Below are positions 1 to 64,000 of a stretch of 64,000 bases of DNA, piece by piece. The notes beneath the pieces were generated by a model. That model searched no databases, was not told the DNA's origin, and worked only from the letters and a program-made list of their open reading frames with translations. The stretch is from NCBI RefSeq assembly GCF_000003815.2, contig NC_049983.1, positions 23,514,516 to 23,578,515 of the forward strand, written 5' to 3'. The stretch is from Branchiostoma floridae (lineage: Eukaryota; Chordata; Leptocardii; Amphioxiformes; Branchiostomatidae). Both the position numbers and the translations under genes were made by a program. Numbering within the stretch: the stretch's first letter is position 1; the number at the start of each line of letters is the position of its first letter.

Positions 1-38
1 GAAATTGATTGAATCCACGCGAACTTGAATGCATTTAC

Positions 39-602
39 AGTACGTTTCCCACCAGATTCTGTCGAGTACGAGTCGTCAGGTGAAACAGACGTCTGCCCAT
101 CCTCGTGTGTTTGGCGTGTGGGAGCGACCGTCACTGGCCGGGCTTCCAACAGAGGCTGGATAGTCGCTGAAAACAAAATAATGGGACAACATTTCAGTTT
201 ATCATATTCACAAGATACTAGTAACACGTTGGTGAGTTTCAAATCTGATAAGTGTGCCATTTCTTCTATGTATATTTTTTTCTTTGCTTAAACGATTTTT
301 ATACATTCTATCCCATAGACCAATTCAATAATATTCTAGAAACTAGTAATAAATACAATAACATTTTTGTAGGGTCTGCCGCTACCAGCCCAAAGCTGCC
401 TAGGCAGATCCATGTAAGGACTTGTCTCATCGTCAATGACATGTGGAGTACAGAATATACATTTTCCGTCTGAATATAGAATTAGGCGAAGACGATTTTT
501 AGAAAAAAGAAAACAGGAAACAAAATGAGAGCAAAAATACATACCTATCGGTGTCAACCAGAACAGCAGACTTGGAAACAGACAGGCGATGAATCTATTC
601 AT
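39..602 (-). CDS. 5' end of a secreted protein (partial, two exons)
   Basis: Two minus-strand exons join in frame. Exon 1 is 602-545: ATG at 602, ending on a GTATGT donor. Exon 2 is 166-39: acceptor TTTTCAG, ending on a GTAAAT donor. Together they give 62 residues. The first 19 (MNRFIACLFPSLLFWLTPI) form a typical signal peptide with a basic n-region and a hydrophobic core. The following residues are Thr/Ser/Pro-rich with acidic patches and no recognisable domain, as in a mature secreted propeptide or a linker. An in-frame ATG at 620 would add six residues. The rest of the gene lies left of the window, so the product cannot be named. The intron holds one copy of a dispersed repeat (371-441). 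Confidence 0.6.
371..441 (+). repeat. Dispersed ~70-bp repeat, copy 1
   Basis: This stretch recurs at 48280-48350 with only a few substitutions. Both copies contain GCTACCAGCCCAAAGCTGCC followed by TAGGCAGA and a shared ACTTGTCTCATCGTCA end. It is a short interspersed element of unknown type, here inside the intron of the left-edge gene. Confidence 0.8.
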
Positions 603-896
603 TTTTACACCCAAGGACAAACAACTCGTCCCTTGTAACCACAGTGGTCATAAGGTTATACCCAGTTCCACTGATCAACGTCTTTCCTGATCATCAGCAC
701 CTGTCCAGTCCCTTTTACGATCACTTTGATCCTAGAGAGGAAGCGAACGGAAGTGAGGTGAGACACGCAGATCAGCATGCCTATTTAGGAAGGTAGTCAT
801 GGAAACGGCCGCGGGTGCGCCACATGCGGTTATTGATGCGATTTTGCTCTCATTTTTGTTTCCTGTTTCCTTTTTCTAAAATTCGTCTTCGCCTGA
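484..896. repeat. Foldback element with ~55-bp inverted arms
   Basis: The left arm at 484-537 (AGGCGAAGACG, then an AGAAAA run and CAGGAAACAAAATGAGAGC) is the reverse complement of 841-896. The arms are about 90% matched by eye. The 300 bp between them contain exon 1 and the upstream region of the minus-strand gene, so the arms flank that gene's start. It could be a MITE pair or a local inverted duplication. Confidence 0.65.
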
Positions 897-1189
897 TCAA
901 ACATCATTAATGCTAGTAATGGTCACTACATACAAGCCAAGTGTCAAAACCTGTGGACGTCAAAAGCCCTAGCTTATTTGCTCTCATATTCAAAACACAC
1001 CCAGACATTATGGACTCATGCAGTTGTACTTAAAATAAGACACCAAACGGCCCCGTGTGTAAACTTAGCGCTATGAGTCTCCTCGAAAACGCGCGTGTAA
1101 GCCCCGCCATTCCTCATTCGCAGCTGTAAGAAGGGTTAGCAATCAATTAATTGCCTCCATGATTTCATGGATGCTATATTTTCACTAGC

Positions 1190-1900
1190 GTTTGTCTGTC
1201 TGTCTGTCAACAAGAACGGCTCAATGGATTGGTCTCAAACTTGGTGTGTTGGTGGGGTGTGATAAAAGCTGGAAATGATGAGATTTTGGGCCCCCTAGCA
1301 GCTTCCCTTGGTACTGCAGCGCAACTTCCGGTTTTACTATCTCGTGCTCTGAACAAGCTATGGTCACGAATTTTGAGTATTAGATAGCTCTTGCGCTCAG
1401 GAACAAGTGACATAAGTTTGGCCCCCCTAGCGACTGGTTAAACTTGGGATAGCAGGGGCGTTTTTGTCAAAACTTTTTAAGCGGATAACTCAAGAAGGGA
1501 ACAACGAATTTTTATGATTTTTGGTATGTAGGTACCTTAGACAATATTGTACAAAATGAAATACTTACTATGCAAAATAGGAGTACATTTGCATATTAAT
1601 GAGAATGATCTATCTTGGCATTTTTTTCAATGTATCTCTTGTCTCAGGCAAGATATGGTCTTGACATGGTAGTAGATAGCTTTCAGTGTCTTGACAAAGC
1701 GGGGCAAGTTTCAGCCCCCTAACATCTATTTTTGGAACTGAAGGGGCATTTTTGTCAAGACATTCCAAAGAGGATAAATGCAGAAAGGAATGACGGATTG
1801 ACATCATTTTAGGCATGCGGGTAGCTTAGACAAAGATGTTCATAATGATATACATGTTGTGCAAATGAGGACTTAATTTGCATAATTAATGTGGAAATTG
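1190..1900 (+). repeat. Diverged two-unit repeat beginning with (TGTC)n
   Basis: After a TGTC microsatellite (about 1192-1208), two related units follow, near 1420-1605 and 1695-1895. Each has in order CCCCCTA, GGGGC(G/A)TTTTTGTCAA, a GCGGATAA/GAGGATAA box, TAGGTACCTTAGACAA or GGTAGCTTAGACAA, and an AT-rich end with ATTTGCAT. There is no coding signal. It is probably a decayed interspersed repeat. Confidence 0.6.
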
Positions 1901-2038
1901 CATGATTTCATCGTTTTCAATAAGTGGACTTGGCAGCCATTCTTCATTCATAAACTAGCTGTGGTCCGCTTTACACATGCGTGTCTGAAGCGACTCGCGG
2001 AGTACACTTTGGAGCGTTCTACATGTTCTAGTGTATAT

Positions 2039-2193
2039 GTCACAGTAGAGATCACGATCCAGTAGAATCGTCGATTCTACTAGTAGAATCGGCTAGTTCA
2101 GATTGCGATCGGGATCTCTCCTAGGAGAAACTCCGATCGCGATCTCTCCTAGGAGAATCGGCAATTCTACTGGATCGTGATCTCTACTGTGAC
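2039..2193. mobile_element. 155-bp MITE with ~32-bp terminal inverted repeats
   Basis: The left end GTCACAGTAGAGATCACGAT is the exact reverse complement of the right end, and the match continues through CCAGTAGAATYG. The interior holds a second nested palindrome built from GATCTCTCCTAGGAGA. The flanks are TATAT/GTATATAT, consistent with insertion into an AT-rich target. There is no ORF. It is non-autonomous and the superfamily is undetermined. Confidence 0.85.
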
Positions 2194-2489
2194 GTATATA
2201 TACGTAGATGAAGATTAGACATCCGGGTAATAAGATTCGCCAAAAAGCAGTTAATCAAGCAACAGGAGTTCCAAAATCATATCCAGTTGCTTGAGTAAAT
2301 GCTTTTTGGCGCAGTGTATATATGATCATTTTCGTAGCTTCTTTGTACAATTTACAGAGCTTTAATTTGGAAATGGACGAAACTTGATGTGCGCGCTGAT
2401 GTCATCCGTATAATCAAGTCGGGTGTATCATCACCGCCATTATGACAATATAAACATTACACAGTATGACATATTTGTCTTCGCCCCTC

Positions 2490-2688
2490 GGCCCTACTCT
2501 CTAAGCAGAGGTTGTTTTTAACGTTTTTAGTCGTTTCTATCGGGCTTTCCATTTTGTATTGTATCTTGCTGTGTGTTAGTTTTTGACACAGCAAGATACT
2601 ATTTTGAATACAAAATATAAAGCCCTATAAAAACGACTAAGAAAAGCGTTTAAAAACAGCCGGAGCCTAACCTCTGCTTGGAGAGTAC
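2490..2688. mobile_element. ~200-bp foldback MITE
   Basis: The ends CTCTCTAAGCAGAGGTT and AACCTCTGCTTGGAGAG are inverted repeats. The arms continue inward through TTTTAGTCGTTT and GGGCTTT to CTTGCTGTGT...ACACAGCAAG, so nearly the whole element folds into one long hairpin. It is non-coding. Confidence 0.8.
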
Positions 2689-2956
2689 CTCGGCCCTACC
2701 TCTTTACTCTCTGACCTTCCCAAATATGACTGTAGACGTAATGGGGATTTCCAGGTTCTGTTTACACTTACCCTTGGATCAAGGGATTTGAATAGAGGCC
2801 GCTTCTTGCTTGGGTGAACGACAATGCCTGACGTACTCCACACGTCATCAGGGCGGACCCTGAAACAAGGGCTCTGATTGGCCGGTGAATGGTGTATTAC
2901 GTCACCGAAACCTTTCGTAGATCTCAAGACATAGTAGATCAACACAACTCAGAGAT

Positions 2957-3056
2957 NNNNNNNNNNNNNNNNNNNNNNNNNNNNNNNNNNNNNNNNNNNN
3001 NNNNNNNNNNNNNNNNNNNNNNNNNNNNNNNNNNNNNNNNNNNNNNNNNNNNNNNN
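2957..3056. other. Assembly gap (100 N)
   Basis: There are exactly 100 Ns, the usual placeholder for a scaffold gap of unknown length. Sequence on both sides is repetitive (a MITE before it, a SINE after), which probably caused the break. Confidence 0.99.
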
Positions 3057-3215
3057 CGTAACTGGTAGAGCTTTCGTATCGGGATCTATAGCTCCTGATT
3101 TCGATCCCCGCCGTGCCCCCGACGTTGTGCCCTTAGGAAAGGCACTTTACACGACCTTCCTCCCTTCACCCAGGTGTAAAAATGGGTACCTGACTTCGGT
3201 CGGGGAGGTAAAATA
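3057..3215 (+). repeat. tRNA-derived SINE, 5' end lost in the gap
   Basis: GGTAGAGC followed 35 nt later by TTTCGATCCCC resembles a tRNA D-arm and a B box. The SINE body after it carries GTGCCCTTAGGAAAGGCACT and CACCCAGGTGTAAAAATGGG. A related body appears in reverse at 15120-15290. The A-box end is missing because the element begins at the gap edge. Confidence 0.7.
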
Positions 3216-3630
3216 CTGCCTTTACCTTCTGTCTGTACTGTGTATGTGGCACTGTTAATATATTAATTATTAAGTTACAAAACTTGAGTGCAGTGCTACA
3301 TTGTTCTCGTCTGTCAAAAACCAAAATAAAAAACCTTGCTTTGCAGAACGACTGTTTTCTGCCCCTTCCTTTACCCATGATCCTTTTCAAACTTAGCTGG
3401 GTGGGGAACCCCCTGCAGCTCAGGTGTTTGTTTGAACCTTTGTAGTGACGACCACTTCCGGAGTCCTTTTCTTGACATGTGCAAATAGCAACCTTACATG
3501 TCACATGATTTTGAACTACATGGTAAGATGGCTGTCGCCATTTCGATAAGAACAAGTATTAGGTTGTGGCCATGTACATTTAAACATGTTTCTTGAATTA
3601 GAGCGTGTGACCACATATATTGTCGTCGCC

Positions 3631-6600
3631 ATGGGATCTCTCTCCAACATTTGCTCGAGACTGTGGGATCTTGACCATAACAGGCTGAAGAAAGGGGTGG
3701 ATTACGAAATAAAACTCACGCCGTCAAGAAAGGTAAGTGATTATCTATTATATAATCAAGCAATCGGTCAATATATCGATTTCAATCAATCAATCTATTT
3801 ATTTATTTATTTATTTCATCTTGAAACAGATGGGTAGCCCCTACAACAGTGTATAGTTGATTTCCAAGGGGGCCCATCAAACATACATGTAATCAATCAA
3901 TCCATTCACTCATTCGTGTTTTGAGTTAGATTAATCGAAAGTCCTATCTTGTGGGTCTAAAGTGTGGCTGAAAATAATAGAAGCATATTGAATACCACAA
4001 TCTGCAACTAAAACAAGGATTGTAATGTTACAATTCAACGTGTTGTCTTGTTTTGCCCTTTGTCCGGTAACGCTGTGTAGTGGCCCGCTTTGGTTATCGA
4101 AATAGCACACGGGGGGAAGCACAATGGAACAATTGTACAGGAGACACGCACATGTAGTTAGTAATACGAAAACACAGTTAGGTCAACCTATATAAAACAT
4201 ATCACACAGGTTGACTTCATGGGTGACGGTGAAGAAAAATGTAAACCTCCGAATTTGGTGCAAAATAGATTGATTGGTCCAAAGGTAAAAAAATCAATAA
4301 GACTTACAAGAGTGGCATATAACTAACAGTGCACAGGCATCGGTATCATATTTTCACCGGTCTTAACCTGCATGCAATCGCATTACATCGCTTCAAGGGG
4401 ATTCCATGGCATGTTACTTGAGCTTTGAAGTTCCATTTGTCATTGCAGGTTACGAAATTGTTTACCTTTGTGGACACCAGAAAATTGGGGAACATTCCAA
4501 CGTACAGTGGTGAGTACAATCTCGATAGTATCATAGTGTGTACAGGAAGAGATATCCTAGTCGACACTTTAAACACGGTTTTATATTTGTTTTTAGCACT
4601 ATGTCTAGTGCTTTTTTTCCATTGAAACGACCGCATAGGGAAAAGAAATGATCAAACGTATTAGTGCGTGCGGTACAGAAGCATTGCTTGCTTGTTTGCT
4701 TTCAAATCGATACTGCTTAGACAGTAGCTGTGTTGTTGTTTTTTGTGTGTGCTAAATATGGCAATATGAAGACATTTGCATAACAAATGAGGAAATACTA
4801 AAATTCGTAATTCAGCGCATTGTAACGCCTTTTATTTCAGCCTTTAGTGAGCTGCTGAACAACTACAAATCTGAGGCTTCAGAAACTGAGGTGGTAACAT
4901 CCAGGCAGAGGATCAAGTCTCGAAAGTTCCTAGATCGTTGCCTGGAGACTGATGTCATGAAAGAGGCATACTCCTACTTGTTTCGCAAAAGTATGATTAA
5001 CTAATTTGCATACTTTTGTTTTGTGGTACACCACACGACTTATGATTTTCTTTGAAAGACCTTCGATTTCGCCAATGTTAACGTTATGTTCTAGATAGCG
5101 TGTGCAGTTTTAATTGTAGTTGGTCTGAAGATAGTGTGAAAATAGTATATTAACAAAGACCTTGCTGGTTCTATGGGGCCTTGGTCTACATACACAATGG
5201 GCAACGCTTCACCTTAACTTTTTACTAGTCACACTCACTGTTTCATGATCATTCGCTAAAAATTCATGCATCAATTATTAGGACTTTTACCCCCGGGTGA
5301 CATGATAGACTTCAGAACGAAGCTGTACGAGCTATGGTTCGACCTCCACCCTAGGCCTAGCGGAGACAGCACACTTAGGTATGTGCAACTTAGGGCGCGG
5401 TCGCATAGGTCGTGTGATCACCGTACGGTCGCGATCGCTAAAGCTATAAGTGCACAATTAACCCGCCGTACGTGCAAATACGTGCTGTTTACGTATCAAG
5501 ACGTGGGCAATCTTTTGGGATCCGTAAGTGGTAAGTACCGCCTCCGTACGAACTCGTAGGGAATCGGACGGATTTTGTAGCACGCAGACACGCCGTAGAA
5601 CTTAACGAGCAGGCAAAACTTTGTGTGTCATCGGACTCCGGATTCGCCGCCCGTACGTGCCAGTACGGGCGACGCGCCTGCCCTGTACAGCCTGAACGTT
5701 TTCAGAAATACGTGGCGGACGTGGCCTCCCAAAAAGACGTACGGAAAAATTGCACGTACGGCGGGTTGTGCCCTTAGCTTAACGTGGGGCATTTTTCAGG
5801 ACAGCCGTGCATGTGTCCTGCAAAGTTCAGCTGTCTTGCTGAACAGAATGCTGTCTTGGGTCCTTTTAGGTGGTTTGTTCTGTCACAGCCTGCTTGAAAA
5901 TACCACAGCATCAAAATTGTTCGACGATCGCACGGCGTATGTGACCACGCACTTATGAAACAGCATCAGTCAACTTTGATATGTTTTCGTGATTGCCATA
6001 TTCCGTCAACAAGAAATCAATTTGGTTCGATTGTAATCTTTATCTGCTTACACATTGTATAACAAAACATAGAAAAATTTTCTCAACTTTTGATTCCTAC
6101 CGTTATTCATTCCTCGAACTACAGATCGGCGTTTGAACACGTCTTTGTGGGAGAAACACAACGTGGCCAGGTCATTGGCTTCCACAACTGGGTCCGGCTG
6201 TATGAGGAGGAACGTCAGGGGAACGTCAGCTACAAACGCTGTCGGGTTCGTTTTTGGTGGATTCAATCTTTAAACTTAAATCTTATTGTCTCTATCTCAG
6301 ATATGTCTAGATTTCTTGTTCTGTATTGAATCAAAGCTTTTTCACTTAACTAAATGTCTGTAGTTTACGATCCGATTGACTTTTCTCGCCTTTTTAGCCT
6401 CATGCATGTGACGACCACATCATCACGATAGACTTTAGTTGGAAGGGTAGGAAAAAGAGCTTCGGCAGCTTCTTCCTGGGCACGAGCCCGGAGTTTGAGC
6501 TGGCCATCTACACCGTCTGCTTCCTGGCAGCTGGGAAGGAGGATGAGACCATGGTCATCCTTGGGAGCGAGCTTGCCACAATCGTCACTCACCATGCGAA

Positions 6601-9600
6601 TGGCCAAATCGGAGCTTCCTATCCCAAGCATCTGGAGGTAAGATACGGTTCAGAAATTTTAGACCTTACAAGAGGGACAGATGTGCGTCTCTCTTGTTAA
6701 TTGTTTAGCGTAACTTTGCTTATGTTCCTAATTTCAACAAATGTGATACTATTTGTATGTTTACTTGCTTCTTTCACAGAAGAATACTCTTAACTTCTTC
6801 ATGGCATGACATATTCACAAAAAGTTGTGATGTATGTTGCTGCTCTTTAAAATAGTGTACCCAGGTCAAACTTGATATAATTCTCAAAGAGCATTCCGAA
6901 GCAAGGCAATCTATTTCAATTCGTCATAGCATCTGTCCATTTGTCGTTCTTTGGCCCTGAAGTAGTTTTCTGTTTTCTTTTCATCTCACAGGCACAGCGA
7001 AACATGAAGGATAAACAAAGCCTGCTCTTGCGTCTCTGGAGTACACTTTATACCCAGCTGAGTGAGCGGGTATCGGGTAGGTCCTTAAAAGTACAAGATT
7101 CCCACAAAAAGGAGGAACCCTTACCCTCTGCGCATCCAAGGTCACGTGTGGTAAATCCATCCTCATTGTATCCCCATCCCATAGTAAATTCCCCAACCAA
7201 ACCGGAGTCCCGACAGGGTCCGGGCAGAAAGGGCAAAAGCCCTTCGCTCTCACGGTCGCGAACAGTTTCTTTATCCTCCTTGTATTCCCATCCAATGCAA
7301 AATATCTCGTCAAACGAACGGCAAAAGCTATCATTAAAACAGGAGAGAAGCAAACCTGTATCTCAAGAACAGACATTTGGGAAACAAGACGTCCTCTTAC
7401 GTACTTACAGTCCATCGCTCCTTGACAGGACACAGGAACTTACTCGGTCCACATTGGTGCGACATTCCGAAATAAAGGACCAAAGGCCTTCGTCATCACA
7501 GCTACTTTGTTATAAAGAGTCTTCGCTATATCCCCACTATAGGCAAGATACCCATATCCAAGTAGGATCTAAAGGCTCATCAACAGAAGAAGGACTAAAG
7601 TCCTTCTCCCGAACAGACATAGGCAGACTTTCTTCTACCGAACAAAAAGAGACGACCGAGAGACCAAATGTCTGCAGGCGTTTTTACACAACAAAACCCC
7701 ATCGTGAGGTACAGGTTCGGGATAGAAGCTCATCGCCGATGGCTTCTGAGACAAGGGATAAACCGTCTTTCTCGTCACAGCCACGCACAGCTCTTCGATC
7801 CTCATTGAGTCTCATTTCACGACAGCGTGTCCAAGTCCCTGAGGAATCAAATACGAGCTCGTCAGATGACGAAGATGAGCACGTTTCCATCCTATCAGAC
7901 ACGGTTAGACCTACATACCATCAGTACCAGATGAAAGAAAGACAAGACATCGTCTCGCGTCCGTTGGTGACAACCTCCCAGCTCGGCACACGGGTCCCGG
8001 ACAGGTCCTCTTGGCTACAAGGCTATGACAGAAAAGAGGTTATGCCATCCTCCACACAGCTACAGGTAAAGGCATCTAAAGCTTCTCTATCCCCATTGCA
8101 TCCCTCTTCCAAACATGATGTCCGAAATCAACTTAAACCAGATAAAATGCAGTCATTTGGCGACAAGAAAAGCATTCAATCAACACGAGACAAGGCCGAA
8201 CCCATGTATTACGAACAGATCGAGATGCATGAAAAACGGATCGTTCGAAGCCGACTCGCATCAGAGGTAAAATTACCACCTACCAAAGAGCAAAAGTCAC
8301 CAATACAACCTGCTAAATTCAGAATATCGCCAAGTGATGGGAGCCAGATAACTGAAAAACAAGATAACGTCTCGTGTCCGTACCCTACAGCCGCCCTATC
8401 TAGGACACGGGGTCCTGCTAGTTACTCATGGATGATAGAGTCTGACAAAAAGGAGGAAACAACTTTCGCTCCACAGTCGCACACAGATTCATTATACCCA
8501 CTTTATACCTATCCAAGACATTCTGCCTTCAGTAAAGTCAAGTCTAAGATTATCCCGTCAGATGACAAAGAGCGAAAGAGCGTACTCCTAAGAGACAGGG
8601 TCCGACCCATCTCTGGCGGACAAAGCAAAATGAATGATAGACAAGGAATCCGGACCCAACCCACGCTAAATGTGAACTCGTCAGCTGACCAATGTAAGAC
8701 AGGTTCGCTGCAGGCAGTGGCTGGCAGACCTATCCCTGACGAACGAAGAGAGATGACCGAAAGACGTGACGTCTTCTCGCGTTCTCACACCACACACCCC
8801 CACAGTGAAATACAAGATCGGGATAGTCCCTCATCTCTGCCTGATTATGCGACGAAAGACAAACCGTCTTCCTCGTCACAGTCACGCACAGTTCGTATAT
8901 CCTCGCTGGGGCAGTACCCAAGACGGCATACTCTAGTTCAACAAAAAGTGAAAGTGGACAACTCCTCAGATGACGAAGGTCAACAATTTCTACTCCGAAC
9001 AAACAGGACCGAAAAAATATATAATGACAAATACCAGATTCCTGAAAAGCAGACCTCCTATAATCATCTTGGCACAGGCTACCCACCTGCTTTCGAAAGC
9101 CCAAAGTACCCATTCCAACGAGACACGACCAAAGCTTTCCGTCACGAACGGACCATGGTGCCTAATACTCAGGCTTTAAGCGCCCGATTCAAATCCCTAG
9201 ACATCTTTTCAGCTGACATAGACCAACAACTCCCGCTCAAACGGGACCGAGTCATATCTTCCGAGCAGAGCCTGATACCAGGGAGACAAGCTGCCCGCGA
9301 CACACTCGAGTACAGGGAAATCTCGCCGACAGACAAGGAGCAGAAGATATCAGTGCAACAAAAAAGGAGCAAACCACCATCTCAAGAACAGAGACAGACA
9401 TCTGGAACACAAGACGTCTTCTTACGTACTTACAATCCGCCGGTCCTGAGCAGGTCACAGGAACTGATTGGGTCAAAATTGATGCGACGTGCAGACATGA
9501 AGGAGCAAAGGCCTTCGTCATCACAGCCACTTAATTATGAAGAGTTTTCGTTATATCCCCACCATAGAGAAGATACCCATAACCAATTAGTATCTAAAAA

Positions 9601-10333
9601 CTCAACAATAGACGAGAGACAAAAGTTCGTCTCCCGAATTACAGACATAGGCAGACCTTATTCTGACGAACAAAAAGAAACGACTGAGAGACCAGACGTC
9701 TGCAGGCGTTTTTACACGACAAAAACCCATCGCGAGGTGCAGGTTCGGGATAGACCCTCATCGGTAAAGGGTTCTGAGACAAGGGACGAACCGCCTTCCA
9801 CGTCACAGCCACGCACAGTTCTTCAATCTTCAGCAAGGCATGTCCAAGCTCACCATGAACTGAACATAGAAAACTCGTCAGATGACGAAAGCCAACAGTC
9901 TTCATTCGGACAAAACGGGATTAAAAATCACATATATATTGATATGACGTCTGGGTCGACGGCAAGACCACCCGAATTCGACATGACACCGTTGCCTCAG
10001 CGACCCAGCCATCGCACACAACACCTGGACAATCGTACCTGTGTACCAGACGTTGATTCATATAGTGATACCGTCAGTTACACAGACCATATCCACCCCA
10101 ATGTGCGTCAGGTAAATGACCATGTACAGTTGGACATAGGGCAGACTGAACAGAGCCCTCCTTCCAATAGGCCATGTCCCCAGCGAGAATCACTCAAGGT
10201 GGACCCCTCGCAACCTTCCCCGATGCCCTTAGCTAACGACTCTCCGCCCCAGGGTTGGAGCCCTGTAACATACATCATGTCCTCTCTAGTTTGGGCATTC
10301 CAAACTCGCCCTTCAAAAGTAGAGATTGTTTAA
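3631..10333 (+). CDS. EndoU-family (XendoU-like) endoribonuclease with a giant C-terminal extension
   Basis: Seven coding exons: 3631-3732, 4449-4509, 4841-4990, 5282-5378, 6125-6245, 6398-6637 and 6992-10333. All phases agree, giving 1,370 aa. I chose ATG 3631 for its strong context (GCCATGG); an upstream in-frame ATG at 3586 adds 15 residues. Residues 1-257 are a full EndoU domain, starting SRLWDLDHNRL. The catalytic residues are present: His142 in FEHVFVGE, His157 in GFHNW and Lys197 in GRKKSFGS, the last followed by TSPEFE. The family cleaves RNA at uridylates in a metal-dependent way. There is no signal peptide, so it is probably intracellular. Residues 258-1370, in a single exon, are Ser/Arg/Gln-rich with internal repeats, unlike the usual ~300-aa enzyme. 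The exon 5 donor (GTTCGT) is weak. Confidence 0.88.
5393..5952. mobile_element. 560-bp PIF/Harbinger-like non-autonomous element
   Basis: The ends GGGCGCGGTCGCATA and TATGTGACCACGCAC are imperfect inverted repeats, flanked on both sides by TTA (5390-5392 and 5953-5955). A three-base TWA-type duplication with G-rich ends fits PIF/Harbinger. The interior is unusually CpG-rich, with many CGTACG sites, compared with the surrounding intron. It lies in the EndoU gene's fourth intron, and its target duplication begins 11 nt past the donor. ORFs inside it show no domain. Confidence 0.65.
7635..9910 (+). repeat. Three-copy internal repeat in the EndoU C-terminal exon
   Basis: A coding module recurs near 7635-7890, 8725-8985 and 9655-9910. 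Its order is E(Q/R)(K/R)E(T/M)TER, a DVCRRFYTTK-like string, H(R/S)E(V/I)Q(V/D)RD, ETRDKPS-like, SSQxRTV, then an acidic NSSDDE-type patch. Copies 1 and 3 match over about 185 residues when upstream sequence (SKPxSQEQ, TYxPxxLxRxQEL, QRPSSSQ) is included. The SDDE patches look like casein kinase 2 sites. The spread of divergence suggests successive duplications inside one exon. Confidence 0.8.
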
Positions 10334-11426
10334 TCATGTTGGCAGACGCAAGTTCTTCCCATTCGTTCAGAGGTCACAGGTACACTTTCGTGGTGAAATT
10401 CTTAGCTAGGGTGCTACTACTTTCCTTTACATTATCTCGTCACTTTTAGGAACGGAAACCTCTGCCTGTATACCTGTAGGAACTTAAACCTACTTTGTCT
10501 AAATGTGCACTCAGTTCTGACATGGAACCTGCAGAAGGTACAGCAAAGGGAGAGATGTACTTTTTATCTAAAAATTGTTCACTTCAACACACAGGCATTC
10601 TCATGTACCTTTCATAGCATATGTTATCTTTTCTTACAATTTTTATGTGTATAATATTTATTATTCAGTGTACTGAGCTCTTATTGGGCTTGTATATTTG
10701 TAAATCAAAATATTGATTCAGACATGTATACAAGGAAGATAAAGTATTATTCCTTCCTTCATTCTAAATCTCAGACATTCTGCCAGGTCACTCAACAACA
10801 ATGCACAAAATATCCACATTTATTTATTTCACCCATATTGCGAATATACATTTATGATCCTTAAGCACGCATTCTAATAATGTGTTACCTTCAGTTGGCA
10901 CATGAGCCAAAATTACAATAAATAAACAGATGCAACCCATACACCAAATAGAATCTATTAGTAAGAAAATAACAGAACAGATTGCTTTCCAGTAAAAAAA
11001 AAAAGATTTAACAATCAGGCCTAATGCAGACTGCAATATCTCGTTTCCAGCTTTGTTTTGACAGTTGGCTACTGCAGAATTGCTCTGTGCTTTTTGCTAT
11101 GTGAAAAGTTGAACTGTACCTTCTGAAAGAAAAAAAATGGACTTGCCCAAATTATCTTTATCAAGGAGTGCATAATCCACCACTTCTGTGATGTCACTTT
11201 ATGCAGATAGAACATGTGACTTGGTGAGCAGTGGATCATAAGTTGCAGAAATTGACGTCACAGAAGTGGTGGATTGCTCATTTTTTGACAAAGAAAGCAC
11301 TACCTAGCTGCAGTTTGAAGTAGAGCTAGTCAGTATTGCCATGAGGAAGGTAGCAAATGGCCCACCAAAATGTCAACAGAAATAAAAAGTTGTATGAGCA
11401 TATTCTAAAAACACCCTATTCCTTAG
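10334..11426. other. Tail-to-tail intergenic / 3' UTR region
   Basis: No coding sequence is seen between the EndoU stop and the SLC25A26 stop. The plus-strand UTR probably runs to about 10760 (GATAAAGTATTATTCC), with no clear AATAAA. Overlapping TTTATT at 10819-10828 reads as AATAAA on the minus strand and is the best poly(A) signal for SLC25A26. An inverted repeat occupies 11168-11283. Confidence 0.5.
11168..11283. repeat. ~115-bp inverted repeat
   Basis: AATCCACCACTTCTGTGATG at the left is mirrored by TGACGTCACAGAAGTGGTGG at the right, about 24 bp per arm with one or two mismatches. It is non-coding and lies in the presumed SLC25A26 3' UTR, where it would form a hairpin in the transcript. 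It is probably a small MITE. Confidence 0.7.
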
Positions 11427-14400
11427 CTAAGTTACTACATCCTTGGAAAAGTTTGACATGACAGCTTTCGACTTGTCGTACACCCCCAGGAAAATGAACC
11501 CACCCAGACTGATCCACAGGGTACGGGGGCCCACTCCAGCAAACAACCTGTGGGACATGAAAACAACAATATTGATATGGTCAGACCTATGCAATGCCAT
11601 TTCCTTGGTTAGCTTAATGTCACATTTCCACAAAATGTCCCGGCCATGCAGAATTTGGGAACGAAAAAGTATGATATAAAAGAGAACAAAAACACAAAAC
11701 CTACCAAAGATAATACAACAGTATGCCCTGTGCGTATCTATTGGCATAAACTTTAATTTTTCGTATACGCAAACAGCCCGGTCGGGCCCCGGGTAGGAAA
11801 TGTGACATATATATATATATATATATAGGTCTTATGCAGCAGGGCCGTCTCCAGTTTGAATTTTTTTCATTGACTCATTGCTGGGAGTCCATGTTGTTCA
11901 GTTTCTTTGTTTAAGCTTAACAAAGCACATTTTCATCAACATCATGTCATGAAGTTACAATTTTTTGGACAGACAAGATGAAATTCTTGTTATACCTAAC
12001 AGTGATTTTATGGCACTACAATACAATATAAACTTAGGCCCAATCTATACACAGTTTTTGCCGATATCTGTGGAGATGTCGGGAGGGATCTGGAACGTTG
12101 GCCGCGGGACACCCGTGGCGCTTGCAGTCATAAACAGCCATATAGCCTAATGAGCCCGCGTTATATGCTAATGAGCCCTCCCAAAGTCGGGACACATCTA
12201 CACGCGCGTGGAAGCTGTCAGGGACCCCTGCCAAGCTATCGGGGACCCCTACTAAGCTATTGGGCGAATGCTCCGGACCTTTTGGTAGTAATTTTGCCGA
12301 TATCTTTATGGCGATATTGCAGTTCCATTTAGACGCTGAAAAAAGCTGTTGGCGGGAGGTTGTAGGCTTGCCGATCTTGGGTAAAACTGTGTCTAGATCG
12401 TGCCTTAGCCACACTTACCCCCTCATGCCGTCTGTTCTCCATATTGATTTTAACACAGAAGGAATGCTTCCTCTTGCAGTTTTTGTCCCAGCCTAAAAAA
12501 AGTTTTATCAAACACACAAATCGTCATGCAATAGTAGTACAATACATTATGCAATACATAGCAATGGAATACATACAAAAATCACTCAAACATTTGCGAC
12601 TTATGTGCAGAAAAACTGAAAGCAAAATGATCTAAGGAACGTTTGGGGCATATATTGTTTTCCAGCTCTCATCTTATAGTTCTGTTTATTGTCAGGCACT
12701 ATGGTCCATAAGGACGAACAATTTGACAGTTCTGTCATTGAAGAAAAAAAACACATCTATCTTCTTTCATCATTTTCGAGGATCAAGGAAGTTGGATAAC
12801 TTCTTAGAAGTCTAGATCTGATACTCTATTTTGTATTTTCCAATGGCATAGTTCGAATCAAACTATCATTCTTCAATTTCTGGATGAGTGATCTTCACAA
12901 GTGTACTAGAAGTAAGCCCTCACAGAATTTCAAATGAGCTATTCTTACCTCAGCCAACATGATTCTGGTTTTTGCTACATCCAGTGGTGTGGTTATTGCT
13001 GCTGAAAATCCACCTGGAGAATAATAAATTAAAGTAGAGATAAGGAACATCTAAATTAAAAATGCATGGTCCATGAACATTGTAACACTGCATCTTAGCA
13101 GGCATGTTGCACCTGATGTTTGATCCTTTAAAGTATATATACACTTCAGACTTTTAGGTGTTGGAGACAATTTTGAGAAGGCCTCTGTTTTTGGGGCGGT
13201 ATTACGGCCTTAGTGGAGTTATGACAGGTAATGTTACAGATTCTGAACCACTCAATTGACTTGAAGAAGAGAGATTTTAAGCCTCAATTACCCTCATCTG
13301 TAAGAAACTACCACAAAATGATGTAATAGGATTTGGGGACCAAAGATAAAAATACTAGCACTTTATTGTGATCCCACTGCTTCAGTATTGGTATTGGTAT
13401 CGCAGTATACCTGATATCGCCCCACACACCGCTCCCTGCCAGGGGTCCACCAGTTTGCCTTGTCTGGTGGACCACGATTTCTATGGGATGGAAAAAATTA
13501 GGAAATCAGGTGAAATTGTAGTAGTACTCACTAAGTTTTGTGACCTCTGTAACGTCTGCTTGAAATTGCAACCTAAGTCTTATTCTGACCAAATAAAGAG
13601 ACTCCTACTATACACAACAACTGATTTATTTCCACTGACGTTTTGGTGACCGTCTTTTACCTTCACCAAGGCAATTCTGACAAGTTCACATTGTACAACA
13701 GCAATATGTGTCACTGCTTAGATGTCACTGCTTAGAGATGCGTATTTAACGTTAGTTCACCTTTATTCGCGGGGCAACCTATATCCGTTGTGTTGATAAA
13801 CAAGGTATCTACTAGTAGGAATATCAAATCCCCAGACGGTGTTTTCAAATTGTAATATTTTCAAACTATTCCAGTTTGAAAACACCGTCCTTGTACTTGA
13901 AATACATTGTTTTTAAAAAGAACGGATATAGGTTACCCTGTGGTTAAAGGTGAACTAGCATTACATGTATAGTGTGTTTGTGATGCTTACGTTCCAAGAT
14001 GTAAAGGAGTGTGATGTGTATGTACATATCATGTATAACAGTTCTTTTAGCTGTAAAACAACAGAATTACATTTATTCCAGATGGAAGAAAAAGACTTTG
14101 TACCGGTAGTATGAATAAAAATACTTACTTTCAGAAACTCCCAGATTGGAAACTGCACAAATGAAAACGGAACCTGCAGGGGATGAAATGTTCTGATAAG
14201 TTTCTGAGCCTTTCAATGCAACAGTGTACTACAGACAAATCACAAACTGTTACATTTTCCTTGCCATTAGAGTATATTTGTACTTAACAATTATGACTGT
14301 TTAGCTGTTAATTGTGTTTCACTGAGAATATAGATTCAACATTAACAATAATGTGACAATTTGTAATGACATATACCTCTCTGATAACTGTGCTAAGATA

Positions 14401-17400
14401 CCCTCTGTAAAGTCCCCTAAATCCCTGCAAGAAAAGAAAAGATGACAAGATTAAAAAAAGACTGGTTAAGAAGATAAAATTCCTTCTTTTTCCCTTATCA
14501 TCATCAGTCCCATCTTGGGGTGATACCATTTCTTTTTGTTGGACGGGTCCAGAAAATAAAGACCTAAAAAAATTAGTGGACCAGATTTTAGAATGATTTG
14601 AAACTGAACAGATTATACCTGCAGGCGTTCAGGTGTTTTGGGGCTTACAGTTACAGGTCCAAGAAAATAACAAGAGTTTATAGTCATTGCTATGTTTCTT
14701 CAGTCAAAATTGGTCTTAGCTAGCAGTGGCAGTTAGTGTTGTTTACATGAATATGTATTGCTCATTCACAAGTTTTCACAGACAATCAGGTCCAGGTTCA
14801 GGTCAAAACCAGAACCTGATCCTCTGTAGTACCTGGACTGAACCCTTACCTGAATTTTCTGTACCAGTACCCACCCCTAGTCATATCCATTATCCTTACC
14901 TCCTGTGTGACAGTTCTCCTCAGCACACTGTAGCTGGAATGTCCTGGGTTGGCCTGGGCTCTCTGTTTCACCACCTCGACTGGTACTCTCACTATACAGG
15001 CTCCCTGGAACATAGAAGAGATGGCAAACAACATTAATAACATACTGGTTAAATAAGAGGAAAGTTCATGCAGTTGAATTGACCCAAAGTTTTGTCCATT
15101 TATCATCTATCAGAGGGATATGTCCCCAACTGAAGCCAGGTGCCCATTCTACACCTGAGTTAGTGAGGGGAGTCATGTTAAGTCCTCTTCCCAAGGGCAC
15201 AATGTTGGAGCATATCAGGGGACTAGAACCAAGGACTTCTGGGCTTTGAGTGAAACATCTTACTTGATAAGTATTGTAGAACAACATTGTGAATCTTTAC
15301 AGTGTAACCTGTAATTGCTTTTCAACCAAGCTGCAGAATACGAAAATAGGGCTGATGATGTTTGTCCATCGGAAGTCGCTGAGGACCTTGCTTGACTTCA
15401 GCTTCAGTTCAGTCTTGTGAGTCCGGGCGTGACTTATCAGTCTGATCCTTGCACGGAAGCACCGGCCGCAGACGTTGCACTGAAGACCAGGTGGTGGTTG
15501 TGTGGGTGGGTCTGCTTTCCATGCTTTACATGTCTCCCACCTGATGTCCAGGGCAGTTCTGTGTTGCTCATCAATGCTAGCACTCTAAAGGACTAAAGCT
15601 TTAGTTAATAGGTAAAAGCTCCTTGGTAAAAGTCTTCCAAAGCTGTACTCACCACTTCTCCTGCGGAAGCTCCTATCATGTGACTGACAGGTGCAAGGGA
15701 TTCTGGGAGGAGGCTTCCCGTCAGGCTTTTCACGAACTCGTAGGTGACAAAAAAGACAGCAGCTACGGAAACAGAGACAAACTGTTAATGCAGGGGCAAT
15801 AAAAAGTCATAGCACTCCTATAAACCTATTTTCACAAGGAATCATCAACTCCTTTGACTAAGCAATTTTTTTCTACATACACAAGAATCAAAACACTCAC
15901 TGTCATTCTTATGTATTACACTGCAGAGGATCACCCATATACAGATATTTGCTGTGGCCTTATATTATATATATATTTTGTTCCACACTGTAAATACGAG
16001 CAAAGCACGCTAGCCTGAGATCAAAATTAGATAGTAATCCTCATGGTGGTTGTAGATGTAGTGTGGTGGCCTGTTAATAGTACACTGGAATCAAGTAGCT
16101 AGAACCCTCATGATAAAGACCCTACATCACCAGAATAAGATATGCCTGATGAGAATAAATTACAAGACTCCCTACCTCCCGGCGCTGAGCCGACCGCAGC
16201 TGACCCCAGCCCAGAGTAGATACCCCGGAACCCTCCTGACCTCCAGAACCCAGCCTCGCTCTGAAGCCGTGTCTTCAGCGTGTCCAGGGGAAACAGGGTC
16301 ACATCCACCGCTGTTCCCGCCAGCCCTCCTGCCTGGAAATAATGTGTATACAGTCAAAGTCAAAGTCAAACCTGGCCAAAGCAACTACTAAGTACTAAGG
16401 GGACTATAGATAAAATGATAAGACTGTACAAGCATCTGGACCTCAAGAAGCCAGCTTCGTTCTGCAGCTGTGTCTTCAGAGTGTCAAGAGGAAACATTAT
16501 CAGTGTTTGCCACATTTTCCGCCAGCCATCCTGCCTGGAAATGATATGCATACAGTCAAACCTGGCCTTTAATAAGCAACCACTCAAGGGAGCTTCACTC
16601 TTCAGCTGTGTCTGTAACGTCAGGAGAGTTCGGGGGAAACATTGTCATGTCTATAGCTGTTCCTACAAGCCCTCCTACCTGGATATACCACAAATTGGCA
16701 CAATATGTAATTTGGATTTAAAAGGAGTTTCCAACATTGAAGAAGTTTAATTTCTATTCCAGAGGCCGGCTTCTTTCTATATTGTATCTTCAGCGTATCC
16801 AGGGGAAACAGGGACACATCCACAGCTGTTTCTGCCAGTCCTGCCTGGAAATTATGTTTTGATGACTTTGCATTGGTATTAACTGCACACAACAATACAT
16901 ATGTCATTATCCAAGAACCCTGGCATTTTCATTTGCACTGGCTATAAATGGTCTAACAGTCATACAGTCAAACCTGTCTATTGCGGCCACTCAAGGGACT
17001 GGTCAAAATTGGCCACTATAGAGAGGTGGCCACTATAGAGAATATGCTAATTAGTTGACCACAAGCAATAAGTTACACATGGTTATAGTACCCACTGATC
17101 TTTATTCACATAATACAGTACTGTACATGTACTGCAATGATTTTTGCATTATATGTATAAGAAAACAAAAGCTATAAAAAGTTTTGAGTGTTACTACAGT
17201 TCTTATTGCCTGAAGAGACCGGTATCGTCATATTTCTTTGATCTTTCGTCTTGTATCCTTTGATACTTCGCCGCCGCTCGCGTTCACACGTCAGATTCGC
17301 CCATTATGCTAATGTGGTACTCACAAGAAAAGTCTCGTCATTTTAGACTTATCTCTTAATAAATGTAAGAATAAAATCCACCATAGTCTGAAGTTCATAT

Positions 17401-18603
17401 TATTTTGTCTTTGTAACAATTTATTTAGAAACTTTTTGTGCTGTAAATTAACCTAAGCGATAGTGTATTAGAACGTAACTTTAACACAATTTACCTCCCT
17501 AATATTGGTGTCGTGTATTGACCTTATATGACCTCGTTTGTCAGCGGGTATGAGTAGCGCCAGTTTACGAAGTTTTGTTTTGAAAATAAGTCAAAGAGGT
17601 TTTAAATCCGACGTAGGGTGACGATACGGCCGCTGTGTATGGCCGAACGCGTGCCGAAACAAAGATCAGCGGTCCACGTGGCCGTAATCGGCAGTGTTTT
17701 TGCACCTGCGGGACCAGAAATCGTGTGGCCGTGGCCGCGTTGGACAGGTGGCCGCTAAGCCTATTTTTTAATCATTACGAATCCAAGGGACCGACAAAAA
17801 GTGGCCACTATGGGCAGGTGCCCGGTATGCAAAGGTGGCCGCTAATACAGGTTTGACTGTATTTGGATATTTTTTTAATCATTTTTCTATTTCTAATACA
17901 ATTTTTAACAAAAATAGGGCAGACTCGGGAGGGGGTGGGGTAAGGTTCACAACATGTTTCTAAAAAAACTTCCCCTTGCCTTATGAGTTTTGACAATTAT
18001 TTATACTTTGCAACGTGGAGAACTTGGGCAGAGTTTGGTTGGGCAGGCTGAAAGAAATATGATTTAAGAAAGGACATGAAAGGCATATGATTTCTACATC
18101 TACATCTAGATTTTTTTTTAAGTCACAATCTTCTCCACACAATGTCTTCTTGGAAAGCTCATTTGAGGCTTGTTCTACCGCTTCTGATCGATTCATAAAA
18201 CTAGGACAAAGCTAGCCGCGAGGAACCATACATTTTTGTACATGCTGCGCTGCGGAGCTAACGTTAGCTGCAGCTACACATAACACTGAACGACTCTAAA
18301 CGTGACTCTAAAACACTTTTTAAACATTCTCCTGGTACATACAGATTACACATAGATTCGACATACTCCAGCAACTCTCAATCACAAGGCACCAAGACGG
18401 CATGAGTACCAAGAGAGCTTGACTCAAAAATTATTGAACTCAGCACCAAGAGACGAGGCTAGAGACCGGCCACGTCTGGTGAAATAATATAGACGTAAAA
18501 CGACGACGACAACAACAATCAAACTCACCACCAGACACTTGACAAAGCTTGGCTCCAGGTCGTCTGCCACTACGCTCAGTTCCATGTCCTCTGCCGCCGC
18601 CAT
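11427..18603 (-). CDS. SLC25A26: Mitochondrial S-adenosylmethionine carrier (SLC25A26)
   Basis: It imports S-adenosylmethionine into the mitochondrial matrix in exchange for S-adenosylhomocysteine, supplying mitochondrial methylation. Ten exons, high to low: 18603-18529, 16332-16176, 15762-15653, 15004-14900, 14424-14377, 14173-14129, 13480-13411, 13013-12949, 12492-12419 and 11547-11427. All phases agree, giving 289 aa (human about 274). The three carrier signatures are PLDTLK (40-45, then TRLQ), PVEVVK (122-127, then QRAQ) and PLDVAK (213-218, then TR). RVPVEVVKQRAQ, GLYRGY, FPIWE and the C-terminal SLGGFIFLGVYD are diagnostic of this subfamily. There is no cleavable presequence, as usual for carriers. 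Intron 1 holds three decayed copies of exon 2. A transposon sits beside the exon 9 donor. Confidence 0.95.
11803..11827. repeat. (AT)n microsatellite
   Basis: A plain AT dinucleotide run of about 24 bp in the last SLC25A26 intron. Confidence 0.95.
12037..12404. mobile_element. 368-bp PIF/Harbinger-like MITE
   Basis: The left end GGCCCAATCTATACACAGTT pairs with the right end AACTGTGTCTAGATCGTGCC. TTA duplications flank both sides (12034-12036 and 12405-12407), which fits PIF/Harbinger. The interior carries short direct repeats (GGGACCCCT, AATGAGCCC). The 126-codon minus-strand ORF across it is an artefact of the repeat. It inserted in the last SLC25A26 intron, 11 nt past the exon 9 donor. Confidence 0.75.
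13588..13740 (-). mobile_element. Degraded copy of the 'AATAAAGAGACT' inverted-repeat element
   Basis: AATAAAGAGACTCC and, reading inward, ACAACAACTGATTTATT, CACTGACGTTTTGGTGACCG and ACAAGTTCACATTGTAC match the elements at 41740 and 46170. The hammerhead-like core seen in those copies is broken here (CTTGGTGAAGG and AAAAC). It lies in the SLC25A26 intron between exons 6 and 7. Confidence 0.7.
13755..13955. mobile_element. 201-bp MITE with a TA target duplication
   Basis: The outer arms GTTCACCTTTA...CCTATATCCGTT and AACGGATATAGG...TAAAGGTGAAC are inverted and flanked by TA on both sides. An inner inverted pair (GACGGTGTTTTCAAA and TTTGAAAACACCGTC) makes it a double hairpin. It is non-coding and intronic in SLC25A26. 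Confidence 0.8.
15120..15290 (-). repeat. SINE, reverse orientation
   Basis: Read on the minus strand it contains GGTTCTAGTCCCC (B-box-like), TTGTGCCCTTGGGAAGAGGA and CAGGTGTAGAATGGGCACCT. This is the same body organisation as the SINE at 3057. It is intronic in SLC25A26, upstream of exon 4. Confidence 0.65.
15310..15590 (-). mobile_element. Non-LTR retrotransposon 3' ORF fragment (C-terminal zinc finger)
   Basis: The minus strand translates to about 95 open residues. They include IRWETCKAW, a Pro-rich stretch, then CNVCGRCFRARIRLISHART followed by H, a C2H2 finger (C-x2-C-x12-H-x3-H). A finger of this kind (CxxCGRxFxARIGLxSHxRxH) is typical of the C-terminus of CR1/L2-type LINE reverse transcriptase ORFs. 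The element is heavily 5'-truncated and intronic in SLC25A26. Confidence 0.7.
16434..16846 (-). pseudogene. Three decayed tandem copies of SLC25A26 exon 2
   Basis: Copies lie at about 16434-16536, 16590-16682 and 16762-16846, all in intron 1 beside functional exon 2 (16176-16332). Copies 1 and 3 still encode FPLDTLK on the minus strand. Flanking intron sequence (CTGCCTGGAAAT, TACAGTCAAA, CCTGGCC) is duplicated with copy 1. None has a usable donor together with an open frame matching exon 2: copy 1 loses the middle, copy 2 lost PLDTLK, and copy 3 ends without GT. They are read as dead exon duplicates. Confidence 0.85.
16965..17859. mobile_element. 895-bp non-autonomous DNA transposon (pogo/Tigger-like ends)
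   Basis: It begins CAGTCAAACCTGT and ends ACAGGTTTGACTG, with the inverted repeat extending through the GCGGCCAC/GTGGCCGC block. It is flanked by TA on both sides. The interior repeats GTGGCCACTATAGAGA-type motifs. CAGT...TIRs with TA duplications fit the pogo/Tigger branch of Tc1-mariner; no transposase ORF is present. Similar short end sequences near 16370 and 16556 suggest an older relationship with the exon-copy array. It lies in SLC25A26 intron 1. Confidence 0.7.
18360..18520 (+). mobile_element. 3' tail of the RNase H-bearing LINE
   Basis: It matches the 3' UTR of the element at 19301-20575: CAACTCTCAA, CACAAGG, TACCAAGAGAG, ACTCAGCACCAAGAGA, CACGTCT, GAAATAATA and AGACGT, ending in a CAA/CGA repeat. 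Only about 160 bp of 3' end inserted. Its tail stops about 8 bp from the SLC25A26 exon 1 splice donor (18528-18523). Confidence 0.8.
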
Positions 18604-18936
18604 GGCGCGTATATGAGCGGTCCAACGACTGAGAAACACCGGCCGACCGACCTCGAACCACGAGCAACTTTCTCTCCAACTTTCAGCTGACCTGAAGAAA
18701 ACAACTTCCGGGTGGAATGCAACATTTGGAATAAAAGGGGCGAGAATTTTTAAACAAAATGTATGATTAACGTTGTATCACAATATCTTAATTCGTCTTA
18801 ATATATATAATATCCATACATAATTTTAAGTGTTTTATTTTAGTAAAAATAAGGATTGCCAATGGCAATACTTGTTCTTTGAATTTTAAAAGCGACATCC
18901 CCTTTGAATGAATCGACTCGTCCCTTCAGGTCCAAG
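18604..18936. promoter_or_regulatory. Probable bidirectional promoter
   Basis: About 330 bp separates the SLC25A26 start (18603, minus) from the neighbour's start (18937, plus). There is no TATA box at a sensible distance. The plus-strand start sits in CCAAGATGGCCG, which resembles both a YY1 site and the TISU start element of short-leader mRNAs. The minus-strand start is GCCATGGCGG. Housekeeping divergent pairs often look like this. It was assigned by position and start context only. Confidence 0.5.
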
Positions 18937-21900
18937 ATGGCCGAAGTTGGGAGTTTGCAAGTCGACCACAGTTACAAACGGGTCGTAGAGAGCTGGTTTC
19001 CAGACTTATTCCGGAACGAACAACCAAAAGGCAAAGCTAGTGATGCAGGGGAAGCAAAAAGTGACGTTGGGAAGAATAGGAGCGAGACTGAGAGGTAAGA
19101 GAATGGCGTATTTGTGGACGCCGTTTGTGATTTTTTTTGGGAGGGGGGCGTGATGTGCGTACACGTGTGTACGAGTTTGTAAAGGTTTCCTGGCGCAAAA
19201 CTGAGAAAATTCAATTGCAATTTTTTAATGTATAGTTCTGTTCCTTGTCAAGTAAGGTTTGGGAAGACAACGGCAAATTAGAACTCTTAGTTAAAGTAAC
19301 ATGTTACGTTACATGTATTGCGCAATCAATAGGATCATTTCACTTCCTCCCTTCACCATGGGCAGCATCATTGGGTCCTTTACAGCTACAACCATCACCA
19401 CCGGGGGAAAAGACAAGGCACGAGGGGAAATCCTGACCATACTACAAGACATCACAAGTAATAACGTACCCACCACAGTCATCTTCACAGACGGCTCAGC
19501 CCTTGGAAACCCTGGGCCCACTGGTTGCGCCGCAGTTGTGTATGAAAACTGGGGATGCTCTGAGCCATACGCTGTACGCAAACCAGTAGCCAGCAAATCT
19601 AACAACTACGAAGGGGAACTTGAGGGACTACACCTAGCCATAGACACCATCACCAGAAGACCGACCACATCAAACAAGATACTCCTCCTCTGCGACTGCA
19701 AATCTGCGATTGAAACAGTGACAGGGGTGCAGCAAGTGGAAGCCTACAACAGCCTGATAAACACACTCAGAAGCAAACTCAGCATACTCAAATCTAAAGG
19801 CTACACCATACAGATCACCTGGTGCCCAGGACACATGGGAATTCCTGGTAACGAAATTGCAGACAAAGAAGCTAAGCTAGCAGCAGAGGAAGCAAGAAAC
19901 TGCCAGAACCACACATCCTGGACAAAACAACAAGCCATGAAACACATCGAGTCACAAGCACATGAGAGATGGAACAGAAGGACCAAGCTGAACACAAGAA
20001 GTGAACACATGCAGAAAATCGCCACCAACATGAAGAAGAAGGGACAAACACTGGGAAGAAGAAACACACAAGTCATCATCAACCAGCTGGTGAGCGGCCA
20101 CACCAGACTTAACTCCTATCAAAACTGGATGAACCCTGAAATCTCACCTAGCTGCGCAAACTGCGGTGCTGTGGAGACCACCAACCACTTCCTGTACCAC
20201 TGCCCTCGCTATGAAAAGGAGAGACAACACATGCTGCTAGAAGTGGAGAACATATTTGAGACATACAACACAGCAGGGGACAGCAGAGACACCGACATCA
20301 CCACGCTGGCTGGAATGAGAGAAGACCTGTCAGAAGGAATCAACAAACAGATGTACATGGCCTTCTCCCAGTACATTGAGAGTACACACCGTTTCGACGT
20401 ACTCTCCTAGAAACTCCTCCAATAACTCTCAAGCACAAGGAACCAAGAGTTAAATACCAAGAGAGACTATTGACTCTAAAGCAAGCCATGTGTTACTCAG
20501 CACCAAGAGACCACGTCTAGCGAAATAATAGACGTTAAATGAGGACAACAACAACAACAACAACAACAACAAATTTAAAAATTTCAAGAAATTCGATTCC
20601 TTGTAATAAGAATCTTGAGTGACCAGCGTTAACTCTTACAGAATGACAGCGCATATATGTAGTGTATTACATCTAAGATGCTCTTTTTATACCCCCTATA
20701 TATATTAAAGGGATTAATACATCATACACTCATCCCTTTAATTTTAAGTTTTAAAGTAAGACTCAGGAAGTTACATGTCAGCAAGATGCGGCATTCAGAA
20801 AAAAAGTTTCCTTTTTAAAATCACCTTGAAACGTCTTTAGTAGCGGACTGTCTTTAATTCCTTTGATCTCATCTCCTCAGTACCAGTTTAGAAAAGCCCT
20901 CCCTGAAATCTCAGGAGAAGAAGAAGCAATCCGTTCCCATGGCAACCAAGATCGGCAGTCTGGTGGAGGGGAAGATCCTCCCAAAGCTGAAGAAAAGACA
21001 TCAGCAGCAGCAGAACCAGCAGGGAGGTGCAGGATGTTTGTTTGCTTGTTTGTTTGTTTATTTTGTAAGATCATAGAGCATAACACACTCAAGGCATGAC
21101 ACACCAAATTTTGTACAGTGACAACATCCACAGGAAAACAAGCAGAAAGGTGGGGAGAATATTTGTTTGTTTGTTTGTTTATTTTCCATGATTAGACTAC
21201 AGAATAAGACATTCAAGGCATGACACACCAAATTTTTTATGTGTCAAAAGACAACAGGTGCAGGAAAACCAGAAGAAAGGTAGGTGAATGTTTGTATATC
21301 TTGCATAATCATAGAGCATAATATTGAGGCATTTGAGGCATGACACACCAAATTTGTACAGTGTCAAAATACAACAGGTGCAGCAGAACCAGCAGAAAGG
21401 TGGGGATAATGTTTGTTTGTTCGTATAACCATAGCATTCGTCAGTCTTGTACCAGTATCAAAGGCACTACTATAAGCTGCATAAGACCATACTACATTAT
21501 CTTAAAATTTGATGGACCCCATTTCTTATTTAAGTGTGGTGGGTTCTTTATCATGCTTGAGATGTCGCTTTGTCGATTTATTAGCATCGATTATGTCAGA
21601 AGAATTAAAACCATTTTTCTTTGCTATAGCAGTGTTGGGCAAAATGACTAGATATCAACTTGAACTTCTTTTGATAAATATTGCAAATATTAGATATCTG
21701 TTTCTTAAGATGAAATTCAAAAGGTCTTCATTGCTTCTTACTAATTCTTATCCAGGAAATCCTTGTAACAAAGTGCCCGCAGCTGACCCAGATGAAAGTG
21801 ACGACCAGGACAGTAAGCTGAAGTCACTGTCTCAGCAGAAACAACAAGTTAACACACAGCAGCAGCAGGGAGGACAGAAGATGTCCAGGAGTCAGGTCCG

Positions 21901-24900
21901 GAGGATGAAGAGGAGACAGAAAAAAGCTCAGATGGAGCAACAGGCAGCCGGAACACAAGAGTGAGTACTAGTATACCATAGTATAGCTATCCTCCTACGC
22001 AGGGACATCCAATGGCGAAACCGCCTGTCTGGATGTAAGCTGCTTTCTCAACCGTCACACTTTGTTCCTGACCACCCGGCTTATGAATATTAATGAGCTT
22101 ACCCTTATGTATATGCGAGACCCCTTTTGAAAACTAAAAGGCCTAATGATTCTCTGATTGGCTGACAGCTGGTTTGGGGGTGAATGTCCACAGCAACTAA
22201 GGGTTACGGTTGAAAGAGCAGGGTACATCCAGACAGGCAGTTTCGCTGTTGGATGTCCCTGTGTAGGAGGATGAGTATAGCAGGGGCTTTTGTAGGAAAA
22301 AATTTCAGAACCAAGTAAACGGAGTGATGCAGGAACTGGGTTTGCCCTCATCCACAGGAGTTTTAGAGAGCTTTAAGTTGAAATGGTGAATTCTAAGGTT
22401 TACAGAGGGATGGCTAAGTTTGTTACCAGAAGCTCTGGGGAAGATATTTTGAAGTTCTACCAATCTGATGAAATAATTTTCAGAACTACAACTTATAAAG
22501 TTATGGCCTAAACCAATCTGCTGTTATGTAATCCCCCAGGGTGCCAGAGCCAGTGACAGGACAGTTTCCCACTCTGGAGAACCTCCTACAGAGCCCCTCC
22601 AAGCTGTCACAGGGAAAAGTGGAAGGCAGTGAACAGAACAAGGACAAAGATAAGAGTACAGACAAGAAGAACAATGGCCCCAAACAGTCACCAAGTCACA
22701 CAGGAATGAATATAAAAGTAGAGACACCATCACAGAAACAGAAAGCTGGGAACAAGGAAAAAGAGTCTATTTCTCCAACTAATTCTTGGGGAATGAAGGA
22801 CTCTACAGGCAAGAAAGCGTCCACCCCTTCTACTCAAGTGGGACAGATGGAACCTCAGACTGGTAAAACAGTAAATGGAGGAGACATGAGCTCACCTGTA
22901 TCTAAGAAAAAGAAGATAAAAAAGCAGCAACAAAGTCAAGAGCAGTCTGTAACAGAGTCACCAAAGTCTTCCAAACAAACACCAGAAAAACAGCTAGACT
23001 CTGATCTAAAGTTGTCCAGTCCGAATGCTGAGGCAAAATCGAACCAGGCTACTACTCCAAGCCCAGTGAGCAAAAACAAAAGGAAAAGACCCCATGCTAC
23101 ACTGGAGCAGCCGTCACCAGGTCTTCCAGTTAATCCTAAGCAACACAGCGCTGATTCAAACAAAACTACTGATGCTTTGCTTAAGGGTGACTTGGAACAG
23201 GTAGAAGTAACTCAAGATGAGAGTGGCAACGTGTCAAAGAAAAGGAGAAGGAAAAGACGCAGCAAATCCAAAGAACCACCTTCTGAAGGCTTGGCAGAGT
23301 CTAAGGAAGATACAGAAGACTCAAAGAAGCCAGTGAATGTAATCCAGGTGAATGTAATCATAAGTCCAACAGGTAATGGAGAACAGGTAGGAAATACTGA
23401 AGGAGAGATAAGCACACCTGGGGATGGTAAGAAGAAGAGGAAACAGAGAAAGGCCAAGAAAGTTGTGACACCTGAGAAGCAAGAACCCCATGCACCTGTT
23501 GAACCATCACCCAAAAAACCCAAACTGCAAAACCAACCTGACCTGTCAGGAGGCGCTGCTAAACATGCAATAGAAAAACAAATGTCCACATCTTCTGTTT
23601 CTCCTACCAGTCCTACTGGTGAAGAATCTAGTCCAGCTAAAAAGGCAAAGAAGAAGAGAAAGAATCCTTTGGTTTCAGAACAGGGCAGTGGAAAGAAAAC
23701 AGCAGAAGAGAACATTTTGTCAAATGCAGAAGAGACACCAGCAAAGAAAGAAAGACTTTCTGTAGAGCAGAATGAAGCTGATACAGGTGCACAGCCAACA
23801 GGTGCCCTGAAAAGGAGGAGGAGGGCAAGAGGGAAAAGAAAAAGAACAACATCTGAACAGGTACATGTATGATTTAGTTGCTTATAAGACTGGCTTTGCA
23901 TCTTTTTTTCACCTTAAAGTTTGTGCCATTCTTGCATGTAAAAAACTAAAATGTAGAATGCTATTCTTTGTACAGAGGTCAGAAATGACTGTTCTCTGTA
24001 CTAGCCTGGGTGCCATCCTCCAAAGGTAACACTGGCTCAAAACGGTCAACAAAATCTTTTCATGGTATACATAGTCAGCGGTTACCCAGAGAATGGTACT
24101 CAGGCTATCTCTACACTACACTACTGTACACCCTATCTGTGTAGAAATTGGACTGAGAAATTTTCCCAGTGGAAGCCAAAAGGAACATCACAAGACTATT
24201 TTTCTAGTTACATTAATTTTGCATTGTTTTCTCTAACTTTAGAGTCAGTCTTCAGAGACAGGAGCCAGTACTACAGTTAAGTCTGGCTCAGAGGAGGGTG
24301 TTACAGTCAGTTCTGCAAAACTTGAGGTAAGTTGTCAGTGCTGGTCTGATCAGACTAGTTTCTGCATGCTGCTGGTAGAAGTTGCACTGATATGGGATGT
24401 AAAGCCGGAGATCCCATGTTTTAGGAGAGCCACACCTTTAATATGTTAATGATCCCATTACACTTATCAAAAACAGTAGGTGTTCATCTCGATGTGAATC
24501 AAATCTTACAGTCTGGTCTTATAGTAATAGTATAAAACTGGTGCGTTATGCCTTCAATTAGGATACCACTTATGGAAAACAGACACAATTGGTCTCACTG
24601 GTGTTTCGCCACTCTGTTATGCCAATGCCTTACCAATGTTATGTTAGATTGAGACACCCTAGGTTCCTATTTTTAGCACCAGCACCACTTGCCAAGTTCA
24701 TGTCCGACCCTCCCTGTCTAACTCTGACCTGATACGGGAGCCCATGTGGTTCTTACCTCCTCCAGGTGCTGATGTTACACCTGAGACAAACAATGCCCCA
24801 TTGTTCTTATACACCTGAATTAGTCGGTAGGGTTTCACTGTGAACCACAATGGCAACAGACTCAATGACATGTACATGTACCAAATGTGACTTGAGTTTA

Positions 24901-25563
24901 GACTGTTCCATTTTGGGAGTGGGGAATTGTTTTTTTTCATTTGTTTTGAAAGCCTGCTAAGTGATTTACTTTTTGTGATATTTATGTAACCAAAATACAA
25001 AAATTATTTCTAATACTTTTATTAAATCTTGAAAATAATGTAACATGTAGCATTTTTGTATATTAAACTTTAACACATGTTATTTTAATCTAAAGCAAAA
25101 AAGTTCTTTTCTGCTGATGAAGTATTTAAGTGTTGTTTTCTTTATCTTATTTTCAGGATGAATCGGCAACTACTTTGTCACCAAAGAAGAGAAAGAGAAG
25201 AAGAAGAAACAGACATAAGAAGGATGCCATGCCAGGGGAAGAGTGGTACGTACCAGGAAATTAGACTTTCTTCAAAGATTATGAACCAAAGTCATGACTG
25301 GATTTTAATTTTTTGTAGGAACTTGGAATTGTCCAGGGTTTGTGACTAGAGGGTTGCATTTTGTATTTGACACAACTTCTGGCATGCCATGAGGCATGCA
25401 TGTATAGTACAAAATGACTACTTACAACGGTTACCTCTCATTCATAACATCAGGCCACACAAGACAAACACACCTGTCTAAATCAAGTTCTTTGTTGTAC
25501 ATGTAATTCTATTGCAGCTGAATTCACTTTTCAGAAAAGTCTGTGTTTTCTGTCTTTCTACAG
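18937..25563 (+). CDS. Lysine-rich probable nuclear/nucleolar protein, unrecognised family
   Basis: Exons: 18937-19094, 20881-21026, 21756-21960, 22540-23860, 24243-24326 and 25157-25245, phases consistent, 667 codons plus a final TG. The N-terminus (HSYKRVVESWFPDLF) looks ordered. After that it is low-complexity, with alternating Ser/Glu/Pro-rich and strongly basic blocks such as SQVRRMKRRQKKAQ, KKRRRKRRSKSK, KKKRKQRKAKK, KKAKKKRKNP and KRRRRARGKRKR. By composition it resembles Nopp140/treacle-type nucleolar scaffolds, but I recognise no homologue. The last codon is unclear: splicing TG to the exon at 25564 gives TGA at once; skipping three bases (NAGNAG) gives six more residues; reading through gives WYVPGN then stop. 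Exon 2 ends in a weak donor (GTGCAG) inside a tandem repeat. Confidence 0.75.
19301..20575 (+). mobile_element. 5'-truncated non-LTR retrotransposon with intact RNase H ORF
   Basis: A 369-codon open frame (19301-20410) carries an RNase H domain with all acidic residues: Asp64 (FTDGS), Glu106 (NNYEGELEGL), Asp132 (LLCDCKSAI) and Asp188 (NEIADKEA). The usual PGHxGIPGNE loop is present. A C-x2-C-x7-H-x4-C zinc motif (285-301) follows. RNase H after reverse transcriptase, plus such a finger, is typical of I/Jockey-group LINEs. No reverse transcriptase is present here. The 3' end is (CAA)n to about 20575. It inserted in the sense direction in intron 1 of the Lys-rich gene. The intact frame suggests recent insertion. 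Confidence 0.85.
21003..21440 (+). repeat. ~120-bp tandem repeat spanning the exon 2 / intron 2 junction
   Basis: Four units start near 21003, 21128, 21254 and 21375. Each has CAGAACCAGCAGAAAGGTGG or a close variant (exon end plus donor), a TTTGTTTGTTTATTT run, CATAGAGCATAA, AAGGCATGACACACCAAATT and GTGTCAAAA. Unit 1 contains the real exon 2 end. Units 2-4 are intronic echoes, and units 3 and 4 keep good GTAGGT/GTGGGG donors. Confidence 0.9.
21989..22272. mobile_element. 284-bp MITE with ~65-bp terminal inverted repeats
   Basis: The left end ATCCTCCTACGCAGGGACAT and the right end ATGTCCCTGTGTAGGAGGAT are inverted, and the match continues through GGCGAAACCGCCTGTCTGGA and the CTTTCTCAACCGT block. 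It is non-coding and lies 28 nt past the exon 3 donor of the Lys-rich gene. Confidence 0.9.
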
Positions 25564-26930
25564 AAGCTGGTTTGACTCAGGCTGACAATTAAAGAAGCAG
25601 CAACCTCAAGACCTTAAATGAAAGAGTTATTTCTTCTGAGTTTAGAACAATCGCTAAGTGCCAATGTGTATTACGTAAAACTGTGTAGGCAGTGTCAACA
25701 ACAGAGTAAGACTACTTTAGGATGAAAAGTATAGATAGAATACCCAAACATGCTTTTTTTAGTTAAAAGCTAATTAATGTTGCAATATACCATAAATCTA
25801 CTAAAAGTTGCATTCATTTTTCAAATTTAATGTTCCCCACAAACACATATAGTTGGCTTGTGCTATTGCCAAAAGGGGGTGGATGATGTACAAAATGATT
25901 TTGCTTAAAATAAATGACACTAACTTAGTGCAGAAGAAAGAGTGTCCTATATAATACTGCTAATCTTGAAATCAATGAACCAATGATAATGATCACTATT
26001 TAGAATCATTGCATTGCCCTTGTAGTATAGGCATTTCACTTAACATTGATACATGTATGACCAAAAATCTTCCATTTGTAAAACAGTAGAGCTTGACTTG
26101 ACTTTATTAAGATCCACATTTAGCTAACATTATTTACATTTAGCAAATTTTTGTCTTGATTTTGTACATGTTTAAGAGGTAGGTAATGTATGCATAACTC
26201 TGGAATTAGTTATGTCATTTGTTTGACCACTTACATTTGTAGTCGTTCATTTAGTTAAGACTGTGTAAGGCCCATATGCATATGTTATTAGTTAGAGTTG
26301 CATCTACAAAAAGTCATTCACAGTTAGCCTTTTGAGTACAAAACAGGAAAATCTATGTTTTTTTAATTACTAGATACTTTTAATTATGTTGATGCATTGT
26401 GTGAAATTTATAGGTTTTAAAATGTTTTATTGTTATTATTGACATTATTTGTTTGTGTTCTTCATTTTGAGGGCCAAGATGATTTTTAATGTTTCCTGTT
26501 TTATAGATAATTCTCTAGAGGAAAAAAAAACATTTGTTGACTTTGGTTGGAAGTACTCAAATTTGCTTTCATTTCAGTAAACTGCCAATATTCAGAAACT
26601 AAAAAGATATATTCATTTACTTGCTTGTTTTCATATCATATTACATGTAAGTGTATGAACTACATGTAAGCTTTGACTTCATACACGTTCTGGTTCAGAG
26701 TTAATTAAGTTGATAGGAACATTCGGTTATTTTGATCAAGGAGGTTAAAGTTCTTTAACCTCCTTGTTTTGATGTTGTTACATTGTTAGTTTTACCCAAG
26801 TTGTGTTACAATCTTCAGAACAAATATCTAGTCATCAATAAGTACAAACCTTGAGCAGATTTTATAGCATTCTGTAACTGCTGCATTTTATTTTCCTTCT
26901 CTAACAGAAAAATATGATTGCTTTTGAATA
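25564..26930 (+). other. Probable 3' UTR of the Lys-rich gene
   Basis: No coding signal. It is AT-rich, with AATAAA at 25909-25914. A perfect 14-bp hairpin (CAAGGAGGTTAAAG / CTTTAACCTCCTTG, two-base loop) sits at 26737-26766. Confidence 0.4.
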
Positions 26931-27439
26931 TTTAAACATTTTCTTACATTGACACAAGCATTATAGTCAGAGTTTATGCAACCTGTTGAAATTACATAGA
27001 GACATAAAGATCATTTCTGTTGTTTGAAACCCATTCTTTATAGTCTGTTGCCCCATAGAGTTTAGAGATTGTATGGGTAGTGTGTTGTTATCCACTGTGT
27101 CTAGGGTAAGGTATTGGGAGCTGCTGTGGAACCCACACCTTTCCCTCACAACCAAAGTCAGGTGTCCATATCCATATTTACACTTGAATGGAGTGAGAAA
27201 TGCTGTATCTGTATCTGTATCTATAGAGCCGGTATAACCACCCTTTGGCCTAACACACCAGCTCCGCAGGCACACGGCGCGGCAGCAGCTGGTTATATTA
27301 CACTGAAGGACCCGTCACACCTAACTGTTGCACATCTATCTGCAAGATGATGCCCCTACTGTGCTTGGTGATAACACATTCCACTCTACGATAGTTCTGG
27401 GAAAATACAAATTTTTGATTGTAACACATCAATCCTAGG

Positions 27440-27560
27440 TTACATTTGCTGTGCTAAGTGTCTTTCCCCAGGACACGACATTGGTGGCATGTCAGTGATT
27501 TGGAATGCAGGACCTTTAGGTTCTGAGCCACACCTCCTTACCATTACTCCAACACGATGC
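27440..27560 (-). repeat. SINE-like fragment, reverse orientation
   Basis: The minus strand reads GTGGCTCAGAACCTAAAGGT, then TGTCCTGGGGAAAGACACTT, the same order of B-box-like and CCTTGGGAAAGGCACTT-like motifs as the SINEs at 3057 and 15120. Confidence 0.5.
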
Positions 27561-28337
27561 CTTTTGTCTGCAGTTTCAACTGTGACCTTTTTTGTGTGGA
27601 TTCTCCTGTCGATTCGACAGATGAGCAGGCAGACAGGCATTTACCTGTTTGTCTGACCTGCACATGGCTTTTTATGTTGAAGGAGGGGTGTGCAATTCCT
27701 CCTCCACCCTCTCGTCTACTGGAGCACTTAACTCACAGGGGCAACTATATGCAACGTGTGAGGCGGCTCCAGCAGATGCAGCTTTGTTGTACGGAGTATC
27801 CGTCTCCTAGGAGGACTTCCAACCAAGGATGTAAGGGGTTCCTCCTACCCCCAACTGTGACTACGCAAGCTAGAAATTTACCTTTCATTTCTTTCCAAAG
27901 ACTTTGTTTAACCACGATGCCGTTTCAACCTTGGCAATGGCTGGTTGCTGGGTTCATTTATTTACCCTCAGGCTATGCTGATTTAATTATATGAAGGACA
28001 TTGTTGGGAAACTGGTGTGAGCCTGCGAATAAGAAAAAGAGTTGGGGGGGGGGGTTGATGCACTCGTGTAATGTCTGCTTTTGTGGCGCCATGAAAATAA
28101 CTTAATGTAACGTTAATGACTTGAGTATGCCGTTACCACGAAGAAGAGTTCCGACGAAGTAAATTGATAATTAACCCATTGTATCACCACAGCTAACTGG
28201 GTAACAGTCGTTTTAATCATTTAAACAAATCAACCACCGTTTGTGTGTATTCTACTAATCCCAATTGCCTGCTAATTCAGATACACCAGGTGAAAACAAG
28301 CTTGATTTAGGAGTGTCGGGCTCGCAAAGTGTAGTGT

Positions 28338-28630
28338 TCCAGGGAGTGTTATGTTCTAAAGTTGAAATTCTGTTCTAAGGTTCTGTTCTAACGTTCCATT
28401 TTAGTGTTCTGTTCCAGTGCTATGTTTTAATGTTGGAATTCTGTTCTAAGGTTCTGTTCTAACGTTCCGTTCTAGTGTTCTGTTTCAGTGTTATGTTCTA
28501 ATGTTGGAATTCTGTTCTAAGGTTCTGTTATAACGTTCCGTTCTAGTGTTCTGTTATAAAGTTGAAATTCTGTTCTAAGGTTCTTTCTAAAGTTCCGTTT
28601 TAGTGTTCTGTTCCAGTGTTCTGTTCTGAA
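28338..28630 (+). repeat. 13-bp minisatellite, locus 1
   Basis: A degenerate array of TTCTGTTCTAAYG and variants (TTCTGTTCTAAGG, TTCCATTTTAGTG, TTCTGTTCCAGTG), with a higher-order repeat of about 110-120 bp marked by GTTGGAATTCTG. The same 13-mer builds the array at 33356, next to an exon. Confidence 0.9.
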
Positions 28631-28639
28631 AACAGTGGC

Positions 28640-30190
28640 TTTAATCGCTTAAAATCACATCAGCCACAGTTTGTATTTATTCTGCTAATCCCGATTGCCT
28701 GCTAACTCAGATACATCAGGCGAAAACGAGCGTGATTTAAGAGTTGACACAAACAAACTACAGTTCCAGGGCCAGTTTGTCACGAGTGTCGGGCGCACAA
28801 AGCGACTGTTTGAACGATGATAGGTCAAGTGGTCCGTAGTCACATATTACCTCAGCTACTGTTGATAAGACCCGCGATAGTGTCACCAACACAAAGCAGG
28901 GCAAACTTCGGCAGAACAACTGTGCGGTGACAAATTTGCGTTTGCGTAACTGCTCGCTTGTGTAACACCAAGAGGGGGTTATATTTGTCTTGGCTGTTTG
29001 GGTAAAAGGAGTGAATGGAGTACACGGTTGTTTAAATGTTTTGTATATAATTAAGAAAACTGCAGGGAAACAGAAGCCTTGAAATTATTACTTTTTTCGC
29101 AAACTCTTCACAAAGTTTAAATGTCATAAATATTCCTTTTGTTAGCGCATGATTTGTGATCGCAGAACAATGTAGATCAACAATTGCAAGTCACGTTTTT
29201 GCTGCAATTTGGTTACCGCACACAACGGTACGGGGGATTGTAAAAAAGGACTGCACATGTGAGGATTACGTAATGTCCAAGCAGCTGTAAGGATTCTCCG
29301 GGGTTTTGTGCCTGTTTTGGTACTATTTGGTATTGCTCTTCTGTAGTCAAATATTGTATTTTTCATGGCTCACTTTGCCTTCTCCTACAAAAAGTTCCAA
29401 TTTACCATACTCAAATACAATTCTTTCTATACAACTCGATAAAAAAAAGTACATTTACTTCCGAAAATAAATCTCCGTTTTTACCCAGTTGTAAAGATTG
29501 AATTGTATTTGGATATTGTTTACCTGGATGTCTTACCTTCATGAAGAAATGTACTATTCTGTACTAGAAAGCTGTGCTAAATGTTGCCAAAACACTGTTA
29601 TTACATTTCCTTAGAGATTAGTGGTTCACAGCGACTACTACAGTTTTACCTGAAAGACGGAGAAGACGAAAGAAAACATTCTTACGAAACGAAATGGCGT
29701 AAGATGAATCATCACTGAGAAGGACTGTAAAAATATAGTAGCAGATTAAAGAATCAAAATCTCGCAAAACTCATCCTTGTCGACCAGAGGGATGCAAATA
29801 TCAAATCAAAATGTCCGGAAGAACTTTCATCGGAGCCCACCCTTATCAGATCCCGGCCAGTCAAGTACTTTGTTATTCCCGCACAGGCGCCTCAGACTTT
29901 GGCCCAGATTGTCAGCTATCCTCGCTATTGTGCGTTTGTCTGAAGGAAAATAAAACATCTACTGATTTTGATGTCGTAGGCTATGTATCTCCCTTTGCAA
30001 AGAGTTTATTGGAAAAAAATCATCGTCTTCGGTAGCTTCTTCTTTTGAGATTTTTTTTTGGTCGGCACATATCCCTAACGTTACCGGCGCAATGGCCAAA
30101 TGAGGCGGCTGTTCGTCTCGCCGTTTCTAGAAGAATTTACAATGGTACATGCTGCTTTCTCTGCTTAGCACTCAGCATTCAAGTGTGGTA
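28640..30190. other. No gene seen
   Basis: Short ORFs here lack domains, splice context or repeated exon structure. A partial copy of the sequence at 28228-28310 recurs at 28652-28740 (CAGTTTGTATTTATTCTGCT...GATTTAAGAGT), so the minisatellite is flanked by direct repeats. Confidence 0.6.
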
Positions 30191-31252
30191 AGCCCCGGTC
30201 ACAAAGCACGTACGATTTCTTGCGATGGCATATTCCGCATATCGTACGATGAGCGCAGTAAATCGCAGCAAAATCGTAAGCAAAATCTGCCATCGCAATG
30301 CATCGGATGATGTTCAAAATTTTTCCAGCGTCGCACGATTTTTCACTTGTGTCTCTTCTGTATAGCCGTCTGATTGCTTTTATGCTTCTTTAACCAACAA
30401 AATGTGGACATAGCTGTTGAATACCTTCGTATAATATCTTTAACTGTAAAAATAAATTAAAAAAGACCATGACAACAAGAGTATTACAAGCAAAAGTTCA
30501 AATCAAGCGTGAGTACTGGTATGGTTATCTCGGCCTGCTTGCCGGCTCTACGTGTCAGGCTCTTTCGAAGATCGTATCATAATATGCTATCAACAAAAAG
30601 ATGCCATCATACAAAAATCATATCATAAGCATTATATCATATGTATTTCCGACTCATAGAGCCTGCCTTTATGTTCGAGTTGTCCCCATGGTTATTACGA
30701 TTATGGTAAAATGACCCAAGACCGACGAGAGCTGAGATTTGATCTAATTATAAACTCACGTGCACGAAGCGATCAAACGATTGTCTGCATCACCTGTGCG
30801 GGGCGCGCTGTTCTCTGGTTGCGACTGTAGCAGTTGCGACTGATAAATTTTCCCCTTTCGTTAATATCTACAATATCAGGGAAAACTAAAACCATCACAA
30901 CATGCTAAATATTCATAAATCTATAACCTCATCAGTAGACAAAAATTGCCGTAATGAATTCTGCTATGGGGGCAAATAAAATCTTACGACGATAGCGAAA
31001 TTTTGAACATGTTCAAAATCCATTTCAGCTCTATTTTTCGTCATAGGATGCTCCCCGATTTACTATGATTTACTGCGATTGACGCAGGTACGCTCTTATG
31101 ACCTCATCGTACGATGCACTACGCGCTTTGTGACCACGGCTTTATATATTTAAACCATTGCTTCCGATTCTCCCCCGACTTACGACGCACTGCGCTGATA
31201 CTGCGCATCGGAAGGAATCGCAAGGAATCGTACGCGCTTTGTGACCGGGGCT
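30191..31252. mobile_element. 1,062-bp non-autonomous DNA transposon
   Basis: The ends AGCCCCGGTCACAAAGC and GCTTTGTGACCGGGGCT are perfect inverted repeats, followed inward by (A)CGTACGATT/AATCGTACG. They are flanked by GTA on both sides (TA if the boundary shifts by one). A second internal copy of the terminal motif (CGCGCTTTGTGACCACGGCT, about 31122-31142) suggests nesting or end duplication. No transposase ORF. Confidence 0.85.
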
Positions 31253-31919
31253 GTAGCTGAACACAAAAATTACTAGTGCGCTGCCGGTGGACTAGCCCCC
31301 TGCTGTAGTGATTTCTGTGTGGCCCAGGGCTACTGAAACGGAGATGGGCGCCGCCCGATTTACCATCTTTAGACTACATGTCTCTAACACTACGTACGGA
31401 AAGACGGCATAATTACTCTAAGTTGTCATTAATATGTTATGTTATTGCCTCGCCTGAAAACGTGTGACAAAATTGTAGAGCGTGTGTGCCTTAACCTTAA
31501 CCCACAATGTAGACTTTGCACTTCGTCGCTACCCTACATACATCGCTCACTGTGTACCATACAAATGCACGGAAACGTACACAGGAGTTACTTTATACTA
31601 GACCACATCTCAAATGCCTCGAAAAAATGGGTCGACTTGGTATAGTTGGAGTACCGCAAATACCGTGAGTGTGTGCGTACACAATTTGCCCATTCTCTAT
31701 CGCCGTGCTGATTAGTTTACGGTATTAAGCGGTATTAGATAGGGGTGCATTTGTTCTCCCGGTGAATGGGGCCCTATAAATGTGCAACTAGCTCCCTCCA
31801 AAGGGAGCTGTGGTTGCATTTCGACTTTGTTCTCAGGTTTTAGCTGGTGGACAAAGCCCGAGTGTTTGCGATAGGTGTACTTAGCCAATGGTGGAAAGGA
31901 CTTGGTATAATGTAATACC

Positions 31920-32190
31920 GCAGGATACAGTGATACAGTCTCGGGTGTCAGCCACAGGTCGCGGTAGCCTATTCAGACCGGCGCAACTCTATCTTTGCCC
32001 CCGTGCAAACAAGCGTCTCGGGTGAGGCGTAGGCGCTCGGTTCGCGGGGGCACGTCGCGTTGCGAGGGTCGACAGAAAGGGGGGACACACACAACAAACC
32101 GGAGGAAGATTTTTTTCCCTCTCTTACGCGGAGAGGGGACTCCGCGATTTTAACAAGGGATTTCAGGAGGATGCATCAACAGCTTTAACC
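31920..32190 (+). promoter_or_regulatory. GC/CpG-rich promoter and 5' UTR of the Arg-rich gene
   Basis: CpG content rises sharply from about 31940 to 32150, just upstream of an ATG in ideal context (TTAACCATGGC at 32191). There is no convincing TATA box. The transcription start is not determinable. Confidence 0.4.
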
Positions 32191-35100
32191 ATGGCAGACG
32201 AGGGACCGACAGCCACCTTACCGGCGCTGTACATCCCTCCCCTCACCGGGCCGGAGGAGGCTCAGCCGGCGGTGGGGGAGGCGATGCTGCCCGCCGGTGG
32301 CGACGTCAAGCTGCCCTTCCTCTCAGGTAAGCCTTATCACAAACTTTCACGCCTCTTAAGAAAACTTTCTTAACCCCAGGGATATGTTCTGGATCAGAGG
32401 AGTCTTAAAAATGCGTCTTACACGACTTACGGGACTTTACGGCAAGGAGTTTAGCTGCAGGAACTTGAGGAATGTAATCCTGTTTCTTAGCTGGCGAACC
32501 TGGCGGATGGCTTTGGCGCTGTGTGAGCCCAACCATGTCGCTAGGGTGGGGCTTTAGGAAACGTCACTGGTGCGGGAGCAGGACGTTCTGTTTGTGACAA
32601 AAAGCGACGAAATGCTAGCGATTGGTGTTCAAGCATGTTCAAGCATATCTATATTTTTTGGCTCAATTTGTGTTAGTCATTTTGCTCGCTTAGTAAAGCA
32701 TTCTCACGAAATCATCACCTGAAATGCTAGGAGCTGCAAAATGTACAACAACGAACAGGGACTATACATATGCACACAGTGTGCTTCTTATTCAGATGTA
32801 TTTGGTACATTACTAAAGGATCATTATTTGTTTTTAGTGTGAAAAAACTGTACGTATACGTTTCTTGTCCTTTTGAAAACGTTGTGTACCTCTGTGAAGC
32901 AGTGTATATATTTGACTACGTCGACACAGATTTAACTAAAGCTATAGAATCAGTAGCGAGTATTCAGCTTTTAGCCTTTTCCTTGTATTGATGTCAACTC
33001 CATGAAAACTGTTAAGAAAGTGCTTTAGTATCTAATAGTAGTAAAGCAGCTTAAGTGTGAGTCACTGAAATAACGTTATGGCAAAGCTTGTTAGGAGACA
33101 TTGTTTACGCAACAAACAGGCCAAACTTCTGTCAAAGGTTATCTAAGTGTACTGAGTGACCTAATGTAATGAACAGATTAACTGCACGAAAAGCACGACA
33201 AACAAGAAATAGTAACATATACACATTTATCCGTCGTTACGTATCTGTTAGGGATGCATTACGACTCTCCAGGACGATAGAAACAACCTTAATTAAACTT
33301 AATTGAACTATAATAAAATGACGTTCTAGCTATCTTGCAGGTTACTGCCTTTTTTTAGTAGTGTTCTGTTCTAATTTTCTGTTCTACTGTCCTGTTCTAG
33401 TGTTCTGTCTAATGTTTCGTTCTAACGTTTTTTATGCAAGGCAGGTCTGAGTGCAAAAGATCTGGATGAGGAAGTTATCCGAGCGAGTGTTCTGTTCTAA
33501 TGTTCTGTTCTTGTGTCATGTTCTGATGTTTTGTCTTGGTGTTCTGTTCTAATGTTCTGTTCTAGCGTTCTGTACTTATATTCTGTTCTAATGTTCTGTT
33601 CTGGCGTTCTTTACTTATATTCTGTTCTAATGTGCTGTACTTATATTATGTTCCAATGTTCTGTTCTAACGTTCTGTTCCAATGTTCTGTTCTAACGTTC
33701 TGTATGTCCCGCAGGACTGGGCGGCGAGGCGCTGGCTGAAGAAGTTCTCCGAGCTCCGCCCGAAGGCGACGAGGCGGAGAACGCGGACCTGCTCTCGCCC
33801 GACAAGCTGCCTCCCATCCCCCATCCCCCCGTCAGAGTAAGGCGCCTGTTTGTTTGTTTGTTTGTTTGTTTGTTTGTTTGTTTGTGAAAATAATAGTTTG
33901 ATTGATCCTACAGTCAAGGCTCCAAGTTAAGGCGCTTACGTTGTTTGTTTGAGGGCAGAATGGTCTGGTTCTTTCTCCCATCCCCCGTCAGGGTAGGGTC
34001 CTATTGGTTTTTGTGTTTTGTCTATTTGTTTGTAGACAATGTAGAATGATTATCTCTCCCATCCTTAATCGCCTATCACCTAGAGTAAAACTACAAGGGA
34101 CTGCAAGTTTTATTACCAACTTGTGTGTGCTGAAGAAAATTATGTCCACGCCGACGGAGTGTTTTTCCAGTCATTTTAATATCGTCATTACCTCCTGTAG
34201 TTACTACGCATTCTGAAGTCCAGACACAAGTTACAAATTAGCAAATATAAAACACGAAATGTAAGCATGCACACTAAAATATATGAGCACGACAGCTACA
34301 CTGAAAATACGTTTAGACTGTTCGTAAAAGTAATGAACTTGAAATTATTAACATCCAGCTTAAATTGCCTACAAAAATGACAAGAAATGACACATTAAAA
34401 GGGCGAAACAACAACCTGACACACGCATGATGATTTATACCAAACTAATGTAGATTTATTTACTTAAAAGCAGTCTGTCGATGTAAAGCGCCACCACCCT
34501 AATCTCGAACACAACACGAGTTTACATTGTTAAGAGTGCTCCTACGCGCACATATAAGAGTGCTCTTTTTATGTTTGCCGTCTGAAGTGGGCCGGTTTTC
34601 TCTACAAATGGCCCGGTCTGTGTCCTGTCCTCTCCTGTAGTAGTTGTCGATGGTGTTTACGTTTCTTCCCTATTGTAGTCTAAGTGCTACCGGTTCCATT
34701 AAACGTAAGCTGTCTTTTAGAATCGAAAATTCGTTTGCCCCCCCCCCCCCCTTAAGTTGTTTATCAAAGACCAGTTTCTTGCTATTTTTGCTGCGACGTT
34801 CCCACGATGGGAGCATTCTAAATAAAATCAATTATCGCCGAGTTGTGCCTCCATTGTGTCACCATAAGACTATTAGAAAAACGTCTTAAAATCTGATTTG
34901 AAATTCGTATTGTCCAGGTAGACTACGTGACGTTTACCTTGAATTGACCGCTTTTCTTCGGTTATTTGGACCTTCTTTGGTGCCATTTTAACATCTTCCC
35001 CGACTGTGACATTCACAATCAACTCAATTATCGCAGAATACACCCTTTTTTTGGAGATACAAAGACTTCAAGGACAAGTGAAAATCTCATTTTCCTGAGG

Positions 35101-38100
35101 CGTCGTTTGGAATGCTCTTTTTTCTTGGCTTCTGTTTTCTCTACACTTGAACCGACCACTTGTTGGATTCTGTAATAGGGGTTAGAGACAGGGTCAGATT
35201 TTTTCTGTTGAACAACGTTTGTACACCTAGCTCTTAAATACAGCGTATGTAGTCATGGCCCAAGTGTCTGCTAGTGTGAATTGCTGGAAAATTAGATGAA
35301 ATCGCGGGTAAATGACCGGTGAACACCCTTTGTCCCACTCCAAGAGCCCGTACGGAGAGGATGTTCGGATAGGGACACAGGTCTGATTCAAGTTTATTAG
35401 TTGTTATCCTCAACACGATTTGTGAGTTTGCAAATGAAGCAAACTTGGTGTTTTTAGACGTCAAAACAATGGCTCTAGATACCTTCTCTGGTTAAATGCT
35501 TACAGATGTGTTAGACAAAGAAAAAAAGGCAAAAGAGCTAACTTAGCAATTTCAAACTTAATGCAAACTAAAGCTTCCTGTTTTGGGGCAAAGTTCTGAT
35601 TACCAATATCATTAAAGTTCATTAATCTCTTGGAATGTTGAGTATGTTGTAGCATGGGCCATGAGAGAGGCTATTTTCTGTTTAGCCTATTATATGACAC
35701 CTTTAAGGCCAAGGAAACGGAATCACAACAGATCAAAAGTTTTCTTAACGTTTGGCCACAACTCTAAAAGCCATTGAAGGTTTACATAACCTCCGGGTCC
35801 CTCTGAAGAAAGACTCGAGGAATCCTGTTTGTTGACATCAACAACTTTCGCTGTAACCCACCACGCCGTTGCTAGGGGCAACGATGATGAAACGCCTAGG
35901 GCTGTACCACCATCCCACACAGGGGGGTAGAAAACCTTTGTTAAACAAACCCAGTCGAAGTTAACCCAGCAGAGTGTCGTTAGTTGAGGAAATTGTGGTG
36001 TTTTTGGATTCGCTGGACCAGCTCTTTTGCTTTTCGAAGCTTGTACATGTTGTAGTATTGGGAAAGATCGTTTGTTTTCTTCTCTGGCGACATATGCCTC
36101 ACAAAACAACTCAGGAAACCTAACCCGTCCCCAAAGGCCAATGCACCTTTCTTGTTGCTTCTCGTTTTTGTTTATTTGGGTCGCAGGTAGGACAAGGTTT
36201 CTTCGGGATGAAACGCCGCGGGTTCTCGGGTTCGTGTCCCGCCACCTGTTGTCGCTAAGTCAACGGGAACGAAGTCCCTGGGGAATGTACAACATTGGAG
36301 TACATAGGAGATTCGTGATCTTCAAACAGATGTGGGGATCTCGATTGTTTGTCACTTGTTTTTTGTGAGGTTTTAGACTACTCTGTATACAAGCACGTGT
36401 TATACTCCGGCTTGTATTGGACGGCTTTTTAGGCATTTCTTTTATCGGCCTCTTTCAGCGGTTTTGTCTGCTTTTCTTGGTATATTTTGGTCTTATCTAG
36501 AAAAACAATAAAACACTGCAAATGTCGTGCGAACCGAGTGGCAGCCTGACCTTAGCTTGGAGAGTAGTGTTGTACTTGTTTCACATAGCACACGTTTTTC
36601 TATTACTGTGTACGGAGGAAACCGTGCACCGTTAGAAACACACACAAAATGCCACAAAGAGATCTAAAAAACGTTCAAAATGACCCTGGATCGTACTTCT
36701 ACTTGGGGATTAGAAGATTAAAGATGTTAACTTGTAGTACCTTCGCCTCTGCACGTATAACCCGTACATCACTTGGCGCTTTGAGGGCATTAAAGAAGCT
36801 GTGGTTGTGACATTAACGCGTTACCAGGATATATTGAGTCGTAAAAGGAATGTCCTCTTGTAGAGTAGACTATGACCTTAATGTGAAAAGCGGGCTATAC
36901 CAGACAACAGAAATCTCTTATACCTTTTCTCCCTCAGATCCGTGATGATTTATTCGGTCCTCCGTGGTGATTAAAGTGAAGTTTATGTTACCTCATGCTA
37001 CGATTTTGCACCGGATTCTCCAACTTTTCTTCATCCATAAAGAAAATGATTTAATTGCGTGTAGTGATGTTATTGTAATAATTACAATAAGTGACCTTGT
37101 AGTGAATGGGTGCATTCATACTCACAGTCCGAAGCAATTTTTAGTTTTACGGTCACTGCCCTTAACTGTGTACAGTGATAGGTTCCTTATTCAAAAGTTT
37201 AAAAGGCAGGTAACCTACTTTATCTCAAGGCTTTTAAATTATCCAACCATGTTTTGAAAAACGACACTGCGCCTTCATTCGTCGCCTTGAAAAGAAATTT
37301 GTAGCGCGGAATTGCAACAATTGTTTCCATGGTCAGAGAATAACTCTAGCGTCGAAGAAGCGGATGTCCACATTTCTTATCCATTGGCTGGGAAATACCA
37401 CACAAAACAAGAAACTGCAATCCCTCCCCGCCTCTGCACCTGCTTTATTCTGTATGTCATCTGTATCATTTTTGTCGGTTGACTCAGTCTAAATTCCTTT
37501 GTGATGAGCCGTTGTCTGTTTCGGACTCTACTTAGAATAACCATACCTGTAATTGAAACCCTGATGCTATCACTGAATCATCCTTAGAGTCAATCAAGTG
37601 AACAAAACGTGTGAAGAGAAACCGTAGCCGTCTATCGTCCCACTCAGTATGGGTCACAATAACAAGATTTCATCATAACAATTTCGTGCGTCATTGTCAA
37701 GATGGCCACGGCCTATCTGGTGTCAAACGCCTTCGAAAAGTCGAAAACAACTTACGAAACCATTGAAAAGGACTGGCCGCTTTGACATTTGAAACGTTAC
37801 GACTGTCAAATCGCATCATGCCATTTTCTTAAGAAAATTGAGATAAATATAATTTTTTTTCTCTGACAGTCGCTTCTCTTTAAACTACTGTATCCCTCAA
37901 GTAGCAGGTATACAAACCACCACAACCTTTCACGGTTTCCCTCGTATCGCATTGTGCCGTTTGTCTAACTGGTATCAAACGCCATCGAAATGTCGAAAAC
38001 AACCCATGAAATCATTACGAAGTTTGGCAGATTTGACCTTCGTTCATCTGATTGTACTTTACATAACATGTTCTCCAGTAAAAGTTGAGGAGGGTGGGTA

Positions 38101-41100
38101 CCCCGGCCCAGTAGCTTCATTTCTTTTACTACAGCAGGTACAGGGAGCTAGGGTACCCTGGTAACTCTTTGTGTGCTCTGTTCTGCTTTGTACTTGTGCG
38201 TTGGCAAATTTGCGGCAAGAACAAACCGTTTTAATGGCCGCTACTCCAGACGGTTACCCGGGTAACGGCGTGTGTGCTTCCGAATGTTAACTCTCGTGTA
38301 AGGCCCTCAGACTAACGTGTGAGTCACAGTCGTTAGAAACACCTGTGCGGAAGTGAACAATGGCACGGGCGCCATTGCTTCCTCCTCAGTCAAAATATGC
38401 TTTACATACGTGTCGAACTCATGGACGGAAACAGAAAAATTGCAACCTTCCCTGACGACCACCATTATAAGCTTTGGCTGAACCTAAAATGATTTTGTAA
38501 GATGGCCTATTCTCAATAAATAAGTCGTGCCAAACTGGAACAATTTATTTCCCAGGAAAAAAATATCCAAGTAAGCTTTCATTTCGATTTCACAGAAAGG
38601 CTAACTTGTAGAAAGCCTGGAACAAAATGTAGTCAGGTCGCAAAGAAAGTATACATTTTCTAGTTGGAGATAACGCTTAAGGATGGGCAATATACCTAAT
38701 CATACATTAAGTATTTCAGACGTGAATAATACAAGAGAGAGATTTTAAGAAAATTGGTTTCAGGCCACTCAGGCGTGTTACGCAACGAATTTCCTTCACT
38801 TATGTTGCACCTGGCAATGTATTGACGCTAGAAAGTTTGTAGAGGCTTAGGTGTATTTGAGTTAGAGTGGACCTTTATTCCAGTATATTGCGCTGGCGTC
38901 ATAAATCTTGGCTATATTGTTGCCCTCCAGTATATTGATGGTTGCACATGCCTACTTTTCTCACGTAGAAGAGGCTTTAATTCTTGTACTTTCGCACAGT
39001 TCATCTTGGCTATGGTCTTGAAACTTTTTGCAATATTTTGATGGGTGAATGGCAAAGATATGTTGATAGTTATCTACTGTTATGGTATCGCTCAGTCACA
39101 GCAATCTATTCAGTGGTCGAATTAAATTCTGAATGTCTTGTTGTAAAGCATTCAGGTTTTACAGTCACCACATGCACATGTTGTCATGTCATCTTGATTT
39201 AATCCTTCAAAACGAATAAATCAAATCAATCAATCAACGATTTGAGAGACCAGTCTCCCTTGAAACCTAGTAACGTCGTCTGGAAGTTTCAATGATACCA
39301 TATGTTATGGTAACAGTTTTTTTTTAATTTGCCTCTGTACAACCTTTTGCATTTATACGCATACGGACAGTGAAGTTTGCCTGAGTGTATAATCAATAAG
39401 GTTGTCCAAATTCTGACTAGTGTATTTCAATTCTCCTTCTCGTGGAGGACAAGGCTGAGTAGAAAAGAAGACTCCATTGTGACCCATGATGAACATGATT
39501 TCCACGTTCAAGGATCAAGTGTTTTTAGACCTTAAATGACCCATGTTTGTTTCTATTTGTTCAGCCCAAGCGAGAGAAGATGCGGTACATCACCTTCACA
39601 GCCGAGGCGACCCGGCACACCAAGGAGCTCAAACGGACCAAGCGGAGGCGCTTCAGTCTAGAGCAGAAGACAGAGGAGGAGGAAAACGCTAAAAAAGTAA
39701 ATTTCAATCATACTGTTTGTATGGAGAAAAAAACATTAGAAAATGAAATTTATCTAATTTATATATATATTTTCTTTGTTCTTATTTGTACATTATTTTG
39801 TCTTTCTAGAGGTACGTTTTCCGTTGAGCAATAAATGAGGACGGCCTAAAATACTGTCTCATTGCCTTTTTCTTACTTTATTCTAATAAAATAATGATAA
39901 TAATTCTGATATAGATGAATGTGATATATGTCGCTGGCTGATTTTATTTATTCTTTCTAAAAAATATCAAACCACAATCATGTATATATGATTCTTATTC
40001 TTGAAAAAAGTTTTGCTTGTCTGTAAAGGTCTGCGTTTCCTAAACATAGTCTTATGTTTCCTATTGTTTGCTCTTCCTACAGCAGAAGGGACCGCTGGGT
40101 CCGGAGGAGTGTCTGAGATGCGCGCTACGCATGGAACACGCACAATGCGAACCGGTAGGTGGCGCTATTTACCAGCACAACTTAACACTTTTGCAAAGCC
40201 CATTTCTAAATTACAAGTCATTCGTTATTTACTTGTCTTTACATGTGCATGTTTTTTTCTTCAAAGAGCACGTTTTTTCCTATGTGTCGTTATCTTCCAT
40301 GTCCTTTACATCTACAGGAATCTTACTGTGTTTCATTATCTGGATTTCAAATGCCTTCTTTGATTGAAATTGACCAATTGTAAAACACAGAAATGAAGAC
40401 AAAAGGATGCTAACTTTTGCCCCCCCCCCCCCTCCTTCAGCACAAGTACATCCGGGTCGGAGGTGGTTTCCGGCACAGCTACTGGTACTGTAAGCTCATC
40501 ATCCAGAAAATGCAGGAGGAGGCTGAGGACGAGGTCAGGATGCTGCTCTTCGACGCGGAGAGTGTCGGGAAGGAAGCTCCCAACATCCGGGTCCGCGCAG
40601 ACGGCACAGGTACGTAACCATAGCAACAGGAAACTCATGTCACATGCAGTTGACATAAAGATTATGACAACATATGATGATTATGTCGAATACGTCTTAG
40701 TCAAGTGTTCTTTCAAATTAACGTATTCGTTTGTTCATAGTCATCATCATCATCATCAGAAGTGCATGGTATTATTGATGGTGAAAGCTTACTGTTCAAG
40801 GCAACTGCAAAGAAACATGTCCATCATCGATATCATCGCCCAGAAGACGAACCGTCTTCTTGACTCAGTCCAGCTCACTCTGTCCTGTACTGGTCTTGGC
40901 CATGTGGGACCCATGTGTTTGGCAAAGATGTTGCGTCACCGCATACTTGGACGCCATCGTGACGCTCTGAATTTTGGTCACGTCAACTCTGATATTCATG
41001 CTGTAACATATTTTGCGTGTCTTACTCCAGTTGAGCGGAAGATCAAGACCTACGTGCGCACCAAGAGCGGCAGGCGGATCGTCAAGTACCACTATGTGGA

Positions 41101-44100
41101 CGACAAGACCTTCCAGAAACTCCAGGTCAGAAAATTGAATGTGCCTAAAACTACTCACTTACTTCTTTGTAAAGCACAGAGTCAGATTAGGGCTTTTGTG
41201 GAACCTATAGCTGTCAATGATTGTCCTATAAAGTAGTTACCAGACACGGCATCTTCCAGAACCCGAAGAACAGCGTAAACCACGAGTGAAATTTGACAAA
41301 ACACAACCACAATTAAGACTTTGCTATTGTGTGCCTTATGATCAAGAATCTTCGAAATGTTCTTGAAATCTTCACACCAACTTCCTTGATTTATAAGCTT
41401 CCACAAGACACGGCCATGTCTACGATTGATTGTTGTGGGCCTTAATTCAATATAAGAGCAAAAATGTGTGTTTAGAATCTTCTAAAGGTTATAAGTTCTT
41501 GTGCGATTTGATCTCCACAGCAACTCCGTGAGAAGGGCCGGAAGCTCGGCCACGGTGCTGACTTCGATGGCTGGGAGCCCTGGGGCGAGCCGACTCCCGA
41601 TCCGAGCGTCAAGGAGTTCGGCGAGAGCGACATCGGCTCCGACAAGGAGATCGTCTACAAAGGTACGTTAGACATTAATCTTGAAAACCTGCAAGGCAAT
41701 AGTCTGAGAACAGTTTCATCAGGTTGGTACGTCACTGAATTAAGAGACTCTTTTTACACAACCAGTGCTTTATTCTCACCGACGTTTCGGTGACTGTCTG
41801 TCACCTTCTTCAGGGCAATACTGACTGGTTCACATTGTACATATGTAAATACTTTTCGTTTTGTGACCGCATCTGAACTGTGAGCAGCGACATCTGCCCT
41901 GCAGTACAATGTGAACCAGTCAGAAACGTCGGTGAGAATAAAGCACTGGTTGCGTAAAAAGAGTCTCTTTATTCAAGGCAATAGTCTCTAAAGATTGTCT
42001 TGTAGCTTGTGTTTATTCATTTGTTGGTTCTTTGGTTTCTATTGATTTTTCAATTCTGTTTAAATATTAAAATTTGGATTGGTGCTAGTAGCCTTTGCCA
42101 AGGCAAGTGGCCATTGTTGGGTAATTCGCTTGCTTGGCTTGACTAGTTGGTTGGTTGGTTAGTTAGTTGGTTCGATTGTGATAATTCACGATCAGATAAC
42201 GTGAACCCAGAGGCCATTCTCTTGCCTTCCAACGAAGTGTTACAGAAACACTAAGACAAAAATGACATCTGCCCACATGCATGTCATTCTCTGTTGTTCT
42301 GTTCTTCAACTGTCTAAGTCCTACTTTCTTTCACCATTTTCATCCCTTACTATGCACCCTTGTATCAAGTAGATTAGCCTCACAGATCTGTAGCCATGTA
42401 TCGGCAGATGCCACGCTTTGTACCTTGTACAGTTGCGCAATAAAGTTATTATCATTTCACTGATCACCAACCTTCCTTCTGCAGATGGTAAGATGTTTAT
42501 CCGGAGGAAGCGGCGGGACAGCGCTCTTGGCAGCGATGACGACGATGACGAGATGGAGGTCGAGGTCATCGAACAGATCGTCGGGTACACGGATGACGGC
42601 AAGCCAATCATCAAGAAGATCTACAGGTCAGGGGTCATGCCTACTACTTGGTTATTTGTCGTGGATTCTCGCGTGGTCTTTCGTTTCAGAAATATATTGA
42701 GATCAGATACACGTTGAGGCGCTGAGTTCAATAGAATGTGATTGAAGAAAGTAATGCATAGGTAATACAGAACCCGATAAGAAAGAAGGGGGTTGTAAGA
42801 ACAGTGTGCAAACTTCTGAACTTGATATGCATAGAGAGCAAAGAGAGGTTGGATTTGCATTCACTCAATACTACTATTAGGATTGTATAAAGTTTCTGTC
42901 AAGTAACAAACTGACGACTAGACATTCCTAACTTTTTCAAATGTTGTTTATCTTATGCACGTGACTTTTAAAGCTCGTGATGATCATACTGCTTCATAAA
43001 TGTTATTTCTTGTTTATTTCAGGACCGTACCGAAGAAGAAGAAGGGAGACGACGACCGTCCGGACAGTGGATTATCGTACAGCACCAAAGGTAGAGTCAT
43101 TCGCAGGAGAACCAAGAGTGGCAGGATAGTGGAGGAGATTGTGCACGGGAGCGGGCGCGGCAGGAGAGACAAATATTACTACGACGAGAAGGGTCGCCGG
43201 ATCAGGCGCCGATCGGGGTCTGGTGGGGGGTATAGCGGGGACAGCGCCGACGGTGGGGGGAGGCGCGGCAGGGGGAGGCGGGGCAGGGGGAGACACGACT
43301 CCGCCGAGAGCGGGGGAAGTTATTATGATAAGGACGGTAACAGGAGGATCCGGCACGGTTCCGGGAGGAGCGAGTACAGCGCCGGCGGGACCAAAGTGCG
43401 GAGCGCCCGCCGGTATTCTGACGACTCCCGCGGAGGCCGGAGAAGGCGGCGGGGCCGCAAGCATCACGACGCCGACGGCAACAGCTACTACTCCGGAGGC
43501 AGCCGGAGCGGGAGCCGCGGCGGAGGAGGCCGTCGGAGGCGGGGGAGGAAGCACCACGATGCCGACGGGAAGAGCTACTACTCGAGCGGGAGCCGGAGTC
43601 GGAGCGGGAGCCGTGGCGGACGCCGTCGGGGCAGGCACGGCAGGCGCCGAGGAGGACGGCACGGCAGCGGCGGCAGCTACTCCCGCAGCGGCAGCGAGGG
43701 AAGCCTGGACAGCCAGGGCCGCCGCAAGCACCGCAAAGGACGTGAGTAGCCGGCGGCGTCGGCAGCGACTAACGGCCGAGGGTGAAAGTCCGCATCTCCC
43801 CCCACCAGACCTACCGGTGGGGCTTTTGCAGCTAAAGTCCGTCATCCTCGAAAATGAACAATAACCCTGGATAACAAAACAAGCTAAAACGTCATTAACA
43901 AGAGTGATTTGCTTGCTCTAATTAAAGAGTGACTTGCGAGCACTTTGCTTGCTCTAATTTTTGTGCTCCACTAACGCTATTTTTTCTGAAGACGTTTTCG
44001 GAGATGCGGACTTTACCTGCAAAACGCCCTTCTCTGTGCTACGAATGCCACTTGCTTGCCTAACAAAATGTGTTTACTTGCCGCAAGGGTAGGGACGGGT

Positions 44101-47100
44101 AGTGGGCTAAAGATGGCAGTCCTATGAGCATTCTGTCTACGTGATGCTTTGAGTTCATGTGAGACATTGATCAATTGAAAGTACCAAAATCTGACTACTA
44201 TTCCACATATTAAACAGGCAGCGGATAATATTGAGACGAAAAAAAGGTTATTTTCGTCATAAAGATGACAGTGATTTCATAAAATCGCACACAGGATGGG
44301 ACAAATATAGGACTGCTCTCTTTAACATGTTTTAAAGCGCTAGAAGTGACAGTTTCCATAATAGCCTCCATGTTCGTTGTTTTGATATTGCCGTCATTTT
44401 TGCAGATGACTGGTAGCTTTTTTTTATTTCTACCGTGTCCTGGTAGCTTTCATTTTGTCAGACTCAGGAAGGCCACAGTGGCGTTCAGAAAATAGCCACA
44501 AGTCAGCGAAAAAAACGGCAATGTTCAAACAACCGCCCACAAAGAAAACTATGGAGGCTATTTCGGGTCCTTAACCCAGTGTTCTAAACGTGCTATTTTG
44601 TTACCGTCACCCGTATCAGGAGGCCGCCGACACAGGAGACACGGCAGTGGCGGCAGCAGTCGGAGCGGCAGTCGGCATGGAGGGCGTCGGCGCCACCGTC
44701 GACATGGCAGCGGGGATAGCGCAAGCGTGGTCAGCAGCTACAGCTACGACAGTCAGGGCAACGTCACACGGAAAAAGCACAGGTAAAACATACAATCGCA
44801 GTGCTATACTAACGGCTCCTCTTAAAACTAAAGAAAAAATGTGGTTTCAGTAGAACCAGAGGTGACCAGGCACGCTCACTTCTAGGTCATTCTGAAATCT
44901 CTGCATTGATTTTCAACTTGTCCCTGCATGTTTAATCAAGCCTCTATGTCATCTATGACACAAAAAAAGGACAGCGAATTTCGTAAGGTCTACTTCAACT
45001 ATATATCTGTGCAAACAGGTGTATACAATGAACTACCTACATGGATATCTATCAATAGGTATTTAGTTATATTACAGTACAGCACGTCTTTCTGATTGTG
45101 TGATCATAGATCTGTAATCCATATATAGAGGAATACTCTATCGATCATCGTCCAAAATACTCAAGAAATTAGAGAGTTCGCGGTCTGTGTCTTACTTTAA
45201 AGTTACAGTCCTTGCAAGTTTAGCTGAAAAATATCATAATTAGCCTGGAGTAACTTTCCTTCTTACCATGCATGGCCAGTGGGACTGAATATGTTCATCC
45301 ATCATGTGTTTCTTGTGTCTATGTCGTTTTCAGGAGACGCAGAAGATCTAGATCCGGCAGCGGCGGCAGCGGCAGGGGCCGGCACCGTCGTCGGGGCGGC
45401 GGCAGGCGGAGAAGGGACAGCAAGGGCTCGTACTCTTCTTACTCTGATTATGTGAGTAAATAGTCAGTTTTTTTACTTTCCGTGTTCATGTTCTTCGTAC
45501 GCGAATTATAGTCAGTTCCTTAGAAAATGCTTGAACGTATTAAATTCGTATTATCAATTAAGTTAAGAGAGTGGTAAAGAATCGTTCGTTCTCAGTTCCC
45601 TAGAAATTAAATGAACGTTGCTAAAACACGATGAAAAGTATATGAATTCAAAGTCGGCACAAACGAAATGGACAATTCATATGAGGCCTATTGACGAGGT
45701 TGAAAATCTGGAAATTATTCACTTGTGTTGACTTACACACATTCCATCAAGAAATGTTTGGCTACGATATAACCTCCTTGGATATACATATAGCGTAAGG
45801 TGTGCACTTAAACTGAGGCCTTTTCGTATCTTCAATCTAAATCGACATGGCGATGGAGAATCAGGAGAATGTTGAGTTATTAATTTGTGCTTGATTAAAG
45901 TAAGAAAAATTTGCTTTCTTAAACTGAAGTTTTTTCATGACTCTAAATTCGTAGAGCGATAGAGGGTCAGGAAAAGGCCGGCGCAGGCGCGGTAGGAGAC
46001 GAAGGTCCGGGTCTAGGGGATCACGTGACTCCAGAGGGCGCCGACGAGGGCGCAGACACGTACGGCACGACAGCAAGGGTAACAGTTATAGGTGGGTGTA
46101 CTGGAGATGGGGTTGGGAAACAGAGTAAACACATCGGAACACAATCATATACAGTGTATTGTGCTGAATAAAGAGACTATTTTTGCACAACCAACGGGGC
46201 AATTCTGGCTGGTTCACATTGTACTACAGGACAGGTGTCGCTGCTTACAGTTCAGATGCGGTCACAAAACGTAAAGTATTTACATATGTACAGACAGATT
46301 TCTGAAAAATATTTAAACGCATTGGGATCGCATTGTAAATTGCCCCGAAGAAGGTGACAGACGGTCATCGAAACGTCGGTGAGAATGAAATATTCGTTGC
46401 GTAAAAATAGTCTCTTTATTCAGTTACAGGTGGGTGTACTGGGTTAAAACTGCAAACACACATGCAATACGCTGAATTATCATATCAAAGTATAGAATAT
46501 TGTCAGCAGTTGTTGCTCCTTGACGTAAATAGACAAGAGGCGGGCATTTACTACTAAAAACTTGCAACTTGATGTATTCACTTTTGGCGGTTTACCATCG
46601 TATATTGTTTTCGATATACATATGATAGCCATCATTTTTAAATCATTGGCATGTAAGTATAAGTTAGATTTCCATTTCGGGCAATAACCACTCAATACTT
46701 AATACCAGTCAAACCAGCCAATGATGTGCAATGCATACATACGTATTGTTACATATTTCGCAGCCATTGCCATTTTGCCTCTGAGGCTAACTAAACGTCG
46801 TTTGTCATTACATTATAAACCTCCTGTTGAAGTGAGTACAGTGACTACATTGAGGAAAGGGGCAAGGGTCTTTCAAATCATATAACAGAGATACAATTTA
46901 ATTTTCAAGTTCTAATGAATCTTATAAGTCTATATACACAATTTTTACATTGATTGTCACCTCATTTTTATCGTTAGAGCAGTTCTTATTTATGCAAGAA
47001 CTTGCGCAAAGACACTGTTATTTGTTAGGGTCAATACTGTGCCAATTATGTACAGTTCGTATGATTCATACTTCAATGTCATCACTACTTTAACCTTACG

Positions 47101-50100
47101 CCTTGTGGCCAACTGATCGTCAAGCTAAAGTTGTGATAACTTTCTCCAGCGAGTACAGCGACTACAGTAGCGGGAGCCGGTCGGGGTCCCGCGGGGGCCG
47201 GCGGAGGCGCCGCGGGAAGGACGGCAGGAGCCGCCGCAGCCGGTCCCGAGGAGGGCGCCGGCGGAGGAGGCGCGGCAGCGGCAGTAGTAAGTCTTCTGTT
47301 CTGCGAACGTTACCTTTTGTTAGTTCTACCAAACTCCGGATCGCTGGGAAACCGTAGAAATGGAACAAATAGAGGAATAAGCCGTGCGATCTTCCCTAGC
47401 CGGCTGTACTCCTCTGGCCGCTTACTCCTCTATTTGTTCCATTTCTACGTTTTTTTCCGCGACCCGGAGTCTGGTAGAGACTAACCTTTTGTATGTTAGT
47501 GCCAGGAATACAGTATTAAACTTGTAGCGTTCCTGTCAATTGATTAGTGATCTTGCCCCTGCAAACTACTAAGATGTACACATGTTGTCCTTTATAGTAG
47601 TACTATAAAGGACAACATGTGTACATCTTGAAATAGGAATCATTCTCGCATATTATCCTTTTACAGCAGTTTCCTGAGTGGAAGGGAACTGAAAAGATTT
47701 TGGTGTAACGTTACGTACTACGTAGAGGTCTTGGAAAATTTTGATGTCCATAAAAAGGTCTTGCTCATTATGACTGTGTAAAAGAGCATGAACCTTTAAA
47801 AAAATAGGCATCGCATGTCCAATATACAATTCAGCACCTTGGACATAACCTATTGAAATATCTGATAATGCGTAACGATGTGGATAATTGGTTTTAATCA
47901 AGTTTTGTTCACTTTTTCAGGTTATTCCAGCTCCTACTATAGTTCTAGGTAAGATTTTCCCGAAAATTTTTTAAATGAAGTTTTAAACGAAAATGACATT
48001 TTTTTTGTATTGTCGAAAATGGTGCTATTTTTCCCTTTGCCCAACTTTATAATAAAGGGAGGAATAACGATTTTGCTTGCAAGTTTCGCCATTTGCATTT
48101 GTCTTTATCCATTTAGAATAAAAATGTGTTATATTTTCTTTAATCCCGATCCAACTGTATCGTACGCGAAGGAATAACTATTTCGTTTCAAAGTTTGCCT
48201 TTAACTCTTCATGCAACTATTTTGGTAACGTGTGTTTTTCTTTTACTGATCACGAATCTTTTGTATATTCGTCCGCATTTTGTAGGGTCTGCTGCTACCA
48301 GCCCAAAGCTGCCTAGGCAGACCCATGTAAGGACTTGTCTCATCGTCATTAAAGTCAAAGTCAATTTCATATTCTTCTTTAATATTCTTAGTTCTTACGA
48401 GTCGACGGAGTATGACTCCGAGGGCCGAGCGTTGCCGAAGAAGAAGAAGGAAAAGCGTGACCGGCGCGGGCGGGGCCGGGGGCACGGGCGGGACCGGCAC
48501 GGCAGGCGGAGACGCAGCGTCAGTTCGGACAGCACCTCTATCAGCAGCGACTCCGAGTATGTTACATTTTACCTCTGTAGTAGGCTCAATAGAAAAAAAA
48601 TTGTTTTAATTTTAAGTTAAAACAGTCTATAATCATATGTTGTTAAACGGCACTTTCGTCGGCTGCGACACGGAGTACGTTACATTTTGCTAGCTTTATT
48701 CTGCACAGTAGGCCTTAAACATTGCACTTGCGACGTATTACTATACAACTAGTCATCATGGTACCTTAAGCATCGGCAAAAGCAAAAAAATGACTTTAAT
48801 GTCTTCGGTTACACAGTGTACGTTACATGTTACTTTTTTAGAAGAACTCAGTAGAAGGCTTAACTTTGAACTCGCGAGAAATAATCATGTAATCAAGATT
48901 GATTATCGAACAAAGCGTCGATGGCAACAAAATGTACTTTGCATTTTATTTCTTTTTGAAACTCAGTGTTAAGTTAAACATTTCGGTTTCAATATAACAA
49001 GCCCCGGGGCTCGTTTCACGATCTTACAAATGCAGCATCGTTGTCAAAGGAATACCCATCGTTTCCAATACCATAATATACTGACGATATTTGTCCTTCG
49101 CTACCGCATGAAGACCTTGACTATGTTAACGATAAACAGTAATGGGGATATAATTGACTTTTCCCCCGCTCCAGTACGACCATCAGTTCGGTGTTGAGCC
49201 TGGAGGACGAGGACGACCCGAACATTACCGAGGAGGAGCGCCAGGCCCGACGAGAGCGGAACCGAGCGAAGGTCGAGGCGCACGAGAAAAAGCGGGAAGA
49301 GAGGAAGGTGGCCCGGGAGAAGAGGCGGGAGGAGAAAAGAATAAGGTGAGATTTTAAGTAGGATTAACAAGGGATTAGTGTGCACACACATTGCTTACGT
49401 CGCCAAAGTATCAGTGTGCTCACGTGGTCAAAAGACAACAACATCCGACGTTGGTAGAGACTAGATGTATAGTATGGAAAATTTGCCTAATTTTAGAAAA
49501 CATATCTACTTGGTAATTCTATGCCAGACTTGCTTTCCCCTTCTTCTCTAATAGCTCCCTCCCTTACTCCCTTACTTCTTTTCTTTCATCCCTTCGTTCC
49601 CCTTCCTTTCTTTATCCCCCATTCGTTCCCTACATTCTTCAGTCCTTTGTTCCTTTCTTCCCCTTTAATTCATCCATCCATTAATCAATAAACTCCTTCC
49701 TCCATTCCTTCTTTCCTTCCTTCCCCCTCCCTTCCTTCCTGCCTTCCTTCCTTCCTTCTTTCCTCCCTCCCTCCCTCCCTTCCTTCCTTCATCCAACCAA
49801 CCATTCATTCCTTCATTCATCCATCCTTTCATCCATTCATCCATCATTAAATCCCCCTAACAGGAGAGAGGAGCAGAAGGAGAGAAGAGCAGACCGTAAT
49901 GAGAGGCGGAGACGTCGCGGGTCCTACTCCTCAGACGACAGCACGTGGGGCGACGGCAAGACGGCGGTCAAGTACGGCAAGGGCTCGCGGCGGGACGGCA
50001 AGATGCGGAAGGACGGCAGGGACATCGGATACGACGATCCGTAAGTATTTATCATTCGATATATTAATCGACATTCAATACATCAATCAATCTCCCGATC

Positions 50101-50204
50101 GATAAATCAACCAATCAATCATTATGTCCATCCATTCATCAATAAATATATCGATCGCTCGAGTGATTAATGAAGGCTATTGGGTACGAGGATCCATGCG
50201 TATA

Positions 50205-50239
<35 letters not shown>

Positions 50240-52448
50240 CAGTCATTCAATGGATCAGGAAGTATATTAACCTATATATTGAGTCGATGAGATATATCAA
50301 TGATTGACAAATTTATCAATATATGTTATTTCAGTTGATCGACCAATTATCTAAATTTATCAATCAACATGCTGCTTGTACAGAGCATCTTTGGGTCTGG
50401 AGTACGTTTCATTTTAGATACGTTACCGATACTTGTAATTGTAACGATGAATTCTTGTAGCGATAAAGCATTTTCTGTAACTTCCTTGATGTGTCAACGA
50501 TTGGCAAATTTATAATTATCGATGAATTTGTCATTGGATCCACCAAACACTGAGTATCTATGGTCTGAAGTACGTTTCATCTCAGATACGTTACTTAGAC
50601 TTGAAACGACGAACTCTGATCGTTTTTTTTTTCACTTCCTTCAGCAATGACCCGTGGAACAAGGGCAAGAAAGGAAAGAAGGGGAAGAAAGACAAGAAGC
50701 CGCGAGCAGACGGTACATACAGCTCCAGCTCGAGCGAGGAAACTGTCTATGACGAACATGGAAACAAAATGCGTACGTATTTCCAACAGCAAATTTAGCA
50801 ACTCTATTTGCACTATGCAATTCCTGTATTAGCTAGATAATCCTTTAAGTTAAGCTATAGAACTGTAGTTAATATGTAGATGCTTTACTTTGTACTTTGT
50901 ACAATTGTTGTTAAAAAAAATAAAGGTATTATTATTGTGATATCTTATTATGTCTTATTACTTATATGCAGATGAAATACGTTACTTCTACCCAGATCCT
51001 ATAAACCAAGTCTGTGCTAACATTTGCCATGAATAACATGCATTGTTTTATCGCCTATTCCAGCTAAGAAAAAGAAGGACAAGAAGAAGAAGAAGAGCGG
51101 CTGGTTTAGCAGCTCAAGCAGTACGTATAACCGTCAAAATCTTAAATGTTTGCATGATAACTTAGATTTAGAAACAGATTATGCTGTAAAATAGCTAGTA
51201 ACATTGTAAAAAAAAAGCAGTCACTTTGGACAGAATTTGCGATAACATTACAGAGTGGCTACATAGAAACGGATATTATTTACTTTAGTTTTAATGAAAT
51301 ATCTCCTTTTTGTGACATTTTGCTATACTTTCGATGTTTTAATCATGGTTTCTATAATTCCTTCCCTCTTACCAGGTGAAACAGAGACAGAAGAGTCTAT
51401 CTACGAGGAGAGGATAAGAGCGGACGGAACAATAGAAAAAGTTAAAGTGTAAGTTCTATCAATTAATGAATCAATCAATTTATTTATCAAGCAAGCAATA
51501 GCTCAATCAATCGCCAAGACACTAAACCAGGAAAATGTGAGAAACTGTAAAAGCCTTTACTCTATAAAGTATATATCTCTATACTTTGAATAAAGTTTGC
51601 AATGTAAAGGGAAGTGCTATAAATGTTGCCCTTGTTTATTATTTGCAGAGGAACAAAGAAAGTTAAAAAGAAGAAGGACAAGAAGTGGAAATACAGACAA
51701 AAGGTAGGATGCACAATAATCTGAAACTTTACAGATGATAAACATAATACTAATATTGAGTGAATGATTTTAATTGTGTATTTGTGTTTTTTTTAAATTA
51801 TCCATGTCTAATTCTGAAATCTTGGATTATATGTATTTATGAATTCTTATTCTATTTATTATATTCATTTATTTTTGTTTGATATTTCAGTCCGCAGATA
51901 CAGAGTACGACTCTGTCGGTAGTGCAGAGGCAGAGAAAATGGTGTTCCGGGAAGTCAGTAAGTATACTTCGTACTTATTCCTGGAAATTAAAAAGTACAC
52001 ACTCGTACCTGATAGAGAAGCTGCCTCTGTTTTTCCCAAAATGGCTGGTAGTCAATCCTACTCGCCTCTGATTTCTTAAAATTGCTGAACTTCAGGAAGA
52101 TTTGTATGACTGTAAACGTCAGAAGTGATGGAACCCTTACATTGTACAAAATCATCATCTAAATTACAAATAACTATATGATCACTGGACCTTATATATA
52201 TATATTACATAGATAATGGTATTAGGTGATTTATCCCCTATGATGGCTAATTTTATCCATATTCTCTCCTATAGTGGACGAGTTCGGCAACATCATCCGC
52301 CTGACCAAGTCCGGGCGGAGGATCAAAGACGGGAAGATCAGCAAGGAGCGGTACGACTGGGAAGGGAAGGCCAAGCGGCGCCGCGAGAGGATAGAGGCAG
52401 GGCTGGAGCCTAAACCGCCTTCACCGGAGGTAAGAATTCATATCTAAT

Positions 52449-52485
<37 letters not shown>

Positions 52486-55400
52486 GTACGACTGGGAAGG
52501 GAAGGCGAAGCGCCGCCGCGAGAGGATAGAGGCCGGGCTGGAGCCCAAACCGCCTTCACCTGAGGTAAGATCCGATACGCAATCAATCAATCAATTAATT
52601 AACCAATCAATCAATCGGTACGACTGGGAGGGGAAGGCCAAGCGGCGCCGCGAGAGGATAGAGGCCGGGCTGGAGCCTAAACCGCCTTCACCGGAGGTAA
52701 GATCCGATACGCAATCAATCAATCAATCAATTAATCAATCAATCAATCAATCAATCAATCGGTACGACTGGGAAGGGAAGGCCAAGCGACGCCGGAATAG
52801 GATAGAGGCCGGGCTGGAGCCCAAACCGCCTTCACCGGAGGGGATCCGATAGAATCCATCAATCGATCAGTCGGAGGTAAAACTATAATGCAGGTTTGCT
52901 GTTTTAAGTCACGTGACTTCAATTAGCCTCCGCCATGTTGGTTGATTAAAGACGCGTCAGCCACCAGATAGGATACATGTAGAGACCGAACTGGAGCCCA
53001 AACCGCCTTCACCAAGCCAAGGGCACAAGATCGGTGCAACATCAACGGATTCGAACCCAGAACCTCTGGGTTGTGAATCGAACACCCTGCCGATTGTGCC
53101 ACAGGCCGTTTGAAATCCCGTGACTGTGTCGGAACGCCCGCCATGTTGCTGGGTTAAATGCAGACAAAACAGCAAAAGAGAAAACAGAACTCTAGGAATT
53201 CATGTTTCGTTAAATATGGGTACTTCAATCCTGTGGTAAGAGGAAACACGTAACTACGTTTTTGAGGATGAAGCTGACATAGGATTATAACACAAGTCAT
53301 AGATATATATCACAATAGCGTGGATCTTATTTGGATGGGAAAGTACATACATAAACACAGAATATCAAACAACGCATAAACACAGGACACATCAGTCTCA
53401 CCAAGCTAATGAATACAGACCGTTGGTAATGTCAAAGTTGCTACCTGATCCCCTGGGCAAACATCGCGGAGGTTCTGTCAACTCGGGCGGTGCAAGGACG
53501 AGGGGACAATGGCGCTGGAGTCACATCGGATTAACCAGAAACAAGGGACAATGGATCCATTGGGAGTTAGATCACAAAAATGTGTGTGTAAAGAAAGAAA
53601 GTATAGAAACAGAAACCTAAATTCATTCAAGCATATAACCGTTATTTCAAATCGTAAAAAGCTATTAATCCATGTTTTCATGATATTCGCTGAAAATGAG
53701 ACACAAGGTTTCTGTTGAACCAAATGCATAGAGCAGAAAAATGTCACGAAAAATTACATTTCTAATATCAAAACATCTTTATATTCATTGAAAAATCTAC
53801 AATTTCAGACCAAAACGAAGGTCCCAAATTGGTACAGAAAGAACTGATTAACACAAATTGAGACCGCCAACAACCGACGCCTTCCACCATTGAAATCTGT
53901 CACTAACGATGATGAACGGCCTTCGACAGTGACTGTTACTTGTGGCTTTGAAGTTTTGACCTCATGAGAATACTGCAAAGGTCGGGGTGACAAAGAAAGT
54001 CTTTCCTACCCGTTTGGTCGCTTGGTTACCGGAGTATTTGGTTATTTACAGTTGTCGGAAGAAGACCTTACCGAGGGCGATCTTGAGCTTACATAACTAC
54101 TAGAGAAAAAAACTTCTGAATCAGTGGAATTGTAAATTTAGTTTTGCGACCGGATTGAAGACAGACATCTGTAGACAGTGTGGGAATCGCAACCGTTGAC
54201 CAGGTTTGGGGACAAGTACATGGATATCGACAGTGGCAAGTAAATTCCTGTTCCAGGACCAATGAAGTGTTGTAATGACTCCAAGGTCGTCATGTTGAAT
54301 CGGAAGTGATCACGCGATGCGGACAAGTTTACCCACCAAGCTCACGACCGGTATCAACAAACAAACAACGGCGGCGGCTTGACGAGGAACTGTTCCAACC
54401 GCAGAAACGTCAGTGTTTGGAATATTCTCGTGTTGAGAACACCGAGTTTGATCTAGGAACCAGGGACAAGCTACACAACGACAGTATTCGTGTGGACCTC
54501 TTCTAGCTGCCAAAAAAGCTTTAGTTGTGACTCTTTTTAAAAGAATTGATAACATCGAGTTTGAATCATTTAAGTTTCACGAACAGTGCCGAGAAGCAAC
54601 TTCGGTACTTGCGAGGAAATTGGTGACTTTTTTAACCAAGAAACTGTCAGACTATTGACTATTCGTCGCGTCCGGACTTGGTGACTTGCTGACTTTGTGA
54701 CTTTTCCAACCAAGTAACCGTCAGACTATATTCTTGCACAAGAAGTCTAAGACGGTCGCGTCCAGACTTGGTGACTTTACCAACTAAGGAATCGTCAGAC
54801 TGTTCTTGCACAAGAAGTATAAGACGGTCGCGTCCAGACTGGGTGACCGCCAGACCATTGAACATTCTTAATCTTGTACAAGAAGTATAAGAAGTTCTCG
54901 TCGAGACATTAAGAGAGATTGCACGATGTTGAGTCGGCGGGGAATCTGGAGACGGCGGATGAAGGAACACCCGCTGTTCCCCAGCAGCCGGGTGACCACG
55001 CTGGAGGACCTGATGGGCGGGCTGCTGCAGAAGGCGAGGTACGCGCCGGTCGGGAAGGCGACGTGTGGCCGCGCTGTGGTACAACGGCGGGACAGCACTG
55101 CGGATGTGGGTGATGAAAGGAATATGGGTGATGCTTAAGTACTAAAACAACCCTAAAAAGAAGTAAATATCGTGCTAACTATCGTAAATATTTACATAGC
55201 ATCCATTATATTGTTTCCTCTTCCTAAAATAGCATAAACGTGAACATGGTTAAGACGTGCCGTTGCGCTGCGGAACAACGGAGCGACAGCACCGCGGATG
55301 TTGGTGATTAAAGGATTATGCATGGTGCTATGGCTAAAAGTACCAAAACAACCCTAATCAGAGGCAAATTATGTGCTAGATATTATAGTAGCTTGCATCA

Positions 55401-56220
55401 ACGTTCACTATCATGAACGTTATCATATCATAACGAAGGCGAGGGACGCGCCGGTCGGGAAGGCGACGTGTGGACGCGCTGTGGTACAACGGAGGGTTAG
55501 CACCGCGGATGTGGGTGGTGAAAGGAATATGCATGGTGCTATAGCTAAAAGTACTAAAACAAACCTAATCAGAAGAAAATTCTGTGCTTTATATTGTAAA
55601 TATTGTAGCATCCATATATTGCTTCCCCTTCCTAAAGTAGCATAAACGTGAACACGGGTAAGACGTGCGGTCGCGCTGTGGAACAACGGTGGGACAGCAC
55701 CGCGAATGTGGGTGGTGAAAAGATTTGGGATGATGAAGTTTTTGTGTTACATACATACCCTTGTCTTAAGCTGTACATAATATAAGTATTGTGTGTCTTT
55801 TAAAACACACGAACATGACTAAAATGATTTGGTCAGTTAAGTTTGGCTATATCCATTTTAATCTCAAATTAAAATTTTTATACAACGACAGAAGTCTAGT
55901 GTCTGGTAAATATTACGTTTTGATGTTTTCTACCATCCATGCTACTGTCACGGTGGTAGGTGTTTTGCCGAGACTGCTACTACTATGTTCAAGACAAATG
56001 TAAACTATTCTATTTCTTGCAGCACACAAAATAGAAAAGTACATTGATGTTGACGGACGCGTTTTATCTCTTGTAGTACGAGGAAGAGGAGATAGTGGAG
56101 GAGTACATAGATGAGGAGGGGAACGTGGTCCGGACGGTCAGGAAGGTTCTCAAGAGGAAGCCCGGAACCGGCCCGCCTGGCAGGGAGGAGGAGCCTCGTG
56201 AGTCGAGTTTTAATTTGTAA
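32191..56220 (+). CDS. Large Arg/Gly/Ser-rich basic protein (24 exons), unrecognised
   Basis: Exons: 32191-32326, 33715-33836, 39565-39696, 40083-40154, 40441-40609, 41031-41125, 41521-41662, 42485-42626, 43023-43741, 44620-44782, 45334-45451, 45955-46091, 47150-47286, 47921-47948, 48392-48556, 49175-49345, 49864-50040, 50645-50772, 51064-51120, 51376-51448, 51649-51703, 51891-51957, 52275-52429 and 56077-56197. All phases agree, about 1,160 aa. The N-terminus (about 250 aa) is mixed and partly ordered (YIRVGGGFRHSYWYCKLIIQ). The middle is RGS-rich; exon 16 is a charged coiled-coil-like helix. A degenerate motif [YH]D-x-x-G-[NKR] recurs across exons. Exon 24 either splices on (GTGAGT, phase 1) or reads eight codons to TAA at 56218. 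I recognise no family. An RNA- or scaffold-binding role is guessed from composition only. Confidence 0.75.
33356..33706 (+). repeat. 13-bp minisatellite abutting the exon 2 acceptor, locus 2
   Basis: Units TTCTGTTCTAATG, TTCTGTTCTAGCG and TTCTGTACTTATA alternate as a 39-bp higher-order repeat. The last unit runs into TATGTCCCGCAG, the acceptor of exon 2 at 33715, so the array supplies the pyrimidine tract. The same 13-mer forms the array at 28338. Confidence 0.9.
33445..33488 (+). pseudogene. Diverged copy of the 5' half of exon 2
   Basis: After an AAGGCAG acceptor-like end it reads (G)LSAKDLDEEVIRA in the exon frame, against GLGGEALAEEVLRA in real exon 2 (33715 onward). It stops inside the minisatellite with no good donor (next is GTTCTG). 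Similarity is clearer in protein than DNA, so it is old or was once used. Confidence 0.7.
33837..39564 (+). other. 5.7-kb intron 2 of the Arg-rich gene
   Basis: No exon was found. It holds a (GTTT)n run at 33847-33885, a poly-C run near 34740-34751 and a diverged direct duplication. That duplication pairs 37711-37790 with 37957-38040 (shared: GGTRTCAAACGCC, TCGAAA, GTCGAAAACAAC, GAAAYCATT). Confidence 0.6.
41740..41978. mobile_element. Inverted-repeat element with hammerhead-like core
   Basis: The ends TAAGAGACTCTTTTTACACA and GCGTAAAAAGAGTCTCTTTA are inverted, as are CCAGTGCTTTATTCTCACCG / CGGTGAGAATAAAGCACTGG just inside. It looks like two partial copies head to head. The minus strand of the left half (41818-41776) carries CTGAAGA, a GGTGAC/GTCACC stem, then GAAAC-GTC. 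It lies in intron 7 of the Arg-rich gene. Related copies are at 46170 and 13588. Confidence 0.75.
42395..42470 (+). repeat. Probable retrotransposon 3' tail
   Basis: TTTGTACCTTGTACAGTTG followed by CAATAAAGTTATTATCAT closely resembles 50888-50940 (TTTGTACTTTGTACAATTG, then AATAAAGGTATTATTATTG). Such AATAAA plus ATT-repeat ends are typical of LINE or SINE 3' termini. It sits just before exon 8. Confidence 0.45.
43783..44570. repeat. Nested inverted repeats in intron 9
   Basis: AAAGTCCGCATCTCC (43784) is mirrored by GGAGATGCGGACTTT (near 44000). Separately, AATAGCCTCCATG...ATTGCCGT (44360-44397) is mirrored by ACGGCAATG...ATGGAGGCTATT (44515-44562). These are probably two foldback elements. 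Confidence 0.55.
46165..46423. mobile_element. Inverted-repeat element with hammerhead-like core, second copy
   Basis: It begins CTGAATAAAGAGACTATTTT and ends AAAATAGTCTCTTTATTCAG, perfect inverted ends. Near the right end, plus strand 46340-46382, it has TTGCC-CCGAAGA, stem GGTGAC/GTCATC, GAAAC-GTC, GGTGA. The interior shares GGTTCACATTGTAC and GCGGTCACAAAACG with the 41740 copy. It lies in intron 12, between a duplicated exon 12 donor (46091 and 46430). Confidence 0.8.
47333..47470. repeat. ~138-bp inverted repeat
   Basis: CGTAGAAATGGAACAAATAG with flanks at 47353-47381 is the reverse complement of 47420-47449, and the outer parts match with mismatches to 47470. It lies just past exon 13 and is a small foldback element. 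Confidence 0.85.
47571..47629. repeat. Perfect 59-bp palindrome
   Basis: Two 29-bp arms with no mismatch flank a single central G (47600). The left arm begins AAGATGTACACATGTTGTCC and the right arm ends GGACAACATGTGTACATCTT. It is intronic between exons 13 and 14. Confidence 0.95.
48280..48350 (+). repeat. Dispersed ~70-bp repeat, copy 2
   Basis: It matches 371-441 with about four substitutions and the same orientation. It lies 42 nt upstream of exon 15 of the Arg-rich gene. Confidence 0.8.
48540..48850 (+). repeat. Exon 15 end and donor, repeated about three times
   Basis: Exon 15 ends GACTCCGAGTATGTTACATT with the donor at 48557. Echoes: GACACGGAGTACGTTACATT at 48667-48686 and CACAGTGTACGTTACATGTT near 48811-48832, each followed by an AGTAGG/AGTAGAAGG block. 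The period is about 115-150 bp. Confidence 0.75.
49560..49860 (+). repeat. 300-bp pyrimidine-rich tract before exon 17
   Basis: Nearly all C/T on the plus strand, built from CCTT, CCCT and TTCATCCA units, running to the CTAACAG acceptor at 49863. It is an outsized polypyrimidine tract and a potential triplex-forming sequence. Confidence 0.9.
50090..50360 (+). repeat. (AATC)n microsatellite with an exon 17 echo
   Basis: AATC repeats fill much of intron 17. At 50176-50198 GGGTACGAGGATCCATGCGT copies the exon 17 end and donor region GGATACGACGATCCGTAAGT (50029-50046). Confidence 0.7.
52349..53013 (+). repeat. Exon 23 3' half plus donor, four to five tandem copies
   Basis: The exon segment beginning CGGTACGACTGGGA recurs at 52349 (real), 52484, 52616 and 52760. 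Each is about 82 bp and separated by (AATC)n, and copies 1-3 end in GAGGTAAGA. Copy 4 lost the donor, and a fifth fragment lies at 52980-53013 (GAACTGGAGCCCAAACCGCC). Copies 2-4 have no AG acceptor, so only copy 1 can be exonic. Near-identity implies recent expansion. Confidence 0.95.
52955..53115 (-). repeat. tRNA-derived SINE, reverse orientation
   Basis: The minus strand reads CTGTGGCACAATCGGCAGGG, then GGTTCTGGGTTCGAATCCGT (a clear B box GGTTCGAATCC) and CTTGTGCCCTTGGCTTGG. It is fused at one end to the fifth exon 23 echo. Confidence 0.75.
53120..54600. other. No exon seen in this part of intron 23
   Basis: Only short ORFs without domain or splice support. The intron continues to exon 24 at 56077. 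Confidence 0.6.
54655..54900 (+). repeat. ~75-bp tandem repeat, three units
   Basis: Each unit has GTCGCGTCCAGACTTGGTGA, an ACCAA block, CGTCAGAC and TTGCACAAGAAGTATAAGA. The units sit directly upstream of a candidate exon (54934-55038). Confidence 0.85.
54934..55038 (+). CDS. Candidate extra exon of the Arg-rich gene
   Basis: Exons 23 and 24 join at phase 0, so an optional phase 0-0 exon is possible. This 105-bp stretch is open in the needed frame and ends GAG|GTACGCG. It encodes 35 residues beginning SAGNLETADEGTP and rich in Gly/Pro/Glu. The acceptor (TTGAG at 54933, or AGAG at 54915) has a poor pyrimidine tract. In its favour, the following tandem repeat starts at the supposed junction, as at other real exon ends in this window. 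Confidence 0.35.
55027..55735 (+). repeat. Alternating dimeric tandem repeat (~205 / ~406 bp)
   Basis: Type A units at about 55027 and 55433 contain GCGCCGGTCGGGAAGGCGAC. Type B units at about 55255 and 55663 have AAGACGTGC then GCTG(C/T)GGAACAACGG. All four share an (A)CAACGG...AGCACCGCGGATG-like core. The A-to-A spacing is about 406 bp, so the array is a duplicated dimer. Confidence 0.85.
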
Positions 56221-56470
56221 TTAAAATCAACTTTAAGCATTCATTTCATACATTTTCAGTTATTCTAAGTAATTAGACGGGGGGGGGGCTATTGAAAATG
56301 ATGAAAATGGATGAATTAATTGTAAATGGAGGGGTGAGCAGGAATGAAGGAACCTCGTGTGTCCACTTCTGAACTGAACATTTGGATCTGTTTTTCGTAG
56401 TTTAAGTGCATCGACTTTAAGCATTTGTTTGATACATTTCCAGTTATTTTTAAAAGAGACTGAACGGGGA
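56190..56470 (+). repeat. Exon 24 end and intron start, duplicated
   Basis: GAGCCTCGTGAGTCGAG (exon end plus donor) is echoed by GAACCTCGTGTGTCCAC at 56349. CGACTTTAAGCATTTGTTTG at 56409 copies CAACTTTAAGCATTCATTTC at 56227. The following CATTTTCAGTTATT and CATTTCCAGTTATT also match. Confidence 0.7.
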
Positions 56471-56700
56471 CAAATCTAAACAGTAGGGAGGAGCTATACA
56501 AAAATTAAGAAATGGGATAGATCAAATTTAAAGAGGAGGGGTTCATTCTTCCTTTTGGTAGTTCACAGTTAAATCAAAGATAGGCAACTTTTGTTAAACT
56601 TATCTCCAAGGAAATTCAGTTCAAGAGTGCCTTAATCAACATTCCAAGGACCCAGTCATGTACGGCACCAGCCGACCTCCTGTCCGCCCCTCCCATTAGT

Positions 56701-56802
56701 CCATTGTCTGTCCAAAAGCCGTGAATCACGACTGACAGCAACAGAACGTAACCATTGTCTGTCTCGAGGCCGTAAATCACGACTGATAGCAACAGAACGT
56801 AA
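56701..56802 (+). repeat. 51-bp tandem duplication
   Basis: CCATTGTCTGTC...CAACAGAACGTAA occurs twice head to tail, with about five differences. Confidence 0.9.
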
Positions 56803-56809
56803 CCCTTTT

Positions 56810-58113
56810 GTCTTGACGTCACGTCGGTCAACAAGATGATTGATGTCCGTACGAAATGGGGTCATCCAAGGCTATCTACTGGGCTGTGCTATTTTAAGAG
56901 AACAGAGTATCGGTTGATTTTTGTCATAGAATGAATCTTCCGAATAAAACTGAATGTTCCAAAAAATTCTATTGCCAAATCGTTTTTGGAAATACTTTTC
57001 TTCTGCAGGGGAATAGGAGTTCCCAAGATTTGTACCATATCTCTGTTCTTAGTCAAAGGAAAATGACTAATTTCTTCATGCACATGCCAGCAGATACCAT
57101 TGCTATAACTTCAGCAAATGGAGGATAAAATTAGTCGAAACCATTCACCCCTCAGCTTATATTTGAAAAATGAGGGAACATTCTACCCGCGATCTGGCAT
57201 GTGAAGATATTTACTGCTGGCAAACAAATACTGACAGCGACATTCATTTCCCCATTACGTGCCCTCCATTAAAGCTAAAAAAAGCCTGTCATGTAGATCA
57301 ATATGATGACGTCACTATCACGAGCATTTAAACTGTCAAAGAAGTACACTAATCATCACAATCATTTGGCTGTATTGCACGAATGATACGAAACCGCTTT
57401 AAGATTAGTATGTTTTGTGCGTGTTACCTAGACACGGTGAGCTTTGTGTCTATTTCTGCACAATAATTCCAATCAAGCACCGAGTAAAAGAGTTATTGAA
57501 GAGTCTAGACACAAAACACATAAAAGAAATGGGGAGAAATAAATCTCTAACATTGACAACAACAAAAGACACTCCGACAATTACTGTTAAAGGCTGTGTA
57601 ACTATAACCTGTCCCAGATGACGCAAACGAGGAAGTGATTAATGCTTAACCATCTATCTTTCATTATTCAACTCACATGAAAAATTATACTAACCTAACA
57701 ACGTTTGGAACGGCCCATTTATGAGATATAAACACAGCAAAAACAGTCTTTAATGATATCTTAATATGCATATGTTACAATTTGAAAATGTGAAAAATAG
57801 TAATGAGATACCCCTTGCTTCAAAAGTATTCAACGGTCTTTAATCTATTAAGAGTGTTGCCTTTTTAGATTCTTGGTACCCGTAATATTCTTCAAATGGT
57901 ACCACCTAGTCATCTTTACAATGCACTTAGAAACCAAGATCGTTATGACACAATCAAACGCATAGATGCCATTCTACCATACGGCTTTAGCGAGCAAGTT
58001 CAAATGAACACACAGCGGGCTCTTTGCAGAGCTTTCCTCCCCTGATAGCCAAACCTTGACATCGAGTTTCCTGTGATAGTTTTTATCGTGTGTGTGTGGA
58101 TAAGTATAAGTAG
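56810..58113. other. Stretch between the Arg-rich and EF-hand coding blocks
   Basis: No convincing exon. If the two blocks are one gene, a small exon entering at phase 1 and leaving at phase 0 should lie here or between 56198 and 56810. None was identified. Confidence 0.5.
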
Positions 58114-58119
58114 TCAAAC

Positions 58120-61100
58120 ATGTTGAAGAATCTGAGGAATCGCAATTTTAAGTCTGTCGCCACCGTTATCAAACTAGTGACGGGTCTGCGGAGGGTGAAC
58201 CAGATCTTCCGGAAGGGCGGGGAGAAGATGCTGCAGCGGCTGAAGAACCTCATCGCGGCCTGCGAGCTGGACGACGACATGTTCCTCACCGACATAGACG
58301 AGAGGGGTAAGAGATAGATATTCATTCTTAGTAACGTTTTATATACCTATACATATTCAGTAGTACAACTCAACCTCGCACGTTTATTCTTAATTAATGA
58401 CAAACCAATGCAAACGAAAAGTACTGAATAGGCCAGCTATGACACCTTTACAGGTTTGCATTAGTGAGAAACTCAAAATACTACTTCATGTATCACCACC
58501 CTATCAATAGTACCTTGCCTCGCCTTTTTCTATTGACATCCTTCTTTTCATGCTACTGATAGTAAAATGAGAAGATACAGAAAAAGATAAGCAGACAGGT
58601 GTGTATCTATTTGTAAATTGTAAGGCACTAAGTATATTCATTTAAGATAGAGAGGGTCGTTGTAGCAACATAGGCAAGTAGCAGTGATCCATATGATTTA
58701 TGAATGAACCAAACTGAGAAAGCCATATCATCCTGCTAGATATTTGAGAACAATCATGCTAACGTCTACCATCTTTTGCACCTCCCCAGACTCCTCCATA
58801 GACTTCCTGTCCCATTACCACCTGATCGCCGGCCACAAGCTGGAGGGGTACGCCAAGGCCTTCATCGTGGAGGATCTAGATGAGGACAACATCTTGAACT
58901 TACAGGTAGGGCTGTAGTCCAGTACTTATTGCCTTCAGCATTGGAAGTAACCTATGGTGAAATCTAATGTTATAGACAAGGCCTTCATTGTGAAAGATCT
59001 GAACGAGAATTACGTCTTCAATCTTTATATATGTCTCTAATTTCTAGCAAACTATCACTTTCTCGCCAATGTAAGCTTCTAAAAACACCGTAGCTAGGTT
59101 GTTTACACTTTCTTTCGGTACACTAGATTAGTTTTCTATGTGTGTTGCTCAAAATATACCCTGTCCAGTCAAACGAATAAATTCAACCATGGATGCTATT
59201 ATCTAATCTGACAAGAGTCCATGGCCAAAACAGTCATCTTTACTGTGGACTTAAGTTGCATATAAAAGTGAACAGAATTAAAAGTATGGACAAAGCCCAC
59301 GTGATGTTACTGAAAGTTCCTCCTTTGTCTTTGTTGACTTCATCCTTGGTACTCACCATGATTTGGCATTCTATACTCTACATCAGATTCTGCACTTGTT
59401 TGCTCAATATTTGAAGCCACAGATAATGGCGTTTGACACCGGCACTTAGCCTATTAAGTGCAGCCAGGTGTGATTATTTGAGTCAAACGTTTCTCTGAAA
59501 AGCAGTATTCACATCTCTGACATACTCTCTAAATGCCTGTGAATATTTAAGTACCCTGAAAATAGAAGCCTTTTACTTGTCGTTCTGATCGTATCACTCA
59601 CACCTGGTGTTTTTGTCTCCCTTTTCAGGAAACTCGGATCGCCCTGGAGGGTATCCAGAGCATCACAAACGTCTCCAGAAAACAAACGGACTACGTTCTC
59701 AGGGTAAGATGAACAACTGTTCCAACATTTTCTCCAAAGTATCAACTATGTCGCCATAGATACAAAACAAAACAAAACATATGTTTTAGACTAGAAATTA
59801 ATACAGTGTCAAAATTCATGCATGTAAATTGTTCTCAAGGAAAGCTTCGAAGTATTACAATGTCGCCTGTATATGAGAAGAAACAACGAACTATGGAAAT
59901 CAAGACATTAACATCAACCCCATCGCATAATTTATGCAAGCAACTCATTTTCAGAATCACTCAAGATTCATTAGGCTGTATCTGACGTTACCTAATATTA
60001 CCCTCACCCAAATCATGACGTCATTTCCCTTTCCGCCCACCAGGTTCTCGGTATAGACGACTCCACTCACGTGACCTTTAGGATGTTCGCAGTCATCGCG
60101 GCCCTGTGTGAGCGGATGTGTACATTAGAGTAAGTCATTATCAAATTCAGTAGATGCTGTTATATTAATGAAGCTAGAACATCTTTAAAAAAATACACAT
60201 ACTAACAATCAAACAGAATCATTTGAATGAACCACGATATATGGCGCTTACGATGTAAAGCAAACACGTAGCAATTTCAGGTTGTCTACGTCATGTTAGA
60301 GGGACGTACACATTTGTGCAGATGGTTGATATATTGGATAAGTGTACGATGGCTGGCAAAACATGTAACTAACATTTTTCTTGCATTTTCTTACAGTTAC
60401 AAGGAAAAATACTGGATGGAGCTGACAAACCTGATGGACATTGAGAGGAAAATGGCGCTCTACAAGGTACTGAAACGCCGTCTACCGACCAACCGCTACT
60501 TTTGCTATTTATTTTAACCTCGAGAACATCTGTCTTTCTGTTCTGGCTCCTGATATTTAGGCATTGGCATTACAAATAGCAAGGGAACAGGAAACTGTCT
60601 ACAGTGAAATGACTGATTCTCTATATACATAGTTTATTGTTTGATTCTTTTGTGCCATGAAGAGAGAAAGAATGACAGAGTACTTTTAGAAAGAAAAGAT
60701 TTCGTGTCCTTCCCAATCTTACATGACTAGAGCCTAGAGTACCAATTCCATTGTTGTCCACTGGCTGGTTCCTTTGATACAAAACTAATTGCTTCATTGA
60801 CTCTTTTATGCCAGGATGAGAGAAAGTGTGACGGAAAGTATCTTTAGAAAGAAAGATTTCGTGTAGAGTCCAATTTCTTGTCTTTCCAAATAAATTCTTA
60901 CATGAATAGAGTGACTTACCAGTTCCATTGTCGTCCCCTCCAGGCGATGTTCTACTGCAACGTGAACTCTGACCGCAGTGCGAACTACATCAAGGCGGAC
61001 TCGCTGCGGATCGAACTCATCGCAGGGGGTCTGAACCGGTACCAGGAGGAGTACATCATGTCCAGGATACAGATCAACGAGTACAGAGAGGTAAACTTTG

Positions 61101-63336
61101 TCCGATTTGTATCTCGTTAGCAACTATGGGATCTCAACGTTTAGTCCTTGACTTCGTCGACCCAAACTTCTAGGTAGCAAGAGTGATACAGTATGTCCAG
61201 GATAAAAGTCAATGAGTACAGAGAGGTAAAGTTATAAATTTTTTTGTTGGTAAGAAATAGCCTTTGTGGACATCAAAAAGCCAGATATTAATCTCATTAG
61301 CAACAGTGAGATCTCAATGTTTAGTCTTTGACTGCGGTTTTTCGACCTGGAAGGAGAGGGTGGACTTGGTCCGGGAAAGCAGCCCGCGATGATGATGATT
61401 TTCGACCCAACATTTAATGTAGCAAGAGTGATGCGGCATGTCTGGGATAAAGATCAAAGAGTAAAAAGAGGCACTTCACTTGTTGAGTGATCATGAGTAG
61501 CAACAATGCTCTTGAACCTGTATTCTGATGGGCACATAGCTGTTCGACTTGCAATCCCTCGAAGCTGTGACTAATTAAGACTTTATTTTAGCTGTTGGTC
61601 CTGTGTTCACGTTGGAAGAGAACCGTACCTTCAGTTCAGTTCAGTCATCTATTTTCTGGTGACACTATGAAATCCCTCCAGACGGTTCTGTCTCGCATGA
61701 CAGACAGGAGGTACGTACGTACGTACCTTCAGCAAGTTTTTTAAAAACCCAAGACAACATGTAAGTGTAGGACGAGGCAATCTTGGTTGCAGTGATGTTA
61801 AATGACATGTTCATTTTTTTATCATGACCAGGTGTCTTTCTTGGACTACATGGCATACATCCCGTTGTTCCTGTCCATGCACGAGAAGATCTGCGACAAC
61901 CCGCTGGACAACTCGCGGAACAAGTACGCCATGCGGGTCGGCTCGCCCGTCATGCGGGACCAGATGCCGCTGGGGCTGCCGCTCAGACTGGCCGCCGCCT
62001 CCATGAAACCGTTCAAGGTACGTGTCAGCACCTCATTGAGTGATCTTATTCTGTCTCGAGAGTATGGTTTCTATATCAAACATTGAATGACTTGCCATAT
62101 GGCGTTCAATCTGCTACGTCTACGTTTCGACAGAAGCTTCTCATGTATACAAATCAGTCAATTTTATTGGAATTTAGATATAACTTGTGATGACTTTTAT
62201 GTAGTTTGTATGTTTCAAAATAAAGATTTAGAGATAAACATTCCTTTCTTTAAAGCAGCTGTAATTTTATCGGTATTGCAATGTCGACCTCTTTCTTCAA
62301 TGTCAACAAAAGCGACAGAAACGAGAATTATCTTAAGAATGATATTGTCAAGGCTACACATTGTAAACTGAAGTTATGCCATTAAGACTATTACTGTTTC
62401 TCGGGCATCTTTGGAGGTGGTACAGGATAACATGACAGTGAATAACGCCCCCTGCTTTTACCCCCAGGTACCGCAGGAGATTCTAGACGAAGTGGAGGCT
62501 CTGTCGACGCTAGACACGCTGAAGAACGCCCCCAATATGGTGCGCCTGCGCGCGCTGAAGATGAAGCAGCGCGGCATGACCAAGAGCACCAGCACCACCA
62601 GTCTGGAGAAGTGGAACGCTGACGCCACGCACAACATGGCCAACAAGTACGTATTGATGTCTTCATATCCGCACAGGAAGGAACAGATCAGGGACATGGT
62701 GTGTGTATGTTTGTCTGCAAGAGTGAGTTGTGTATGTGTAAGTGTGCGAGGCATGACCAAGAGCACCAGCACCACCAGTCTGGAGAAGTGGAACGCTGAC
62801 GCCACGCACAACATGGCCAACAAGTATGGAACGGTTAATCTTTCTCCGTCTAGCAAGGAACAGATCGTGATCATGGAATCTTTGTGTGTGTGTGTGTGCT
62901 TGTCTGTGTCTGCATGAGTGAGTTTGTGTATGTGTAAGTAAAAGTAAACAAACATGTCGTCACAATCCAGTATAGTAACCCAAAACGTACGGGTGGCTCC
63001 TTGAGCCTTGTTTTGTGGTGAACCATAAGTATATGAAAACGTGTATATGTGTCTGTATGAGACACTGTGTGTGTGTGTGTGCGTGCGCTTTTGCTACTGT
63101 GTGTGTACATGTGAGGTTGTATTAGCTAAGCTTCTCAATATTTTCTGAAGTTATTTACTACCAAAAATGTATTTTACTTAAGAATAGCTAATCTTCTTAG
63201 TTGTATCTTGTCTCTAATTGCGTACAGATAATGTTTATTCCTCGTGATATATTCTAAAGAACATTCGTGATACTGATCATAAAACTTATGTCCCTTCTAC
63301 AGCATTGCAACGCTTATTGGTGGAGTGAACCAATGA
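58120..63336 (+). CDS. EF-hand-like protein, or the C-terminal part of the preceding gene
   Basis: Exons: 58120-58306, 58790-58905, 59629-59703, 60044-60129, 60397-60466, 60944-61090, 61832-62017, 62468-62646 and 63303-63336. Phases are consistent: 359 aa, stop TGA at 63334. Residues 1-60 are basic and helical. A canonical EF-hand loop lies at 91-102 (D-x-D-x-D-x-I-x-N-x-x-E), preceded by a helix ending AFIVE. Further degenerate EF-like segments lie near 127-150 (IDDSTHVTFRMF), 184-197 (NSDRSANYIKAD) and 225-245 (VSFLDYMAYIPLF), so the fold is probably a calmodulin-like pair of lobes, mostly not calcium-binding. The start is uncertain: the only acceptor in phase is weak (AAGTAG at 58113) and needs phase 0, while exon 24 of the upstream gene leaves phase 1. 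No named family is recognised. Confidence 0.75.
58978..59028 (+). pseudogene. Echo of exon 2 3' half (EF-hand gene)
   Basis: AAGGCCTTCATTGTGAAAGA and the following 30 nt mirror exon 2 positions 58855-58905 (AAGGCCTTCATCGTGGAGGA). The frame stays open (KAFIVKDLNENYVFNLY), but there is no donor or acceptor. The substitutions break the EF-hand acidic residues. Confidence 0.8.
60647..60930 (+). repeat. ~155-bp tandem duplication upstream of exon 6
   Basis: Segments starting CTTTTGTGCCATGAAGAGAG (about 60648) and CTCTTTTATGCCAGGATGAG (about 60801) share AGAAAGAAA, AGATTTCGTGT, CTTACATGA, TAGAG and CCATTGT(T/C)GTCC in order. The second copy runs into the real acceptor. Confidence 0.8.
61058..61475 (+). 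repeat. Exon 6 end and donor, three copies
   Basis: The real exon end ATGTCCAGGATACAGATCAA...GTACAGAGAGGTAAA (61058-61094) is echoed at 61193-61230 (ATGTCCAGGATAAAAGTCAA) and 61438-61473 (ATGTCTGGGATAAAGATCAA). Intervening sequence (TTAGCAAC, GATCTCAA, GTTTAGTC, GACCCAA, TAGCAAGAGTGAT) is repeated as well. Confidence 0.9.
62574..62828 (+). repeat. Exon 8 3' half and donor, duplicated
   Basis: GGCATGACCAAGAGCACCAG through ATGGCCAACAAGTA (62574-62649) recurs at 62750-62826 with perfect coding identity by eye. The flanking CGCACAGGAAGGAACAGATC is echoed as TAGCAAGGAACAGATC. Copy 2 retains a weaker donor (GTATGG). This is a very recent duplication. Confidence 0.95.
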
Positions 63337-63983
63337 CGTTGAAAGAGTCACCCAACCAACGAGCCGTCTGCTGCAATAGACCATGAGAGCAACGTCAACC
63401 GTCGACATCTAAAAACTGCGCCCTCTACTCGATAGATAAACTGTGGCTTTGTCTGAGATGTATATTATGCATTTTGTGGAAAAAATGAATGGCTATATCC
63501 GTCCTACGCATACGCTGCCGTCGTGCCAAAAGTATCTCATTGTATCATGACGTCTGTATAAAAGTTATGACTTGTATATGTATGTTTTAGAATATATTGT
63601 GACGACAGACAAATGATTCTTGTTGAGTTTTAGTCCCAATATGTTGTAATAATGTTCTACTCGAGTCAAATGCAAATCTATGTCTAAAACAAGATAAAAT
63701 CGTCTGTTAGCTTTTATCTGTTGCTTTACGCAAAGTGAAGCAGAGCTATTGCATGGTCGCATGGACACTTTTGCGTGTCAATGAAGCTTCTTGAAAGGGT
63801 CAGTTCTTTTCGCTTTCATGGTGTATTCCATCTGCAGAAGCATGTCATGACTGAAGAATAGAGATTCTGAGCTGTGCTTGTTATTCTTAAAATGCTCGAA
63901 ACCATTCCGTCGTCCTAAAAGAACTTTGTGTATTTTTACAAATGTTTGTGAGTTGACACATCACTGTGTCGTACTGTGCGAAA

Positions 63984-63989
63984 AATAAA
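63984..63989 (+). terminator. Poly(A) signal AATAAA
   Basis: A canonical AATAAA 650 nt after the stop at 63336, 12 nt from the window end. The preceding 650 nt have no coding signal and fit a 3' UTR. Confidence 0.75.
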
Positions 63990-64000
63990 GATATCTCTAT

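Follow-up and report, generated by a model that had tools for sequence, protein, structure and literature searches.

Minisatellite-like repeats across exon-intron boundaries, termed 'mirages', have been described in amphioxus for Adh3, the globin genes BflGb6 and BflGb9, and troponin C, with similar repeats in PGBD5 (PMC3087553, PMC3902484). According to the globin report (PMC3087553), mirages duplicate either exon boundary, haplotypes differ in mirage length, and RT-PCR suggested no disturbance of splicing; the authors of this 2010 work called the phenomenon possibly general, and no more. Published unit lengths are 10-72, 60, 108 and 150-160 bp (PMC3087553, PMC3902484). The Rogers model, named in PMC3087553, is one of intron gain through tandem duplication.

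The window analysed here is a 64-kb stretch of amphioxus DNA in which an initial annotation had proposed that at least ten exon-intron junctions are echoed in the neighbouring intron. These echoes are real: of 82 junctions modelled in the window, 11 have one in the adjacent intron, 8 at donors and 3 at acceptors, under an automatic rule requiring a local score of at least 30 and an alignment running across the junction. The 82 include two first-coding-exon starts, 18937 and 32188, that are not true acceptors, several sites with weak splice scores, and donor 50783, placed 11 bases too far (the nearer site, 50772, has no echo). Comparison with 300 Markov-shuffled introns per junction also upholds the proposal: 18 of roughly 80 uncorrected tests gave p < 0.02, where 1-2 would be expected by chance; in 13 of the 18 the alignment runs across the junction, and in 5 it does not. 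The annotation listed 11 echoed exons by number without coordinates; when these were matched to likely echoes on the present exon models, 10 found a counterpart, and Arg-rich exon 24 matched no modelled exon.

In the Lys-rich, Arg-rich and EF-labelled genes, exons were modelled from open frame and splice scores alone. Against Pfam, the Lys-rich model had no match and part of the Arg-rich model (317 residues) had one, below its cut-off. The EF-labelled model, the sole model searched against the PDB, returned nothing there and no Pfam match at E 0.1, so that its original 'EF-hand' label lacks Pfam support at this threshold. The exons and their copies are as follows.

16176-16900, minus strand: SLC25A26 exon 2 and three partial acceptor-side (upstream) copies, from alignments; the gene model is a mitochondrial-carrier match.
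20915-21434, plus strand: Lys-rich exon 2 (20915-21026) and three donor copies downstream, with a unit of about 120 bp.
33388-33998, plus strand: Arg-rich exon 33715-33836 with an acceptor-side copy upstream and a donor copy downstream, from the shuffle test and echo rule.
45955-46442, plus strand: Arg-rich exon 45955-46091, whose donor recurs as a copy of 22 bases at 46421-46442, from the shuffle test and echo rule.
48392-48688, plus strand: Arg-rich exon 48392-48556, whose donor recurs as a copy of 30 bases at 48659-48688, from the shuffle test and echo rule.
52275-52869, plus strand: Arg-rich exon 52275-52429, whose final 81 bases plus donor recur three times downstream, by direct alignment.
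54620-55735, plus strand: EF-labelled exon 54883-55038 with copies on both sides; the acceptor model is weak.
58790-59025, plus strand: EF-labelled exon 58790-58905, with exon-side sequence copied at 58977-59025, from the shuffle test.
60944-61471, plus strand: EF-labelled exon 60944-61090 and two donor copies, by direct alignment.
62468-62939, plus strand: EF-labelled exon 62468-62646, whose final 78 bases plus donor are copied once downstream, by direct alignment.

The strong cases, which can be read straight from the sequence, are SLC25A26 exon 2, Lys-rich exon 2, the Arg-rich exon at donor 52429 and the EF-labelled exons at donors 55038, 61090 and 62646. SLC25A26 exon 2 (16176-16332) has its three extra copies within 16430-16900, at approximately 16440-16560, 16605-16690 and 16784-16857. 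The initial annotation had described the copies as usually holding the exon 3' end with its 5' splice site; in this case, the 5' part of the exon and the acceptor are copied. The authentic donor of Lys-rich exon 2 is 21026, and the three extra copies reach 21434. Four Arg-rich copies are among the weaker crossing cases: the acceptor-side copy of exon 33715 at 33388-33484 (73/98 bases, much of it minisatellite), and those of donors 33836 (22/26 bases), 46091 (21/22 bases, past a palindromic element) and 48556 (25/30 bases). Donor 50040 has a weak echo, in part an AATC microsatellite (p = 0.007 for an arm of 60 bases and 0.056 for one of 25). The three copies of donor 52429 are separated by CAAT runs; two keep GTAAG and the third has lost the GT, and one copy matches at 79/81 exon-side bases.

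In the EF-labelled gene, exon 54883-55038 has an upstream acceptor-side array with a period of approximately 74 bp, and the downstream copy of its donor has 9 bases from the exon next to a donor broken to GG. The exon-side copy of 58905 (37/49 bases) ends 4 bases before the junction. Donor 61090 has one copy that retains GT (61173-61233) and one without it (61402-61471). The copy of donor 62646, at 62746-62939, is alike at 77 of 78 exon-side bases. These alignments bear out the earlier impression of echoes of very different age, some near-identical and others barely recognisable, as a continuing process would produce.

As controls, we used 13 genes of the same genome whose exons were anchored by Pfam matches and which were not chosen for echoes. 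Echoes were found at 7 of 126 control junctions, in 4 of the 13 genes. The special density claimed for the four neighbouring genes of the window is therefore not established, given these four control genes and a p value of 0.075 for the difference in echo rate (11/82 versus 7/126). Window and controls together have echoes at 18 of 208 junctions, approximately 1 in 12, with both sides represented (12/104 donors, 6/104 acceptors).

All spanning matches over the 104 exons lie downstream of donors (12) or upstream of acceptors (6), the placement that tandem duplication predicts; matches on the wrong exon side, inverted matches and matches to reversed sequence each numbered 0. These sidedness counts and the cluster-placement counts below were computed with junctions L029 and L031 off by approximately 3 and 10 bases, respectively, while the final echo counts (11/82, 7/126) use their corrected positions. 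Dispersed copying, with exon ends inserted via RNA or transposons, might account for echoes lying hundreds of bases away, one of them past a palindromic element. With no wrong-side or inverted spanning case in 104 exons, we rejected this explanation as implausible in the extreme.

Local direct duplication covers 7.5% of bases in random DNA of this genome (20 stretches of 10 kb). The 64-kb window has 15 clusters, the 200 kb of random DNA have 29, and the control-gene loci, 70.6 kb in all, have 15. An ungapped scan of offsets 20-400 gave 45 non-repeat clusters, with unit lengths of 20-80 bp in 17, 80-120 bp in 4, 120-180 bp in 17 and 180-240 bp in 5. That units prefer 120-180 bp, close to the nucleosome repeat, is improbable, as is the spare-splice-site reading discussed below.

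Tandem geometry, sidedness, the range of ages, occurrence in control genes and like duplications in random DNA are all observed, and junctions are not strongly preferred. The echoes are most probably the product of continuing, largely untargeted local tandem duplication, i.e. the published mirages, a link already drawn in the initial annotation that holds against the accounts in PMC3087553 and PMC3902484. Segments of mostly ~25-220 bp would be duplicated genome-wide, perhaps by slippage, unequal exchange or end-joining and mostly without targeting. Where a unit happened to include a splice junction, the copy still attached to the exon body would keep working. The other would be left behind in the intron with a second splice site, which for donors lies downstream of the exon and for acceptors upstream. 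The stranded copy, presumably neutral and ignored by splicing, would later decay or multiply into a minisatellite; the largest array, at L029, has up to 17 further units.

The initial annotation also held that the process favours junctions, which has weak support. Within genes, 13 of 26 duplication clusters span a junction versus 8.05 expected at random placement (p = 0.019), which makes some preference possible; the window contributes 7 of 12 versus 4.17 (p = 0.066). A mechanism coupled to splicing or transcription, acting for example through breakage or fork stalling at exon ends, could produce this excess, but the control genes by themselves give 6 of 14 versus 3.88 (p = 0.13), and duplicated bases are scarcer near their exons (5.3% within 50 bases versus 7.7% in deeper intron; in the window about equal, 6.4% versus 5.7%). 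At a score of at least 46, 7 of 82 window junctions compare with 45 of 470 intron points, some of which lie inside echoes themselves. Junction targeting is thus weak once clusters are placed at random, and we consider it unlikely.

Copies agree at 1912 of 2152 aligned bases, i.e. they are approximately 11% diverged on average. A 'conservation lens', in which a constrained exon copy eases detection of old duplications, was rejected: the exon side should then be more alike, but identities are similar (0.881 exon side, 0.903 intron side; mismatches 126/1034 versus 125/946). This similarity also counts against the preferred reading, under which constraint on the exon copy should likewise make the exon side agree better. 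Amphioxus haplotypes differ by a few per cent. Misassembly, in which head-to-tail haplotypes mimic tandem copies, would suit the near-identical exon sides at 62646 and at one 52429 copy, but is very unlikely: the mean divergence of copies exceeds that of haplotypes, arrays are as long as that at L029, and the published cases were cloned or resequenced (PMC3087553, PMC3902484).

Splice dinucleotides are retained in 0.92 of echoes (mean of 18 junctions) versus 0.735 for other dinucleotides in the same alignments, a gap that 804 pseudo-junction sites away from exons do not have (p = 0.022; Wilcoxon p = 0.009). Pure neutrality does not predict this excess, and at Lys-rich exon 2 the echo donors outscore the authentic one (9.1-10.0 versus 4.3). 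Selection might therefore keep echo sites as backup or alternative sites, making amphioxus a standing reserve of spare donors and acceptors and a source of new exons and introns. We regard this as improbable: the result comes from 18 junctions and is one among several tests, the gap narrows when the same dinucleotide elsewhere in the alignments is used (101/125 kept), GT is lost in the third 52429 copy and in copies of 55038 and 61090, and the published RT-PCR points to undisturbed splicing (PMC3087553).

Mirages in amphioxus are already known; here they are counted in the window and in control genes unrelated to it but from the same genome. The count on genes not picked for echoes supports generality and makes targeting of junctions less credible. 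Should about 9% of junctions in this genome carry a recognisable copy, amphioxus would be suited to following how tandem duplication may contribute to alternative splicing and intron gain, and its gene annotation must allow for decoy splice sites.

Like mirages, the echoes are tandem repeats spanning exon-intron boundaries, in which an exon 3' end with its donor or a 5' end with its acceptor is repeated in the adjacent intron; both types occur (12 and 6, of 104 each) and unit lengths overlap. Splice signals are kept in many copies: GT or AG is present in 43 of 46 junction-aligned echoes (30/32 donor, 13/14 acceptor), a count in which 17 of the 46 come from L029 and copies not aligned across the junction are left out. 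Unlike the published mirages, the units here are mostly few and diverged, and several neighbouring genes are counted together with unrelated controls. The Rogers intron-gain model likewise has local tandem duplication covering splice signals, but there a duplicated proto-splice site yields a new intron, whereas here an existing junction is spanned.

Echoes, here meaning copies of an exon edge that span the exon-intron junction and lie in the adjacent intron, were called automatically wherever a local score of at least 30 was obtained and the alignment crossed the junction. The exon models used for the window (contig C5 of a genome of 513.4 Mb in 431 contigs, which also supplied the control loci) were built from open frames and splice scores, with a family match confirming the SLC25A26 model only. 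Local direct duplications were listed by self-comparison of the window, and the strongest junctions were then inspected base by base. Under the automatic rule at least one echo is present at 11/82 window junctions; this count and direct reading of the strongest cases bear out the initial annotation, which had described such copies in the neighbouring introns. The individual cases are:

52429 (Arg-rich gene, exon end): the clearest case; donor and last 81 bases repeated three times downstream, spacing 132-144 bp, units separated by CAAT runs; GTAAG retained in two copies and lost in the third
21026 (Lys-rich gene, exon 2 donor): three extra units of approximately 120 bp each
SLC25A26 exon 2 (minus strand): acceptor and first part of the exon copied three times upstream, the mirror image of donor-type echoes
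55038, 61090 and 62646 (exon ends, EF-labelled gene): one or two donor-side copies apiece
33836, 46091 and 48556 (donors, Arg-rich gene): weaker copies, each above 300 Markov-shuffled introns

The echoes of Lys-rich exon 2 outscore the original as donors (9.1, 10.0 and 9.1, versus 4.3 for the authentic site). At 62646, one open frame (62372-62914, 181 codons) spans both copies of the exon end. On the exon side the copies agree at 77/78 positions, but the intron-side alignment has 80/94 identities and 25 gap columns, a contrast that is odd for a single neutral duplication.

The window holds other repeats and open frames. A MITE-like palindromic element of approximately 250-290 bp occurs in two copies of opposite orientation (46168-46420 and 41731-42001), the first of them between the exon ending at 46091 and the 22-base echo of that exon. 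Two minisatellites 5 kb apart (28345-28627 and 33362-33703) have closely similar units based on TGTTCTGTTCTAA. Intron 1 of the Lys-rich gene contains an open frame of 371 codons (19295-20407) that is reminiscent of a retroelement's RNase H end, and a 1150-codon frame (6881-10330) contains coding repeats approximately 0.9 and 2 kb apart.

For comparison, eight loci with mitochondrial-carrier matches and five with chaperonin matches were taken from the same genome, not selected for echoes but chosen from match lists for compactness and for how many exons matched, with their sequences still unseen. They contain 63 exons: match and splice scores together placed 61, and two in the carrier locus L029 that have an in-frame stop within the match were placed by match span; one exon end in L029 and one in control locus L031 were set from the sequence. 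Spanning echoes are found at 7/126 control junctions, within 4 of the 13 genes. The special density previously suggested for the window is not established: comparison of its echo rate with that of the controls gives p = 0.075, and local duplication clusters number 15 in its 64 kb, 15 in 70.6 kb of control loci and 29 in twenty random 10-kb stretches, so the window is modestly rich at most. The most striking control is L029 (5745-6612; G000:C171, minus strand), where a carrier exon end with a CAG|GTA donor is itself the initial unit of a donor minisatellite with a repeat length of approximately 40 bp; 17 aligned echoes come after it. Since there is an in-frame TAG inside the family match of this exon and a TGA inside the next match, the locus may be either a haplotig or a carrier gene that is broken. 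In two of the random stretches a 152-bp tandem unit was observed (L016, 9015-9578; L025, 1276-1839), each also matching another sample site; a single dispersed element may carry this unit as an internal repeat.

The position of the echoes was compared with that predicted by tandem duplication, namely donor echoes downstream and acceptor echoes upstream. Among 104 exons, at a score of at least 28, junction-spanning matches comprised 12 donor downstream and 6 acceptor upstream, with none donor upstream, acceptor downstream, inverted or in reversed sequence. Because no such match lies on the wrong side or is inverted, sidedness favours tandem duplication over dispersal. It follows from this geometry that the working unit is the one attached to the exon body, which adds no separate evidence.

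Random placement, in which every gene-associated cluster was relocated within its own gene (clusters matching elsewhere in the sample being retained), bears on the proposal that the process favours junctions. Over all genes, 13/26 clusters span a junction versus 8.05 expected (p = 0.019), which speaks for the proposal, but the control genes show 6/14 versus 3.88 (p = 0.13); the window gives 7/12 versus 4.17 (p = 0.066). In the control genes, duplicated bases amount to 5.3% of the intron sequence lying no more than 50 bases from an exon, 7.7% of deeper intron, 3.1% of exon edges and 0% of exon interiors; the corresponding window values are 6.4%, 5.7%, 7.1% and 9.4%, and random DNA has 7.5%. In the window a score of 46 is reached by 7/82 junctions versus 45/470 intron points, some of the latter lying inside echoes. 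Overall, the sample leans towards little or no junction targeting.

Splice dinucleotides are retained in 0.92 of echo copies (mean over 18 junctions, the L029 array counted once), versus 0.735 for other dinucleotides in the same alignments; the same dinucleotide elsewhere in them is retained in 101/125 cases. The gap is absent at pseudo-junctions, which were taken from duplications not near exons (0.785 versus 0.778, 804 sites), and against these the gap seen in echoes has p = 0.022. As the sample is small (18 junctions) and this is one among several tests, preferential retention is treated as a lead.

In a scan of offsets 20-400, the base periods of 45 non-repeat clusters peak at 20-80 bp (17 clusters) and 120-180 bp (17), with 4 at 80-120 bp, 5 at 180-240 bp and 2 longer. 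A BLAST list reaching 1500 bp (42 non-repeat clusters) contains 2 at 220-300 bp, none at 300-600 bp and 3 at 600-1000 bp. Simulated duplications of 80-900 bp were detected in at least 0.75 of 12 trials each at up to 12% divergence per copy, making it unlikely that the drop above 220 bp is a detection effect. In the relevant passages of PMC3087553, globin mirage units are 150-160 and 157 bp and Adh3 units 10-72 bp.

Amphioxus mirages are an already published phenomenon: the same passages describe them in globins and cite Adh3, and the portion of PMC3902484 concerned with PGBD5 cites globins, Adh and troponin C. Among the titles listed by full-text literature searches, mostly without subscription papers, none concerns a genome-wide mirage count, although one may exist. 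To these known cases the present analysis adds a count in genes not selected for echoes, a test of sidedness and an initial test of whether junctions are preferred.
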